The notes under the pieces are model-generated. The model was not told the origin of the DNA. It made no database searches and saw nothing but the letters and a program-made list of their open reading frames with translations. A stretch of 64,000 nt of DNA. It comes from Cephalotus follicularis (taxonomy: Eukaryota; Streptophyta; Magnoliopsida; Oxalidales; Cephalotaceae). Made by a program: the position numbers and the translations under genes. This document shows, piece by piece, positions 1-64,000 of the stretch. Location: the NCBI GenBank assembly GCA_001972305.1, contig BDDD01001578.1, positions 235,991-299,990 of the forward strand. The letters are read 5' to 3'. Position 1 is the first letter of the stretch, and the number at the start of each line of letters is the position of its first letter.

Positions 1-14
1 AGACACAATGGTAC

Positions 15-710
15 TTGGATAGTGGATGCTCCAAGCATATGACGGGCGACAAGAGTCTCTTCGTCAAGTATGAACCAAAGGAAGGAGGAGAAGTAACTTT
101 CGGAGACAATGCAAAAGGAAAAATCAAAGGTGTTGGCTCCATAGGTAATCTCAAAACTTCTATTCATAATGTGCTATTTGTTGATGGACTTAAGCACAAT
201 CTCTTGAGCATAAGTCAATTATGTGACAAGGATTGTAGAGTCATATTCGAAAAAGACTTATGCAAAATCATAGATATAAATGATGATCAAGTTAAGTTTA
301 TAGGACATAGACATGGAAATGTATATGTGGTAGATATAGATGACTTAGTTAATATTAAATGTTTAGTTTCCATGAATGATGACAGTTGGCTATGGCATAG
401 AAGACTAGGTCATGTAGGTATGACAACCATTTCAAAGCTTTTGAAGCATGAACTAGTTAAAGGACTACCTACGATTAACTTTGAAAAAGATAGAGTTTGT
501 GATGCATGCCAATGTGGCAAACAAACTAGAGCATCATTTCAAAGTAAGAACATAGTATCCACAACTAGGCCTTTGCAACTTTTACATCTAGATTTATTTG
601 GACCAATAGATGTTAGGAGCCTAGGAGGAAAATCATATGCCATGGTCATTGTAGACGATTTCTCTAGATATACATGGACTATTTTCTATTTTCCTAGCCC
701 ACAAAAGTGA
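15..710 (+). pseudogene. E0 protease, GAG pre-integrase and integrase start
   Basis: Part of the Copia polyprotein. In order: aspartic protease active-site region, a linker, the GAG pre-integrase domain with its H...C zinc ligands, and the first catalytic segment of integrase. It would process the polyprotein and insert cDNA in an active element. It is a fossil fragment of a broken copy. Confidence 0.85.
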
Positions 711-921
711 ATATCTTTTAAAATTTTCAAATTTTTGCAAAACCGTTCAAAATGAAAAAGACACTTCAATTTCTAAAATTAGAAGTGATCATGGAAAAGA
801 ATTTCAAAATCATTTATTTGAAGATTTTTGCAACGAAAATGGTTTTAAACACGAGTTCTCCACTCCTAGAACACCTCAACAAAATGGGGTTGTTGAAAGG
901 AAGAATAGAAATCTACAAGAA

Positions 922-1974
922 ATGTGTAGAACACTTTTAAATGAAAATAGTTTACCAAAATACTTTTGGGCTGAAGCAATAAATACTTCATGTTATATCC
1001 TCAATCGTATATCAATTAGGCCTATTCTAAAAAAGACTCCATATGAGTTATGGAGGGGGAGAAAGCCTAACATTAGTTATTCTCATACCTTCGGATGCAA
1101 GTGCTTTATCCACAATAATGGAAAAGCGCATCTTGGTAAATTCGACTCTAAAGTCGACGAAGGCATATTTCTTGGTTATTCTTCCACTAGTAGGGCTTAT
1201 AGATGTTTTAACAAGAGAACTCTATTAGTTGAAGAATCAATGCATGTTATTTTTGATGAATCTAACCCAAAACTTCCAAAAGAAGTCAATGTTGATGATT
1301 GTGTAGATTTCATTGAAAATGGTGTTAGCAAAATTAACATAGATGAAGCAAAAAGGGAGGAATCTACCGGAAGAGATGCACCTCAAGAAGACTATCAAGA
1401 GGCACTTCATGACCAAACTTTGAAGGTGGTAAGAGGACATCCACATGAAGCTATTATAGGTAACCCTAGATTAGGTGTTTCTACTATAAGTAGCATCAAT
1501 CATAATTATATTGCTATTCTTTCACAAATCGAGCCTAAAAATTTAAATGAGGCCGAAAAAGACGAAAATTGGATCAATGCCATGCAAGAGGAATTGAACC
1601 AATTTGAAAGGAGTAAAGTATGGAACTTAGTACCTAGACCTAAAAATCAAAATATAATAGGAACAAAATGGGTATATAGGAATAAGGTTGATGACCAAGG
1701 TATTGTAATTAGAAACAAGGCTAGACTTGCTGCTAAGGGTTATTCCCAAGAAGAGGGAATAGACTTTGATGAATCTTATGCACCCGTAGCAAGACTAGAA
1801 TCTATTCGTATGTTGCTTGCATATGCATGTTTCAAAGATTTTACTCTATTTCAAATGGATGTCAAAAGTGCATTTTTGAATGGGTTAATTAAGGAGGAAG
1901 TGTATGTGGAACAACCTCCCGATTTTGAAAACCCCTATTATCCGAATCATGTTTTTAAGCTTTCAAAGGCTTTA
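922..1974 (+). pseudogene. E0 integrase C-part and reverse transcriptase N-part
   Basis: Continues the Copia pol. The end of the integrase core ([15 protein letters not shown]) lies at about 1009-1053. It is followed by the Copia C-terminal integrase motif ([15 protein letters not shown]), a variable acidic linker, and the RVT_2 reverse transcriptase start ([28 protein letters not shown]). Homology ends inside RT near 1974; the in-frame codons after that look unrelated. The order protease, integrase, RT is diagnostic for Copia and excludes Gypsy. Confidence 0.85.
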
Positions 1975-2025
1975 AACACTCAGCGTTATATTTTGAAATA
2001 TAATCATTTGAGTATGCATTGTTAG

Positions 2026-3934
2026 TGTGCATGTCATGTATAATTATTTATAAGCCTTTAGTGATTTAATTAAGGCATGCACTAGTTTACTATGGGTTAA
2101 GGCCCAAATTGATTAGGTTGCATACATAATTTTTGCCCACGGAGAAAGGATATGAAAGACTAGACTTTTATACATTTTATACATGCATATAAGTACACAT
2201 GTTAGAAGGAAATTATTTTTTATTTTGGGTTGTGAGCCGAATTAAGTATATTAAGGCCCAATATATCTTGCAAGACCGACCATTTCACGAGAAGTAATGG
2301 TCCATCTTCGCAAATTTTGTTTGGCTGATTTAACATGAAGGAAGGACCAAATAAATTTTTATTTTTTAGTGAAATTCGGCCCAAATCTTTCATCTCCTCA
2401 TGCTTAGCGGATTTTATGTTATTTAAGCCCAAATTTTCCTTTTTTTTAAGGCCCAATACATTTTAATTAAAGCATAATTTGGCCATGTGCTAGATATCTC
2501 CTAAAACTTCTACACTTATCTACATATTATCATTTGTTAAACACTACTTAGTGAGAACATACACCTTCTCTTGCAAGCCTCCGTTCTTCCTCAAAATTCT
2601 TCAAGTAACTTTCAACAGACCAAATTATCATTTCTACTCCATTGCTTGAGTAGTCGTTGATGTATGTCCTGCCCGAGTAGCTCCTTCATATATCATGCTC
2701 GACCCGACCAGATTCTTGATGCGTATGTGTAATGTGTCTATTTTGTGAGGTGTTCTTGCCGAGTAGATGTGTGTTCTGCGTATGTCCATGCCCAGTAGTC
2801 GCATGAAAACCCAAGTAAGTGTTTAAATTATATAGATGGAATTCTATTATTTTACTGACTTAACTATGTTATGTTGAGATGTATTTTCTGAGCATGGGTT
2901 AGAGTGCTTGAAGCCCTTGGTCGACAAGGTCTCTATTTTCATAAAAGGTAAGTGATTTAAATTGCTACTGTGATGTCTATCCTAGTCGCTATTGTGATAC
3001 TTGTTCGAGATGCCGTGGTGATTGTGATATGGTATTATGTTGTGCTTATTGATATGGTTTACAGGGTTTGTAAGAATGATCAGGTCTTGTACAGCTTGAG
3101 TGGTTAGTTTGGGTTGTGGGCCAGTATTCATGTATGGTATTCTTCTATGATATCCTTCTCTGGTATGTGTTGTATTTTTACATTATACAATAGTCATTAG
3201 TTTGATATTATAGTTGAATTCGCTTCTCTACTATTTAAGGCCATGTAACCATCTTGTTTTTTGCTGCTAGTATAACATGCTCTAATGGCCTGACTATATG
3301 AACTCTGGCCTGGTATTTTTAGATGGTGTAGCTAGTCGCTATGTGAGCATAGTTGGTAATGCAAGAATAACTATGTTGATATTTCTTCTATTTCTGTTAC
3401 CGCCCGAACAACTATTCTTGGTGTACAGTTTTAATGCATTGGAAAATGCTAGTTTTAGAGATAACTCAAATATTCTTTATAACTGTTGTGATATATATAT
3501 ATTTCCTCTTTTAAATACTCTCTATGACTTTTGGATAATGGTAGCTGATTGTATCATATTTCATGCCTGTGATCGTTTGGGCTACTGGTGGAAGTCTGTA
3601 GATGTGATATGTGACAGTTTGATATTGGTTGATTCTATATAGTGAGGTTTCTCTTGAGTTCTCTTTGTTGGTATGGTTTCTCTACAGGAATGACTATTTG
3701 ATATTGATTTTGCTATACATATATTTTCAGATATTCTTGAACAGCTATAGATGAGTTCTTTGTCTTTTATTCTTGTGATAATCGAGCATTGTGCACTTTG
3801 AGTGACTTCTTTGTTAGTAAGTACGGATGTGATTAGGCTGAGCATGAGGCTGCTATGACATTATGATCGTATGTCTTCTACAGATTCAACTGTGACATGA
3901 TTTCTTCTCTGCCTTATATATTTTCTGTGAACAC
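2026..3934. other. AT-rich non-coding stretch of unknown origin
   Basis: No gene or recognisable retroelement domain on either strand; the short open frames here have no family-like motifs. The left half has several GGCCCAA or close variants (around 2101, 2251, 2379, 2452), a hexamer type common in plant promoters but also in some LTRs. At 2640-2800 a short phrase like GCCCGAGTAG recurs about four times in degenerate form. It could be a decayed LTR or old intergenic DNA; I cannot decide. Confidence 0.4.
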
Positions 3935-3995
3935 TGATATGACTTGGGCAGTACAGATTAATGGTCGCTCACCAACCTCATCCCAACAAATGGGT
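3935..3995 (-). pseudogene. E2 left stub (integrase C-terminal region)
   Basis: A short tract whose bases align by eye with E1 at about 7465-7515 (the segment before the Gypsy chromodomain). It is therefore the left continuation of the older Gypsy element E2, whose other part resumes at 16988. Bases 3991-3995 (TGGGT) are the target duplication of E1. Left of about 3935 the similarity fades. Confidence 0.6.
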
Positions 3996-5342
3996 TGTCA
4001 CACCCCGTTTCAAGAGAAACACAACATTAAAGCGGTAAAGACAATTAACATAAAATACAGCTCATGTAAAAAACCATAAAATTAAAACTTTTCCAAGAAT
4101 AACAGTTGCGGAAGCATAACAAGCTCATAAGCTGTAAACACGTAACGTGCGTCCCATACCGCACGCTACCCAAATACAAGTCATTACATTAATCGCCCAC
4201 AAAACGGAGCGCGAAGTACAGTACAAGTTTAAATTCCTTCATAAACAGAACCATAATAACAGTACATCCCAAAACCATAACCAATGCAGGTTTAAAACAC
4301 AGCAGGAGAAGTAAAATCAAGAATACAACAACTTGATCTTCACACATGTCAGACTGACCGGTCCACTGCATCAATCTGTAAAGTAGGGGGTTAGCCTTTG
4401 TCCTCACTCGGCTAAGTCATAACAGTAAATCGGGATCAACTTAATGCATGTCATGATATGAATGTGTAAATGATGCAGTGCAGTGGAGACCCAGTTTATA
4501 CATATATGAGATATATATACGTATAACAGTACAGTAAAATATCGGTGTTACATATATAAGAAATATATGTATACAGTAACAGTACAGTAGTAACCCGACC
4601 AGGGCTACATCAACAATCACAGAATTGTCCGTAAAGGACCAATAAACAGTACAGTACCGTATGTCCACATAGGACCACAACAACAGTCAGTATGTCCACA
4701 TAGGACCACAACAATAGTATGTATGTCCACATAGGACCACAACAACAGTATGTATAACGCCGCCAAGTCCTGGCCCCACGCTACACTCCCACTCCGGTCC
4801 CCACTTCGGGAAACCGAGCGAGGCAACAATACAGTGAGTCACCTAGCCATGCTCCTGGCCTCTAGGTACAACCCTACCACTAGTCATCGTTGGCAACCTC
4901 CGTCACGCAACTAGTAGCTCAAACACAAACGCATAGCAATTCACAGAGCAAACAGTGAATTAAAAACAGTAACAGTACCGTAAACAGAAATGATCGATTG
5001 GATCGACAACAGGCAATTGTTTTCCCTAATGTTTCTAAATGACAACAGTTGAAAATAGACATTTTCAGTAGAAAATATCAATAAACAGTTTCAGTAGTGT
5101 AAATTGTTTATCCGTTCAATCAAAAATACGTTATTTAATCAATACATATTTTCATACTCAAAATATCCTATTCCGAGTTCATATATGCATTTCTAAATAT
5201 CAATGATTTAGAAATGACAAACAATTCACAAACAGTATACAATCAGGCAGTAAACAGTGCATATGCAATGCATACATATGCTCAAATGCACTCAAATAGG
5301 AATCGGGATCGTTTCGTATCGTTAGATGAAGAAAACCCCAAA

Positions 5343-5690
5343 CAGTAACAAAGACGTCGATGTCTTTCCAAAAGGCGTCGATGCCTTTTCCAACAGGCGT
5401 CGATGTCCAAGTCTCAGTGTCAGCACGTTCCTCAACAGAAGGCGTCGATGTCCATTTCATGCGCGTCGACGCTCAGGGTCTGGAACCCTAAAACGATAGC
5501 GTATTGTTGATGGCGTCAACGCGTTAAGGTAGGAACCTTAGGCGTCGACGTCTTTCACGTCAAAGTCCAGGCAGGTGGTCTAGGGCGTCGATGTCTATCC
5601 GCATACGTCGATCCCTTTCAATCAGTAACAAGACAAAACTAAAAAGACGTCGATGTTCATTTAAAAGGCGTTGATGTCTTTTCCAACAGT
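5343..5690. repeat. Distal GTCGAC palindrome array (class B) in E1 3' LTR
   Basis: About eleven degenerate copies of a palindrome like GGCGTCGACGCC or GACGTCGATGTC, irregularly spaced roughly every 20-50 bases, often followed by CTTT. The homologous array is at about 15450-15790 in the other LTR. Many copies show CG-to-TG or CA changes. Confidence 0.85.
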
Positions 5691-6559
5691 AGTCGTCTTC
5701 TACCTCACAACTTAACAAACAGTGGCCTTAACAACCAATAATCATGCATAATAACAGGTAATCGAGGCAAGGAACTAACATGCAGATACTCAAAACATAT
5801 CTAGCATATCATGGCATCAATCCAGTAACAAAATCAGTACAAGATTTATGCATTTTATACATCCAAAATCATAGACCATGCATGAGCATCAAACTCAAAA
5901 TTACAGTATGGCTTTCCCCTACCTTTTGTTCCAAGTTAGGAACCGGAAAGTCCTCCTCTTTTCGTTTCCAAACAGGTCACAGCAGCCCCTCTAGGTTCAT
6001 CCCGTAGCTGCACTGGTAGCTCCAAGCTCCAAGCTCCAACAATGTTCAGCAATGGAGGAAGTGTTTCCTCTCTTAACTCTCTGTTTCTCACATAGATGTT
6101 TACTCACTGTTTCCTCACACTCACGGTGTTCTCTCAAGTGTTGGTTCTTTCTCCAACAATAACAGCTGAAGGTAAGGGGGTGGAGGCTGTCTTTTATGCA
6201 ATACAACCTCCTTCTTCTTCTTTTGCGTTTTTGTTGCAGGTCACATGTGCCTAGGGTACATCCCCATCTCTGTATGCAGCAGCTGGGTTCGTTTCCCAGT
6301 CTTTCATGCCAGACAGTGCCCCATTCATTCTATCTATCCCTTGCATGCGCACATGCTCCATTCTTCTTGCATTTGTTGCATGTACACACACACAAGCCAC
6401 ACTTGTCCACATAATTTCAGCCATGCATGTTAGGGAGTAAGGTGCATGCCCAACACGTCCTAACCCATGCCCCAAGGTGCCTGTAAAAGCCCCATCTCGA
6501 TTTCCCCTCGCACGTTATTTGTCAGTAGAGTAACATGCATGGCATTCGAAATTAAAGCG

Positions 6560-6712
6560 TCGACGTCTTTCTGAAGACGTCGATGTCTTTCATCAATATT
6601 ACACAAGGACGTCGATGTTCTCGTCCGGATCGATGTGCATGTGCATGCAGCTACGTGAGCCATTTTGCCTCAAAGGCGTCGACGTGATCCTAAAGGCGTC
6701 GACGTGTTTTCC
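6560..6712. repeat. Proximal GTCGAC palindrome array (class B) in E1 3' LTR
   Basis: Five copies (AAGCGTCGACGTC, GACGTCGATGTC, GGCGTCGACGTG and similar), some 180-330 bases from the LTR 5' end in the element's own orientation. Several contain GACGTC, the bZIP C-box core. Confidence 0.8.
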
Positions 6713-6934
6713 CCAGAACAACGTCGTTTTAGCCCTTTTAACATTCTTTTAGTATTTAACACAATAATTCAACATAATAGGGATGGGAAAACATTACCAA
6801 ATTCGGAAAATACATCCTTTATTAATTCCACAATTCGAAAGTACAATTACATTGTGAAATTAAAATACATGAAAATCTCGGGTGTTACATCCACCCCTCC
6901 TTCAAGGAATTTCATCCCCGAAATTAAAACAATT

Positions 6935-8250
6935 CTAGAACAAGTGCGGGTAGCGTTCTCGGATGTCCTCCTCACGCTCCCAAGTTGCCTCATCAGGTTT
7001 GTGAAACTGCCATTGAACCTTGACCATGGAGATGGTACGGTTCCTCAAAGTTTGCGTCTTCCGATCAAGAATCTGCATAGGCAACTCCTCGTAAGATAGA
7101 TCATCCTGTACTGGAACAGTATCATAGTTTAGGACATGTGACGGGTCCGGGATATATCTCCTCAGCATAGATATATGGAAGACGTCACGCATGTTTGACA
7201 GTGCAGGAGGTAGGGCAAGCTTATAAGCTACCTCACCGACTCTCTCTAAAATCTCAAAAGGACCAATGTAGCGTGGAGCTAATTTGCCCTTTTTCCCAAA
7301 CCTTTGCACGCCCTTCCACGGAGATACCTTCAAAAACACGTGATCACCCACGTTAAAGATCAGAGGTCTTCTCTTCACACGGTCAGTGTAGCTCTTCTGC
7401 CGACTCTGAGTAGCAAGCAGCTTCTTCTTGATCGTCCTGATCTTCTCCGAAGTTTCCTCCACTAGCTCAGTCCCGAGTAAAGGTCGCTCCCCGACTTCAT
7501 CCCAACACAAAGGGGATCTGCACTTCCTCCCATACAGTGCCTGAAACGGTGCAATGCCGATACTGGAGTGATAGCTATTGTTGTAAGAAAACTCTATCAG
7601 AGGAATATGATCCTCCCAAGTACCAGCAAAATCAATAACGCAAGCCCGTAGCATATCCTCCAAGGTCTAGATGGTACGCTCAGACTGCCCATCGGTCTGA
7701 GGGTGGAAGGCAGTACTCAAGTTCAGCTTCGTCCCGAAAGCTGACTGAAATCTCTTCCAGAACTTGGAAGTGAATATATCATCTCTATCACATACGATGC
7801 TGACTGGACCCCCGTGTAGCCTCACTATCTCCTTCACATACAACCGAGCCAGCTTGCACGTAGAATCAGTAACGTGTGTCGGCAGAAAGTGCGCTGATTT
7901 GGTGAGTCTATCCACGATGACCCACACGGCATTATGACGGTTCCGGTCGGAGGAAAACCCGAAACAAAATCCATCGTAACATGGTCCCACTTCCACTCTG
8001 GAATGGGCAAAGGCTGCAGCAAACCTGCCGGTCTCTGGTGCTCGGCCTTAACTGTCTGGCAAGTCAAACACCTTGCCACATACTCAGCGATCTCCCGCTT
8101 CATGCCAGGCCACCAGTAACACTTCTTCATGTCTTGATACATCTTCGTGCTTCCCGGATGAATACTGTACAGGGATTTATGAGCCCCCCGGAGTAGCTCA
8201 TCCTTCACTCTAGGCTCATTCGGAAGACATAGACGCCCCCGATATCTCAT
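6935..8250 (-). pseudogene. E1 integrase with chromodomain-like C-terminus
   Basis: Gypsy integrase on the minus strand. From its start: the H-H-C-C zinc region ([22 protein letters not shown]) at about 8050-8170, the catalytic core with the DFVSGFP, DRLTKSAHFLP and IVCDRD motifs at about 7740-8000, and the C-terminal GPFEILERVGEVAYKL and HISMLRRY segments. The end (VKVQWQF, DEATWEREED) resembles the chromodomain tail of Tekay/Del chromoviruses, thought to guide insertion to heterochromatin. The copy is broken. Confidence 0.9.
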
Positions 8251-8307
8251 AATACCATCATCATGTACTCTAAAATCAGACTCCGAATCCAGATTCTCTC
8301 GAATCTT

Positions 8308-9700
8308 CTACAGTTCAGGATCATGTGGTTGTGCATCTTTGATGCGATGCAGTAACACTGGTTCTACCCACATTTCGGCTAGAAAGATCCCCGGTGACTG
8401 ATTGAATGGAGACCATTCTTGGAAGTCTTCCAACATCTTCCATTGCGACACCATCGCACTAGCAAGCATAGCCTTGCGGCTCAAGGCATCAACGACCACA
8501 TTCGCCTTCCCCGAGTGATACTGTACACTACAGTCATAGTAATTGAAGAACTCTACCCACCTGCGCTGACTCATGATCTGCGTATCTTGACAAAACAGAT
8601 ACCTCAAGCTTTTATGATCGGTAAAGATCTCAAACTGCGCCCCATAAAGGTAGTGCCTCCACTTCTGAAGGGCGAAGATAATAGCTGCAAGCTCAAGGTC
8701 ATGAGTTGGGTAATTTTCTTCATACGGCTTAAGCTTCCTCGAGGCATATGCAATCACTCTACCTCGCTGCATCAACACACAGCCCAAGCCCTTACCCGAT
8801 GCATCGTTGTAGACTACAAAGCCCTCATTACCATCAGATAATGCCAAGACAGGAGCGGAAACTAACCGGTCCTTCAGCTCACAAAAACTAGCCTCACAGT
8901 CTTCGTCCCAGATAAAAAGAGTCTTCCTTTGAGTCAGTCTGGTCAAGGGTTTAGCTATCCTTGAAAAATTCTGGACAAACCTCCGGTAATATCTCACCAA
9001 ACCAAGGAAACTGCGCACTTCCGTCACATTCTTTGGTTGCGGCCAGTCTCTCACTACTTCAGTCTTTGACGGATCCACCGTCAGGCCTTCCCCAGACACT
9101 ATGTGACCGAGAAAGATCACATGGTCAAGCCAAAACTCGCATTTGCCGAACTTGGCGTACAATCGGTGTTCTCTAAGAACCTGCAATACCATCCTCAGAT
9201 GTCGAGTGAGCTCCTCCTCACTCCTCGATTATACCAGTATATCATCAATGAATACCACAACAAACTGGTCCAGGTATGGTCGAAATACATCATTCATCAA
9301 TGACATAAAAGCTGACGGTGCATTGGTAACACCAAACGGCATCACCAAGAACTCGTGGTGACCATACCGTGTTCGGAAGGCGGTCTTCTCAATGTCCCCT
9401 TCCCTTACTCACAGTTGGTGATAACCTGACCTCAAGCCGAGCTTGGAAAACACCCTCGATCCTTGCAACTGATCAAACAAGTCCTCTATGTGGGGTAAAG
9501 GATATTTATTCTTGATAGTTGCCTTGTTTAACATCCGATAGTCGATACAGAGCCTCATCGACCCATACTTCTTCTTGACGAACAATACCGGTGCACCCCA
9601 TGGAGAAACGCTGGGTCTTACAAAACCCTTATCAATCAGGTCTTGTAACTGTAGCTTCAGCTCTCGCAACTTAGCCGGAGCCATCCAATAGGATGATTTA
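8308..9700 (-). pseudogene. E1 reverse transcriptase and RNase H
   Basis: Minus-strand RT/RNase H. RT motifs [20 protein letters not shown] and [14 protein letters not shown] lie at about 9450-9560. The thumb region ([25 protein letters not shown]) is at about 9000-9150. RNase H ([27 protein letters not shown]) is at about 8590-8830. This order, with RNase H before integrase, marks Ty3/Gypsy. It copied the element's RNA into DNA when active; this copy is broken. Confidence 0.9.
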
Positions 9701-9949
9701 GAGATAGGAGCCGTTCCAGGAACAAGATCAATAACGAACTCCATGCTCCTCTTGGGTGGTAGGGACCCCAAGTCATCAGGAAACACATCCGGAAATTCAC
9801 ACACAACTGGAATTTCCTCCAAGCTCAAGCCTTTCTCCTTCATTCGATCAATAACATAGGCCAAATATCCCTCGCATCCCTTCTCCAGGTATCTCGATGC
9901 TCGGATAAAAGATATGATCGGTGTTGAGAACCCTTTGTCTCCCTTGAAC

Positions 9950-10288
9950 TGAAAAGTCGTTCCGTCGGGCAGACAAAAATCCACAGTCTTATGGTAGCAA
10001 TCCATACGAGCACGGTGCGCTGATAGCCAATCCATCCCCAATATTACATCGAAGTCACGGATAGGCAGTACAATCAAATCTGCATACAAAGGAATGCCTA
10101 CCATAGACATCTCACAACCTCTATATACAGAGTCAGTATACATAGAAGTCCCAATCGGTGTGCTCACATAAAGTGTATAAGACATGTAGTCAGGGGTGAC
10201 ATCTAAGCAAGATGCAAAATGTGCAGATATAAAGGAATGTGATGCTCCAGAATCCATCAGTACTCTAGCAGAATAACCATACATATAC
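9950..10288 (-). pseudogene. E1 aspartic protease region (interrupted by solo LTR A)
   Basis: The Gypsy retropepsin-like region with the active-site phrase DSGASHSF near 10254 and the downstream [18 protein letters not shown] motif at about 10030-10085. The upstream side of this domain is separated by the inserted solo LTR A, which lies immediately beyond 10288. Confidence 0.85.
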
Positions 10289-11697
10289 TGTAACACCCCG
10301 ATGGTAGGAGCCCTTACAGGTCTAAATACTAAACTGAAACATAACGGAATTCTAACAGAGACTGATACGAAACGGATGTGGTGGTCTGAAAACATATCTT
10401 ATTACAAAACGATATAAAGGAGTGTCTGAAATTTTTAACAAAACATAAATAAAAACGGTTCATAATTCTGATGTCCAAAACTTAATTCATAACTGGAATA
10501 AAACCAAAGTCGGAAATTGTGTTGCCTGAAAAATAAATCTGATCCTAAACAAGAACCAACTCCTAGCTGATATTCTGACAATGGAAACTCTATCACACAT
10601 TTCCCCCATGCTCCTGAAAACCCGCATGGAAACAAAAAACGCGGCTGAGCAAACCTCAGTACGGATAAGGAATTAAAACAGTAACGATGAACAAAATAAT
10701 TTGAACTTTAAATTCAGTAAAGTAACATAGTAAATATTCTTTAAAAGTAAAACAGAATATTTAAAACGAGCAGTTATAAAATCATCATAACTTACGAAAC
10801 AGATTCAAATCCAAACATTATCTGATTTCATAATTCAAAACATTATCTGATTCATAATTCCATAACAGAGAATTGCTGACATACATACATATATAGGTGC
10901 AAGGGGTTCGCGAGGCCCACATGCTCTTTACGGAAAAGTCGTGTACGGCACTACACAAACAATTTCCAGTACTGAATCTTATCTTACGTAACTAGAGTAT
11001 ACTCATACGCCTCAAAAGGATCCATATCTTACCCTCAAGATACATATTTAAAAGAGACGCCGTAGACCGTTAACACCGCCACGGTAGGTGTCATGTCCTC
11101 CGTGCCAAAGAACACGCCTATGATACCTCATAGATAGGGATTTTCTCTGTATGTTATTATGCTTAAAACATTGTTTTAATTAAACAATTTTAAACAATTT
11201 CAAATCAATTCCTGATCTTATCTGAAAACAAAATCTTATCTGTATCTGAAATTAACATACTCCGTAAGTGGAAGCCATGTTAATATTTCCAATAGTGAAA
11301 ACACGTATATCAAAACCAATATCCAATGCAACCGTACTCAAATCTAACAAGCTAGTCGATTCCATGCCTAAGAAGCAAGGAACTATGTGAGAATACTAAA
11401 GTGACTTTATTTAGTCAAATATAAAAACATGCCTAAGAAATGCAAAATAACTTACCTAAATACTAGGACCAAAATAATCGTTATTTTGAGCATAAAACTA
11501 GCCTATAAGGACAAAACTATATTTAGAATGATTTTACTTAAAATCATGCCAACGTAGTCTATAACCAAAACAAATACGAATACCGGACAAAAGTATCCTA
11601 GAGTGTCCTAACTTCACCAGGAACGATAATAAAACCTAAACATACGAGTCCAAACATCACATATCATAAAACAAATCAGAACATGAAAATTGTCTTA

Positions 11698-11820
11698 AGG
11701 TGTCGACGGGTAAAGGGCAACAAAGAGACAAGGCGTCGAAAAAGGGGTCGACTTACTAAGCATAACACAGCACAAGGCGTCGGCGCCCAGATACTAGGCG
11801 TCGGCGTCTTGGCGTCGAGT
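11698..11820. repeat. Distal palindrome array (class B) in solo LTR A
   Basis: Copies such as GGTGTCGACGGG, AGGCGTCGAA, GGGGTCGACTTAC, AAGGCGTCGGCGCC and TAGGCGTCGGCGTC. The matching array in solo LTR B lies at about 21080-21215, at the same distance from the LTR 5' end. Confidence 0.75.
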
Positions 11821-12579
11821 AACAGAACAACAAATGCAGAAACCAGTTTCTGTTTCCATGATCAAATCGTTTTTGCCATTTATAAAGGTTATAGCAAAAA
11901 TAACTAGTCTTATAAACATGTCATGTGAGTCTATAACTATTGATATACGATTACAAACACAAAATCATGAGATTAATAAGCTTAACATAGTGTGTTTTAT
12001 AAAAACATGGTTTTCAAAATAGTTTACCAAAACATGAATTATAATCCGATTTTCTTGTTTGTAATCCGTAAAAACAATGATATACATATATATGCTTGCA
12101 TCAATGATACTATTTCTTGTTTTTAATCATCAAAATAATAATCATGCATAAAAACCCATGAAGAACACATCAAAATGACAGCAGAAATCAGTTTCAACAT
12201 GCTTGCTAAACCATGCTCAAAATCATGTTATAGTTGGTTTCAATACAAAATAATGGATGATATAGAAACTACAAATTATGAAATACAAGTTTCGTTTAGA
12301 AAATACCTCCAGAAAACGTCGAAATCAGTGTGAAAAATAGAGTTGAAAGCTGCTGTTCGTTTGTAAGAAATGCAGAAAAGTTTGGTGGTTTATAAAATAG
12401 TTTGTCTGGTTTAATTGCAAGATTCGGTGTTTAATGGCTAAAATCAACAGATTAGGATATTACTATATTAACAAAACGCGTCTTAACACTTAAGGAAAAA
12501 CGAATAACCAGAAAAGGCAAGAAATCAGCCTTCCAAAAACGTTGTCACCGACCAAACTAATATGGAAACCCGATCAAGG

Positions 12580-12712
12580 CCTCGACAGGTTGATTAAGGC
12601 GTCGACTGCCAAGCCTTTAAGTACAAGACGCATCAAAACACACATATAGGCGTCGACCTCTCATCCAGCCGCCAAGGAGTCGACGTCTCAAAGGAAGGAG
12701 TCGGCGCCTTGT
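12580..12712. repeat. Proximal palindrome array (class B) in solo LTR A
   Basis: Copies such as GGCCTCGACAGG, AGGCGTCGACTGCC, AGGCGTCGACCTC, GGAGTCGACGTC and GGAGTCGGCGCC, about 130-260 bases from the LTR 5' end in its own orientation. Confidence 0.75.
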
Positions 12713-12850
12713 GCCCAGAAAACAAAACTCACAGGAATTCAAACCAAAAATCAAATGGGTCAACAAAACATAGCATAAGTCAAACATGGTACGATGCCAA
12801 ACAATAAACATATAAACATGTTAACACAGAAAACGGGATATTACATATAC

Positions 12851-14048
12851 AGAGTACCTCCAACAACAGAAGTCGACTTTGGAACCTCAGTCTGAGCAAG
12901 TACAAAAAATCTACCTTTTACGATGCCCTTGCCGGTATCCCTCCTCTGTGATGGTCCCGCAGCCGCACCGCTGCTGCTCCCCGGCCCAGTAGGCGCTGTA
13001 GCAGAACTCTTTGTGCAGTCCTTCACCGAATGACCCGGTGCCCCGCACCTCAAACACCAGCCATTGAACTTCCAGCAATCTTTCTGTTGGTGGCCAGTAC
13101 AACCAAGTAAAAGCATCCTCCAGATCTAGCATTACTCCCCTGGCTGGGAGTACCCTGCGAAGCCGTCTGCTGAGACTTGTTCTTCGACGACTTCATCGGA
13201 GAACCACCATCTTGCCACTTTGACGATGTCGGTCGGGATTGTGCAGGACTCTGTTTAATCTCCTTCGCGCGAGCTCTCTCAACCCGGTCCTCACTGGATA
13301 TCGTCTCCAACAGTCTAGCTTTCTAAGCAACCTCCACATAAGTTCTCAGCTCCATGGCTCTAATCCTTGACCAAAGATCCGGTCGCAACCCTCTCAAGAA
13401 TCTCCGAATCTTCTTTGCTTCATCAGCTACCAGATAAGGTGAATGTTTGGCTAGCTCCATGAATCTTGCTTGATATTCAGCAACAGTCATCTCTCCCTGT
13501 CGTAACTCCAAGAGCTCAGTCTCTCGTCGCTCTTGCTCAATATATGGAACATAAGTCTCTAGGAACTCTGTCTGGAATTGGTCCCAAGTATTGTCCAGTC
13601 CCTGTGATTCCTACTTTTCCCTAACCATCTCCCACCAATGAGTGGCCTCACCCCATAGGCGGTACATAGCAAATCTCAACTTCTGAGCATCAGTATAGTC
13701 CATCACATGAAAGATCTTCTCCAGGTCCTGTAGCCATCTCTCAGCAATCGTAGCATCCAGTTCCCCCTTGAAGCTGGGAGGATTCAGCCTCATGAACTTC
13801 TCGATATCTCTCCCAAAACCATCCTCTCCTGGGAAGTGGTCGGGAGCCCTATACTGTGGTCGAGCTTGCGCGTGATACAGGCGCATCTCCTCCGTATTAG
13901 CCCGATTAAAGGCCATCTGCTGCTGAAAATAGTCTACAATCTGAGCCATCAGATCTCTGTCATCTTGGGGAATATCCATCCATTGTGGAACATTTTCATC
14001 CTCAGGGGCATTAGCTCTAGCCCTTGTACGAGTTCTCCTTCGGTCCAT
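12851..14048 (-). pseudogene. E1 gag with zinc knuckle, up to the protease start
   Basis: Minus-strand capsid and nucleocapsid region. The capsid part at 13323-14048 has the plant Gypsy gag phrases PSFKGELDATIAERWLQDLE, YRLWGEATHWWEMV, ELRQGEMTVAEYQARFMELA and KIRRFLRGLRPDL. The nucleocapsid part at about 13000-13110 carries CLRCGAPGHSVKDC, a CX2CX4HX4C knuckle that binds RNA. The basic N-terminus (MDRRRTRTRARAN) begins at 14048. The copy is broken. Confidence 0.88.
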
Positions 14049-14142
14049 TTTCCTATAAGAAGATTGACGGTCAGTTACGACTTTAGGAAAACAATTTATT
14101 AATTTCCAAGGAACTTATCCTAGCTAGGCATATATGGAATAT

Positions 14143-14155
14143 GCTCTGATATCAC
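14143..14155 (-). other. E1 primer-binding site (initiator Met tRNA type)
   Basis: On the minus strand this reads as a near match to TGGTATCAGAGC, the site paired by the 3' end of plant initiator tRNA-Met, just inside the 5' LTR that begins at 14159. The E2 copy of the site is at 23700-23711. Confidence 0.8.
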
Positions 14156-15449
14156 TGTTGTCACACCCCGTTTCAAGAGAAACGCAAAATTAAAGCGGTA
14201 AAGGCAATTAACATAAAATACAGCTCATGTAAAAAACCATAAAATTAAAACTTTTCCAAGAATAACAGTTGCGGAAGCATAACAAGCTCATAAGCTGTAA
14301 ACACGTAACGTGCGTCCCATACCGCATGCTACCCAAATACAAGTCATTAAGTTAATCGCCCACAAAACGGAGCGTGAAGTACAGTACAAGTTTAAATTCC
14401 TTCAGAAACAGAACCATAATAACAGTACATCCCACAACCATAACCAACTTAGGTTTAAAACACAGCAGGAGAAGCAAAATCAAGAATACAACAACTTGAT
14501 CTTCGCCCATGTCAGTCTGACCGGTCCACTGCATCAATCTGTAAAGTAGGGGGTTAGCCTTTGTCCTCACTCGGCTAAGTCATAACAGTAAATCGGGATC
14601 AACATAATGCATGTCATGATATGAATGCATAAATGATGCAGTGTAGTGGAGACCCAGTTTATACATATATGACATATATATACGTATAACAGTACAGTAA
14701 AATATCGGTGTTACATATATAAGAAATATATGTATACAGTAACAGTACAGTAGTAACCCAGCCAGGGCTACATCAACAATCACAGTAATGTCCATAAAGG
14801 ACCAATAAACACTACAGTACAGTATGTCCACATAGGACCACAACAACAGTATGTATAACGCCGCCAACTCCTGGCCCCACGCTACACTCCCACTCCGGTC
14901 CCCACTTCGGGCAACCAAGCGAGGCAACAGTACAGTGAGTCACCTAGCCATGCACCTGGACCATAGGTACAACCCTACCACTAGTCATCGTTGGCAACCT
15001 CTGCCACGCAACTAGTAGCTCAAACACAAACACATAGCAATTCACAGAGCAAACAGTGAATTAAAAACAGTAACAGTACCGTAAACAGTAATGATCGATT
15101 AGATCGACAACAGGCAATTGTTTTCCAAATTGTTTCTAAATGACAACATTTGAAAATACAGATTTTCAGTAGAAAATATCAATAAACAGTTTCAGTAGTG
15201 TAAATTGTTTATCCGTTCGGTCAAAAATACGTTATTTAATCAATACATATTTTCATACTCAAGATATCCTATTCCGAGTTCATATATGCATTTCTAAATA
15301 TCAATGCTTTAGAAAACATAAACAATTCACAAACAGTATACAATCAGGCAGTAAACAGTGCATATGCAATGCATAGATATGCTCAAATCCACTCAAACAG
15401 GAATCGGGATCGTTTCGTATCGTTAGATGAAGAAAACCCCAAACAGTAA

Positions 15450-15790
15450 CAAAGACGTCGATGTTTTTCCAAAAGGCGTCGATGTCTTTTCCAACAGGCG
15501 TCGATGTCCAAGTCTCAGTGTCAGCGCGTTCCTCAACAGAAGGCGTCGATGTCCATTTCATACGCGTCGAGGCTCAGGGTCTAGAACCCTAAAACGACAG
15601 CGTATTGTCGATGGCGTCGACGCGTTAAGGTAGGAACCCTAGGCATCGACGTCTTTCACATCAAAGTCCAGGTAGGTGGTCCAGGGCATCGATGTCTATC
15701 CACATACGTCGATCCCTTTCAATCAGTAACAAGGCAAAACTAAAAAGACGTCGATGTTCATTTAAAAGGTGTCGATGTCTTTTCCAACAG
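15450..15790. repeat. Distal palindrome array (class B) in E1 5' LTR
   Basis: Homologous to 5343-5690. Individual copies differ between the two LTRs mostly at CG positions (for example GGCGTCGATGCC against GGCGTCGATGTC), showing decay after insertion. Confidence 0.8.
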
Positions 15791-16649
15791 TAGTCGTCTT
15801 CTACCTCACGACTTAACAAACAGTGGCCTTAACAACCCATAATCATGCATAATAACAGGTAATCGAGGCAAGGAACTAACATGCAGATACTCAAAACATA
15901 TCTAGCATATCATGGCATCAATCCAGTAACAAAATCAGTACAAGATTTATGCATTTTGTACATCCAAAATCATAGACCATGCATGAGCATCAAACTCGAA
16001 ATTACAGTATGGCTTTCCCCTACCTTTTGTTCCAAGTTAGGAACCGGAAAGTCCTCCTCTTTTCGTTTCCAAACAGGTCACAGCAGCCCCTCTAGGTCCG
16101 TCCCGTAGCTGCACTGGTAGCTCCAAGCTCCAAGCAATGTTCAGCAATGGAGGAAGTGTTTCCTCTCTTAACTCTCTGTTTCTCACACATATGTTTACTC
16201 ACCGTTTCCTCACACTCAAAGTGTTCTCTCAAGTGTTGGTTCTTTCTCCAACAATAACAGCCGAAGGTAAGGGGGTGGAGGCTGTCTTTTATGCAATACA
16301 CCCTCCTTCTTCTTCTTTTGCGTTTTTGTTGCAGGTCACATGTGCCTAGGGTACATCCCCATCTCTGCATGCAGCAGCTGGGTTCGTTTCCCAGTCTTTC
16401 ATGCCAGACAGTGCCCCATTCATTCTATCTATCCCTTGCATGCACACATGTTCCATTCTTCTTGCATTTGTTGCATGTACACACAGACAAGCCACACTTT
16501 TCCACATAATTTCAGCCATGCAGGTTAGGGAGTAAGGTGCATGCCCAACACGTCCTAACCTATGCCCCAAGGCGCCTGCAAATGCCCCATCTCAATTTCC
16601 CCTTGCTGCACGTTATTTGTCAGCAGAGTAACATGCATGGCATTCGAAA

Positions 16650-16812
16650 TTAAAGCGTCGACGTCTTTCTGAAGACGTCGATGTCTTTCTTGAATATTAC
16701 ACAAGGACGTCGATGTTCTCGTCCGGATCGATGTGCATGTGCATGCATCTACATGAGCCATATTGCCTCAAAGGCGTCGACGTGATCCTAAAGGCGTCAA
16801 CGTGTTTTCCCC
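16650..16812. repeat. Proximal palindrome array (class B) in E1 5' LTR
   Basis: Homologous to 6560-6712: AAGCGTCGACGTC, GACGTCGATGTC, GGACGTCGATGTTC, AGGCGTCGACGTG, AGGCGTCAACGTG. Confidence 0.8.
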
Positions 16813-17024
16813 AGAACAACGTCGTTTTAGCCCTTTTAATATTCTTTTAGTATTTAACACAATAATTCAACATAATAGGGATGGGAAAACATCACAAAAT
16901 TCAGAAAATCTATCCTTTATTAATTCCACAATTCGAAAGTACAAATACATTGTGAAATTAAAATACATGAAAATCTCTGGTGTTACATGGGTGATCTACA
17001 GTTCCTCCCTTACAAAGCCTCGTA

Positions 17025-17600
17025 ATGAGCCAGATCGATACTGGATTGATAGCTGTTATTATAAGAAAACTCTATCAGAGGAATGTGGTCCTCCCAAGTA
17101 ACAGTAAAGTTGATAATATAAGCTCGGAGCATATCCTCCAAAGTCTGGATGGTACACTTTTACTGGCCATCTGTTTGTGGGTGAAAGGCAGTGGCAAGGT
17201 TCAGCTTTGTCCTGAAAGCTGTCTGAAACATTTTCCAAAAGTTGGAAGTGAAGATCGAATCTCTGTCACAAACTATACTCATGGGAACACCGTGCAACCT
17301 CACGATCTCCTTCACATACAAACGACCCACTTGCTCGCTGAATCCGTGACATGCGTAGGCAAAAAGTGATCCGATTTGGTAATCCGATCCACAATGACCC
17401 ACACCGCATTGTGACGGTTTCGAGTCAGAGGAAAACCCGAAATAAAATCCATCTGCACATGCTGCCATTTCCACTCTGGAATCGGTAAAGGCTGTAACAA
17501 ACCCGTTGGTCTCTGGTGCTCGGCCTTAACTGTCTGACAAGCATAACACTTTGCAACATAGTCAGCAACCTCCCTCTTCATGCCAGACCACTAGTAGTTT
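17025..17600 (-). pseudogene. E2 integrase fragment
   Basis: Minus-strand integrase pieces with the zinc-region end ([14 protein letters not shown]), the core phrases DFISGFP and [16 protein letters not shown], and [10 protein letters not shown]. Similar by eye to E1 7660-8170. A fossil with several breaks. Confidence 0.85.
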
Positions 17601-19140
17601 CTCTTCATGTCTTGATACACCTTGGTGCTACCAGGATGTATGCTATATAGAGATTTGTGAGCCTCATAAAGTAACTCACCCTTCAATCCGTCATCATCTG
17701 AGAGGCACACCCGTCCCTGAAACCTCAAGATACCGTCAGAATGCATCTGGAAATTTGACTCCGGCTCCAGATTCTTGTGAATCTTCAGTATTTCAGGACC
17801 ACGCAACTGTGCATCCTTTATATGATCGAGTAGTGCTGGCTGTGCTCGATTGCTAGCCACAAAAACACCAGGTGATTTCATGAACGGAGTCCATCTCTGG
17901 AAATCCTCCAACATCCTCCATTGAGATACCATTGTGTTAGCAACCATAGCCTTACGGCTCGAGGCATCTGCAGCCACATTCGCCTTTCCAGGATGGTACT
18001 GAATACTACAGTCATAATCATTAAAGAACTCAACCCATCTTTGTTGCCTCACGTTCAGTGTATCTTGACAGAAAAGATACCTCAAACTCTTGTGGTCAGT
18101 GAAAATCTCAAACTGTGCCCCGTACAAATAATGCCTCAATTTCTGAAGGGCAAACGCAATCGCAGCCATTTCAAGATCATGTGTTGGGTAGTTCTCCTCA
18201 TACGGGTTTAGCTTCCGCGAAGCATAAGCGATCACTCTAACTCATTGCATCAACGCTCAACCCAATCCCTTGCCCGAAGCATCACTGTAAATTGCAAAGC
18301 CCTCATTACCCTCAGGTAACGACAAAACATGAGCGGAAACCCACCGATCCTTCAGATAAAAAAAACTGGCCTCACAGTCATCATCCCAGATGAACAAGGT
18401 CTTCTTCTGAGCAAGCTTCATCAATGGTGCGGCTATCCTCAAGAAGTCCTGAATGAACCACCGCTAATAACCCGCCAAGCCAAGAAAACTGCGCTCCTCG
18501 GTCACATTCCTTGGTTGCGGCCAATCTCGCACCACCTCAATCTTCAGCGGGTCCACCGCCATGCCTTCTCCAGATACAATGCGACCAAGAAAGATCACAT
18601 GATCGAGCCAGAACTCACACTTGCCAAACTTGGCATACAACTGATGCTCTTTGAGAATCTAAAAAACCAATCTCAGATGATAGATGTGTTCCTCCTCACT
18701 CCTTGAGTACACTAGTATGTCATTGATGAACACCACCACAAACTGATCTAGGTAGGACTGGAACACATCATTCATTAGTGACATGAATCCTTCCGGTGCG
18801 TTGGTGACACCAAAAAGCATTACTAAGAACTCATAGTGACCATACCTCATCCTGAAGGCAGTCTTCTCTACATCTCCTTCATTCACCCTAAGCTAGTGAT
18901 AAGCCGCCTTCATATCGAGTTTGGAAAACACCCTTCATCCTTGTAACTGGTCAAACAAATCCTCAATGTGTGGACAAGGATACTTGTTCTTAATGGTGGC
19001 CTTATTCAAAATCCTGTAGTTGATACAAAGCCTCATTGGCCCATCCTTCTTTTTCACAAATAAAACTAGCGCGCCCCACTGAGAAAAACTGGGCCGCACA
19101 AAGCCCTTATAAATTAGGTCTTGCAACTGTAACTTCACTT
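17600..19140 (-). pseudogene. E2 reverse transcriptase and RNase H
   Basis: Minus strand. RT start ([35 protein letters not shown]) is at about 18935-19100. The central region ([34 protein letters not shown]) is at about 18700-18840. RNase H ([22 protein letters not shown]) is at about 18040-18300. Parallel to E1 but more decayed. Confidence 0.88.
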
Positions 19141-19426
19141 ATCGCAACTCCGCAAGAGCCATTCGGTACGGCGCCTTGGAGATAGGAGCGGTATCGGGTG
19201 CCAAGTCAATCACAAATTACATGCTCCTCTTTGGTGGTAAAGACACCAAATCTGCAGGGAATACATCCAGAAATTCGTTCACTACAGCAACTTCCTCCAG
19301 ACTCTTACCTTACCCCTTCCTTCTGTCAATCACATGTGCCAGAAACCCTTCACATCCTTTCTCCAGATATCTCGATGCACGAATAAATGATATAATCCAC
19401 GTCGAGAATCCTTTGTCTCCCTTGAA

Positions 19427-20058
19427 CTAAAATGTAGTTCCATCGGCTAAGCAAAATTCGACAGTCTTGCTATAACAGTCCAGGTGTGCACAATAAGCTG
19501 ACAACCAGTCCATAGCCAAGATGACATAAAAATCATGAATGGGCAATACGATCAAATCGGCATACACTGAAACACCTGTCATAAAAATCTTGCAACTCCT
19601 ATACACTGAATATCTACACATGGAACCTCCAGCAGGTGTACTCACATCGACAACATATGGCATGCAATCAGGAGACACATCCAAACATGTTGCAAATCTT
19701 GAACCAATAAAAGAATGTGATGATCTAGAATCCATCAACACTCTAGTAGAAAAACCGTAAACATATATAGTACCTCTCACAACAAAAGTAGACAGTGGAA
19801 CCTCTGTCTGGGTGAGAATGAAAACTCTACCTTTCACGATACCCTTGCCGGTATCTCTCCTTTGCAATGGTCCAGGTGCAAAACCAGTACCACTCGCTGT
19901 CCCGGTAGGTGCTGTCGCCGCCCCTCTTGGGCAATCCCTCACTGAATGACCCACCATCCCACACCTCAGGCACAACCCCTTCTTTGCCCAAAAATCTTTT
20001 AACTGGTGACTTGCACGAGCATAGTGAAAGCAAACTCCCGTCCTCGCATCACCCCCTG
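19427..20058 (-). pseudogene. E2 protease and zinc knuckle
   Basis: Minus strand. A CLRCGMVGHSVRDC zinc knuckle at about 19930-19975, a basic linker (RDTGKGIVKGRV), then the retropepsin region with a DSRSSHSF phrase and LIVLPIHDFYVILAMDWL. Solo LTR B begins at 20059, so gag continues only beyond it at 22641. Confidence 0.85.
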
Positions 20059-20184
20059 TGTAATATCCCGTTTCTATGCTTACATGTTTTATGTTGGTTT
20101 ATATCTTTTTATATATGCTATGGTTTTTGAACGCTTTGATTCTTAGCTTGAAATTCTTTAATTTTTGTTTTCTGGGCACAAAGC

Positions 20185-20330
20185 ACCGACGCTCTTATTA
20201 GAACAGCCGACGCTTTGGGTGCTGTGTGACACATTGACGCTTAAATGTGTGACATTGACGTGTTTTGTATTTAAGTGTTTAACCGTCGACGCTTTAAGTA
20301 AAAAGTCAACGCTTTAGTCGGTTTTTCATA
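20185..20330. repeat. Proximal palindrome array (class B) in solo LTR B
   Basis: Copies such as ACCGACGCTC, GCCGACGCTTTG, TTGACGCTTAAA, ACCGTCGACGCTTT and AAGTCAACGCTTTA. Position is about 126-271 bases from the LTR start, as in solo LTR A. Confidence 0.7.
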
Positions 20331-21079
20331 CCAGTTTGGACGGTGACATGTTTAGGGAAAAGGGGGTTTTTTGACATTTTTGTTGATCTGATTTTCCTTC
20401 TTTGTTCGAAACCGAATCTGCAAGAAAGGAAACATATTAGTTGCACGATTTTATCATTAATTTTACACGTATAGTTGTTTTAAAAAAAAAACAGATCACT
20501 ACATTTTTGAGAAATCATCTGCACATTTTTAACAAACGCGAACAGCAACTTGGCAAGCATTTCTCTGCATCGTCTTGACGTCTTTTGGAGGTATTCTCTA
20601 AACAAAAGTTGTAGCTTTTACTACATAGATTATGTATCAACTATTATTTTCTAATAAATACATGCTAGAATTCATGTTGATCATGTTTTTAGGACCCTGT
20701 TGAGAAAGGTTTTCAGCTATAACTTTAATATGTTCATTCATGGATATTATGCATAACTTGTAATACTGATACTTAAAAAACAAAGAAATTATGTTATTGA
20801 CATATGTATATACTACTGTTTTAAGGTTTATGCACACAAATATTGAGTTATAGCATATGTTTTATAAACTGTTTTAAACCATAAAATTTTTACTTTAAAC
20901 TTCCATACTTTTGTTTTACTTTGATCATGCACTAAGATAGTTATATATTGGAGTTTTGAACTGATATAACATGTCACAGAACCTTCATGTTGTCATTTAT
21001 GCATAGTGTTTAAGAAAAATCAGATGTGACCATGGATTTGAAACTATTTTCTGCAACTGGAATTCTGTGTTTGACGCAA

Positions 21080-21215
21080 ACCATCGATGTTTATTCTTTG
21101 AGCGTCGCCGCTTTGTACTGCTTTGTGTTGTGGTCAATCGACTCTTTGCTCGATGCTTTGTCCTTTTGTGCAATGAAACCGTCGACGCCTAGGAACAAAC
21201 TGTCGATGCTTTGTC
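21080..21215. repeat. Distal palindrome array (class B) in solo LTR B
   Basis: Copies such as CCATCGATGTTT, GAGCGTCGCCGCTTT, GTCAATCGACTC, ACCGTCGACGCC and CTGTCGATGCTTT, about 1020-1156 bases from the LTR start. Confidence 0.7.
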
Positions 21216-22645
21216 TGGCAGTTTCGATAATTGCTACTTTTTATGTTATGTGATGTTTGGACTCTTATGTTTAGGTCTTAATATCGTTCGTCGTGGAGTT
21301 TAGGACACTTCTAGGGCGCTTTTGTCCTGTATTCTAGATTGTTTAGATTTTCGATTTGCTAAGGTACGGATTCTTCGATTCTTGGATATTCCTTCGGTTA
21401 AATTAAATAAAGTTGATTTTTACTGATACATCGTTCTTGAACGGATTTATGCTTTTATGATTATGTTCCTGGTTTTATTCGAAATAAAATTCATATTTTG
21501 ATTGGATATCCTCATTTTGATAATAATATTACTAAAATGAACTTATTATCGTTACATCGGATACATATATTTTCTGTTATCAAAAATGTGTTATTGTTTG
21601 GACATGGCTTCCACTTTATGGAGTCTGTTATACTTCAGATACAGATCGGATTTTGATTTTGATTTTTGAGTATGATCCTCTTTAAATAATTTCAGATATG
21701 TCTGGAGAGAGTTTACATAAGTATGTTTTAGAATTGTTTTCGAATTAAACAATGTTTTAGCGTAATAACATACAGAGAAAAACCCTACCTATGAGGTATC
21801 ATAGGCATGTTCTTTGGCACGGAGGACATGACACCTACCATGGCGGTGTGATCGGTCTACGACGTCTGTTTTAAATATGTATCCTGAGAAATAGGATATG
21901 GATCCTTTTGAGGCGTATGAGTATACTCTAGTTATTGTCAGAATTCAGAAATTCAGTATTTGGGATTGTTTGTGTAGTGTCGTACACGACTTTTCCGTCA
22001 GAGCATGTGTGCCTCGCGAACCCTTTGCACCTATATATCTATGTATGTCAGAATTCTCTGTTATGGAATTATGAAATCATATAAAGTTTTGATTATGATG
22101 TTATGTTTTCTTAAAGCTATGATGATTTTATAACTGTTCATTTTTTTTTTAAATATTCTGTTTTACATTTCAAGAATATTTACTATGTTACTTTGCTGTA
22201 TTCCAAAGTTCAAGATACTTTGTTTCTCGTTTACTGTTTTAATTCCTTATCCGTACTGAAGTTTGCTCCGCCGCGTTTTTGTTTTCACGCGGCAAGTTTT
22301 CAGAAGGATGGGGGAAACATGTGATGAGAGTTACCCACTTGTCAGAGGACCATCTAGGAGTTGGTCTATTGTGTTTACAGTAGTGTTGATCATGTTTTGG
22401 AGCAGTGTCGGACTATTTTTCTGCTTACATAATTTTTAAATATCGGATTTTGGTGTTGTTTCCGGTTATGTTCAGTTTATAATTTGTTAAAATTTTTAGA
22501 CTTTGTTAAACATCGGTTTTGTTATAAGTTATGTTTCAGACCACCACATCTGTCTTGCATAAAGTTCATGCTTAGTTATCCTGTTATGTTTTAGTTTGGT
22601 ATTATGACCTGTAAGGGCTCCCACCATCGGGGGTGTTACACCCTG

Positions 22646-23667
22646 GCTAGGAGCACCCTGTGAAGCTGTCTACTGAGATTTATATTTTGCCGACTTTGAC
22701 GGGGTACCGCTGCCCTGCCACTTTGATGACGCTGGCGTAGACTTAGTAGATGTCTGTTTACTCTGCTGTGCTCGGGCTCTCTCGGCCCAGTCTTCATTCA
22801 ATATGCTTTCCAACGACCTCGCCTTCTGGGGGACCTCCACAAAAGTACTGAGTTCCATAGCCCTAATCCAAGACAAAAGATCTGGTCATAAACACCTCAA
22901 GAACCTCCAGATCTTCTTTTCCTCGTCTGCCACCAGATAGGCTGAATGCCTAGAAAGCTCTACAAATCTGGCATGATACTCGGACACTGTAATCTCGCCC
23001 TGGCGCAGCTCCAGGAGCTCTATCTCTCTCCGCTCACACTCTATGCGTGGCACATAAGCCTCTAGGAACTCCTCCTGAAACCCCTCCCAAGTACTAACAA
23101 CTCTGATAGCCTCCCATTTAGCCTTAACCATCTCCCACTAGTGGGTGGCCTCACCCCATAGTCGGTACACAACAAATATCAATTTATGCGTGTCGGTGCA
23201 TTCCATCACCTCGAAGATCTTCTCTAGATCCTGTAACCACCTCTCATAATTCGTGGCATCTAGCACCCCTTTGAAAGTGGGAGGATCTGTCTTATTAACC
23301 TCTCAAGGTTCCTCCCAAACCGATTACCGTCATCTTTTACACCATGAGCAGAAGCCATATGCTAAGGCAGAGCTTGAGCATACAATCTCCGCATCTCCTC
23401 CCTGTGTGCTGCATTGGTAGCCATCTGCTGCTAAAAGTAGTCAGCGATACGGTCCATCGGATCTCTCATATTAAGTGTCGCCTCTAGAACATTCATGTTG
23501 GCAGCCTCCTGAGGAATATTATTCATTGGATCTCCCCCAAGATTTACCTCCTCGGGAACATCCTCGGCAACAATCCCACGCCTTCCGCACCTTTTCCGTC
23601 CATCCATTTTGTTCCTATAAAGAAATATCTCATTAGTCATCTCGAGGAAACAATTGTTAATTGACAA
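22646..23667 (-). pseudogene. E2 gag capsid region
   Basis: Minus-strand gag with the phrases VKAKWEAIRVVSTWEGFQEE, LELRQGEITVSEYHARFVEL and KIWRFLRCL, and a basic start (MDGRKRCGRRG) near 23610. It matches E1 gag in order and wording. Broken in several places. Confidence 0.85.
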
Positions 23668-23699
23668 GGATAGTATCCTAGCTAAGCATGTAGGGAATA

Positions 23700-23711
23700 T
23701 GCTCTGATACC
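23700..23711 (-). other. E2 primer-binding site
   Basis: On the minus strand this reads TGGTATCAGAGC, a perfect plant initiator tRNA-Met primer site, a few bases inside the LTR that starts at 23717. Confidence 0.9.
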
Positions 23712-24767
23712 ATGTTTGTCACACCCCGCTTCATTAACAACATATATGTCATGGCAATTTAACAGAAATCCAACTTATACAAAAAATAAGATAAATTTTA
23801 AACTTTGATTCCAATAACATCTTGTGGAAGCATTTAATAATAAGCTGAATAAGTAACCGAATCATGCGTCCCATACCACATGATCCCACATTTAATACCA
23901 TTAAGCCATTGTCAATTACCCTCAAATGGATCGTGATTAAAAGGTGTTCAACATCATTAATACATCAATACGGTAATCCAAAACAAAGTACGTTTCAATA
24001 CATCGTTTAACATTTATTTAAGCAAATAAAACTCCATCTCCCCTCTAATTCAGTCGCGCACGGTCAATATCCATATCACTGCATCAAACTGTAATAGTAG
24101 GGGGTTAGCCTTTATCTTCACTCGGCTAAATTATAACTGTAATTCAGGGTCAACGATAATCAATGCCATGTAATGAATGCATCATGATGCAATACATACT
24201 ATATCTCGATGTGTGTGTGTGTATGTATAAACAATCTCACAGTTCACAATCATGTCCAAAGGACCAATCGGTTCACGATGTGTACGAAGAGCGTTGCAAA
24301 CTCCTGGCCCCAATGTCTTACTCCTGACATCAGCCCCGACTCTGGATAGCACGAAGCAGGTCATGGTACAGTGAGTTACCCAGCCATCTCTTGGCCCCTG
24401 GGTCAACCCTGCAACTAGCCATCGTTGGCATCTCCGCCACGCAACTAGTACGACAACAATCCCAATCAATAATCACTCAATACCCAATCCGTTTTCCAAG
24501 TAGTTAAGTTAAAAATACTTGAAAACAATCACATTTTCACAATGTACAACTCTTTGAACAGTTCACGATGTTTTGCAAGCCATTTTCAAAATCTTCTAAA
24601 AATATATATTTTACTTAAACCATACATTTCCCTGTAAAGTAATGATTTATAATAATCATGTATGCACTTCCAAAAATGATAAAACATTTCACAATCAGTG
24701 ATAATTCAATTTACTGTTCAGTTCGTAACAGTACACAATGCTCGCAAATGCTCAGAATGCAAACCAG

Positions 24768-25180
24768 TCCCCAACAGTCGGCTGTCTCTCCCTGACATTC
24801 TGCTGTTCTCCTTCAATAGTCAGTTGACCTCTATTGGCAGTCGGCTATCCTCTTTGACAGTCGGATGCTTCGTGAACAGTACGCATTGATCATCACTTAC
24901 CCCAGCATGCCACCTCAGCAAGCCCGGGTAGAGCGACATGTGGACAGTCGACTGTCACCGCCTGACAATCGGCTATGCCATATACAGTCGGCTACCCTCT
25001 CTTGGAAGTCGGCTAATCATACAACAGGCGGTAACCTCCATTAAAACGCATGAACAGTCGATTGGATCCTTTGCATAGTCGGCTGTTTCCCTTGAGTAGC
25101 CAGCTGTTCTCACTGATTAGTCGACTGATAGCCCCGAACAGTCGGCTGTTCTAATTGGACAGTCGTCTGGTCCTATGGAC
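24768..25180. repeat. Distal palindrome array (class A) in E2 LTR
   Basis: About fourteen copies of the type CAGTCGGCTG, CAGTCGACTG or CAGTCGATTG, spaced mostly 15-45 bases apart. Several read AGCCGAC on the minus strand, which contains the RCCGAC core known as the DRE/CRT site bound by DREB/CBF factors. Confidence 0.85.
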
Positions 25181-25717
25181 AGTGGACAAAAACAACAGGA
25201 AATACATGCAATTCTCAACCCAATCCAAACACAATAGAGCATTCATCAACAACAACACATTTTATGCCCATATCACTGTCTATTACATGAATTTCATCTA
25301 TGGACATCCATTATAACTGAACATAAACCACAATTATAAAACCCCCTACCTCGAATTCCAAGTTAGGAATTGCAATCCACCACTTTAAGTCTCAGATCCA
25401 AGGCGTCCAAAGCTCCCAGGTCCGCCCAACAACTCCGCCAAGCTCGATTCTTCCACTGGTTCTAGCCTCCAAGCCCCCGGTTCAAGTATGGAGCCTTTGG
25501 GGTTCACTTCTCTCTCTCTTTTCTCTCATTTTCCCTTCACAATCTCTCTATCCCTTTTCTCTCTTTGAAATGTTGATTGGAAGATGAGAAGAGGGTGTGT
25601 TTTTATGGAGAAAACGCATCTCCCTTTCTCTCTCCTCACCTGCCCACATATCATCTCAATCACCTCTCCCTCTGCCGTGACAGGTCTGACATGCATGTTA
25701 TGTTGTCTGACTGCATG

Positions 25718-25850
25718 GCAGTCGACTGTGTCGTCTCGACAGTCGACTGTCGAGACCGATAGTTCCAAGCTGTTGTTTCTCCCAGTAGTCGGCTGGTTCC
25801 ACATAAGGGGGTCCAGTCGACTGTCCCTCCCGACAGTCCGCTGCCCACCC
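25718..25850. repeat. Proximal palindrome array (class A) in E2 LTR
   Basis: Five copies, including two close perfect CAGTCGACTG palindromes at about 25720 and 25740, about 150-280 bases from the LTR 5' end in its orientation. Confidence 0.8.
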
Positions 25851-27002
25851 TGTTTCGACACTTCTCGCAAATTTCTTTATCTTTTCATCCAATTCTTAAC
25901 ATTATAAAGCGGAGAAAGCCATGATTCTCATTAATTTAAAGCATAGATTACATCGGGAAATACAACATTACATTCAATGAAAATCCAGAGCGTTGCACCA
26001 TACGACATGCATAGCAAGTGCAATATAAGTTACATAAGACATATCAGCAATGTAAATATAACTTAACAGAGTATGACTTTATTACAATACATCATTAAAA
26101 CCTTAAGAGAAAGTCTCCAGGTACCACTTTAGTAGCTTGTCCCAAAAGCCGTCGTCAATATGAAATAGTACGTATTAGTCATTGTCCTCACTTGGTTAAG
26201 TAGGAAAATCACATGGTAATGAATATATGTATGCAATCATGCATGACAATTTATATCATTTAAAATAGTAATATACATATATGCCAATATGTAAGTAGTC
26301 ATTCCAAATGGCTACAATCAATACAATCATCAATGCTACCGCACAAAGGTACAAACAATCAGTCCAGTAGGTGTCCGAAGACTAGTATATGTCTGAAGAC
26401 CAGTAGTGGGCATTAAGACATCGCTAACCCCTACCCTATGTCAAGCCAACTCCGCTGATGATAGGAGGTAAACAGTACTGCCGACACTTGGCGGTCAGTT
26501 AACGGTGCACGGTCTACGTTGTAGAAAAGTTTGGTGAATAAGCTCTAGCCAACTCCTGACACCTAGGCTCACCTTTGTAGTCAGTGATGGCTCCTATCAC
26601 TCGACTAACAAAAATAGCAGAGACAAATTGTACAGTCAAGTATAGCAATATTACATATATAATGTGTAACATAAGTAGTTTTTGTTTGACAAACAGTAAA
26701 ACAGTTCAGTAGAAATCTCTTTTGAGAAAACAGTAACAGTACCTCTCAATGGAGCGAAAACAGTAACAGTGCCTCTTAGTGGAGGAAAACAGTAAATAGT
26801 GGAAAACAGTGGTTTGCCTTCTTGGGGAAACAGGGAACAGTTGTGCATATAGCACTCAGTTGAAATCCTTGAAATCACTTTAAACAATAGTATTTAAGAA
26901 TACTTGAGAGATATACTTATCTCTAACAGTAACAGTATGCAGTCAAGGATCACAATGATTAAATAGTATATACAACAGTCAAAATTGCATAAATAGTACA
27001 GT

Positions 27003-27480
27003 AAGGCGTCGACGTGTAACTATGGCATCAACGTGCATCCATAGCGTCAATGTGCATCCATAGCGTCAATGTGTATCAATGTCATCAACGTGTATAATAG
27101 TCCTCATGGCGTCGATGCGTAACCTAGGCATCAACGTGTGGACAGTCATCATGGCGTTGATGCGTAACTAGGGGTCAATGTGTAGACACTATCCTCAAGC
27201 ATCAATGCGTAGACCATGCTTATCACTCACAACAGTCCTTAGGTGTCATTGTGTAACTATGGCGTCGACATATGGAATGGAAACCTTCGCATTAACACTT
27301 TACTTAACGTAGATGTGTTACGCGTCAACGTGTACGTATGGCGTCAATGTCTGCTCAGACAGTGACTATAGGCATCAACGTTATCACACATGGCGTCGAC
27401 GAGAATCAACTCCAGTAGGCCAAAACATCGATCATTTCAACATGGCGTTAACGTAAATCATATAGGCGTTAATGTGAATA
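27003..27480. repeat. Eroded distal palindrome array (class B) in E3
   Basis: About twenty copies such as GGCGTCGACGTG, GGCATCAACGTG, AGCGTCAATGTG, GGCGTTGATGCG and GGCGTTAACG. Nearly all departures from the consensus are C-to-T or G-to-A at CG sites, as expected for old methylated DNA. Confidence 0.85.
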
Positions 27481-28014
27481 CTGGGTTCATGCATTATTCT
27501 CATCAACAATTCACACAGATCACGCATTCAACCTAAGCAAGCATGAATTCAACAATCCAATGCAAGCATACATGAACTATCTTAAACAATATGCATGTTA
27601 TATATTCAAAAACATGTCAAAGTTCCTACCTCTGATCCCAAGTTAGGAATCGAAAGTCCACTTCTTTAAGCTCTAATCCGATCCTTAGCTTCTCCAAGCT
27701 TCAAGATCTGGTTCGATCACTCCAAGTCCAGGTTCTAATCTCTGGTCCTCAAGCTTCCTCGCACGGCTCAAAAATGGTGGAACAACATCTCCCTCACTCT
27801 CTCCTTCTTTCAATGGTGTGCGGTTTGGAGAAGAAGAGAGGAGTTTTAATGGAGTCTTCACCTCTCTCTCTCCTCACAGCATGGCAGGGATGGCAGGTTG
27901 ATGTGACCTCCATCAATCGCCTCTCTCTCACATCAGTCAAGACAGAGCACATGGGGGAGTGTGAGCCCCTCACACGTCCAATATCCCTGTTTTAACTTAC
28001 TTTGCTGACAGTTT

Positions 28015-28220
28015 TGGCATCAACGTCAAAGCTGGGCATCGACGCATCGACTCCATGCCTTGGCGTTAACAACTCCCAGAGTCGCGTTAACGCCTATCCT
28101 CTTCAGTTCATCAGAAATGGACGTTAATGTCTTCGCATGGTGCCAACGCCTTAAGGCAAGAAGCCTTAAGCGCATTGCAGTGTTACTTGTCGTCGATGTC
28201 AAAGCATGGCGTTGACGTGC
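28015..28220. repeat. Proximal palindrome array (class B) in E3
   Basis: Copies such as GGCATCAACGTC, GGCATCGACGCATCGAC, TGGCGTTAACAAC, CGCGTTAACGCC, GTCGTCGATGTC and TGGCGTTGACGTG, about 165-370 bases from the LTR 5' end. Confidence 0.75.
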
Positions 28221-28383
28221 AAGTGCCATGATTCCTTTACATTTCGAACACTTGGCTTATCCTTCCATAACAATAATAACAATAGACAATTGAAAGGACA
28301 ATTAGCAATTAAATCTTAGAGCAATGTATAATTTTATTCATGAATTATACAATATACATCGAACTGAATTTGCGATCATTACA

Positions 28384-29560
28384 GAATCTACAGTGATTGA
28401 TTGCTTAGAACTCTTCTAGCTCACTGCTCCACAATTTAAGGCGAATACAAGCCCTGAGGTTGAATTTGAGTCATCCACATATGTTTGAAAATTAGAGTTA
28501 GTAAAACCCTGAATATTCAAACCTTGTCCTCAATTTATGAGGAACAAATCCTTAGTCATATTAAGGTACTTTAGCATGTCCTTGATAGCTTTCTAGTGAC
28601 CCTCACCTGGATCTGACTGATATCTGCTTGTAACACTTATAGCATAAGAAATATCAGACCTAGTGTAGAGCATCGCATACATGATGCTTCCTATTGCTGA
28701 GGCATAAGGAATATGCATCATCCTCTGGTTCTCTTCAGGAGCCTTGGAGACATATGTTTAGTGAGGGAGATTCCATGACAGAGTGGTATGAAACCTCTCT
28801 TGGAATTCTCCATGCTAAATCGCTTTAGCAATTTTTCAATGTATAAAGATTGGGACAATCCAAGCATCCTATTTGGTCTATCACTATAGACTTTTATTCC
28901 AAATTTATATAGGAAGCTTCTCCCATGTCTTTCATGGAGAAAATTGTTGATAAGCATGCCTTTACGTCTGAGAGCATATCTACATTATTCCTAATGAGTA
29001 ATATGTCATCGATGTACAAGACTACAAATGTTACTAAGCTCCCACTAGTATTCTTGTATATACATGATTCATCCGGAATCTTTATGAAATCAAACTCTTT
29101 GATCACTTTATCAATCGGATGTTCCATCTCCTCAATACTTGCTTTATTCCATAAATGTCTTCATTAATGTTTGTAGCTTGCACACTTTTTGGTCTTCACC
29201 ACTGGATATGAAACCCTCAGGCCATGTCTTCATTAAAGTTTCCATTAAGGAAAGCATTCTTGACATCCATCTGCCATATCTCATAGTCATAGTGTGCAGC
29301 TATGGAAAACAAAATCCTAATGAATTTAAGCATGGCTACAAGAGAGAATGTTTCATCATAGTCTTTTCCCTCCCTTTGATTGTAACCTTTGGAAACTAGC
29401 CTTGCTTTGAAGGTCTTTACCTTCCCATCATCTCCAATTTTTATTTTAAAACTCCACTTGCTCGCTAAGGGTTTAACCCCTTTAGGTGCATCTGTCAACT
29501 TCCAAACCTTATTGGAGTACATGGATTCCATTCCAGAATTCATAGAAATAAGACATTTTT
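28384..29560 (-). pseudogene. E7 reverse transcriptase and RNase H
   Basis: Copia-type RVT_2 on the minus strand: KARLVSKGYNQREGKDYDET and WQMDVKNAFLNGN at about 29230-29460, LYIDDILLIRNN at about 28970-29040, FSMKDMGEA and LGLSQSLYIEKLLKRFSMEN at about 28810-28940, then the RNase H linker (PYASAIGSIMYAML) at about 28660-28710, ending near 28384. Fossil with several breaks. Confidence 0.88.
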
Positions 29561-29599
29561 CAGAGTCCTTATCAGATATGGCCTATTGGTAGCTCAATG

Positions 29600-30700
29600 G
29601 GTCATCTACCATAAGATTTACCTCTTGAGTGCCCTCAATGAGGAAGCTACCATGACATCTGTCAGGTTCTTTGGACACCTACCTGACCTATGAAGAGGTT
29701 CTTGTGTAATTGTGGGTTGAATTTTTTGGGGTTTGGTAACTTGATTTGGTCCAGGTAGATCCTTAATTTGTGCTACTTTAGACTCATCATCAAGCTCTAC
29801 TTGGCTCCCACTAGCTCCTTCGAAAAGGAATTCCTTCTCAAGGAATGTTGTATGTCTTGACACGAAGACATTACCTTCAGGAGGATAATAGAATTAATAC
29901 CCTTAGGGAATCCCACAAATTTGCATTTTATGGATCTAGTTTGCAGCTTCTCTACATTTGTGTACTTCACATAAGCAGAATAATGCAAATCTTCAAGAAA
30001 CCAAAACAGGGTTTCTTGCTTGTCCATATCTCCTATGGTGCTTTGGGTGAAAACTTAGTTGGCACCAAGTTCAGGGTATGGACTGCAGTCTGCAGAGCAT
30101 ATCCCTAGAAAGATAGTGGAAGATCAGTATGAGTCATCATACTGCGTACCATATCTAACAAGGTGTGGTTTCTGCTTTCAGATACACCGTTGTGTTGTGG
30201 TGTACCAAGAGATGTCCACCGTGAGACAATCCCATTGCCTTTCAGATAGTCTAAAATTTTGTGGAGAGGTATTCACCACCATGATCTTATCATAGAATTT
30301 TAATACTTTTAGCAGTCTGTTTCTCCATTTCTCATTTGCAGTCTTTGAACTGTTCAACAACTTCAGATTTGTAGCTCATTTGGTATACAGATAACCATAC
30401 CGCGAGTGATTGTCAGTAAAGGTTATGAAGTAGGGATAACCTCCTTTTGCCGGAACTGTCATAGGACCATAGACATCTGTATGTACGAGTCCCAGTAGTT
30501 CAGCAGATCTTTCACCATTTCTAGTAAACGGCAGTTTGGTCATTCTATCCTTTAGGCAGGGTTCACAGGTTGGATAACTTTCATAATGAGTGATATCAAA
30601 ATATTCCTCATTAACCAACATGCGAAATCTCTTTTTGCCTACCTGACCTAATCTGCAATGCCATAGGTAGGTTCAATTAAGATTATCTCACTTTTTTTTA
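29600..30700 (-). pseudogene. E7 integrase
   Basis: Minus-strand Copia integrase: the zinc-region tail (YPTCEPCLKDRMTKLPF) and core start (LGLVHTDVYGPMTVPAKGGY, FITFTDNHSRYGYLY) at about 30376-30600, then a degraded core and C-terminal segment down to about 29600. The HTDVYGPM wording is typical of plant Copia integrases. Confidence 0.85.
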
Positions 30701-30911
30701 TTGTCTTTTATTAAATTATAAACAATCTCATGTTTATCTAATATGTACAATCCATCATGGAGGAAACACTGTGTATACATTATATCATCAAACATAATAG
30801 TAAAACACTTGTTCTTTGTGTTTATTACAAAGCCATCGGCATCTAATGCTCAAATAGATATAATGTTTCGCAAAATATTAGGAGAATATTTACAATTTTT
30901 ATGTTCCAAAC

Positions 30912-31670
30912 TTAAGCCAAAGGGAACATTATACAAACTTTTTCTATAGCTATGGCTTCAACCGTTGACCCATCTGCTGGCTGTACGTCTCTTTCTCCCT
31001 TTTTGAGATATCTTCTTTCCTTCAACACTTGCATATTAGAACATATGTGATTACCACATCCATTGTCTAATATCCAGGAAGAAGAATCAGGCAAGTACAT
31101 ATTAATCTCAATAAAAAACAAGTATCTCATACCCTTGCCAATTAATTTAAGATACATAGGACAATTCCCCATTTTATGCCCCATTGATGATGTTGAGAGC
31201 TGCAAGACGCTCAATCACATTCATCATCTTCAGCACATGATCATTAACATATGTCCCCTCTGCCATCTTGCTGCGAAACAATTCAGCAGTTAACTGGAAG
31301 TGAGCATTTCGGCTGTTTTCCCTCAAAGATAACGGAGATGTAGCAGGATAGCTCTATAATCCCGCATTGAATCATGCTACAGTTGGAGGGCATTAGACAT
31401 AGATGCCATCATATAGCATGTAACCTTGTTGTCATCCTCCTGCCATTTCTTGTAAATGGCTTGAACCTTGGGAGAGGCATCCTCTGCAGGAAACGCAGGT
31501 ATAGGGGACTCATGAACATAGTCTATGTTCTCTGAACCAAGAACAATTCTCAGGTTCCTGAGCCAGTCCACAAAGTTAGGACCAGTGTGCATATTCTTCT
31601 CAAAAATAAGTGCTAACAGGTTTGTTATTTTGGCATCTACTGATATAAAATAGGAAAATAATTGCTAAAG
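30912..31670 (-). pseudogene. E7 gag, zinc knuckle remnant and protease
   Basis: Minus strand. Gag (TGPNFVDWLRNLRIVLGSEN, CYMMASMSNALQL) at about 31377-31592, its N-terminal flank to about 31670, a zinc-knuckle-like remnant (MGHKMGNCPMYLKL) near 31150-31200, and the Copia protease active-site region (SSWILDNGCGNHICSNM) at about 31040-31090. Broken. Confidence 0.85.
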
Positions 31671-33012
31671 TAGAAATTAAATTCAATAAAATCATAAGCA
31701 TAAAGTTTTGGTCTTTAAACTTTATGACAGCTCCCACAGTTTTTCAAGAATTCCATAACCCTCAAAGTGTGGGAGACTAGAATTAGAAATCCAACTCATG
31801 GACTCTAATTCCGAGTGGGTGATCGATATCCTGCAACCTTTTTATCATAACCTTTAGTGTGCTCAAGAAGTCATGGTAATCTTTGCAGTTAGTCAAAGCT
31901 CTTCCCCTATTGTGTAACGCCTTGTACAACCCTCGATCTTTTGTTTTGTCTCTAAATGGAAACTGACATTGAGTGTGCTCAACAAGTCAAATGCACCCTA
32001 GTCAAGCATGACCCTCCATCAACACATGTGTAAATAAGTAATAAGACTCTTGGGTGTGGCCCAAACAAAATCCGCTCACTAATTCACTTGTATGCACATC
32101 TTATGTTCTACTGATGTGAACACCCTACTGGAATGGAAACGTTGAGTGTGCTCAACAAGTTTACATCCCATAGAATAATCCACATTAATAGTAATGGAGG
32201 AAGGTGATGACCCAATACTATTTACTTTTGTCATGTGCTTGATATTTATTCTTTGAGGGTTTGTAAGGTCACTTTTTAATTATTAGGCCAAACCTTTATT
32301 AATCACATTACAGGTATGTGCCATAATGTTAATATGCCATTGGAACCTCTAAGCTTAAAATATGCAATCATCTCATACATCCTAACACCCTAACACCCTA
32401 ATGATAAATCACGAACTCCCACTATTGTGACTTGCTTGAGCTCAAAACAAGCTACTGGTCTTATCCCTAGGTGTGATTATTATAACAAGCATTCATATCC
32501 CATACATGCCATGGGTCTTGTAATATTCTTTACTCTTCATTCTCCTCAACCTTTTGCTTCTTCTGTGACTATCGATTACAATTTTCTAGTTATAACTAAA
32601 GAAACCTTGATTCTCAGTCAAGGGCAGTTACAAGAAGAAAGAATTTACAGATACAAATTAAAGAGGGAGAAGAGGCATGCAAGCCACAAGTACCAATGAA
32701 ATGAAAAAATATTACAAACATTCCTATCTTTGTAAACTAATCACACCATTCAACATTTGAAAATAAAACCCTAAACTAGGTCAAGTCCGTCAAATATCAT
32801 CATGCATATTAATTCAATATCATGAAGTAATATAAAATGTGATCTATTTGCTACTATCACCATAGTTTATTGATTGAGTAATAATGTATGTTCAAAAACA
32901 TACCCTAAGGGTTGTAAAACCCTAAGGTTTAGGGTTTCTAAAACCTTAAAGTTTATGTCATGGATTAGGGTTTCTAAAATCCTAAAGTTTAGTCCTTGAT
33001 TTAGGGTTTCTA
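31671..33012 (-). other. E7 leader, inner part (non-coding)
   Basis: No gene seen. It lies upstream of E7 gag and continues beyond solo LTR C at 36319. The phrase GAGTGTGCTCAA recurs (around 31970 and 32140). A short AACACCCTAACACCCTAA run sits near 32384. At 32925-33012 is a small tandem repeat of units containing TTTAGGGTTTCTAAAA, into which solo LTR C inserted. Confidence 0.6.
32925..33012. repeat. Short tandem repeat with TTAGGGTTTCT core
   Basis: About two and a half units of roughly 45 bases, each holding TTAGGGTTTCTAAAA and CCTAAAGTTTA. It resumes as TTGGGTTAGGGTTTGG near 36340 after the inserted solo LTR C. Confidence 0.6.
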
Positions 33013-36000
33013 TGTCACACCCCGTTCCCATAACAACAATAATAATGGTGGAAATCAACATAATATCCGGCTTATACAGTTTTACGTGGAAATTTAAAAC
33101 TTTCAAAATGATTAATAACTTGCGGAAGCATTCAATTATAAGCCGAATTAACAACGTAACACGCATCACATACTACGTGTTACCAAAATATGACATTTCA
33201 TTGTTAATTGCCCTAAAAACGGAGCGTGATTAAAACATGTCGATACAATATTTCCTTCAGTGTGGAAATCCATCAAGTACAATAAATACATTATCGCAAA
33301 TTAGTAAAGTCATAAACCATTATACATTAATGCAGTACAAGATTCCATTATTACAATAACCAATTGATACAGTCATCCAACTGATAATTCTTAACAAGCA
33401 CGTCTCATCATTCTCTTAAAACACGAGTATGGTTATTACAATACAATACAATTAAAACAACCTTCAGAAAATAAGCTTTCAACTCAGCTTCAGCATCACT
33501 TGTCCGATTGCCCCTGGTAATCTGAAATTGTAAGGGGTTACCTTTGTCCCCACTCGGCTAAGTAGAGAAAGTATAAATACCTTTCGGGATCAACAGAAAT
33601 GTAAATCATGTAATGAATGCATAATGATGCAGTACAATATATATATACAATATGTATTTGTATATGTATCTCGATCAATAGTTACGCAACCATGCCAAGT
33701 GGCTACATCAACACAATCCATCAGTCATGTCACTAAGGACCAATCAATTCAATCAATATTCGATAACCACCACCCGTAGGTTACTATTATCTCACGTCGA
33801 TTGTAACCGGACCATAGGCGGAGGAAAGCTCGATCAATAATCGACACTAACCGGCACGTAGCTGAGGAAAGTTCAACAAACAAATGAGTCTAACCGGTAG
33901 ATAGATGGAGGATAGCTCACAATGTGGATGTCAACCGGCACGTAGCGGAGGAAGACCATCCGGTGTGGTGTCCCTAGCCATCTCCTGGCCCCTAGAGCAT
34001 AACCTGCCATTAGCGTAAGTGACAACCTCCGTCACCGCACTAACGGCGTAACAATCACAATAAATCAAACAATTCAATCATTGATGCTAATCGGCCCCGA
34101 CCTAGGAAAGCACACAGCTAACCGTTCCGTGGTGCTAGGAAAGCTCAATCAATCCAAAAATCAATCCTTTCCAAGTAATTCATAAGTTATAAAATACTTG
34201 AAATAATACATTTATTCAAAATGTAAACAGTCTTTCAAATCACGTTTCAATCCTTCGAAAATATACATTTAACAAATATACATTTTCGTGTAAAATAATG
34301 ATTTGTTATAAAATCATGTATGCACTTCTAAAATGATAAAACACTTTAGAATTCAATCACATCTCAATTCACAATTCAGTTCACAGTTCAATTCATACCT
34401 ACATCGATGCTAACCGGCACAAGGCAAGGAAAGCTCGACCAATCCACAGTAATATGCAAGCAAACATATGCTCAAAATGCAACTCGACCCTTTCGACGTC
34501 GACACCTAACCTCTAGGTGCCAAATCGTTCATATTAGTCACTTAAGCGTCACCGGTTAACCCTAGGCGTCAACGCTTATACCTTTTAAGCGTCGGCACTT
34601 TAACCAGTAACCCAAGTGTCAACAATTGTTCTTGACGTCGACGCTTCAAGGTAAGGATCCTTGAGAGTCGGTGTTCATTACTTTGGCGTCGACACTTTGA
34701 CGTAGGACCTCAAGCGTCAACATCCACGTGTCCATAACTACGCATATTCAAACTAGGGCGTCGACGCTTTCCTTAACCGTTGACGTTTATCGCGAAGTCA
34801 GTATACACTCCTACACATAACAGTCCATAGCGTCAACGCTTATCGTCTAAGCATCTACGGTTAGAGAAGATCAGAAACATCTTCTTCTTCAACACGTTAA
34901 ATACAAAGAGATCAACATGCATAATTACACATGCAATTCGATCCACAATCATTTCAATCACAATATGCAAGGCAGGTTTGCTACTCATAGCAACCCTAAC
35001 ACAAATCATACCATTCACACACTAAGGGAAAATCATCCCGAAATGTGCATGCAATTCAATCCACAAAGTTAACGCATTTCATAAATGATAAACATCATTT
35101 TTGAACTCAAATAAGCAAGTATAAATCCCCTACTATTACCCCTACCTCTGATTCCAAGTTAGGAATCGCAGCCGCAACAGCACAGTCGAGCTGTCAGTTC
35201 GATTGCCGAACCTTTCCCAACCACCGTTGAACCGAAGCCGGTTCTTGCTAATTGATCTTTTCCACTGCCAAATCCAATTGCCGCACACACTGCACAGACA
35301 ACACATTTCATTACGATCAACGCACGGAAAACATTGTCGTCGTCAAAATGTCGACCAGATTTCGGCCAACTCATCCAGCTTGTGAAACGCACATCAACGG
35401 GTTCCACATTGAACGGTCTACTCAAAACCGCTCACGACTGGCCTGCAATCGGCGCCGAATGTCGTGCCACGGCCGGCAGTGAGTTGCGACTCACTGAGTC
35501 AACTCGCCGGACCTCCACAGGTCCGACCACCACCCAAAAATGCCACACATTCACCAGTTATACACACCTATGCCCGTGACTCACCAAGACTCGGCGCCAA
35601 ACGCGCGGTCTCAGGCAACCGTGAGTCAACTCGATCCACTGATTATGGCCGATTTAGGCCGAATCACGCCTCACCGGTGGTCAAAATGGCAAGAGCTAGC
35701 CCTCTACACCCAAACCCACCCCACCCGCGACTCTAATGGCGCCGGGAAACGCCGGGAGGAGGCACGACAGTTGCGACAGAGGAGAAGAAAAGAAGAGAAA
35801 GGAGAAAGGGGAAGGAGGAGTTACCGTCCGTTGGCGTGCCTGGGCTGACCGTCGTGCTCTCCTGGTCCAGTGGCTGGCTCCGGCGCGCTCTCTCTCCCTC
35901 TGCTCCGATCTATCTCCCACACTCTCTCGCTCTCTCTCCTAGGTGTAGGCGCACAGAGCACCTGCTGTTCATTTCTTGCACGGGCACGTGATACGCCCGT

Positions 36001-36318
36001 GTGTGTCTCTCCCTCCCTTTATTCTTTTGGCTTCCCCTTAGTATTTACTGGTAAAATACTAAAGTCTGGTCCCGATTTTTTCGTGAATCGCGACATAATT
36101 TATCCGAACAACCACCAAAATAATCGCAATAAAAATGCGAACATTCGGGCTTTATTGTTGCGCATTAAAAATAGGTTTGATTAGCCGTCTTAGCTAACAC
36201 GATTACGACTTAAATGCGTAATGCCTTTTTATTAATCGGGGCCCTATCGATTTTATCACAACTGTACACGTACCAATTTCATAATAATTATTTATGAAAT
36301 TTGGGGCGTTACATTCTA
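33008..36318 (-). mobile_element. Solo LTR C with target duplications TTCTA
   Basis: A 3301-bp Gypsy LTR (33013-36313), minus orientation, flanked by the perfect duplication TTCTA (33008-33012 and 36314-36318). It begins TGTCACACCCCGTTCCC and ends GGGGCGTTACA. It shows the shared landmarks TTGCGGAAGCATTC (about 33118), CCCCACTCGGCTAAGTAG (about 33549) and CCAAGTTAGGAATCG (about 35153), and a class B array (34495-34860). A purine-rich tract at 35775-35825 and CT-rich DNA at 35885-35945 make several long but meaningless open frames. Confidence 0.93.
34495..34860. repeat. Palindrome array (class B) in solo LTR C
   Basis: About thirteen copies: GACGTCGACACC, GGCGTCAACGCTT, AAGCGTCGGCACTT, GACGTCGACGCTT, GGCGTCGACACTTT, GGCGTCGACGCTTT, AGCGTCAACGCTT and others. 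Only the distal array is obvious in this family; I see no clear proximal one. Confidence 0.8.
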
Positions 36319-36369
36319 AAACATTAAATATTTGGTGCCTTGGGTTAGGGTTTGGAAAACCCTAAGATC

Positions 36370-36975
36370 TGATGTCTGACTTCTTCCTCTGACCTCTACC
36401 TCCGAGCTCTGCCTTCAAGCACTGAGGTATGATTTCGACCTTTTAGCTTTGAGCTCTTTTCTGAGGTCTACCTTCAAGCACTGAAGTCTGACTTTGAGCT
36501 TTCAACTTTGACCTCTTCCTCTGAGGTTTGCCTTCAAGCACCAAAGTCTGACTTCGAACTTTAAGCTCTGACCTCTTACTTCAAGGTTTGCCTTCAAGCA
36601 CCGAGGTCTGATTTTGACCTCTAAGCTTTGACCTCTTCCTTTGAGGTCTCTCTTCAAGCACCGATGTCTTATTTCAACCTCTGAGCTTTGACATTTTCCT
36701 ATGAGGTTTGCCTTCAAGCATTGAAGTCTGACGTCAAGCTTTCAGCTCTGAGCTCTTCCTCTAAGGTCTCCCTTTAAGCATCGAAGTCCGACTTCAAGCT
36801 TTGAGCTCTGACCTCTTACTCTAAGTTCTGCCTTCAAGCATCGAGGTCTGACCTCTAAGCAGTGACGTCTGCCTTCAAGCACAGAGGTCCGTCCTCAAGC
36901 ACTGAGGTCTGGCCTCTAAGCATCGAGGTCTGCCTTCAAGCAGCGAGGTATGACCTCATGCACCGAGGTCTGAGA
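36370..36975. repeat. 60-bp minisatellite in the E7 leader
   Basis: Between about 36420 and 36840 the units recur with a period of exactly 60 bases in the printed sequence. Each holds a GAAGTCTGACTT-like core, then GAGCTTTGACCTCTT, then GAGGTTTGCCTTCAAGCA. From 36840 to 36975 the unit shortens to about 30 bases. As 60 is a multiple of three it creates a 20-residue periodic open frame on the minus strand (36502-36717) that I do not regard as a gene. Confidence 0.9.
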
Positions 36976-37050
36976 CAACAACTACCATGAAAACTCAATC
37001 ACAATACAAGCCAATTAGATCACTGACACAACTTACAAGCATCAATTTCT

Positions 37051-37061
37051 CTATGATACCA
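37051..37061 (-). other. Primer-binding-site-like sequence (E7)
   Basis: On the minus strand it reads TGGTATCATAG directly after CCAACAAG, the usual LTR-end/primer-site junction of Copia elements, with one change from TGGTATCAGAG. It would place an E7 LTR to its right, but the block there reads as the plus-oriented LTR of E4. Confidence 0.65.
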
Positions 37062-37063
37062 CT

Positions 37064-39253
37064 TGTTGGAATGGTATTTGCAAAGAAACACAAGGTAAAA
37101 TATCGGCTATCATACAAAGTGAGTTTAAAATTTTTTCCTTTACAGAACAAATCCTTCTCCAAGGATCATTGTGTTAGGTGAGATGACCCGACAAACCATT
37201 AGATGGCCTGTCATATTGTATCGATCCTTGTGTACATAAACGATCTTATTCCTTATATATATCAAATGTGCTAATTTGTTATGAAAATATCATTTGTGTT
37301 TTATCACTTAATTGAAGTAGTTTAATATTTACCTACTTATACTTATGAAGCCCTTACATAAGGTTGGATGCCTAGCATGGAGGCTGTGAGATTGGTTACC
37401 TTATTCCTTATGTCGAATGAGTTCCATGTCATAGGTTCATTTTGTGGGAATTAATGAACCGGATAGAGTTGCGTGTATGTTGCCTGCTCATGGAATTAGA
37501 GGATGGAATCTCTCACTACCATATGTGTTGGACACTAGGGAAAATACGGAGTGCGTGCTAGGAGCATGTACACTGAACTGAACCCGCTTAGGAAACACCA
37601 TTTAGATAGTCAGTATTCTCATGTCAGTAGTAACGCTTACTTGTTGCGGTTTTGTATAAGTGTTAATCACTTAGTGAGTGGTAAAACTCGTCTGATCCTC
37701 AGACCTGAGTGACTGCTCTATATTGTATTGCGACGGGCATGCTTTGATCTCCACCTTACCCAGATCTTGTACAAGACTGGTAATCGGGTGATCTTTGGGT
37801 ATGATCGAATCTATACGAATATAAGCGAGTGCGCAGTAAGGGATTGTCACACCTGAGCGAAGGTGATCGACCCTATCATGGTCTTATTATACTTTAGACT
37901 TATGAAATCCTTGCCCAAGGTTGAGGTAGATTGGAAACTAGATATCATGAGAATCTACCAAAGTTCCGAGTAATAATCAGATATTTTAGGTATTGAGGTA
38001 TTATCTAAGGTTGACACATATCCTTACCCTACATCTCAATCGGGGCCAAGTATGACAAGGGATAAAAGTACACGTGAACCGACGACTTAGAAAGTCTAGG
38101 GTTAAAGAGGTGTTTAATAAATTATGGGAAAATTAATTAGATTAATTTTTCCATATGGATAATATTAGATATTATTCTGAGAGAATTTATATTGATCTAG
38201 GATCATTTATAATGGCTAAACCAAACCCTAGGGGTATTTTAGTAATTTATGAACACCTCCAAATTTAACCAAAATTTCATAGGGTCCCTGCCCAATAATG
38301 ATTAGTTCTTTAATATGTTGGACATATTAAGTCTTGGTGTTAAATATTGGTTAAGTTGATCCTACATTTTATGGAAACATATTTGTTTAGTCTTACTTAA
38401 TCAATATTCAAATGGTACTCGAAATCACTAAGAGAGTTAGACTCTATTTACTTCACCTACCAGACAAAACATCGACGTCTTATGGGAAAGCGTCGACGCA
38501 TTTCTTTAGACAAAGCATCGACACCTTCTGGGAAGCATCGATGCTTAACGCATGAACCGGTGTCAATGTGTTTTAGAAAGATGCCGAATTTTTTAGCTCA
38601 TTGTTGTATAAGTGTTGACGCTTTCTTCAAAAGCGTCGACGCTTTGTGTGCGACATGCAGTCTGTGCACGAACATACATCGTGGGCACGTTTTCTCTCTC
38701 ATCTCCAGCCGTATTCTCTTGTTCATGCACATTATGGAAATGTGGGGTTCATGGATTCGGGCTCCCTAGGAGTGAGGATCATGAACCTAAGTGTATGGGA
38801 GAGTGGGAGAGAGGGAATGTGGGCTGGTGGAAGTGTATTTCTGTAGAAAAACATTGATTAGTTTTGTGTGGGATTTTTGCTGGGCAAAAACTAGTGTGCT
38901 CTCTTTGTAGATAGTCTGTGCTCCCTTCACTGATATATACCAAGCATATTACTTATCTAGGGCGGATGGTTTTTGATAACATTGGTCAAACTCCATCTAC
39001 TTTTTTATAAGCATTGGGAGAGTAAAAGAGAGAGTGAAGAAAACTATTTTCTTTGTTGGGCTTGTGCATCTGCTGAACCATGGACTTTGGGAGCGTCTTC
39101 TGTGGTGTCTTCTCAAGCTTGTAGCGGCAGAGATTGAAGGAGCCATCACTTATCGGTATATCACTTGGTCCTTCTTTACACTGCCATGTCTTTGCCATGC
39201 CTTTTGTGTTACCATTGCAGGCAATGGTGACACCAATTTAACTGTTTCCAACA
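37064..39253 (+). repeat. E4 5' LTR (2190 bp, Copia)
   Basis: Begins TGTTGGAATGG and ends TTTCCAACA, a matched inverted end pair, followed at once by a tRNA-Met primer site at 39255. The internal wording (for example ATATGTGTTGGACACTAGGG near 37521) reads like a plus-oriented Copia LTR. It carries class B palindromes at 38468-38650. The left edge is next to an inverted primer-site-like sequence, so the exact left boundary is less certain than the right. Confidence 0.75.
38468..38650. repeat. Palindrome array (class B) in E4 Copia LTR
   Basis: Copies such as ACATCGACGTC, AAGCGTCGACGCAT, AAGCATCGACACC, AAGCATCGATGCTT, AGTGTTGACGCTTT and AAAGCGTCGACGCTTT. The last is a 16-base perfect palindrome. 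Confidence 0.85.
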
Positions 39254-39254
39254 G

Positions 39255-39266
39255 TGGTATCAGAGA
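39255..39266 (+). other. E4 primer-binding site
   Basis: TGGTATCAGAGA, matching the plant initiator tRNA-Met primer site (TGGTATCAGAGC) at eleven of twelve bases, one base after the LTR end CCAACA at 39253. Confidence 0.88.
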
Positions 39267-39546
39267 GTCCTACATCGTCTCTAGTTCAATTTTTGCCTTG
39301 AATGATGATCTGATATGATTTTTAATTAAAGGACGTGTTTATGGTTAAACTTGGTGTACAAAGTGCCTTAGTGAAAATTGAATGAAATTGGATTTCATTG
39401 TGTTTCTATCTTGGGGATTTTGATTCAATGTGTTTAAAATTATGTTTAGAACATGCATAGTACAGTTTGGATTGCAAGATGGAATGCCAAAGTCTAAACC
39501 ATTGATTTCTGTAGTGTTGCAAACTGTAGAAACCGTCCAGGGGACT

Positions 39547-39652
39547 TAAGCGTCGACGCTTATTTGAATATTATGTTTTTTGCGCCTTAGACATAAGCGT
39601 CGACGCCTTTTGGAAAAGCGTCGACGCCTTCTTGGAAAACGTCGACGCCTTA
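39547..39652. repeat. Palindromes (class B) in the E4 leader
   Basis: AAGCGTCGACGCTT, ATAAGCGTCGACGCC, AAAGCGTCGACGCC and AAACGTCGACGCC, spaced about 20-55 bases. They lie outside the LTR, downstream of the primer site. Confidence 0.8.
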
Positions 39653-40447
39653 GTCTAATTTTAAAAAAAAAATTTGTTTTTACAAAATTGGATTTTTGCA
39701 TTATGGCTCTTAGAAAATCAAAATCATTTCTTGATTTGGTGGGAGTTTAACCAATATTAACAATCCTTAAATTAAATTGTGTAATTGGTTATTATTTATG
39801 ACATTTGTTTTTTGTATGTTTAATGATATTGGATATAATTTAAGTCTTATGCACAATGGACGGACCAAAAAGGACATAGACCTAGTTCATGGTTTTTTTT
39901 GTGTGGATGGATTTCATTTATTTATTATCTTTAATGGTCTGTAATAAGGTGCCTGAGTGCACCATTTATTTTTCCTTATTTTTGTAATTTCTCGTTGAAA
40001 ATTTTAAATGTAATTTTCTTTTTAAAATGTAATGTACAATTATGTAAATGAAGACCTTGCAAGGAGAGATGGAGGAAAGGAGAAATGGAGTACAAGACCA
40101 TTTGAAGGCCATGCATGCATGGTTATTGTTGTAATAGATAAATTTAAATCTTTACACCTAGGAAGACCTAGTAGTGACTTTGGGCTCAAGTCACTACTTA
40201 TAATGTCCTTGCCAATCCATTGATATATTTTAGAACTATGTCGAAAGTGCACAAGATACTCGTCATGCATGCTAAGCCGTAATTAATTGGAATTGGGTAA
40301 TACAACTAATGAATTAATTAATGGATCGATAATTAAAATGTGAGACCACAAATTCCCTCAACTTAATAATAAGTCTAAACGTAGGAACCCATGGAGTGGT
40401 TTCCCGTGGCCTTCCATAATTTTCGTTGAGTAGTATTCCTGAGTTAT

Positions 40448-40760
40448 TGGTTTGTCATGCCCTAGCTGAGGCTGATAACTTTGGGAAACAATGTCAACGC
40501 CGGTGTTGGGCACCGCAAAGGGTGGCTATGTTTTAGCACTTGGACACGCCTACGTGTGGGTATTAAAACTAGTGCATTCCAATGAAAAATTGTGGGTGTT
40601 TGACTTATCAAGATTCTGATGGTTTGCCATGCCCTAACTGAGGCCATACTGAATCTAAGGCCGAATTTTATGTTTGGATCTTTTATTGAATGCAAATTGC
40701 CAAGATAGACTAACCATTGGATATATTATGGTTTGTGATGCCCTAGCTGAGGCTATATTA
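40448..40760 (+). repeat. Three dispersed ~25-bp leader repeats
   Basis: Phrase TGGTTTGTCATGCCCTAGC plus TGAGGC, at 40448, 40620 (with two or three changes) and 40729 (with one change). Between copies the sequence differs, so this is a direct-repeat motif rather than a tandem array. Confidence 0.7.
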
Positions 40761-40946
40761 TTATTGCGATGGATTCCAATCCTCACTAGGAAGTTGAACT
40801 TCTCAAGTTCCGTATGGGGGTATGGGATACAATTAGAATAGTGGGAGGATCCATAAGCACTAAAGACCAAGTGTTATGGTTGTCACATATTAAAATTGGA
40901 AGAAATGCTAACTCATGTTTATATTTTCCTTATCTAGGTTGCTAAA

Positions 40947-41058
40947 ATGGCTTTATCAAATGCAATGTCATGTATACTTGAGACAAACAAACTTGAAGGG
41001 CGCAACTTCAACGATTGGCATCGAAACCTCAAAATCGTCCCTACGGCCAATAAAATGG
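40947..41058 (+). pseudogene. E4 gag start, before the first insertion
   Basis: Begins at ATG 40947 with MALSNAMSCILETNKLEGRN and continues FNDWHRNLKIV, the plant Copia gag start (compare TGPNFVDWLRNLRIVL in E7). It is interrupted at 41059 by a Gypsy LTR. Recognisable gag text resumes at 51405. Confidence 0.85.
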
Positions 41059-42717
41059 TGTCACACCCCGTTTCACAAACAACATATAAAGTGGTGGCAA
41101 TTAACATGCAAATCCGGCTTATACAAAAAGACCATAAATTTAAAACTTTCCATATCCATTGCCATCTTGCGGAAGCATATAAAATAAGCCGAATCATAAC
41201 ATAGCATGCATCCCATACTACGTGCTACAACAGTAAACATCATCACAGCAGTTAACTGCCCTCAAACGGAGCGTGAACAATAACCATCAGTACCTCGATA
41301 CATTTATTACAGCCATTCATTTATTACAATATTCCATAAACATTTCCTCAAAAGTAAACAACATAAAACTCCATATCGCTCCTCGGAGCCCAACAGCAAC
41401 CCACGGCTGCACCAACCTGAAACACACTGCAGTTGTAGGGGGTTAGCCTTTGTCCTCACCCGGCAAGGCCATATAAGCGATCCAGGATCAAGGATAAAAC
41501 ATGTCATGATATGAATGCACAATGATGCAGTACATACTATATCTCGATGCATATATACATGCCACGACCACACGGTCAAAGACCACAATGTCACAATACA
41601 TTACCGCACTACACGGTTCACAAAATCACAACGGCACAACGGCCAACAATATCTCAGGCCTCTAAGGACCCAATACTACACGATAACGAATAGCCACATC
41701 CCAAAGGACAACAATCAGGCATGTCAAGGCAGACAATCAATCACTCAATAGCAAACAATTGTTCCTGTCACAGGCACGACGGTGTGGACAACACTCGGAA
41801 CTCACTACGATACAAGCACGGCGGCGAGTACTACGACTTCCCCACTAACGGCAACACTCACGATACAAGCACGGCGGCTAAGTACCAACATTACCCCGCT
41901 AGCGGCAACAATCAATCACAATCAATACTATAACATCCACGTTACTAGCACGGCAGCTAAGTAACAACAACAATCAATCAATCAATACACGATAACGATA
42001 CTAGCACGACGGCTAAGTACCAACACTCAACATGGTCACAATAACAGTGCGACACAGCACCCACAATACCACTCAAGAAGTTTATAAACTAAATACTTGT
42101 TAAAAACATCTCGTTCCCAAAACGGTTAAAGTATAAATACTTTCGACATATATATATTTGTCAAAACATATATATAACACCTCATTTCCCAAGTAAGTTA
42201 TGATTCATAAAATACTTGCAACAATACATTTTTCCTTAAACATTTCAAGTAATTTATAGATATAAATACTTGCAACATATATATATATGTCAAAATATAT
42301 ATAACGATCCTTTTCCTAAACTCAAGTATCAAAATACTTGTAACAATACACTTTAAGTAAAACCCGGTTATTTGAACTACATTCAAATACCACAAAATAC
42401 ATATTTGTATAACGGTTTTGCAATCTCTCGAAAGCCATTTTCACAATCCTTTTGGAAACCATTTTCCAAACACTAATGATTTTTAATAAACCATTAATCA
42501 AACACATTTTCACAAGGTTTTGGAAGCTACTTTCACAATCTTTCGAGAATATGTATATATCTCAAAACGTACATTTCACATAAAATAACGATTTATGTAA
42601 ATCACATTTGTACTTCCAAAAAGGGGTAAAATGTTTCACAATCCATAATAACCAACTCGAAATACAATTTAACACAGTACAAGATGCATACATATGCTCA
42701 CAATGCAAAACGGACCC

Positions 42718-43160
42718 AACCAGTCAGCTGTTTCTCACTGACAGTCGGTTGTTCTCCTTCAACAGTCGGCTGTCCCACACTTGGCAGTCGGTTGCCCTTA
42801 ACCACCAGTCGGCTGCCCTCCTTGGCAGTCGGTTGTCTCTCCCTTAGCAGTCGGCTGCCCTCTCCAGGCAGTCGGCTGGTCCAAAACCATAGACATTCCT
42901 TGCTGCCACCTGTACCAGCATACCTGGTAGGGTCACATGTGGACAGTCGGCTGTTACCCAAAACAGTCGGCTGGACCACCACACAGTCGGCTGCCTTCCT
43001 TGGCAGTCGGCTGCATAAACAATAGGAAGAAACCTGCAATTCCAGGCATAACCAGTCGACTGACTCCAATGCCCAGTCGGCTGTTCTCCTTGGACAGTCG
43101 GCTGTCCTCCTTGGACAGTCGACTGCTAGCCTTGGACAGACAGTCGACTGCCCCTGCGGG
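42718..43160. repeat. Distal palindrome array (class A) in solo LTR D
   Basis: About seventeen copies, mostly CAGTCGGCTG with a few CAGTCGGTTG and CAGTCGACTG, spaced 15-45 bases. Because the unit is nearly palindromic it gives open frames on both strands with recurring SRLP- or VDCP-like peptides. Confidence 0.9.
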
Positions 43161-43681
43161 CAGTGCCCAAAAACAGATGCAAACACATACTTCAATCCAC
43201 ATTTAAACCATTTCTAACCACAATCACTATCACCACCACACATATTCATGCCTCTATCACAATATCACATATGCATTTCACTCATAACATCATTATAATT
43301 GACTTTGAATCACAAATATAGCTTTCCCCTACCTTAGAACTCCAAGTTAGGAGTTGCAATCCACCACTTTAAGTCCTAGATCCGAGGTCCTTGCACCTCC
43401 AAATGCGTCCAGCAGCCTCCACCGGTCTGATTCCTCCGCTGGTCCGGCCTCCAAGCCCACGGTTCAACACAACTCCTTATATCCATAACACAAACACATA
43501 CACTTTCACTCTCAAACTCACCTTAAAACACACTTGAATCACAAAGGAGATGGAGATTGAGGAGAGGAAATTGCGTTTTTATCAAGGAGAACCGGCCCCC
43601 TCTCTCTGCCAAATGCCACAAATGCCAAAATACCCACTTTTCACCACTTAAAGGCTGACAGCACGTGGCTATCTGGCGCCT

Positions 43682-43825
43682 GGCAGTCGACTGCCTTCAC
43701 TTTGCAGTCGACTGTTTCTGCCGACACTCAAAACAGTCGGCTGTTTCCTGACAACAGTCGGCTGCCCCATTCATCAGGGGAGTCCAGTCGCCTGCCTCTG
43801 GGTGGCAGTCGGCTGCCCCCTGCAC
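43682..43825. repeat. Proximal palindrome array (class A) in solo LTR D
   Basis: Six copies (CAGTCGACTGCC, CAGTCGACTGTT, CAGTCGGCTGTT, CAGTCGGCTGCC, CAGTCGCCTGCC, CAGTCGGCTGCC), some 134-277 bases from the LTR 5' end. Confidence 0.85.
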
Positions 43826-43959
43826 CAAAAGCACACTAAAACACTTTTTCTTGCAACTTTCAACACACCAAAGGGGAAAACACAATCTTCGTTAATTCCA
43901 CGCATAAGCTTACATTAGAAATGCAATATTACACCTTAACGAAAATCCTGGGAGTTACA

Positions 43960-43986
43960 AATGGCCTATGATGACTGGGGGGCCTC
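43960..43986 (+). pseudogene. 27-bp E4 gag island between two insertions
   Basis: The only E4 host DNA left between solo LTR D and E8. Its first five bases (AATGG) are the right duplication of solo LTR D and its last five (GCCTC) the left duplication of E8. An identical 27-bp copy occurs at 46829-46855. Confidence 0.9.
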
Positions 43987-45316
43987 TGTCACACCCCGTT
44001 CCCATAACAACATATAAAGTGGCGGCAATTAACATATAAATTCGGCTTATGCAAAATACCATAAAATTAAAACTTTCCATATCCATCAACAACTTGCGGA
44101 AGCATATAAAGTAAGCCGAATCATAACATAGCATGCATCCCATACTACATGCTACAACAGAAAACATCACCACAGTTAACTGCCCTCAAACGGACCGTGA
44201 ACAAAAACCATCAATATCATGATACGTTTATTACAACCATTCATTTATTACAATAATCCATAAACATTTCTCAAATTAAACATCATAAAACTCCACATTG
44301 CTCCTCGGAGCCAAACGGTAACCAACAGCTGCATCAACCTGAAACACACTGCAGTTGTAGGGGGTTAGCCTTTGTTCTCACTCGGCAAAACCATAAAAGC
44401 GATCCAGGGTCAAAGATAAAACATGCCATGATATGAATGCACAATGATGCAGTACATACTATATCTCGATGCATATATACATTTATATATATATATGCCA
44501 CGACCACACGGTCACAGGCCACAATATAACCACATTACCACACTACACAGTTCACAATATCACAACGGCACAACGGCCAACAATATCTCAGGTCTCTAAG
44601 GACCCATCACTCCACAATAACGAATAGCCACGTCCCAAAGGACAAACATATGCATTTCACTCATAACATCATTATAATTGACTTTGAATCACAAATATAG
44701 CTTTCCCCTACCTTAGAACTCCAAGTTAGGAGTTGCAATCAACCTCTTTAAGTCCTAGATCCGAGGTCCTTGCACCTCCAAACGCGTCCAGCAGCCTCCA
44801 CTGGTCCGATTCCTCCGCTGGTCCGGCCTCCATGCCCATGGTTCAACACAACTCCTTATGTCCACAACACAAACACACACACTTTAACTCTCAAACTCAC
44901 CTTCAAACACACGTGAATCACAAAGGAGATGGAGATTGAGGAGAGGACATTGCGTTTTTAGCAAGGATACCCAGCCCCCTCTCTCTGCCAAACCCACAAA
45001 TACCAAAATACCCACTTTTCACCACTTAAAGGCTGACAGCACGTGGCTGTCTAGCGCCTGGCAGTCGACTATTTCTGCCGACACTCAAAATAGGCGGTTG
45101 TTTCCTCACAACAGCCGGCTGCCGTCTTCACCAGGGGAGTCCAGTCGGCTGCCTCTGGGTGGCAGTCGGCTGCCCCCTGCACCAAAAGCACACTAAAACA
45201 CTTTTTCTTGCAACTTTCAACACACCAAAGGGGAAAACACAATCTTCGTAAATTCCACGCATAAGCTTACATTAGATATACAATATTACACCTTAACGAA
45301 AATCCCGGGCGTTACA
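43987..45316 (-). repeat. E8 LTR b1 (internally shortened)
   Basis: Begins TGTCACACCCCGTTCCC and ends GGGCGTTACA. Compared with LTR b2 it lacks the central part, including the distal palindrome array; only a few class A copies remain at 45058-45175. Its first 659 bases (43987-44645) look identical to 46856-47514. Confidence 0.9.
45058..45175. repeat. Proximal palindrome array (class A) in LTR b1
   Basis: CAGTCGACTATT, TAGGCGGTTG, CAGCCGGCTG, CAGTCGGCTGCC and CAGTCGGCTGCC. Confidence 0.75.
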
Positions 45317-45603
45317 TCCACTCCTCCTTCAAGGAATTTCGTCCTCGAAATTAAAACAACACAGGGACAAATGAGAACAACGCTCTCGCATTTTCTCTTC
45401 TATGATCCCCGGTCTGTCCACGGCCACAGCCCCGTATGATTCACTTTTACTTACAACCCTTACAAGGAGTTGGTCCTCCCGACAGTTTACTTACAGCCCA
45501 GACGGTCCGTAAACCCATAACAACTCTTATTGATAACAACAAGTCACTTACGAAAGCAAAAGAAAACAAACTCATGCTTAAAACAAAAGTAAGGACAGTT
45601 ACC

Positions 45604-46666
45604 TCACATGATGTCCTTGCCGGTATTCCTTCGCTGCGAAGACCCAGCTGCAGCACCACTACCGCCAGTAGGTCCTGCGGTTACTGCCACAGAAATCTCT
45701 GGACAATCCCTCACCAAGTGACCCGATGCTCCGCACTTCATACACAACCCTTTCTTTACCCGACAATCCTTCACTTGATGAACGGTACGACAACAGTGGA
45801 AACAAACTCCGGGCCTTACCTTACTCCCCTGACTAGGAGTTCCTGGGGTGGCAGTCTGCTGAGACTGGTTCTCAGACAATCTAGGTGGAGAATCACTGCC
45901 TTGCCATTGTGATGATGCTGGCCTGGACTGAGTAGGGCCCTGTTTGCTCTGTTGTCTACGAGCCCTTTTCGCACGGTCTTCGTTTGAGATACTCTCTAAC
46001 AACCTTGCCTTCTGAGCGACTTCCACAAAAGTCCCCAGTTCCATACCCCTGATCCTTGACTGAAGATCCGATCGTAGACCTTTCAAAAAACTCCGTATCT
46101 TTTTACCATCATCAGCTACCAGATAGGGGGAATGCCTGGCTAGCTCCATAAACCTTGTTGTATACTCTGCCACAGTCATCTCTCCTTAACGTAGCTCCAG
46201 GAGCTCTGTCTCCCTTCGTTCTTGCTCAAGTCGGGGCACAAAAGCATCGAGGAACTCCCTCCGGAACCCCTCCCAAGTACAACCGAGTCCAGTCGACTCC
46301 CACTTTGCCTTGACCATCTCCCACCAGTGGATGGCCTCACCCCATAGACGGTACACAGCAAATTTCAGTTTCTGGTTATCTGTACAGTTCATTACATCAA
46401 AGATCTTTTAAAGATCCTGCAGCCACCGATCAGCAATGGTAGCATCCAACTCTCCTCTAAAACTGGGTGGACTCTGTCTCATGAACCTTTCAAGGTCCCT
46501 CCCAAACTGATTACCGTCAAAATATGCACCCTGAACAGGAGCCATGTACTGAGGTTGAGCTTGGGCGTACAGTCGCCGCATCTCCTCCATATTTGCTGCA
46601 TTAGCAGCCATCTGTTGCTGATAGGCAGCCATCTGCTGCTGAAAGAAATCAGCAATGCGATCCAAC
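45604..46666 (-). pseudogene. E8 gag, copy 1
   Basis: Minus-strand Gypsy gag. Capsid phrases: PSFRGELDATIADRWLQDL, YRLWGEAIHWWEMVKAKWES, MTVAEYTTRFMELARHSPYL and KIRSFLKGLRSDL. A two-part nucleocapsid follows (HQVKDCRVKKGLCMKCGASG, then HLVRDC), and a basic tail (RRNTGKDIM). No protease follows; a few hundred bases of non-coding DNA lead straight to the polypurine tract at the LTR. It would encode a particle protein only and need another element's enzymes. The copy is broken and its N-terminus is cut off at 46666. Confidence 0.87.
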
Positions 46667-47514
46667 CTGGGTGGCAGTCGGCTGCCCCCTGCACCAAAAG
46701 CACACTAAAACACTTTTTCTTGCAACTTTCAACACACCAAAGGGGAAAACACAATCTTCGTTAATTCCACGCATAAGCTTACATTAGAAATGCAATATTA
46801 CACCTTAACGAAAATCCTGGGAGTTACAAATGGCCTATGATGACTGGGGGGCCTCTGTCACACCCCGTTCCCATAACAACATATAAAGTGGCGGCAATTA
46901 ACATATAAATTCGGCTTATGCAAAATACCATAAAATTAAAACTTTCCATATCCATCAACAACTTGCGGAAGCATATAAAGTAAGCCGAATCATAACATAG
47001 CATGCATCCCATACTACATGCTACAACAGAAAACATCACCACAGTTAACTGCCCTCAAACGGACCGTGAACAAAAACCATCAATATCATGATACGTTTAT
47101 TACAACCATTCATTTATTACAATAATCCATAAACATTTCTCAAATTAAACATCATAAAACTCCACATTGCTCCTCGGAGCCAAACGGTAACCAACAGCTG
47201 CATCAACCTGAAACACACTGCAGTTGTAGGGGGTTAGCCTTTGTTCTCACTCGGCAAAACCATAAAAGCGATCCAGGGTCAAAGATAAAACATGCCATGA
47301 TATGAATGCACAATGATGCAGTACATACTATATCTCGATGCATATATACATTTATATATATATATGCCACGACCACACGGTCACAGGCCACAATATAACC
47401 ACATTACCACACTACACAGTTCACAATATCACAACGGCACAACGGCCAACAATATCTCAGGTCTCTAAGGACCCATCACTCCACAATAACGAATAGCCAC
47501 GTCCCAAAGGACAA
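46667..47514. repeat. 848-bp duplication of 43798-44645
   Basis: Offset 2869 bases. By line-by-line reading I found no difference across the whole tract. It contains the last 162 bases of solo LTR D, the 27-bp E4 island with both half duplications, and the first 659 bases of the E8 LTR. Because host-element DNA is included, this is a post-insertion duplication (or an assembly artefact), not a second insertion. Confidence 0.93.
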
Positions 47515-48529
47515 CAATCAGGCATGTCAAGGCAGACAATCAATCACTCAATGCAAACAATTGTTCCCGTCACAGGCACGACGGCGTGGACAACACTCGG
47601 AACTCACTATGATACAAGCACGACGGCGAGTACCAACACTTCCCCGCTAAAGGCAACACTCACGATACTAGCACGGCGGCTAAGTACCAACATTACCCCG
47701 CTAGCGGCAACAATCAAACACAATCAATATAATAACATCCACGTTACTAGCACGGCGGCTAAGTAACAACAATCAATCAATCAATACACGATAACGATAC
47801 TAGCATGGCAGCTAAGTACCAACACTCAACATAGTCACAATAGCAGTGCAACACAGCACCCACAATACCACTCAAGTAGTTTATAAAATAAATACTTGTT
47901 CAAAACATCTCGTTCCCAAAACGGTTAAAGAATAAATACTTTCGACATATATATATTTGCCAAAACATATATATAACACTTCATTTCCCAAGTAAGTTAT
48001 GATTCATAAAATACTTGCAACAATACATTTCTCTTTAAACATCTCAAGTAATTTATAGATATAAATACTTGCAACATATATATTTGTCAAAATATATATA
48101 ACGATCATTTTCCCAAAACTCAAGTATCAAAATACTTGTAACAATACACTTTCAGTAAAAGCCGATTATTTGAACTACATTCAAATACCACAAAATACAT
48201 ATTTTGTATAACAGTTTCGCAATCTCTCGAAAGCCATTTTCACAATCGTTTCGGAATCTATTTTCCAAACAACTAACGATTTTAGTAAATCATTAACCAA
48301 TTAACCAAACACATTTTCACAATATTTTGGAAGCCATTTTCACAATCTTTTCGAGAATATGTATATATCTCAAAACGTACATTTCACATAAGGTAATGAT
48401 TTTTGTAAATCACATTAGCACTTACAAAAAGGGGTAAAACGTTTCGTAATCCTTTATAACCAACTCGAAACATAGTCTAACACAGTACAATATGCATACA
48501 TATGCTCACAATGCAAAACGGTTCCAACC

Positions 48530-48960
48530 AGTCGTGTCGTTTCTCACTGACAGTCGGCTGTTCTCCTTCAACAGTAGATTGTCCCACACTTGGCAGTCGG
48601 CTGTCCCATGTCAAAAGTCGGCTGTCCCCCACTTAGCAGTCGGCTGCCTTCTCCAAGCAGTCTGCTGGTCCAACACAATACACATTCCTTGTTGCCACCT
48701 GTCCCAGCAGGCCTGGTAGGGTGACACGTGGACAGTCGGCTGCTACCCAAAACAGTCGGCTGGACCACCACACAGTCGGCTGCCTTCCTTGGAAGTCGGC
48801 TGCACAAACAATAGGAAGAAACGTGCAATTCCAGGCACAACCAGTCCACTGGCTCCAATGCCCAGTCGGCTATTCTCCTTGGACAGTCGGCTGTCCTCCC
48901 TGGACAGTCGACTGCTAGCCTTGGACAGTCGGCTGTCCTCCCTGGACAGTCGACTGCCCC
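48530..48960. repeat. Distal palindrome array (class A) in LTR b2
   Basis: About sixteen copies of CAGTCGGCTG or CAGTCGACTG, aligned with the array in solo LTR D but with some copies gained or lost (for example the pair near 48925-48955), so copy number varies within the family. Confidence 0.88.
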
Positions 48961-49489
48961 TACAGAGAGTGCCCAAAAATAGCAACAAACACACACTTCA
49001 ATCCACATTCGAACCATTTCTAACCACTATCACTATCACCACAACACATATTCATGCCTCTATCACAATATCACATATGCATTTCACTCATAACATCATT
49101 ATAAATGACTTTGAATCACAAATATAGCTTTCCCCTACCTTAGAACTCCAAGTTAGGATTTGCAATTCACCTCTTTAAGTCCTAGATCTGAGGTCCTTGT
49201 ACCTCCAAACGTGTCCAGCAGCCTTCCACGGGTCCGTTTCCTCCCCTGGTCCGGCCTCTAAGCCCACGATTCAACACAACTCCTTATGTCTACAACACAA
49301 ACACACACACTTTCACTCTCAAACTCACCTTCAAACATACTTGAATCACAAAGGAGATGGAGATTGAGGAGAGGAAATTGTGTTTTTATCAAGGAGACCC
49401 GGACCCCTCTCTCTGCCAAATCCACAAATGCCAAAATACCCACTTTTCACCACTTAAAGGCTGACAGCACGTGGCTGTCTAGCGCCTGG

Positions 49490-49622
49490 CAGTCGACTGC
49501 CTTCACTTGGCAGTCGACTGTTTCTGCCGACACTCAAAATAGTCGGCTGTTTCCTCACAACAGCCGGCTACCGCCTTCACCAGGGGAGTCCAGTCGGCTG
49601 CCTCCCTGTGGCAGTCGGCTGC
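49490..49622. repeat. Proximal palindrome array (class A) in LTR b2
   Basis: CAGTCGACTGCC, CAGTCGACTGTT, TAGTCGGCTGTT, CAGCCGGCTACC, CAGTCGGCTGCC and CAGTCGGCTGCC. Confidence 0.82.
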
Positions 49623-50031
49623 CCCCTGTACCAAAAGCACACTAACACACTTTTTCTTGCAACTTTTACCACACCAAAGGGGAAAAACACAATCTTCGTT
49701 AATTCCACGCATAAACTTACATTAGAAATGCAATATTACACCTTAACGAAAATCTCGGGCGTTACATCCACCCCTCCTTCAAGGAATTTCGTCCTCAAAA
49801 TTAAAACAACACCAAGGCAAAAGAGAATAACGCTCTCGCATTTCCTCTTTCGCTATCCCTCGTTGGCGTACTTTCACTTACAACCGTTACAAGGAGTTGG
49901 TCCACTTAAACAGTTCATTTACAACTCAAATGGTCCGTAGACCGAGAACAACTCTTATTGGTAGCAACAAGTCACTTACAATAGCAAAAGAAAACAAACT
50001 CATGCTGAAAACAAAAGTAAGGATTGTTACC

Positions 50032-51173
50032 TCACATGATGCCCTTGCCGGTGTCCCTTCGCTGCGAAGACCCAGCTGTAGCGCCACTACCGCCAGCAGG
50101 TCCCGCGGTTACTACCATAGAAATCTCTGGGCAATCCCTCACCAAGTGTCCGGATGCTCCACACTTCATACACAACCCCTTCTTCACCCTACAATCCTTC
50201 ACTTGATGACCGGTACGACCGTAGTGGAAACAAACTCCGGGCCTTACATTACTCCCCTGACTAGGAGTTCCTTGGTTGGCAGTCTGCTGAGACTGGTTCT
50301 CAGACAATCTGAGTGGAGAATCACTGCCATGCCATTGTGATGACGCTGGCCTGAACTGAGTAGGGCCCTGTTTGCTCTGCTGTCTACGAGCCCTTTCAGC
50401 ACGGTCTTCATTTGAGATACTCTCTAACAACCTTGTCTTCTGAGCGACTTCCACAAAAGTCCCCAGTTCCATAGCCCTGATCCTTGACCGAAGATCCGAT
50501 CATAGACCTTTCAAAAACCTCCGTATATTTTCACCATCATCAGCTACCAGATAGGGGGAATGCCTGGCTAGCTCCATAAACCTTGCTGTATACTCTGCCA
50601 CTGTCATTTCTCCTTGACGTAGCTCTAGGAGCTCCGTCTCTCTTCGTTCTTGCTCAAGTCGGGGCACATAAGCATTGAGGAACTCCCTCCGGAACCCCTC
50701 CCAAGTACAATCGAGTCCAGTCAACTCCCACTTTGCCTTGACAATCTCCCACCAGTGGATGGCCTCACCCCATAGACGGTACACAGCAAACTTTAGCTTC
50801 TGGTTATCTGTACAGTTCATCACATCAAAGATCTTTTCCAGATCCTGCAACCACCTCTCAGCAATGGTAGCATCCAACTCTCCTCTAATGCTCGGTGGAC
50901 TCTGCCTCATGAACCTTTCAAGGTCCCTCCCAAACTGATTACCGTCATCATATGCACCCTGAGCCGGAGCCATGTACTGAGGCTGAGCTTGGGCGTACAG
51001 TCCCCGCATATCCTCCATATTTGCTGCATTAGCAGACACCTGTTGCTGATAAGCAGCCATCTACTGCTGGAAGAAATCAGCGATGCGATGCAACGGATCT
51101 CTCACCCCGGGTGCTTCCCCCGGCACATTTACATTCGCAGCTCCTTGTGGAACATCATCCATAGGATCCCCTC
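50032..51173 (-). pseudogene. E8 gag, copy 2
   Basis: Minus-strand gag with the same order and ending as copy 1: RGELDATIAERWLQDLEKIF and YRLWGEAIHWWEIVKAKWEL, MTVAEYTARFMELARHSPYL, then GLCMKCGASGHLVRDC and RRDTGKGIM. The junction from gag into the non-coding spacer before the LTR is at the same place as in copy 1, so both derive from an ancestor that already lacked pol. The N-terminal side is cut by the LTR end fragment at about 51174, and no primer site is left. Confidence 0.87.
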
Positions 51174-51404
51174 CAAACAGTCGGCTGTTTCCTCACAACA
51201 GCCGGCTGCCACCTTCACCAGTGGAGTCCCGTCGGTTGCCTTCCTGTGGCAGTCGGCTACCCCCTGCACCAAAAGCACACTAACACACTTTTTCTTGCAA
51301 CTTTTACCACACCAAAGGGGAAAAACACAATCTTCATTAATTCCACATATAAACTTACATTAGAAATGCAATATTACACCTTAATGAAAATCCTGGGCGT
51401 TACA
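51174..51404 (-). repeat. E8 terminal LTR fragment
   Basis: Only the last ~230 bases of the LTR, with class A palindromes (CAGTCGGCTGTT, CAGCCGGCTGCC, CAGTCGGCTACC) at 51178-51255 and the end GGGCGTTACA at 51404. The duplication GCCTC follows. Confidence 0.88.
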
Positions 51405-52751
51405 GCCTCCTTCACTAGGTGAAGATCCTACGCCCGAAGAGAGTGGGCGACTAGCCAAGTGGCTGGAGGATGACGAGCAGGCTAGATGTCTTGCCCTCCT
51501 TGGGATGACACCTGAGCTTCAGCGTCAAAATGAGAAGATTGAGACCTTATCTACTATACTACTCCACCTTGAGGAGATGTATAGGGCTGAGTCTAGGACT
51601 CAAAGGTTCAATCTGTCACGCAAACTCTTTAAGGGACAGATGCAAGAGGTAGCTTCAGTCCATGAGCATGGATTGAAGATTATAGACATGATTGAGCAGC
51701 TGGCTCAATTAGGGTTAGTCATGGACCATGATCTGTATGTGGATCTTATTTTGACGTCCCTTCCTATGTCGTTCTCACAGTTCTTGGTGAATTTTCACAT
51801 GAAGGTGACTTTATCTGAGTTGATACCCATGTTGACGATGAATGAGGACGATTTTGACTATGGAAAGTGAAAGACCCAGTCCCTGCTTCTTCCATCTTCT
51901 TCTAGGTCTACCCAAGGAAAAGCCAGTGCCTCGTCTTCATCTAAAGGGAAGGGCATGCTCATGTCTGTCAACACAAAAGGCAAGGGTAAGAAGAAGGGTA
52001 ATCTTGGAGCTAGTGGAAATGTCGCCAAAGATCAGATGAAGAAGTTAGCTGCTGAAGGTGCTTGTTTCCAGTGCGGTAAGACCGTGCACTGGAAGAAGGA
52101 TTGTCGTGTTGCTATTGCTGGTGTCTCTACTGATAACCCGCATGGTGCGAGTACATCAGGTATGTTCATGATTGAACTTATTCTAGCTTTGAATAGTAGT
52201 TCTTCATGGATATTCGATACTGGATGTGGAACTAACCTTTGTAATTCATTGCAAAGACTAAGAAAAGTTAGAAAGCTTGGAGCAGGAGAACTGGACTTGA
52301 GGCTTGGCGATGAATCTAGGATCATTGCTCAAGCTGTTGGTGTTTATGATATTTGTTTGTGTAATAATTTTATTTTGACATTGGATCCTTGTTATTATGT
52401 TATGAATATTGTTCAGAATATTGTAAGTGTTTCTCACTTGTGTTTATTGAGCTTGGAGCTTAGATTCTGAGACATTGGATGTTTTATATATTCAAACAAT
52501 GTTTGTGTTGGTAATGGTGTTATCGACAATGGATTATGTGTCTTAAATACTTCACAATGAAATATCTTGTCCATTGAGCAAAGTAATAATAAATAAAGAC
52601 AAAGAGAAACTGAGCTAAATAAAACTTTTACTTGGCATTGTAGACTTGGTCATTTTAGTGATGCTAGACTATCACAGTTAGTTAAGGATGATCTTCTTGA
52701 TATCCAGGACTTAGAGTCCTATCCAACTTGTGAATCCTGTTTATTCGGCAT
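51405..52751 (+). pseudogene. E4 gag remainder, zinc knuckle, protease, pre-integrase
   Basis: Plus-strand Copia resumes after E8. Gag (TPELQRQNEKIETLSTILLH, LYVDLILTSLPMSFSQFLVN) at 51505-51870; nucleocapsid knuckle CFQCGKTVHWKKDC at about 52063-52104; protease region (SSSWIFDTGCGTNLCN) at about 52198-52245; GAG pre-integrase phrase (FTWHCRLGHFSDARL) at about 52626-52670. At about 52751 it meets Gypsy sequence. Broken in a few places. Confidence 0.87.
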
Positions 52752-53154
52752 GAAAGGGAAGTTAGCTCCAAGGTATGTTGGACAGTATGAGATACTAGAC
52801 CGAATTGGGGAAGTTACTTATCAGATGGCACTACCACCCAATCTATCGAATGTGCATAACGCATTTCATGTTTCCATGTTAAGGAAATATGTTCCTGATC
52901 CATCTCATATCTTGAGCTATGATCCTTGGTTTCTCATTGATATGTTGTCGTATGAGTAATGACCAATGCGGATTCTGGATAGACAAGAAAAGGTGTTGTA
53001 GAATAAGATAATTCTGATGGTAAAAGTACTGTGGCAGTTCCATGGGGTTGATGAAGCGACCTGGGAATGTGAAGCGGACATGGTTGAAACTTTTCCTCAC
53101 CTGTTTGATATGTAAAAGGAAATTCGACGACGAATTTTTATAAGGAAGGGGGAA
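52752..53154 (+). pseudogene. Gypsy integrase C-terminal fragment next to E5 LTR
   Basis: Begins GKLAPRYVGQYEILDRIGEV and continues AFHVSMLRKYVPDPSHIL and VKVLWQFHGVDEATWE, the integrase tail and chromodomain-like end of a Gypsy element, followed by a polypurine tract (AAGGAAGGGGG) and the LTR at 53155. It is the 3' internal end of an E5-type element. Confidence 0.87.
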
Positions 53155-53327
53155 TGTAATAACCATAAATTTCAATTAATGTATATTGTAACCATAATAA
53201 ATAAAATATGCATTTAATTGAGATTTAATGTCCAAGTGTTATGTTTTATGGTTGTTGGTTGGTTTTGTTGGGTTTAATGCAAGGCTTGAGTTGAAAGTGT
53301 GTTGTGGAGTGAATAGTGGGGAAGAAA

Positions 53328-53480
53328 ATAGCCGACTGGTTGTTTTGTATAGAACACAGCCGACTGTCACAGCGGAACAGTCGACTGGTTGGTTCGTACA
53401 GGCGGAACAGTTGACTGTCACAGTGGAAAAAATTGATTGTAAGGTAAGCGGTGACAGCCGACTGCCATTTAAAAATAGTC
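53328..53480. repeat. Proximal palindrome array (class A) in E5 first LTR
   Basis: AGCCGACTGGTT, AGCCGACTGTC, CAGTCGACTGG, CAGTTGACTGTC, AGCCGACTGCC and AGTCCACTGG. The AGCCGAC form prevails here. Confidence 0.8.
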
Positions 53481-54214
53481 CACTGGCGAAGTCTGGACAT
53501 GAAGGTTATGTGTTGCATGAAAACAGAGTGTGGCGTGTTGCTTTGTGGACATGTGTGAGATGATGGATTTCACAAGGTTAAGTGGCTTGGACGTGTCACA
53601 TACTGAGTATACTGATGCATTGGTGTCCTTGAGCCTCTGCAACGTACAAGGAACCAAAATCAGTAAGTAATGAGAGAGAGAGAGAGAAAATGGTGAAAAC
53701 TTGAGTTAGAATAATCAAATGGATTGCTGATATGAATTCCTTTATATCAGCTATTCATGGAGGATTTTGAGTGTTGTAAATGTTGAAAGGAGAGAAGTTA
53801 TCTTCTGTGTGTGTGCATGAGGAATCGAAGCAAGTGGAGTTAACTTGGAATGGAAGCTGGGAATTTCATTTTTGGTAAGCTTCTGCTGTTGAATTCCAGT
53901 TACTGTTATGGTTGTTCAATAGTATATATGTACTGATTTCGTATATATATACCTACTGTTTAATGCACACATAGACTGCTATTGGTTGTTAAAGTTGTGG
54001 AAAGTGAAGTTTTGGAACTTAAAGAGAAGAATCATTTCAACTGATTCTGGGATAGCGTTTGAGGTAGGTAGAAGGAATTTATGACATGATTCTGATATAT
54101 ATAGCATGCTTTTCATGCTATGATATCCTATATGTGTTTGTATGTTGATTGAAATTGAATTGGAGGTTGTTTTTATGAATACTCGATTTCTGCTGAAAAC
54201 GAACCTGGGCTTGG

Positions 54215-54370
54215 ACAGCCAAGGGTCTCGAATGACAGTTGACTTCTTAATTTAAACAGCCGGCTGTTTGGAACAAACAGTCGACTGCTTAATGTATCCA
54301 TCAGGCTATTCATATAGAACAACCGACTGTGTAAGGCAACCATCGAATATGAAGGAAAACAGCCTACTAT
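54215..54370. repeat. Distal palindrome array (class A) in E5 first LTR
   Basis: Degenerate copies: CAGTTGACTTC, CAGCCGGCTG, CAGTCGACTGC, CAACCGACTG, CAGCCTACTA. The counterpart in the second LTR is at 60712-60865. Confidence 0.75.
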
Positions 54371-55666
54371 TCAAAGACAATTTTGCCTCTAATGCCTACT
54401 GTTTAATCTGAATTGAATGAAATTTGAATTGGGTTCATAAGGGATGGTTCTAATAATCAACCTCTGATAATTGTCATTGTTTTACAGAAAGTGAAGAACT
54501 TATATAGATCCTTGTAGATTGCATGTAATGTTGTTGAGTGACTATTTTGTGCAATTCTTGAAATGTTAGGCAATCTTACCTATTGCTAGTGCTACTATTA
54601 TTGATGTTCTGTTTTCTTAAAATGATTACAACATCTTTTTTTCAATGGTTACTAATATTAAACACTATATGTATAGTTATGTTTTAACCACTAAATGATA
54701 TATGCATATTTTGAAGGTTTTCCACTTATTTTGAAAGAAAACCTAATGTTATTGAATTGAGTTCTCTAAGTGAGGACTAGTGAGTGTTTATGGTTTTCTT
54801 AAACGAAAACTCAACGAAATGTAATGTTTTCTCAAAAGAGGTTTTATTGAAGTGTTATATTACATTACTTATATGTGATATCAGTGATTGATTGTGATTG
54901 AGTGATGCTGATGGTTTAGTGATCGGAGTGTGTCACTAACTATAGAGGGTGAGCGGATAAGCCAGGAGTTGGCTCGAGCTTATTCACCCCACCTATCTGC
55001 CTTGCAGATCTTGAGTGTTAACTGCCCGCCAAGTGCCGACAGTAGTGTTTGCCTTTTCTACCATCATCGGAGTGTATGGTGGTAGTTAGGCGGTGCATCG
55101 GTTGGGCTAGGAGGTAGCACGAGATGACACCCAATAGTGGTCTTTGGACAAATGATTGAATTAATTGTACCCTTGTGCGGTATTCTTATTGATTGATTGT
55201 TGTAGCCATTTGCATGTTTTCTTATATATATTGGCATATATAACTGGTTTCAAAATGATAAACTATCATGCATGTTTTGCATCATATATTTCTTTGTCAT
55301 GCAAATCTTCCTGCTTAGCCAAGTGAGGACAACGGTTAATACCTACTCTACATATTTTCCGAAGTGAAGTGGAGTTAGCTGCTGAAGCCGTACGTATAGG
55401 TTCTACTTATCTTAAGGTTGTTATGTGTAATAGTTATGATGTTTGTAATGAATAAAGTCACACTCCGTTGTTGTATTTACATTTCCATATGTAATATATA
55501 ACATGTACTTTTGAGCTTAAGCACGTAGTATGGGTTGTGTGTGCATCCTACCCTTTTAGTCCAGTATGTTGTGCTTCCGTAAAAGTTTTAAATTTTATGT
55601 GCTTTTGGATAATACTGTATTTATGTTGATATCATATATGTTTGTTAAAACGGGGTGTGACAAACA

Positions 55667-55678
55667 TGGTTTCAGAGC
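55667..55678 (+). other. E5 primer-binding site
   Basis: TGGTTTCAGAGC, one change from the initiator tRNA-Met site, four bases after the LTR end at 55662. Confidence 0.82.
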
Positions 55679-55770
55679 ATATTCCTTATATGATCAAGCT
55701 GGGATAAGTTTCTCGTAAAACTATGTGATTTGTTTCCTGATGGTTAATCTCATTCCTTATAGGAAACAGA

Positions 55771-56935
55771 ATGGATCTCAGAAGAGGAAGGAGGAGAAGG
55801 CCTAGGGCCGAGGATGGAGCGAATGCACCACAAGGACATGGTGCTGTTCCGCAAGCGAATAAAGGAGAGAATGCTCCACAGATGAATGTGGAAGGTAATA
55901 TGCCACAAATGCCTGATGGGAGGAGTAACTTTGGCCGCATGGTGAATCTCTTCCAACATCAAATTTAGGCTTTTACAGGGAACATGGAGCAGTTACGACA
56001 GATGTATGAAGTGAATCAAGCATACCAACAACCTCCTGAGATCTACCAGGCTGACAGATTTGGGAGAGACTTTGAGCGATTCATGCGACAGAATCCTCCA
56101 TTGTTCAAAGGGGAGTTGGATGCTACAGTGACAGAACAGTGGATGAAGGAAATGGGGAAGATCTTTGCTACTTTAGAATGTTCTGATGCTCAGAAGTTAA
56201 ATTTTTGTGTGTATCTCTTATGGGGAGAAGCTACCCATTGGTGAGAGATGGTTGAAGCGATATGGGAATCCCTGCATCTTGATTGAACTTGGGACAGATT
56301 TCAGTCCGAGTTCAATGCGGCTTATGTTCCATAGATGGAGCGGGATAGGAGGGAAACAGAGTTGCTTGAGCTGCGTCAAGGAGACATGACAGTGGCTCAA
56401 TACCAGACACGGTTCATTGAATTGGCCCGACACATGCCTTATCTAGTGGAGGGAGAGTCGAGGAAGATGCAGAAGTTTTTGAAAGGGTTGAGACCAGACA
56501 TCCGATCCAGACTTGTAGCTTTATAGTTGTCTAATTTTGTTGACATGACATAAAAGGTGAGAATTCTGGAAGCTGATGCTAATGAGAGAAGGATGGAGAG
56601 ATCTCGTGGATCTCAATCGAAGCCTACTGCTTCAAACCGGCAATGAAGTAATGATCCTGCGGGTTCTTCACGGTCCGGAAGCAAGGGACGAAGGAACGCT
56701 TCATTTTCCAAAACACCAAATCGAAGTGAACAACAGAGTTCTAGAGGGTGTAATTTGTACGGTCTTCCCATTCATGATAAAAATAATTGCTGGAAGAAAG
56801 CAGGAAAATGTCTGAAGTGTGGTTCTCAAGATCATCGTGTGAAAGATTGTCCTATTGTGAGGGCTTAGCAAGGAGGTGCTGGACCTAGTGATGGTAGCAC
56901 TGCTATTCAACCGCGAAGAGATTCGGGAAAAGCTG
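55771..56935 (+). pseudogene. E5 gag and zinc knuckle
   Basis: Basic start MDLRRGRRRRPRAEDGAN at 55771, capsid phrases FKGELDATVTEQWMKEMGKI, LLELRQGDMTVAQYQTRFIE and KMQKFLKGLRPDIRSRL, and a nucleocapsid with a CLKCGSQDHRVKDC-like knuckle near 56812-56855. Broken. Confidence 0.86.
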
Positions 56936-56937
56936 TT

Positions 56938-57300
56938 ATGAAAGGTAGAGTCTATACCTTGTCTAAGGATGACGTACCAGAGTCTACTTCTGTTGTGGGA
57001 GGTACAATCTTTATATATGGTGTTTCGGCTACAGTTCTGTTGTACCCTGGTGCTACACATTCATTTATTGCATCATGTTTTCTGTCTGATTTGCATTGTG
57101 TTACTCCTTGCTTGCCTTATGTTCTGGAGGTGAATACTCCAGCTGGAAATAGTCTGTTATCTGATACAGTGGTACGTGATTATGGGATCACGATAGCTGG
57201 GGTTCAGTTATCTGCTGATCTAATCGTGTTATGTATCAAACATTTTGATGTTATCTTGAGGATGGACTAGCTTTATGCTCATCATGCGAGTGTTGATTGC
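56938..57300 (+). pseudogene. E5 protease
   Basis: Retropepsin-like region with SATVLLYPGATHSFIAS and, about 65 residues on, LSADLIVLCIKHFDVILRMD. Same order as in E1 and E2. Broken copy. Confidence 0.84.
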
Positions 57301-57309
57301 TACAACAAG

Positions 57310-58840
57310 ATAATGACTTTCTATATGCCTAATGGGACTGAGTGTAGGTTTGTCGGAGAGAAGAAGGTTTCTACTCCTATCATTTCTTACACTCGAGCAC
57401 AGAAGTATCTCAAGCGTGGATGTGAATGCTACTTGGCCTATGTCATTGATCATACGAAAGGTACGCCTAGTTTGGATCAGATACCTGTTGTCTGTGACTT
57501 TCCTGATGTTTTTCCAGATGATCTTGTCTCTTTAGCACCGGAATGAGATGTTGAGTTCAGTATTGAGCTGTTACCTAGAATCGCACCGATATCTAAAGCT
57601 CCTTACAGAATGGATTTTGTTGAATTGAAGGAGTTGAAGACTCAATTGCAGGATTACCTTGATAATGGTTTTATCAGACCAAGTGTGTCACTGTGGGGAG
57701 CACCAGTCTTGTTTGTGAAGAAGAAAGATGGATCGATGAGGTTATGCATCGATTACAGATTACTGAACCAAGTGACAGTAAAGAACAAGTATCCTCTACC
57801 TCACATCGATGAGTTGTTCGATCAGTTACAAGGCTCATCTATATTCTCAAAGCTTGACCTAAGGACATGTTACCATTAGCCGAGGATTCTTGAAGGGGAT
57901 GTGGAAAAGACTGCTTTCTGAACCAGATATGGGCACTATGAGTTTCTGATTCTGCCTTTTGGTTTGACTAATGCTCCTGCAGCTTTTATGTGCTTGATGA
58001 ACAGGGTATTCGAACCCTACCTTGATCAGTTCATCATTATTTTCTTAAACGACATTCTGATTTGTTCCAGGAGTGTGGAGGATCATATGCTACATATCCG
58101 GATTGTGTTGAAAACCTTGCGAAAGGAGCAGTTGTACGCGAAGTTCAGCAAGTGTGAGTTTTGGCTGGACCATGTGAATTTTCTCTGTCATATTGTTTCG
58201 AGTGAAGGCTTGTTAGTGGATTCTTCTAAAATAGCAAGTATTGTGGATTGACCCCAACCGAGGAACGTTACAGAAGTTCGTAGCTTCTTGGGTTTAGTTG
58301 GCTACTATAGAAGGTTGGTCGATGGGTTTTCGAAGCTTGCGAGTCCTTTGAGTCGGTTAACTCGAAAGAAAGCAAGTTGGGAGTGGGATGATGCTTGTGA
58401 GGCAAGTTTCCAAGAGTTGAAGAGTCGGCTAGTTTCAGCTCCAATGTTGGCATTACTTGAGGGTAATGAGGCGTTTACTATTTATAGTGATGCTTCTGGG
58501 AAAGGACAGGGGTGTGTCCTTATGTAGCGTGCTCGCGTAATAGCTTATGCATCCAGAGAGTTAAAGCCGTATGAGGAGAACTATCCCGTACATGATCTTG
58601 AGTTGGCAGCCATAGTATTTGCATTACAGAAGTGGAGACACTATCTCTATGGTGCTCAGTTTGAGATCTTTACTGACCACAAGAGTTTAAAATATATGTT
58701 TTCCCAGAAGGAGCTAACTATGAGACAGCGAAGGTGGGTAGAGTTTTTCAATGACTATAATTGTAACATCCAATACCACCCGGGAAAAGCTAATGTTGTA
58801 GCGGATGCTTTGAGTCGCAAGGCAATGACTGCCGGTGCGA
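57310..58840 (+). pseudogene. E5 reverse transcriptase and RNase H
   Basis: RT motifs: [87 protein letters not shown]. RNase [45 protein letters not shown]. Gypsy order, broken in several places. Confidence 0.9.
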
Positions 58841-59616
58841 TGGTTTCCCAGTGGAAGCTTTTGGAGGATTTGCAAAGATGGAATTCATTCATGGCTTCCC
58901 AAGGAGTGATAGTGGCGAGTCTTAAAGCGCAACCGGAACTGCTTGACCGTATTCTTAATGCTCAGTATAGTGACACCGAGTTGTGGAATGTTCGGGAGAG
59001 TTTGGGTTCAGAACCTGACTCTGAATTCGCTGTGCATGCAGATGGCATCTCAAGGTTCCAAGGAAGAGTTTGTGTCCATGAGGATGAAGGCGTAAGGAAT
59101 TACCTACTGCAGCAAGCTCATAAATCGCATTATAGTGTTCATCCAGGAAGCTCTAAAATGTGGCATGACCTGAAGAGGAACTACTGGTGGAGTGGAATGA
59201 AGAGTGACATTGTTGGGTATGTAGCAAGATGTCTGACTTGTCAGAGAGTGACGGATGAACATCAAAAGCTTGCCGGTATGTTACAACCTTTACCAGTGGC
59301 TAAGTGGAAGTGGGAGCATGTCACCATGGATTTTGTATCTGGCTTGCCCCAGTCACAGAATGGAAAGGAAGCAGTGTTGGTTGTAGTGGACAGACTGACT
59401 GAGTCAGCACACTTTCTTTCGATGAACATGACATATTCGATCGAGAAGTTGGCTCGATTATATATCTGGGAAATTGTGAGACTACATGGTGTGCCAATCA
59501 GCATTGTGTGTGATCGTGATGCGGGATTTCCTTCAAGGATCTGGAAGAAGTTCAAAGCGGCATTGGGAACAACCTTGAACTTCAGTACTGCTTTTCCTCA
59601 CCTGTTTGATATGTAA
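58840..59616 (+). pseudogene. E5 integrase (shortened)
   Basis: Zinc region (HPGSSKMWHDLKRNYWW, CLTCQRVTDEHQKLAGML) at about 59145-59280, core (MDFVSGLPQSQNGK, VVVDRLTESAHFL, SIVCDRDAG) at about 59328-59525. Text runs from the TTLNFSTAF phrase straight into the C-terminal PHLFDM, so the part between is absent in this copy, whereas the fragment at 52752-53154 keeps it. Confidence 0.87.
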
Positions 59617-59829
59617 AATGAAATTCGAGGACGAATTTTTATAAGGAAGGGGGGATGTAATAACCGTAAATTTCAATTAATGTATATTGTAACCATAATA
59701 AATAAAATATTCATTTAATTAAGATTTAATGTCCAAGTGTTATGTTTTATGGTTGTTGGTTGGTTTTGTTGGGTTTAATGGAAGGCTTGAGTTGAAAGTG
59801 TGTTGTGGTGTGAATAGTGGGGAACAAAA

Positions 59830-59985
59830 CAGCCGACTGGTTGTTTTGTATAGAACACAGCCGAGTGTCACAGGGGAACAGTCTACTAGTTGGTTCGTAC
59901 AGGCTCCAACCGACTGTCACAGGGGAACAGTCGACTGGAAGGTAAGCGGTGACAACCGACTGCCATTTAAAAACAGTCGACTGGT
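59830..59985. repeat. Proximal palindrome array (class A) in E5 second LTR
   Basis: AGCCGACTGGTT, AGCCGAGTGTC, CAGTCTACTAG, CAACCGACTGTC, CAGTCGACTGG, CAACCGACTGCC and CAGTCGACTGG. Confidence 0.8.
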
Positions 59986-60711
59986 GAAGTCTGGACAGGA
60001 AGGCTACGTGTTGCATGCAAGCCGAGTGTGTCATGTTGCTTTGCGGACAGGTGTTCGACGACGGATTTCACAATGTTAAATCGCATGGACGTGTCACATA
60101 CTGAGTATACTGATGCATTGGTGTCGCTGAGCCTCTGCAACTTGCAAGGAACCAAAATTAGTAAGTAATGAGAGAGAGAAAGAAAATGATGAAAACTTGA
60201 GTTAGAAGAATCAGATGGATTCCTGATACGAATTCCTTTATATCAGTTGTTCATGGGTGATTTTGAGTGTTGGAAACGGTGAAAGGTGAGAAGTTATCTT
60301 CTGTGTGTGTGCATGACGAATCGAAGCAAGTGGAGTTAACTTGGAATGGAAGCTGGGAATTTCAATTTCGGTAAGCTTCTGTTGTTGAATTCCAGTTACT
60401 GTTATGGTTGTTCAGTAGTATATATGTACTGATTTCGTATATATACACCTATTGTTTAATGAACACATAGACTGCTATTGGTTGTTGAAGTTATGGAATG
60501 TGAAGTTTTTGAACTTAAAGAGAAGAATCATTTAACCTGATTCTGGGATAGAGTTTGAGGTAGGTAGAAGGAATTTATCACATGATTCTGATATATATAG
60601 CATGCTTTTGGTGCTATGATAGCTTATATGTGTTTGCATGTTGATTGAAATTGAATTGGAGGTTGTTTTTATGCATACTCTGTTTCTGCTGAAAACAAAC
60701 CTGGGCTTGGA

Positions 60712-60865
60712 CAGTCGACTGTCTCGAGTGATAGTCGACTTCTTAATTTAAACAGCTGACAACTTGGAACAAATAGTCGACTACTTAATGTATCCAGCCG
60801 GCTATTCATATAGAACAGTTGACTGTGTAAGGCACCAGCCGACTGTGAAGGAAAACAACCGACTG
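60712..60865. repeat. Distal palindrome array (class A) in E5 second LTR
   Basis: CAGTCGACTGTC, TAGTCGACTTC, CAGCTGACAAC, TAGTCGACTAC, CAGCCGGCTATT, CAGTTGACTGTG, CAGCCGACTGTG, CAACCGACTGTT. Confidence 0.78.
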
Positions 60866-61537
60866 TTCAGAGACAATTTTGCCTCTACTGCCTACTGTTT
60901 AATCTGAATTGAATGAAATTTGAATTGGGTTCATAAGGGATGGTTCTAATAATCAACCTCTGATAATTGTAATTGTTTATAGCAAGTGAACAACTTATAT
61001 ACATCCTTCTAGATTGCATGTAATGTTGGTGAGTGACTATTTTGTGCAATCCTTGAAATGTTAGGCAATCTTACCTATTTCTAGTGCTACTGTTATTGAT
61101 ATTCTGTTTTCTTAAAATGATTACAACATCTTTATTTCATTGGATACATATATTGAACACTATATGCATAGTTATGTTTTAACCACTAAATGATATATGC
61201 ATATTTTGAAGGTTTTCCACTTATTTTGAAAGAAAACCATATGTTATTGAATTGAGTTCTCTAAGTGAGGACTAGTGAGTGTTTATAGTTTTCTTAAACG
61301 AAAACTCAACGAAATGTAATGTTTTCTCAAAAGAGATTATATGGAAGTGTTATATTACATTACTTATATGTTGTTGGCCTTTGCCACCCCGATTAATTGC
61401 AATACACATGTTATTTTGATGATTAACAAACGTAGATTACTTGTATGCATAATTCTTCAAGTTATAACTGCATATACTCACTTGATTCTTTGTCCAAAGT
61501 TGTGCCAAGAATGTTTATGCAGATACAGGCCATTCCA

Positions 61538-62045
61538 GCCGACTGGAGGGCAATCCAGTCGACTGCCAAGGTTAGGAGTCGACTTCCAAAGCTATGTAGT
61601 CGACTGCATCTTCAACCAAACTCAAAATCTGCAAGAACAACAATCCAGTCGACTGCCACAGGGGTCCAGTCGACTGCCAGGCAATTCCAGTCGACTGTCA
61701 CAGGGCATAAGTCGACTGCCATGGGTACAAGTCAGGCAGTAGCTTCTGCAACATTTTACACCCAATCCAGCCGACTGAAGCAGGGGACCAGTCGACTGCC
61801 AGGGGGTCCAGTCGACTGCCAGGGAATCCAACCGACTGTTTTCAATTGTGCAAAATCTGGTTGTAGGTTCTGTAACTTCTAAATTAGCCTCAACAGCCGA
61901 TTGAAGCAGGGCATCAGTCGACTGCCGAGCATACCAGTCGACTGCCTACAGGATCCAGCCGACTGCCCACTCCCAACGGCTATATTCAAATAAATGCGCC
62001 ATCAATCCAGCTGACTGCCGTCCAAATCCAGCCGATTGGATTTGT
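61538..62045. repeat. Palindrome array (class A) in E6 Copia LTR
   Basis: About eighteen copies, often in the phrase TCCAGTCGACTGCCA: many are the perfect ten-base palindrome CAGTCGACTG, others CAGCCGACTG or AGTCGACTTCC. Spacing is mostly 17-45 bases. The array is less eroded than those in the Gypsy LTRs, in keeping with a young insertion. Confidence 0.92.
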
Positions 62046-62080
62046 ATCAGACAGTTAAAAATAGATCCGTTGGAGGCTCA

Positions 62081-62090
62081 ACTATAAGAG
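62081..62090 (+). promoter_or_regulatory. Probable TATA box of E6 LTR
   Basis: ACTATAAGAG lies just after the palindrome array and before a transcribed-leader-like CAAGCACAAGTGATCAAGC tract. The position, 700 bases into a 1265-base LTR, suits a U3/R border. The call rests on sequence likeness and position only. Confidence 0.55.
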
Positions 62091-62638
62091 GAAAATTAGA
62101 GCTCAAGCACAAGTGATCAAGCATTCAAGTCTCATATTCTCTCAAGCTATCTCAAGTACAATACAAAGCTATCACACAATCAAAAGAGATCAAATTCAAA
62201 GCAATCCAATACATTACAAAGCTCACATTTTACATTCCACTTTTAGAAAAAGCTTTGTTTAGAGTTGTGCTTCATTGTAAACAAATTCACTACGAATTTG
62301 TAACTTCTTAAACACTTATTTCACTCATACAAGAGAGGTTGTCTCTTGTATTGCTCGGTTGGAGCAAAGTTGTAATTCGCTTGGTTGGAGCGAAAGTTGT
62401 TGGAGCTCGGTTGGAGTTCCAAGCCCGGATTGGGCCATACATAGTGAATACTCAAGGGGAGGCCTTGGGGAGTGGACGTAGGCGGTTTGCTGAACCACTA
62501 TATATCCGTTTGCAATCTCTAAACCCTACACTCTTTACATTTCCGCAATTGTGTGTTTGTGTTTATTGAATTTTATAGTGGTATAATTGCTAGTAATTTT
62601 TATAAGTCTATTCACCCCCCCTCTAGACTTCCAACAAT

Positions 62639-62650
62639 TGGTATCAGAGG
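62639..62650 (+). other. E6 primer-binding site
   Basis: TGGTATCAGAGG, eleven of twelve bases as in the plant initiator tRNA-Met primer site, two bases after the LTR end CCAACA at 62636. Confidence 0.92.
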
Positions 62651-62691
62651 GGGTTACTCTTTAATTAAGATTAACATCTTGAGTTTAGATC

Positions 62692-64000
62692 ATGGCCGCA
62701 ACTAGCATGAACAACCAATCCCGACACAATGATGATGTCTCCGAATTTAAGGTCCCATTCTTTAGTGGTGATGATTTTCCGTATTGGAAAAGTCGGATGG
62801 GGATATACCTTAAGTCTAGAGACTTTAGGAATTGGCTTTGTGTTAAGAATGGGCCTCACACCCCTATGAAGCTCAATGACAAAAATGAACTCGTTTCCAA
62901 ACCGGAAGACGAATGGGATGAGGATGACTTTAGAAAATTGACTATAGATAACAAGGCCTTGAACATTTTACTTGTATCTTTAGACAAGACCGAATACAAT
63001 CTCGTTAGGAGATGTACTTCCGCACATGATGTGTGGAAATTGCTCATCCTTACCCACGAGGGTACCGAGCAAATTAAGAATGCCAAACTTGCCTTGCTAA
63101 ATAGAGATTATGAATTGTTTAAAATGCAACCGAACGAATCGATTAAGAATTTGTATAATCGGTTGCTTGATATTACTAATGGTTTGCTTGGTCTTGGTAA
63201 AATATTTGGGCAGGACGAACTTGTAAGGAAATTGCTAGGGTGTCTCAATGATGAGTGGGAACCCAAGGTGACGGCAATTGAAGAATCGAAGGACTTGAAA
63301 ACAATGGAGATTGAAGAACTTCTAGCATCCCTCATGACACATGAGGTTAAGTTGAACAAGAAATCGGTAAAACTTGTGGAGACAAAGCCACAAGAGGAAA
63401 GAAGAAAAGACATTGCCCTCCAGAGCACTTACAAGGAAGATATGTCAAGTGAAGATGAGCTAGAGGAAGAGGACTATGTTCTCTTTGCGAAACGGTTCAC
63501 AAAATTCGCAAAGATGAACAAACCAAGAAGGTTCCAAAGAAAGAACTTCAACAAGGGAGAAGGAAGCAAGATGGATCCTCCCACATGCTTCGAATGCAAC
63601 AAGCCGGGGCACATCAAAATTGATTGCCCACAATTGAAGAAAAAGAAGTTATTCAAGAAGAAAGCACTCAAGGCTTGGCACCTAAGTGATGACGAATCCT
63701 CCGAAGATGAAGTCACCGAGCAAGTAGCAAACCTATGCTTTATGGCATTGAGTGATGAAGATGAGGATAGCAAAAATGAGGTAGGTGACTCCTATACTTT
63801 TGGTGGATTGCAATTTGCTTTTGATGAAATACTTGTAGAGTTTAAGAAAAAATGTTCACAATGCACTTCACTTAAGAAAAATATGACTAGTGTAGAAAAG
63901 GAAAAGGAATTACTAGTTGTTGAAAATGAGCATTTGAAAAGTGACATTGCTATGTTAGAACATGAATTAGCTAAAAAGGATAATGACATAGCTAAACCTA
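62692..64000 (+). CDS. E6 gag polyprotein start (partial, runs off window)
   Basis: An open frame of 436 codons from ATG 62692 to the window edge, the first ATG after the primer site. Residues about 15-45 (VSEFKVPFFSGDDFPYWKSR) begin the Copia gag domain. Further in are LVSLDKTEYNLVRRC, VWKLLILTHEGTEQIKNAKL and DEWEPKVTAIEESKDLKTME, typical of SIRE-like gag. A CX2CX4HX4C zinc knuckle (CFECNKPGHIKIDC) lies at residues about 299-312, after a basic stretch. After an acidic region the end shows a heptad-like coiled coil (KEKELLVVENEHLKSDIAML). It forms the virus-like particle shell and packages RNA. It reads whole as far as visible. Confidence 0.88.
   Translation, partial: MAATSMNNQSRHNDDVSEFKVPFFSGDDFPYWKSRMGIYLKSRDFRNWLCVKNGPHTPMKLNDKNELVSKPEDEWDEDDFRKLTIDNKALNILLVSLDKTEYNLVRRCTSAHDVWKLLILTHEGTEQIKNAKLALLNRDYELFKMQPNESIKNLYNRLLDITNGLLGLGKIFGQDELVRKLLGCLNDEWEPKVTAIEESKDLKTMEIEELLASLMTHEVKLNKKSVKLVETKPQEERRKDIALQSTYKEDMSSEDELEEEDYVLFAKRFTKFAKMNKPRRFQRKNFNKGEGSKMDPPTCFECNKPGHIKIDCPQLKKKKLFKKKALKAWHLSDDESSEDEVTEQVANLCFMALSDEDEDSKNEVGDSYTFGGLQFAFDEILVEFKKKCSQCTSLKKNMTSVEKEKELLVVENEHLKSDIAMLEHELAKKDNDIAKP

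What the first reader, a model, noticed from the sequence alone, without database searches (positions are those of the whole stretch)
5343..62045. GTCGAC-core palindrome arrays shared by unrelated Copia and Gypsy LTRs
About twenty-five arrays of a short degenerate palindrome occur in this window, and every array lies in an LTR or the adjoining leader. The hosts span at least six Gypsy LTR types and two Copia types, which share no other LTR sequence I can see. Two classes exist, CAGTCGACTG-like (A) and GCGTCGACGC-like (B), and each LTR uses only one. Copies are separated by unrelated spacers of roughly 10-50 bases, so these are not simple tandem satellites. Convergent gain, or exchange of such a module between element superfamilies, would be unusual. 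A shared host DNA-binding protein, an anti-silencing or insulator function, or transmission by template switching are possible explanations.
Basis: partly seen in the sequence, partly recalled or inferred. Interest (0 to 1): 0.8.

Follow-up and report, generated by a model that had tools for sequence, protein, structure and literature searches.

The report
Shared palindrome arrays in retrotransposon LTRs
In this plant genome, unrelated families of jumping genes carry arrays of one of the same two short mirror-image DNA words in their control regions, probably landing pads for a host protein, and related families have switched from one word to the other.

Summary
GTCGAC is the most over-represented hexamer of the window: 66 copies against 6.3 expected. 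In the source genome (1.58 Gb) CAGTCGACTG (A) occurs 197,377 times against 939 for the reversed word, and GCGTCGACGC (B) 73,186 against 121. In 20 pre-set 10-kb stretches only these two of 16 palindromes NNGTCGACNN are common, and none of 105 sites lies in detected retrotransposon coding DNA. The arrays sit in LTRs (one also in a leader) of seven Gypsy and two Copia types.

On that shared scaffold the class has changed two or three times.

Best reading: binding-site arrays for host protein(s) reading an RYCGAC-type core, grown by about 21-bp duplication and kept by selection in active lineages. The nearest known thing is the palindromic repeated motif of Sirevirus LTRs. New, as far as my searches show: its spread to Gypsy, identical words across superfamilies, a discrete two-class code, class switching. 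The binding protein and the function are inferred, not shown.

The parts
3996..6889 (-). E1 Gypsy 3' LTR (class B)
   Evidence: LTR pair with 14159-16987; 5-bp TSD TGGGT at the outer ends
5375..5594 (-). E1 array 2, class B, 7 sites
6557..6705 (-). E1 array 1, class B, 3 sites
14159..16987 (-). E1 Gypsy 5' LTR (class B), PBS at 14143 on the minus strand
15476..15652 (-). E1 5' LTR array 2, class B, 6 sites
16655..16803 (-). E1 5' LTR array 1, class B, 3 sites
10289..12845 (.). X1 solo LTR (class B), orientation unproven
   Evidence: TSD TATAC both sides; no homology to the other LTRs by nhmmer
11700..11807 (.). X1 array, class B
12599..12707 (.). X1 array, class B (first site a tie between A and B)
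20059..22640 (.). X2 solo LTR (class B), same family as X1, orientation unproven
   Evidence: TSD CCCTG both sides
20183..20292 (.). X2 sites, class B
21102..21188 (.). X2 sites, class B (with one stray A-like site)
23717..25996 (-). E2 Gypsy LTR (class A), PBS at 23701 on the minus strand; right boundary approximate
24775..25169 (-). E2 array 2, class A, 10 sites
25719..25843 (-). E2 array 1, class A, 5 sites
25997..28383 (-). T4 Gypsy LTR (class B), homologous to E5, 3' end truncated; left boundary approximate
   Evidence: matches E5a 1-115 and 1779-2379 with motifs masked
27006..27402 (-). T4 array 2, class B
28036..28218 (-). T4 array 1, class B
33013..36313 (-). T3 Gypsy solo LTR (class B), no array 1
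   Evidence: TSD TTCTA both sides
34496..34839 (-). T3 array 2, class B, 7 sites
37171..39253 (+). C3 Copia 5' LTR (class B), PBS at 39255; left end approximate
   Evidence: copies in L014 and L015 fix the left end near 37171-37184
38490..38642 (+). C3 LTR array, class B, 5 sites
39550..39648 (+). C3 leader array, class B, 4 sites, about 300 bp after the PBS; a homologous leader array is in L015 9405-9552
41059..43959 (-). E3 Gypsy solo LTR (class A)
   Evidence: flanks both read AATGG
42721..43150 (-). E3a array 2, class A, 17 sites
43684..43815 (-). E3a array 1, class A, 6 sites
43987..45316 (-). E3 LTR with internal deletion (class A, array 2 lost)
45062..45172 (-). array 1 of the deleted E3 LTR, class A
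46667..46828 (-). E3 LTR fragment with one A site
46856..49766 (-). E3 Gypsy LTR (class A)
48551..48956 (-). E3b array 2, class A
49490..49621 (-). E3b array 1, class A
51171..51404 (-). E3 LTR fragment with array 1 sites, class A
53155..55662 (+). E5 Gypsy 5' LTR (class A), PBS at 55667
53329..53485 (+). E5 5' LTR array 1, class A
54236..54329 (+). E5 5' LTR array 2, class A
59656..61371 (+). E5 3' LTR (class A), interrupted by the C4 insertion at 61372
59830..59983 (+). E5 3' LTR array 1, class A
60712..60865 (+). E5 3' LTR array 2, class A
61372..62636 (+). C4 Copia LTR, Sirevirus type (class A)
   Evidence: CA/ATTGG junction and poly-C signal before the PBS
61536..62038 (+). C4 array, class A, 18 sites

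Best explanation
The arrays are cis-regulatory modules: rows of binding sites for host sequence-specific DNA-binding protein(s), lying in the 5' part of the LTR, presumably U3 upstream of the promoter (and in one Copia family also in the leader). The protein, probably bound as a homotypic dimer, reads a GTCGAC core whose better-kept strand in most Gypsy LTRs reads (A/G)(C/T)CGAC. Bases at the ends of the decamer (CA..TG or GC..GC) split the sites into two exclusive classes, most simply two related host factors. Arrays grow by duplication of a unit of about 21 bp, two helical turns, so that bound proteins face one way. Spacers then drift while the decamers are held by selection in lineages that still transpose. 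Superfamilies share the same two words because they exploit the same host factors, and families change class by replacing the array on an otherwise conserved LTR. Shown: enrichment, location, phasing (clear for A, weaker for B), two discrete classes, class changes on a shared scaffold, decamer conservation between two families. Inferred: protein binding, its being a host protein, transcriptional activation, the promoter position. Speculative: that the factor is of the AP2/ERF DREB/CBF kind.
For: Genome-wide excess of both words and only two of 16 palindromes around GTCGAC common in an independent sample. Hybrid sites nearly absent: CA-GTCGAC-GC 1 against 14.6 expected from flank frequencies, 104 sites. 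Location: 98 of 103 window sites at one mismatch in LTRs, 4 in a leader, 1 in gag; 0 of 105 sample sites in detected retro-coding DNA, 18.7% of the sample. Phasing: 49 of 90 spacings at 20-22 bp with one LTR per family; in the sample A 56 of 71, B 26 of 82; of 992 palindromic 10-mers CAGTCGACTG has the most such pairs, 35, the next three being variants of A or B with 7, 5 and 4. Conservation: E2 and E3b differ at 4 of 75 right-half and 13 of 75 left-half motif positions, against 662 of 1732 elsewhere. Class changes: A LTRs as one clade rejected, p-AU 1.2e-9; three changes on the best tree, two or three over the other resolutions that keep T4 with E5. No Copia-Gypsy similarity once the motifs are masked. 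RYCGAC is catalogued as an AP2/ERF site, CBFHV (passages of PMC4886440).
Against: No binding or expression data. Strand polarity of the degenerate half is strong in the window's Gypsy LTRs and C4 but weaker in the sample (Gypsy 79 left to 41 right mismatches, one stretch opposite) and reversed in Copia-like arrays there (8:19, mostly the C3 family), so it may not be functional. Phasing is missing in B families T3 and T4 (0 of 11 spacings), and B at one mismatch has one 20-22-bp pair in the sample. Spacers within arrays are somewhat alike (e.g. A arrays E2, E3, C4 0.41-0.45 against 0.30-0.33 shuffled), so 21-bp spacing may partly be inherited from tandem duplication. Some A spacer words recur across families beyond shuffles. 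The conservation figure is partly ascertained, since sites were found by likeness to the consensus; the left-right contrast is not. After insertion motifs are not protected (E5 LTR pair: 37 of 140 motif positions differ against 9 of 171 spacer positions; E1 pair 6 of 100 against 9 of 196). TATA-like runs occur at several places in the LTRs, so that the arrays lie upstream of the promoter is an assumption.
Confidence: 0.55

Rival explanations
1. Anti-silencing targets. The arrays recruit a factor (encoded by one element type and used by others, or a captured host demethylation or chromatin factor) that strips silencing marks from the LTR, as VANC proteins do for VANDAL transposons; the A and B classes are two coevolved specificities.
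For: Similar architecture to VANC targets: a short motif at high density in non-coding DNA, units in one orientation, growth by tandem repeats, motif types that differ between related families (passages of PMC5735166). Class changes on conserved LTRs.
Against: The VANC21 motif is enriched in its own element family and rare in other TEs, whereas these words are shared by Copia and Gypsy. I saw no extra element-encoded gene, but looked only at stop-to-stop ORFs of 90 aa or more of the window and scanned ten of them with Pfam. Uniform orientation fails in the C3 family.
Confidence: 0.18
2. RNA-level role. The palindromes make hairpins in LTR transcripts that template small RNAs or act in RNA packaging or dimerisation, as proposed for palindrome-rich maize Sirevirus LTRs.
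For: Array windows fold better than array-free LTR windows (mean z sense -1.35, n=17, against -0.33, n=130; antisense -2.78 against -0.56); the single E1 and T4 array windows (class B) fold strongly in sense, -4.89 and -3.32. Palindromes in Sirevirus LTRs are small-RNA hot spots (passages of PMC5311732 and PMC10760457; the 2016 original was not held).
Against: In 13 of 14 LTRs A-C pairs, which break a sense-RNA stem, outnumber G-U pairs on the sense strand, narrowly in E5a and C3 and with X in the flipped orientation; T3 is the exception. Mean sense folding is only mildly better than background. Helical phasing and exclusive classes are not expected of hairpins.
Confidence: 0.1
3. Module exchange. 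One array arose once and was passed between Gypsy and Copia families by template switching or gene conversion, then spread.
For: Identical decamers and the same spacing in both superfamilies. Among A spacers, 6-mers found in three or more of the four families number 8 against 1.6 in shuffles (maximum 7), 7-mers in two or more 25 against 11.8 (maximum 24; E2 and E3 are relatives, which helps), and the 7-mer CACAGGG occurs in C4, E3 and E5 (0.07 such words expected, maximum 1). Nested and recombined elements abound in the window.
Against: Spacer words shared specifically between Copia and Gypsy are within the shuffled range for A (6-mers 28 against 22.4, maximum 37; 7-mers 9 against 4.9, maximum 13) and for B (8 against 8.1; 3 against 2.2). 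C4 matches E3 and E5 array regions before masking (E down to 2e-9) but no Gypsy LTR after the motifs are masked (best E 0.13, to X1).
Confidence: 0.12
4. Neutral minisatellite expansion: the decamers are only the best-preserved part of ordinary tandem repeats with no function.
For: Period of 21 bp and weak spacer similarity inside arrays, clear in C3.
Against: Spacers of neighbouring units are mostly unlike each other while decamers keep their class; in the E5 pair motifs mutate faster than their surroundings after insertion, yet between E2 and E3b they are better conserved; the same two words recur in unrelated LTRs.
Confidence: 0.05

Closest known systems
Palindromic repeated motif (RM) of Sirevirus LTRs (Bousios et al. 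2010, PMC2829016)
   Same: Short palindromes in high copy in the upper half of the LTR, in unrelated flanks, CpG-bearing, differing between elements; one, from the element named Vitis, is CGGTCGACCG with the same GTCGAC core. The C4 element here is itself a Sirevirus by junction and poly-C signal.
   Different: There most elements have their own word with a CGG-CCG signature and the RM is reported as absent from the other Copia elements; Gypsy was not examined in what I read. Here A and B lack CGG-CCG as consensus, the same two words serve seven Gypsy types, a Sirevirus and a non-Sirevirus Copia, and related Gypsy LTRs differ in class.
VANC target motifs of VANDAL transposons (Hosaka et al. 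2017, PMC5735166)
   Same: Dense, same-orientation short motifs in non-coding DNA, evolving by tandem repeat formation, with motif types differing between related families.
   Different: VANDALs are DNA transposons (recalled), the motif YAGTATTAY is not a palindrome, the binder is encoded by the element and its motif is rare in other TEs.
Heat-responsive elements of ONSEN and other COPIA families (Pietzenuk et al. 2016, PMC5059998, abstract)
   Same: Host transcription-factor sites in LTRs gained by several Copia families, in ONSEN by duplication of a proto-site.
   Different: Heat-shock-factor sites in Copia elements; the abstract tells of no two-class code and no spread over Gypsy.
CBF/DREB (AP2/ERF) site CBFHV, RYCGAC (passages of PMC4886440)
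   Same: Core matches the sense strand of both classes, including the T/C and G/A variation.
   Different: No binding tested; outer bases TG and GC are not part of that site, and a palindromic dimer site is not a usual AP2/ERF target (the last point from general knowledge).

Membership tests
Sirevirus LTR repeated motif (RM) | Palindromic motif, at least eight copies per element | tested here: met
   10 of 14 LTR entries have 9-24 sites at two mismatches or fewer (C4 18, E3a 24, E3b 22, E2 15, E5 10 and 13, E1 10 and 9, T4 10, C3 with leader 9); below eight: E3d 5 (deleted), X1 7, X2 4, T3 7. E3 counts include one stray site outside the arrays
Sirevirus LTR repeated motif (RM) | CGG-CCG signature as motif core | tested here: not met
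   Site words CAG(T/C)CGACTG and GCGTCGACGC hold no CGG..CCG (against the table read; one RM there, Tnd-1, lacks it too)
Sirevirus LTR repeated motif (RM) | Host element is a Sirevirus (CA/ATTGG junction, TATCAGAGC PBS, poly-C signal) | tested here: not met
   Met by C4 alone, with one PBS mismatch; the Gypsy elements are not Copia and C3 has neither the ATTGG junction nor a poly-C run at its LTR end
Sirevirus LTR repeated motif (RM) | Cluster starts 200-400 bp into the LTR, in its upper half, just upstream of a TATA box, within a CpG island | tested here: inconclusive
   C4 array 165-667 of 1265 and a TATAA at 712 fit roughly; Gypsy array 1 at about 145-350 and array 2 at about 810-1820, with TATA-like runs at several places; CpG o/e of array regions 0.49-1.36 in the three LTRs measured
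VANC-type anti-silencing target | Motif arrayed at high density in one orientation in non-coding DNA | tested here: inconclusive
   Density and location met; orientation clear in window Gypsy LTRs and C4, not in the C3 family
VANC-type anti-silencing target | Binding protein encoded by the element family | not tested
   No systematic search for extra genes in full elements
CBF/DREB binding-site array | Core RYCGAC | tested here: met
   In 12 LTR entries RYCGAC is sense-only 83 times and antisense-only 10 times, besides the palindromic copies; X1 and X2 left out
CBF/DREB binding-site array | Bound by a DREB/CBF protein and cold- or drought-responsive | not testable with these tools
   Needs DAP-seq, EMSA or expression data

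The most novel reading that the evidence does not exclude
Much of the LTR-retrotransposon population of a 1.6-Gb plant genome is addressed through just two mutually exclusive palindromic operator words, read by two host (or hijacked) proteins, and Gypsy and Copia families independently adopt one word or switch to the other. It would be a genome-wide regulatory code of retrotransposons that crosses superfamilies.
Probability: 0.3. Interest if true: 0.85.

Novelty: new variant of a known kind. Interest (0 to 1): 0.62.

Why it matters
Palindromic repeats in LTRs were known from Sireviruses, with no common binding factor identified in the paper I read. Here the same two words occur in Gypsy and Copia LTRs and add up to 270,563 exact copies in one genome, which points to one or two host factors that could be fished out directly with the decamers. 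It would give a testable case of convergent capture of a host regulator by unrelated retrotransposons, and of switching between two regulators on one LTR scaffold.

Tried and rejected
Unrelated LTRs: rejected for six of seven Gypsy types. Shared spacers as a trace of module exchange: Copia-Gypsy sharing within the shuffled range, but a few A spacer words recur beyond it. Sense-RNA hairpin as main constraint: mismatch types argue against it in 13 of 14 LTRs, mean folding only mildly better. CpG island over the arrays: not consistent. Sense polarity as a universal rule: clear in the window but reversed in Copia-like sampled arrays and weaker in sampled Gypsy. X LTRs in the tree: first built with them, then left out because nhmmer finds no homology and rebuilt. 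The first placing of C3's left end at 37064-37066 was wrong: copies in L014 and L015 start near 37171-37184, so the C3 sequence carries about 107 extra bases at its start, with no sites in them; the T4 sequence carries about 120 bases of E2 (cut off). Viral-contig and plasmid searches gave nothing of use. Rfam at gathering thresholds: no match in the window. Literature on palindromic LTR motifs: searches found no paper, searches listed papers of which I saw passages in some; none seen describes these arrays in Gypsy LTRs.

Full report
WHAT IS THERE. The window is largely nested LTR retrotransposons of an unnamed flowering plant. Its genome as held has 1,577,397,061 bases in 9,746 contigs, and the window is C1578:235991-299990. 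Of the 120 listed relatives of the E5 pol fragment, the one closest by identity is from Cephalotus follicularis, 79% over 70% of the query; the top by E-value is from Tanacetum coccineum, 52% over 85%. Pfam finds Gypsy-type gag, protease, RNase H and integrase zinc-binding domains (reverse transcriptase below its cut-off), and Copia-type gag and reverse transcriptase, in ten ORFs given. I delimited LTRs by self-comparison, termini, primer-binding sites and target-site duplications: Gypsy E1 (complete, TSD TGGGT), E2, E3 (several copies), E5, T4 and T3 (solo, TSD TTCTA); X1 and X2 (solo, TSDs TATAC and CCCTG); Copia C3 and C4. I count the X LTRs as Gypsy because of their ends and 5-bp TSDs; no coding region goes with them.

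THE MOTIF. GTCGAC is the most over-represented hexamer of the window (66, expected 6.3); the next are parts of the same decamers apart from AT runs. Two classes exist: A, CAGTCGACTG, with CAGCCGACTG/CAGTCGGCTG variants (122 sites at two mismatches or fewer), and B, GCGTCGACGC (56 sites), plus one tie. At one mismatch, 72 of 73 A sites and 26 of 30 B sites are in LTRs; four B sites are in the C3 leader and one A site in gag. Every LTR uses one class, with one stray or tied site in five of the seven B LTRs.

GENOME SCALE. CAGTCGACTG occurs 197,377 times, the reversed word 939 times; GCGTCGACGC 73,186 and 121. Twenty 10-kb stretches at positions set beforehand gave 182,450 readable bases. At one mismatch they hold 63 A sites (reversed word 5) and 42 B sites (reversed 0). 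At two mismatches the controls are higher (A 115 against 62, B 128 against 19), so arrays counted at that level include some background. Fifteen of 20 stretches hold at least one array of three or more sites at two mismatches, 34 arrays in all; 31 of the 34 have no site of the other class within 100 bp. Of 16 palindromes NNGTCGACNN, A has 20 copies and B 10, the others 0-2. Hybrid sites are rare: CA-GTCGAC-GC 1 against 14.6 expected (sites within an array are not independent). None of 105 sites at one mismatch lies in the 34,065 bp that match 15 window ORFs or six related proteins. That is a control against coding DNA of such elements, not against genes or intergenic DNA of other origin, which I could not test.

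SPACING. With one LTR per family, 49 of 90 spacings up to 100 bp are 20-22 bp. Seven of nine families show it; T3 and T4 do not. In the sample A has 56 of 71 spacings up to 130 bp, and B 26 of 82 (plus 8 at 19 bp). Among 992 palindromic 10-mers (AT-only words left out) CAGTCGACTG has the most pairs at 20-22 bp, 35; CAGCCGGCTG 7, ACGTCGACGT 5, TAGTCGACTA 4 follow. B at one mismatch has only one such pair there, so phasing is mainly an A feature. Spacers of units 20-22 bp apart are only slightly more alike than shuffled letters in most arrays (means 0.36-0.48 against 0.29-0.36; above the shuffled maximum in E2, E3, E5b and C4) and clearly alike in C3 (0.73). I read this as old duplication of a unit of about 21 bp with drift of the spacers.

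ONE SCAFFOLD, TWO CLASSES. With motifs masked, the LTR tails (last 400-500 bp) of E1 (B), E2 (A), E3 (A) and T3 (B) match each other, those of T4 (B) and E5 (A) match each other, and T3 and E3 link the two groups. The first 95-115 bp match only within E1-E3 and within E5-T4; T3's start matches none, and E2's start and T4's end are cut off. Blocks without array sites between array 1 and array 2 match (E1 929-1111 with T4 717-896; E2 500-786 with T4 607-896; E2 617-704 with T3 1144-1226; E2 506-819 with E3b 493-808), and so do blocks after array 2 (E1 1974-2142 with E2 1541-1709; E2 1256-1520 with T3 1924-2167; E5 1779-2379 with T4 1797-2386). Array 1 lies at about 145-350 and array 2 at about 810-1820 of the LTR in these six types (T3 lacks array 1). 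A tree of the LTR tails puts T4 and E5 together with full support and rejects an A clade, p-AU 1.2e-9. Its best form needs three class changes, but two of its forks are unsupported; with T4 and E5 kept together all other resolutions need two or three. Recombination between LTR parts could inflate this count. The sample adds an E5-like LTR with B (L024), and weaker cases of A beside X-like and C3-like sequence (L014, L030).

COPIA. C4 has the Sirevirus junction CA/ATTGG, a PBS differing at one base and the poly-C signal; its 18 A sites lie at 165-667 of a 1,265-bp LTR. C3 is a different Copia: a copy in L015 shows leader, gag and pol pieces in order, and its gag resembles, by eye, the window's 51388-51867 beyond the E3 nest. 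C3 carries B arrays in the LTR and in the leader. With motifs masked neither Copia LTR matches a Gypsy LTR better than E 0.13.

SELECTION AND DECAY. E2 and E3b differ at 4 of 75 right-half and 13 of 75 left-half motif positions (45 of 226 over the union of both LTRs' sites), 106 of 254 flanking and 662 of 1,732 other positions. E3a and E3b: motif 18 of 233, flanks 38 of 332, rest 179 of 2,301; X1 and X2: 18 of 70, 49 of 133, 701 of 2,265. Between the two LTRs of E5, taken as identical at insertion, motif positions differ more (37 of 140) than flanks (9 of 171) or the rest (96 of 1,405); in E1 6 of 100, 9 of 196 and 101 of 2,530 (all). So inserted copies lose motifs at least as fast as other DNA, as expected of methylated CpG and CHG sites (methylation itself not measured), and the better conservation between families points to selection before insertion. 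Sites were found by likeness to the consensus, which flatters their conservation; the left-right contrast is free of that bias.

POLARITY. In the window mismatches fall in the left half on the sense strand: A LTRs 96 to 22, B LTRs without X 46 to 10; X1 3:10 and X2 1:4 in the orientation first assumed, which is unproven. RYCGAC is sense-only 83 times and antisense-only 10 times (T4 2:3). In the sample, counting only arrays whose strand could be set by LTR similarity, Gypsy gives 79:41 with one or two arrays of L031 clearly opposite, Copia-like arrays 8:19 and X-like 12:17. So polarity is a tendency of the Gypsy LTRs and C4, not a rule.

HOW IT WORKS. Dense, often phased, homotypic dyad sites in LTRs, of two exclusive kinds, conserved between families despite fast decay and shared by unrelated elements, are what one expects of binding sites for host factors. 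The sense core RYCGAC is catalogued as the CBF (AP2/ERF) site CBFHV (passages of PMC4886440). That a barley CBF prefers GTCGAC I recall and could not read; four papers hold both words (listing only). The factor stays a guess.

WHAT IS KNOWN. Bousios et al. 2010 (abstract, passages, and section 9 in full) describe palindromic repeated motifs in Sirevirus LTRs, mostly different words per element, a CGG-CCG signature, one of them CGGTCGACCG, and no common factor found. Small-RNA work links maize Sirevirus palindromes to silencing, and the same maize palindrome is reported in Helitrons (passages), so sharing across element classes has a precedent. VANC targets (passages; abstract of the 2023 paper) and ONSEN heat elements (abstract) are the other analogues. 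(two without any paper, three listings) showed me nothing that describes these arrays in Gypsy LTRs; subscription papers are mostly not held.

VERDICT. Observation confirmed in its core and enlarged, corrected on LTR relatedness and spacing; a new variant of a known kind; mechanism inferred.

Noticed in passing
36365-36974: Minisatellite with 60-bp units made of about 20-bp subunits (CCTTCAAGCACYGAGGTCTG-like), between the T3 solo LTR and the start of a minus-strand Copia LTR; no GTCGAC.
   Followed up: no
37050-37183: Minus-strand PBS-like word and about 107-120 bp that look like the end of another Copia LTR (Copia-type pieces at 29220-31664 may belong to it), cut by the insertion of C3.
   Followed up: partly
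43798-44659 and 46667-47529: Two stretches 99.4% alike spanning an LTR end and the next LTR start: a recent duplication or recombination product within the E3 tandem.
   Followed up: no
53155-55662 and 59656-61371: Motif positions of the E5 LTR pair differ about four times as often as the rest of the LTR; looks like accelerated decay of CpG and CHG sites after insertion.
   Followed up: partly
3-2025: Copia pol fragment, recalled as Sirevirus-like, whose following 2 kb shows no array.
   Followed up: no
L032 4071-4546: B array with sites at one mismatch about 106-115 bp apart; similar wide spacing of B sites in other sampled stretches, perhaps a family with a different layout.
   Followed up: no
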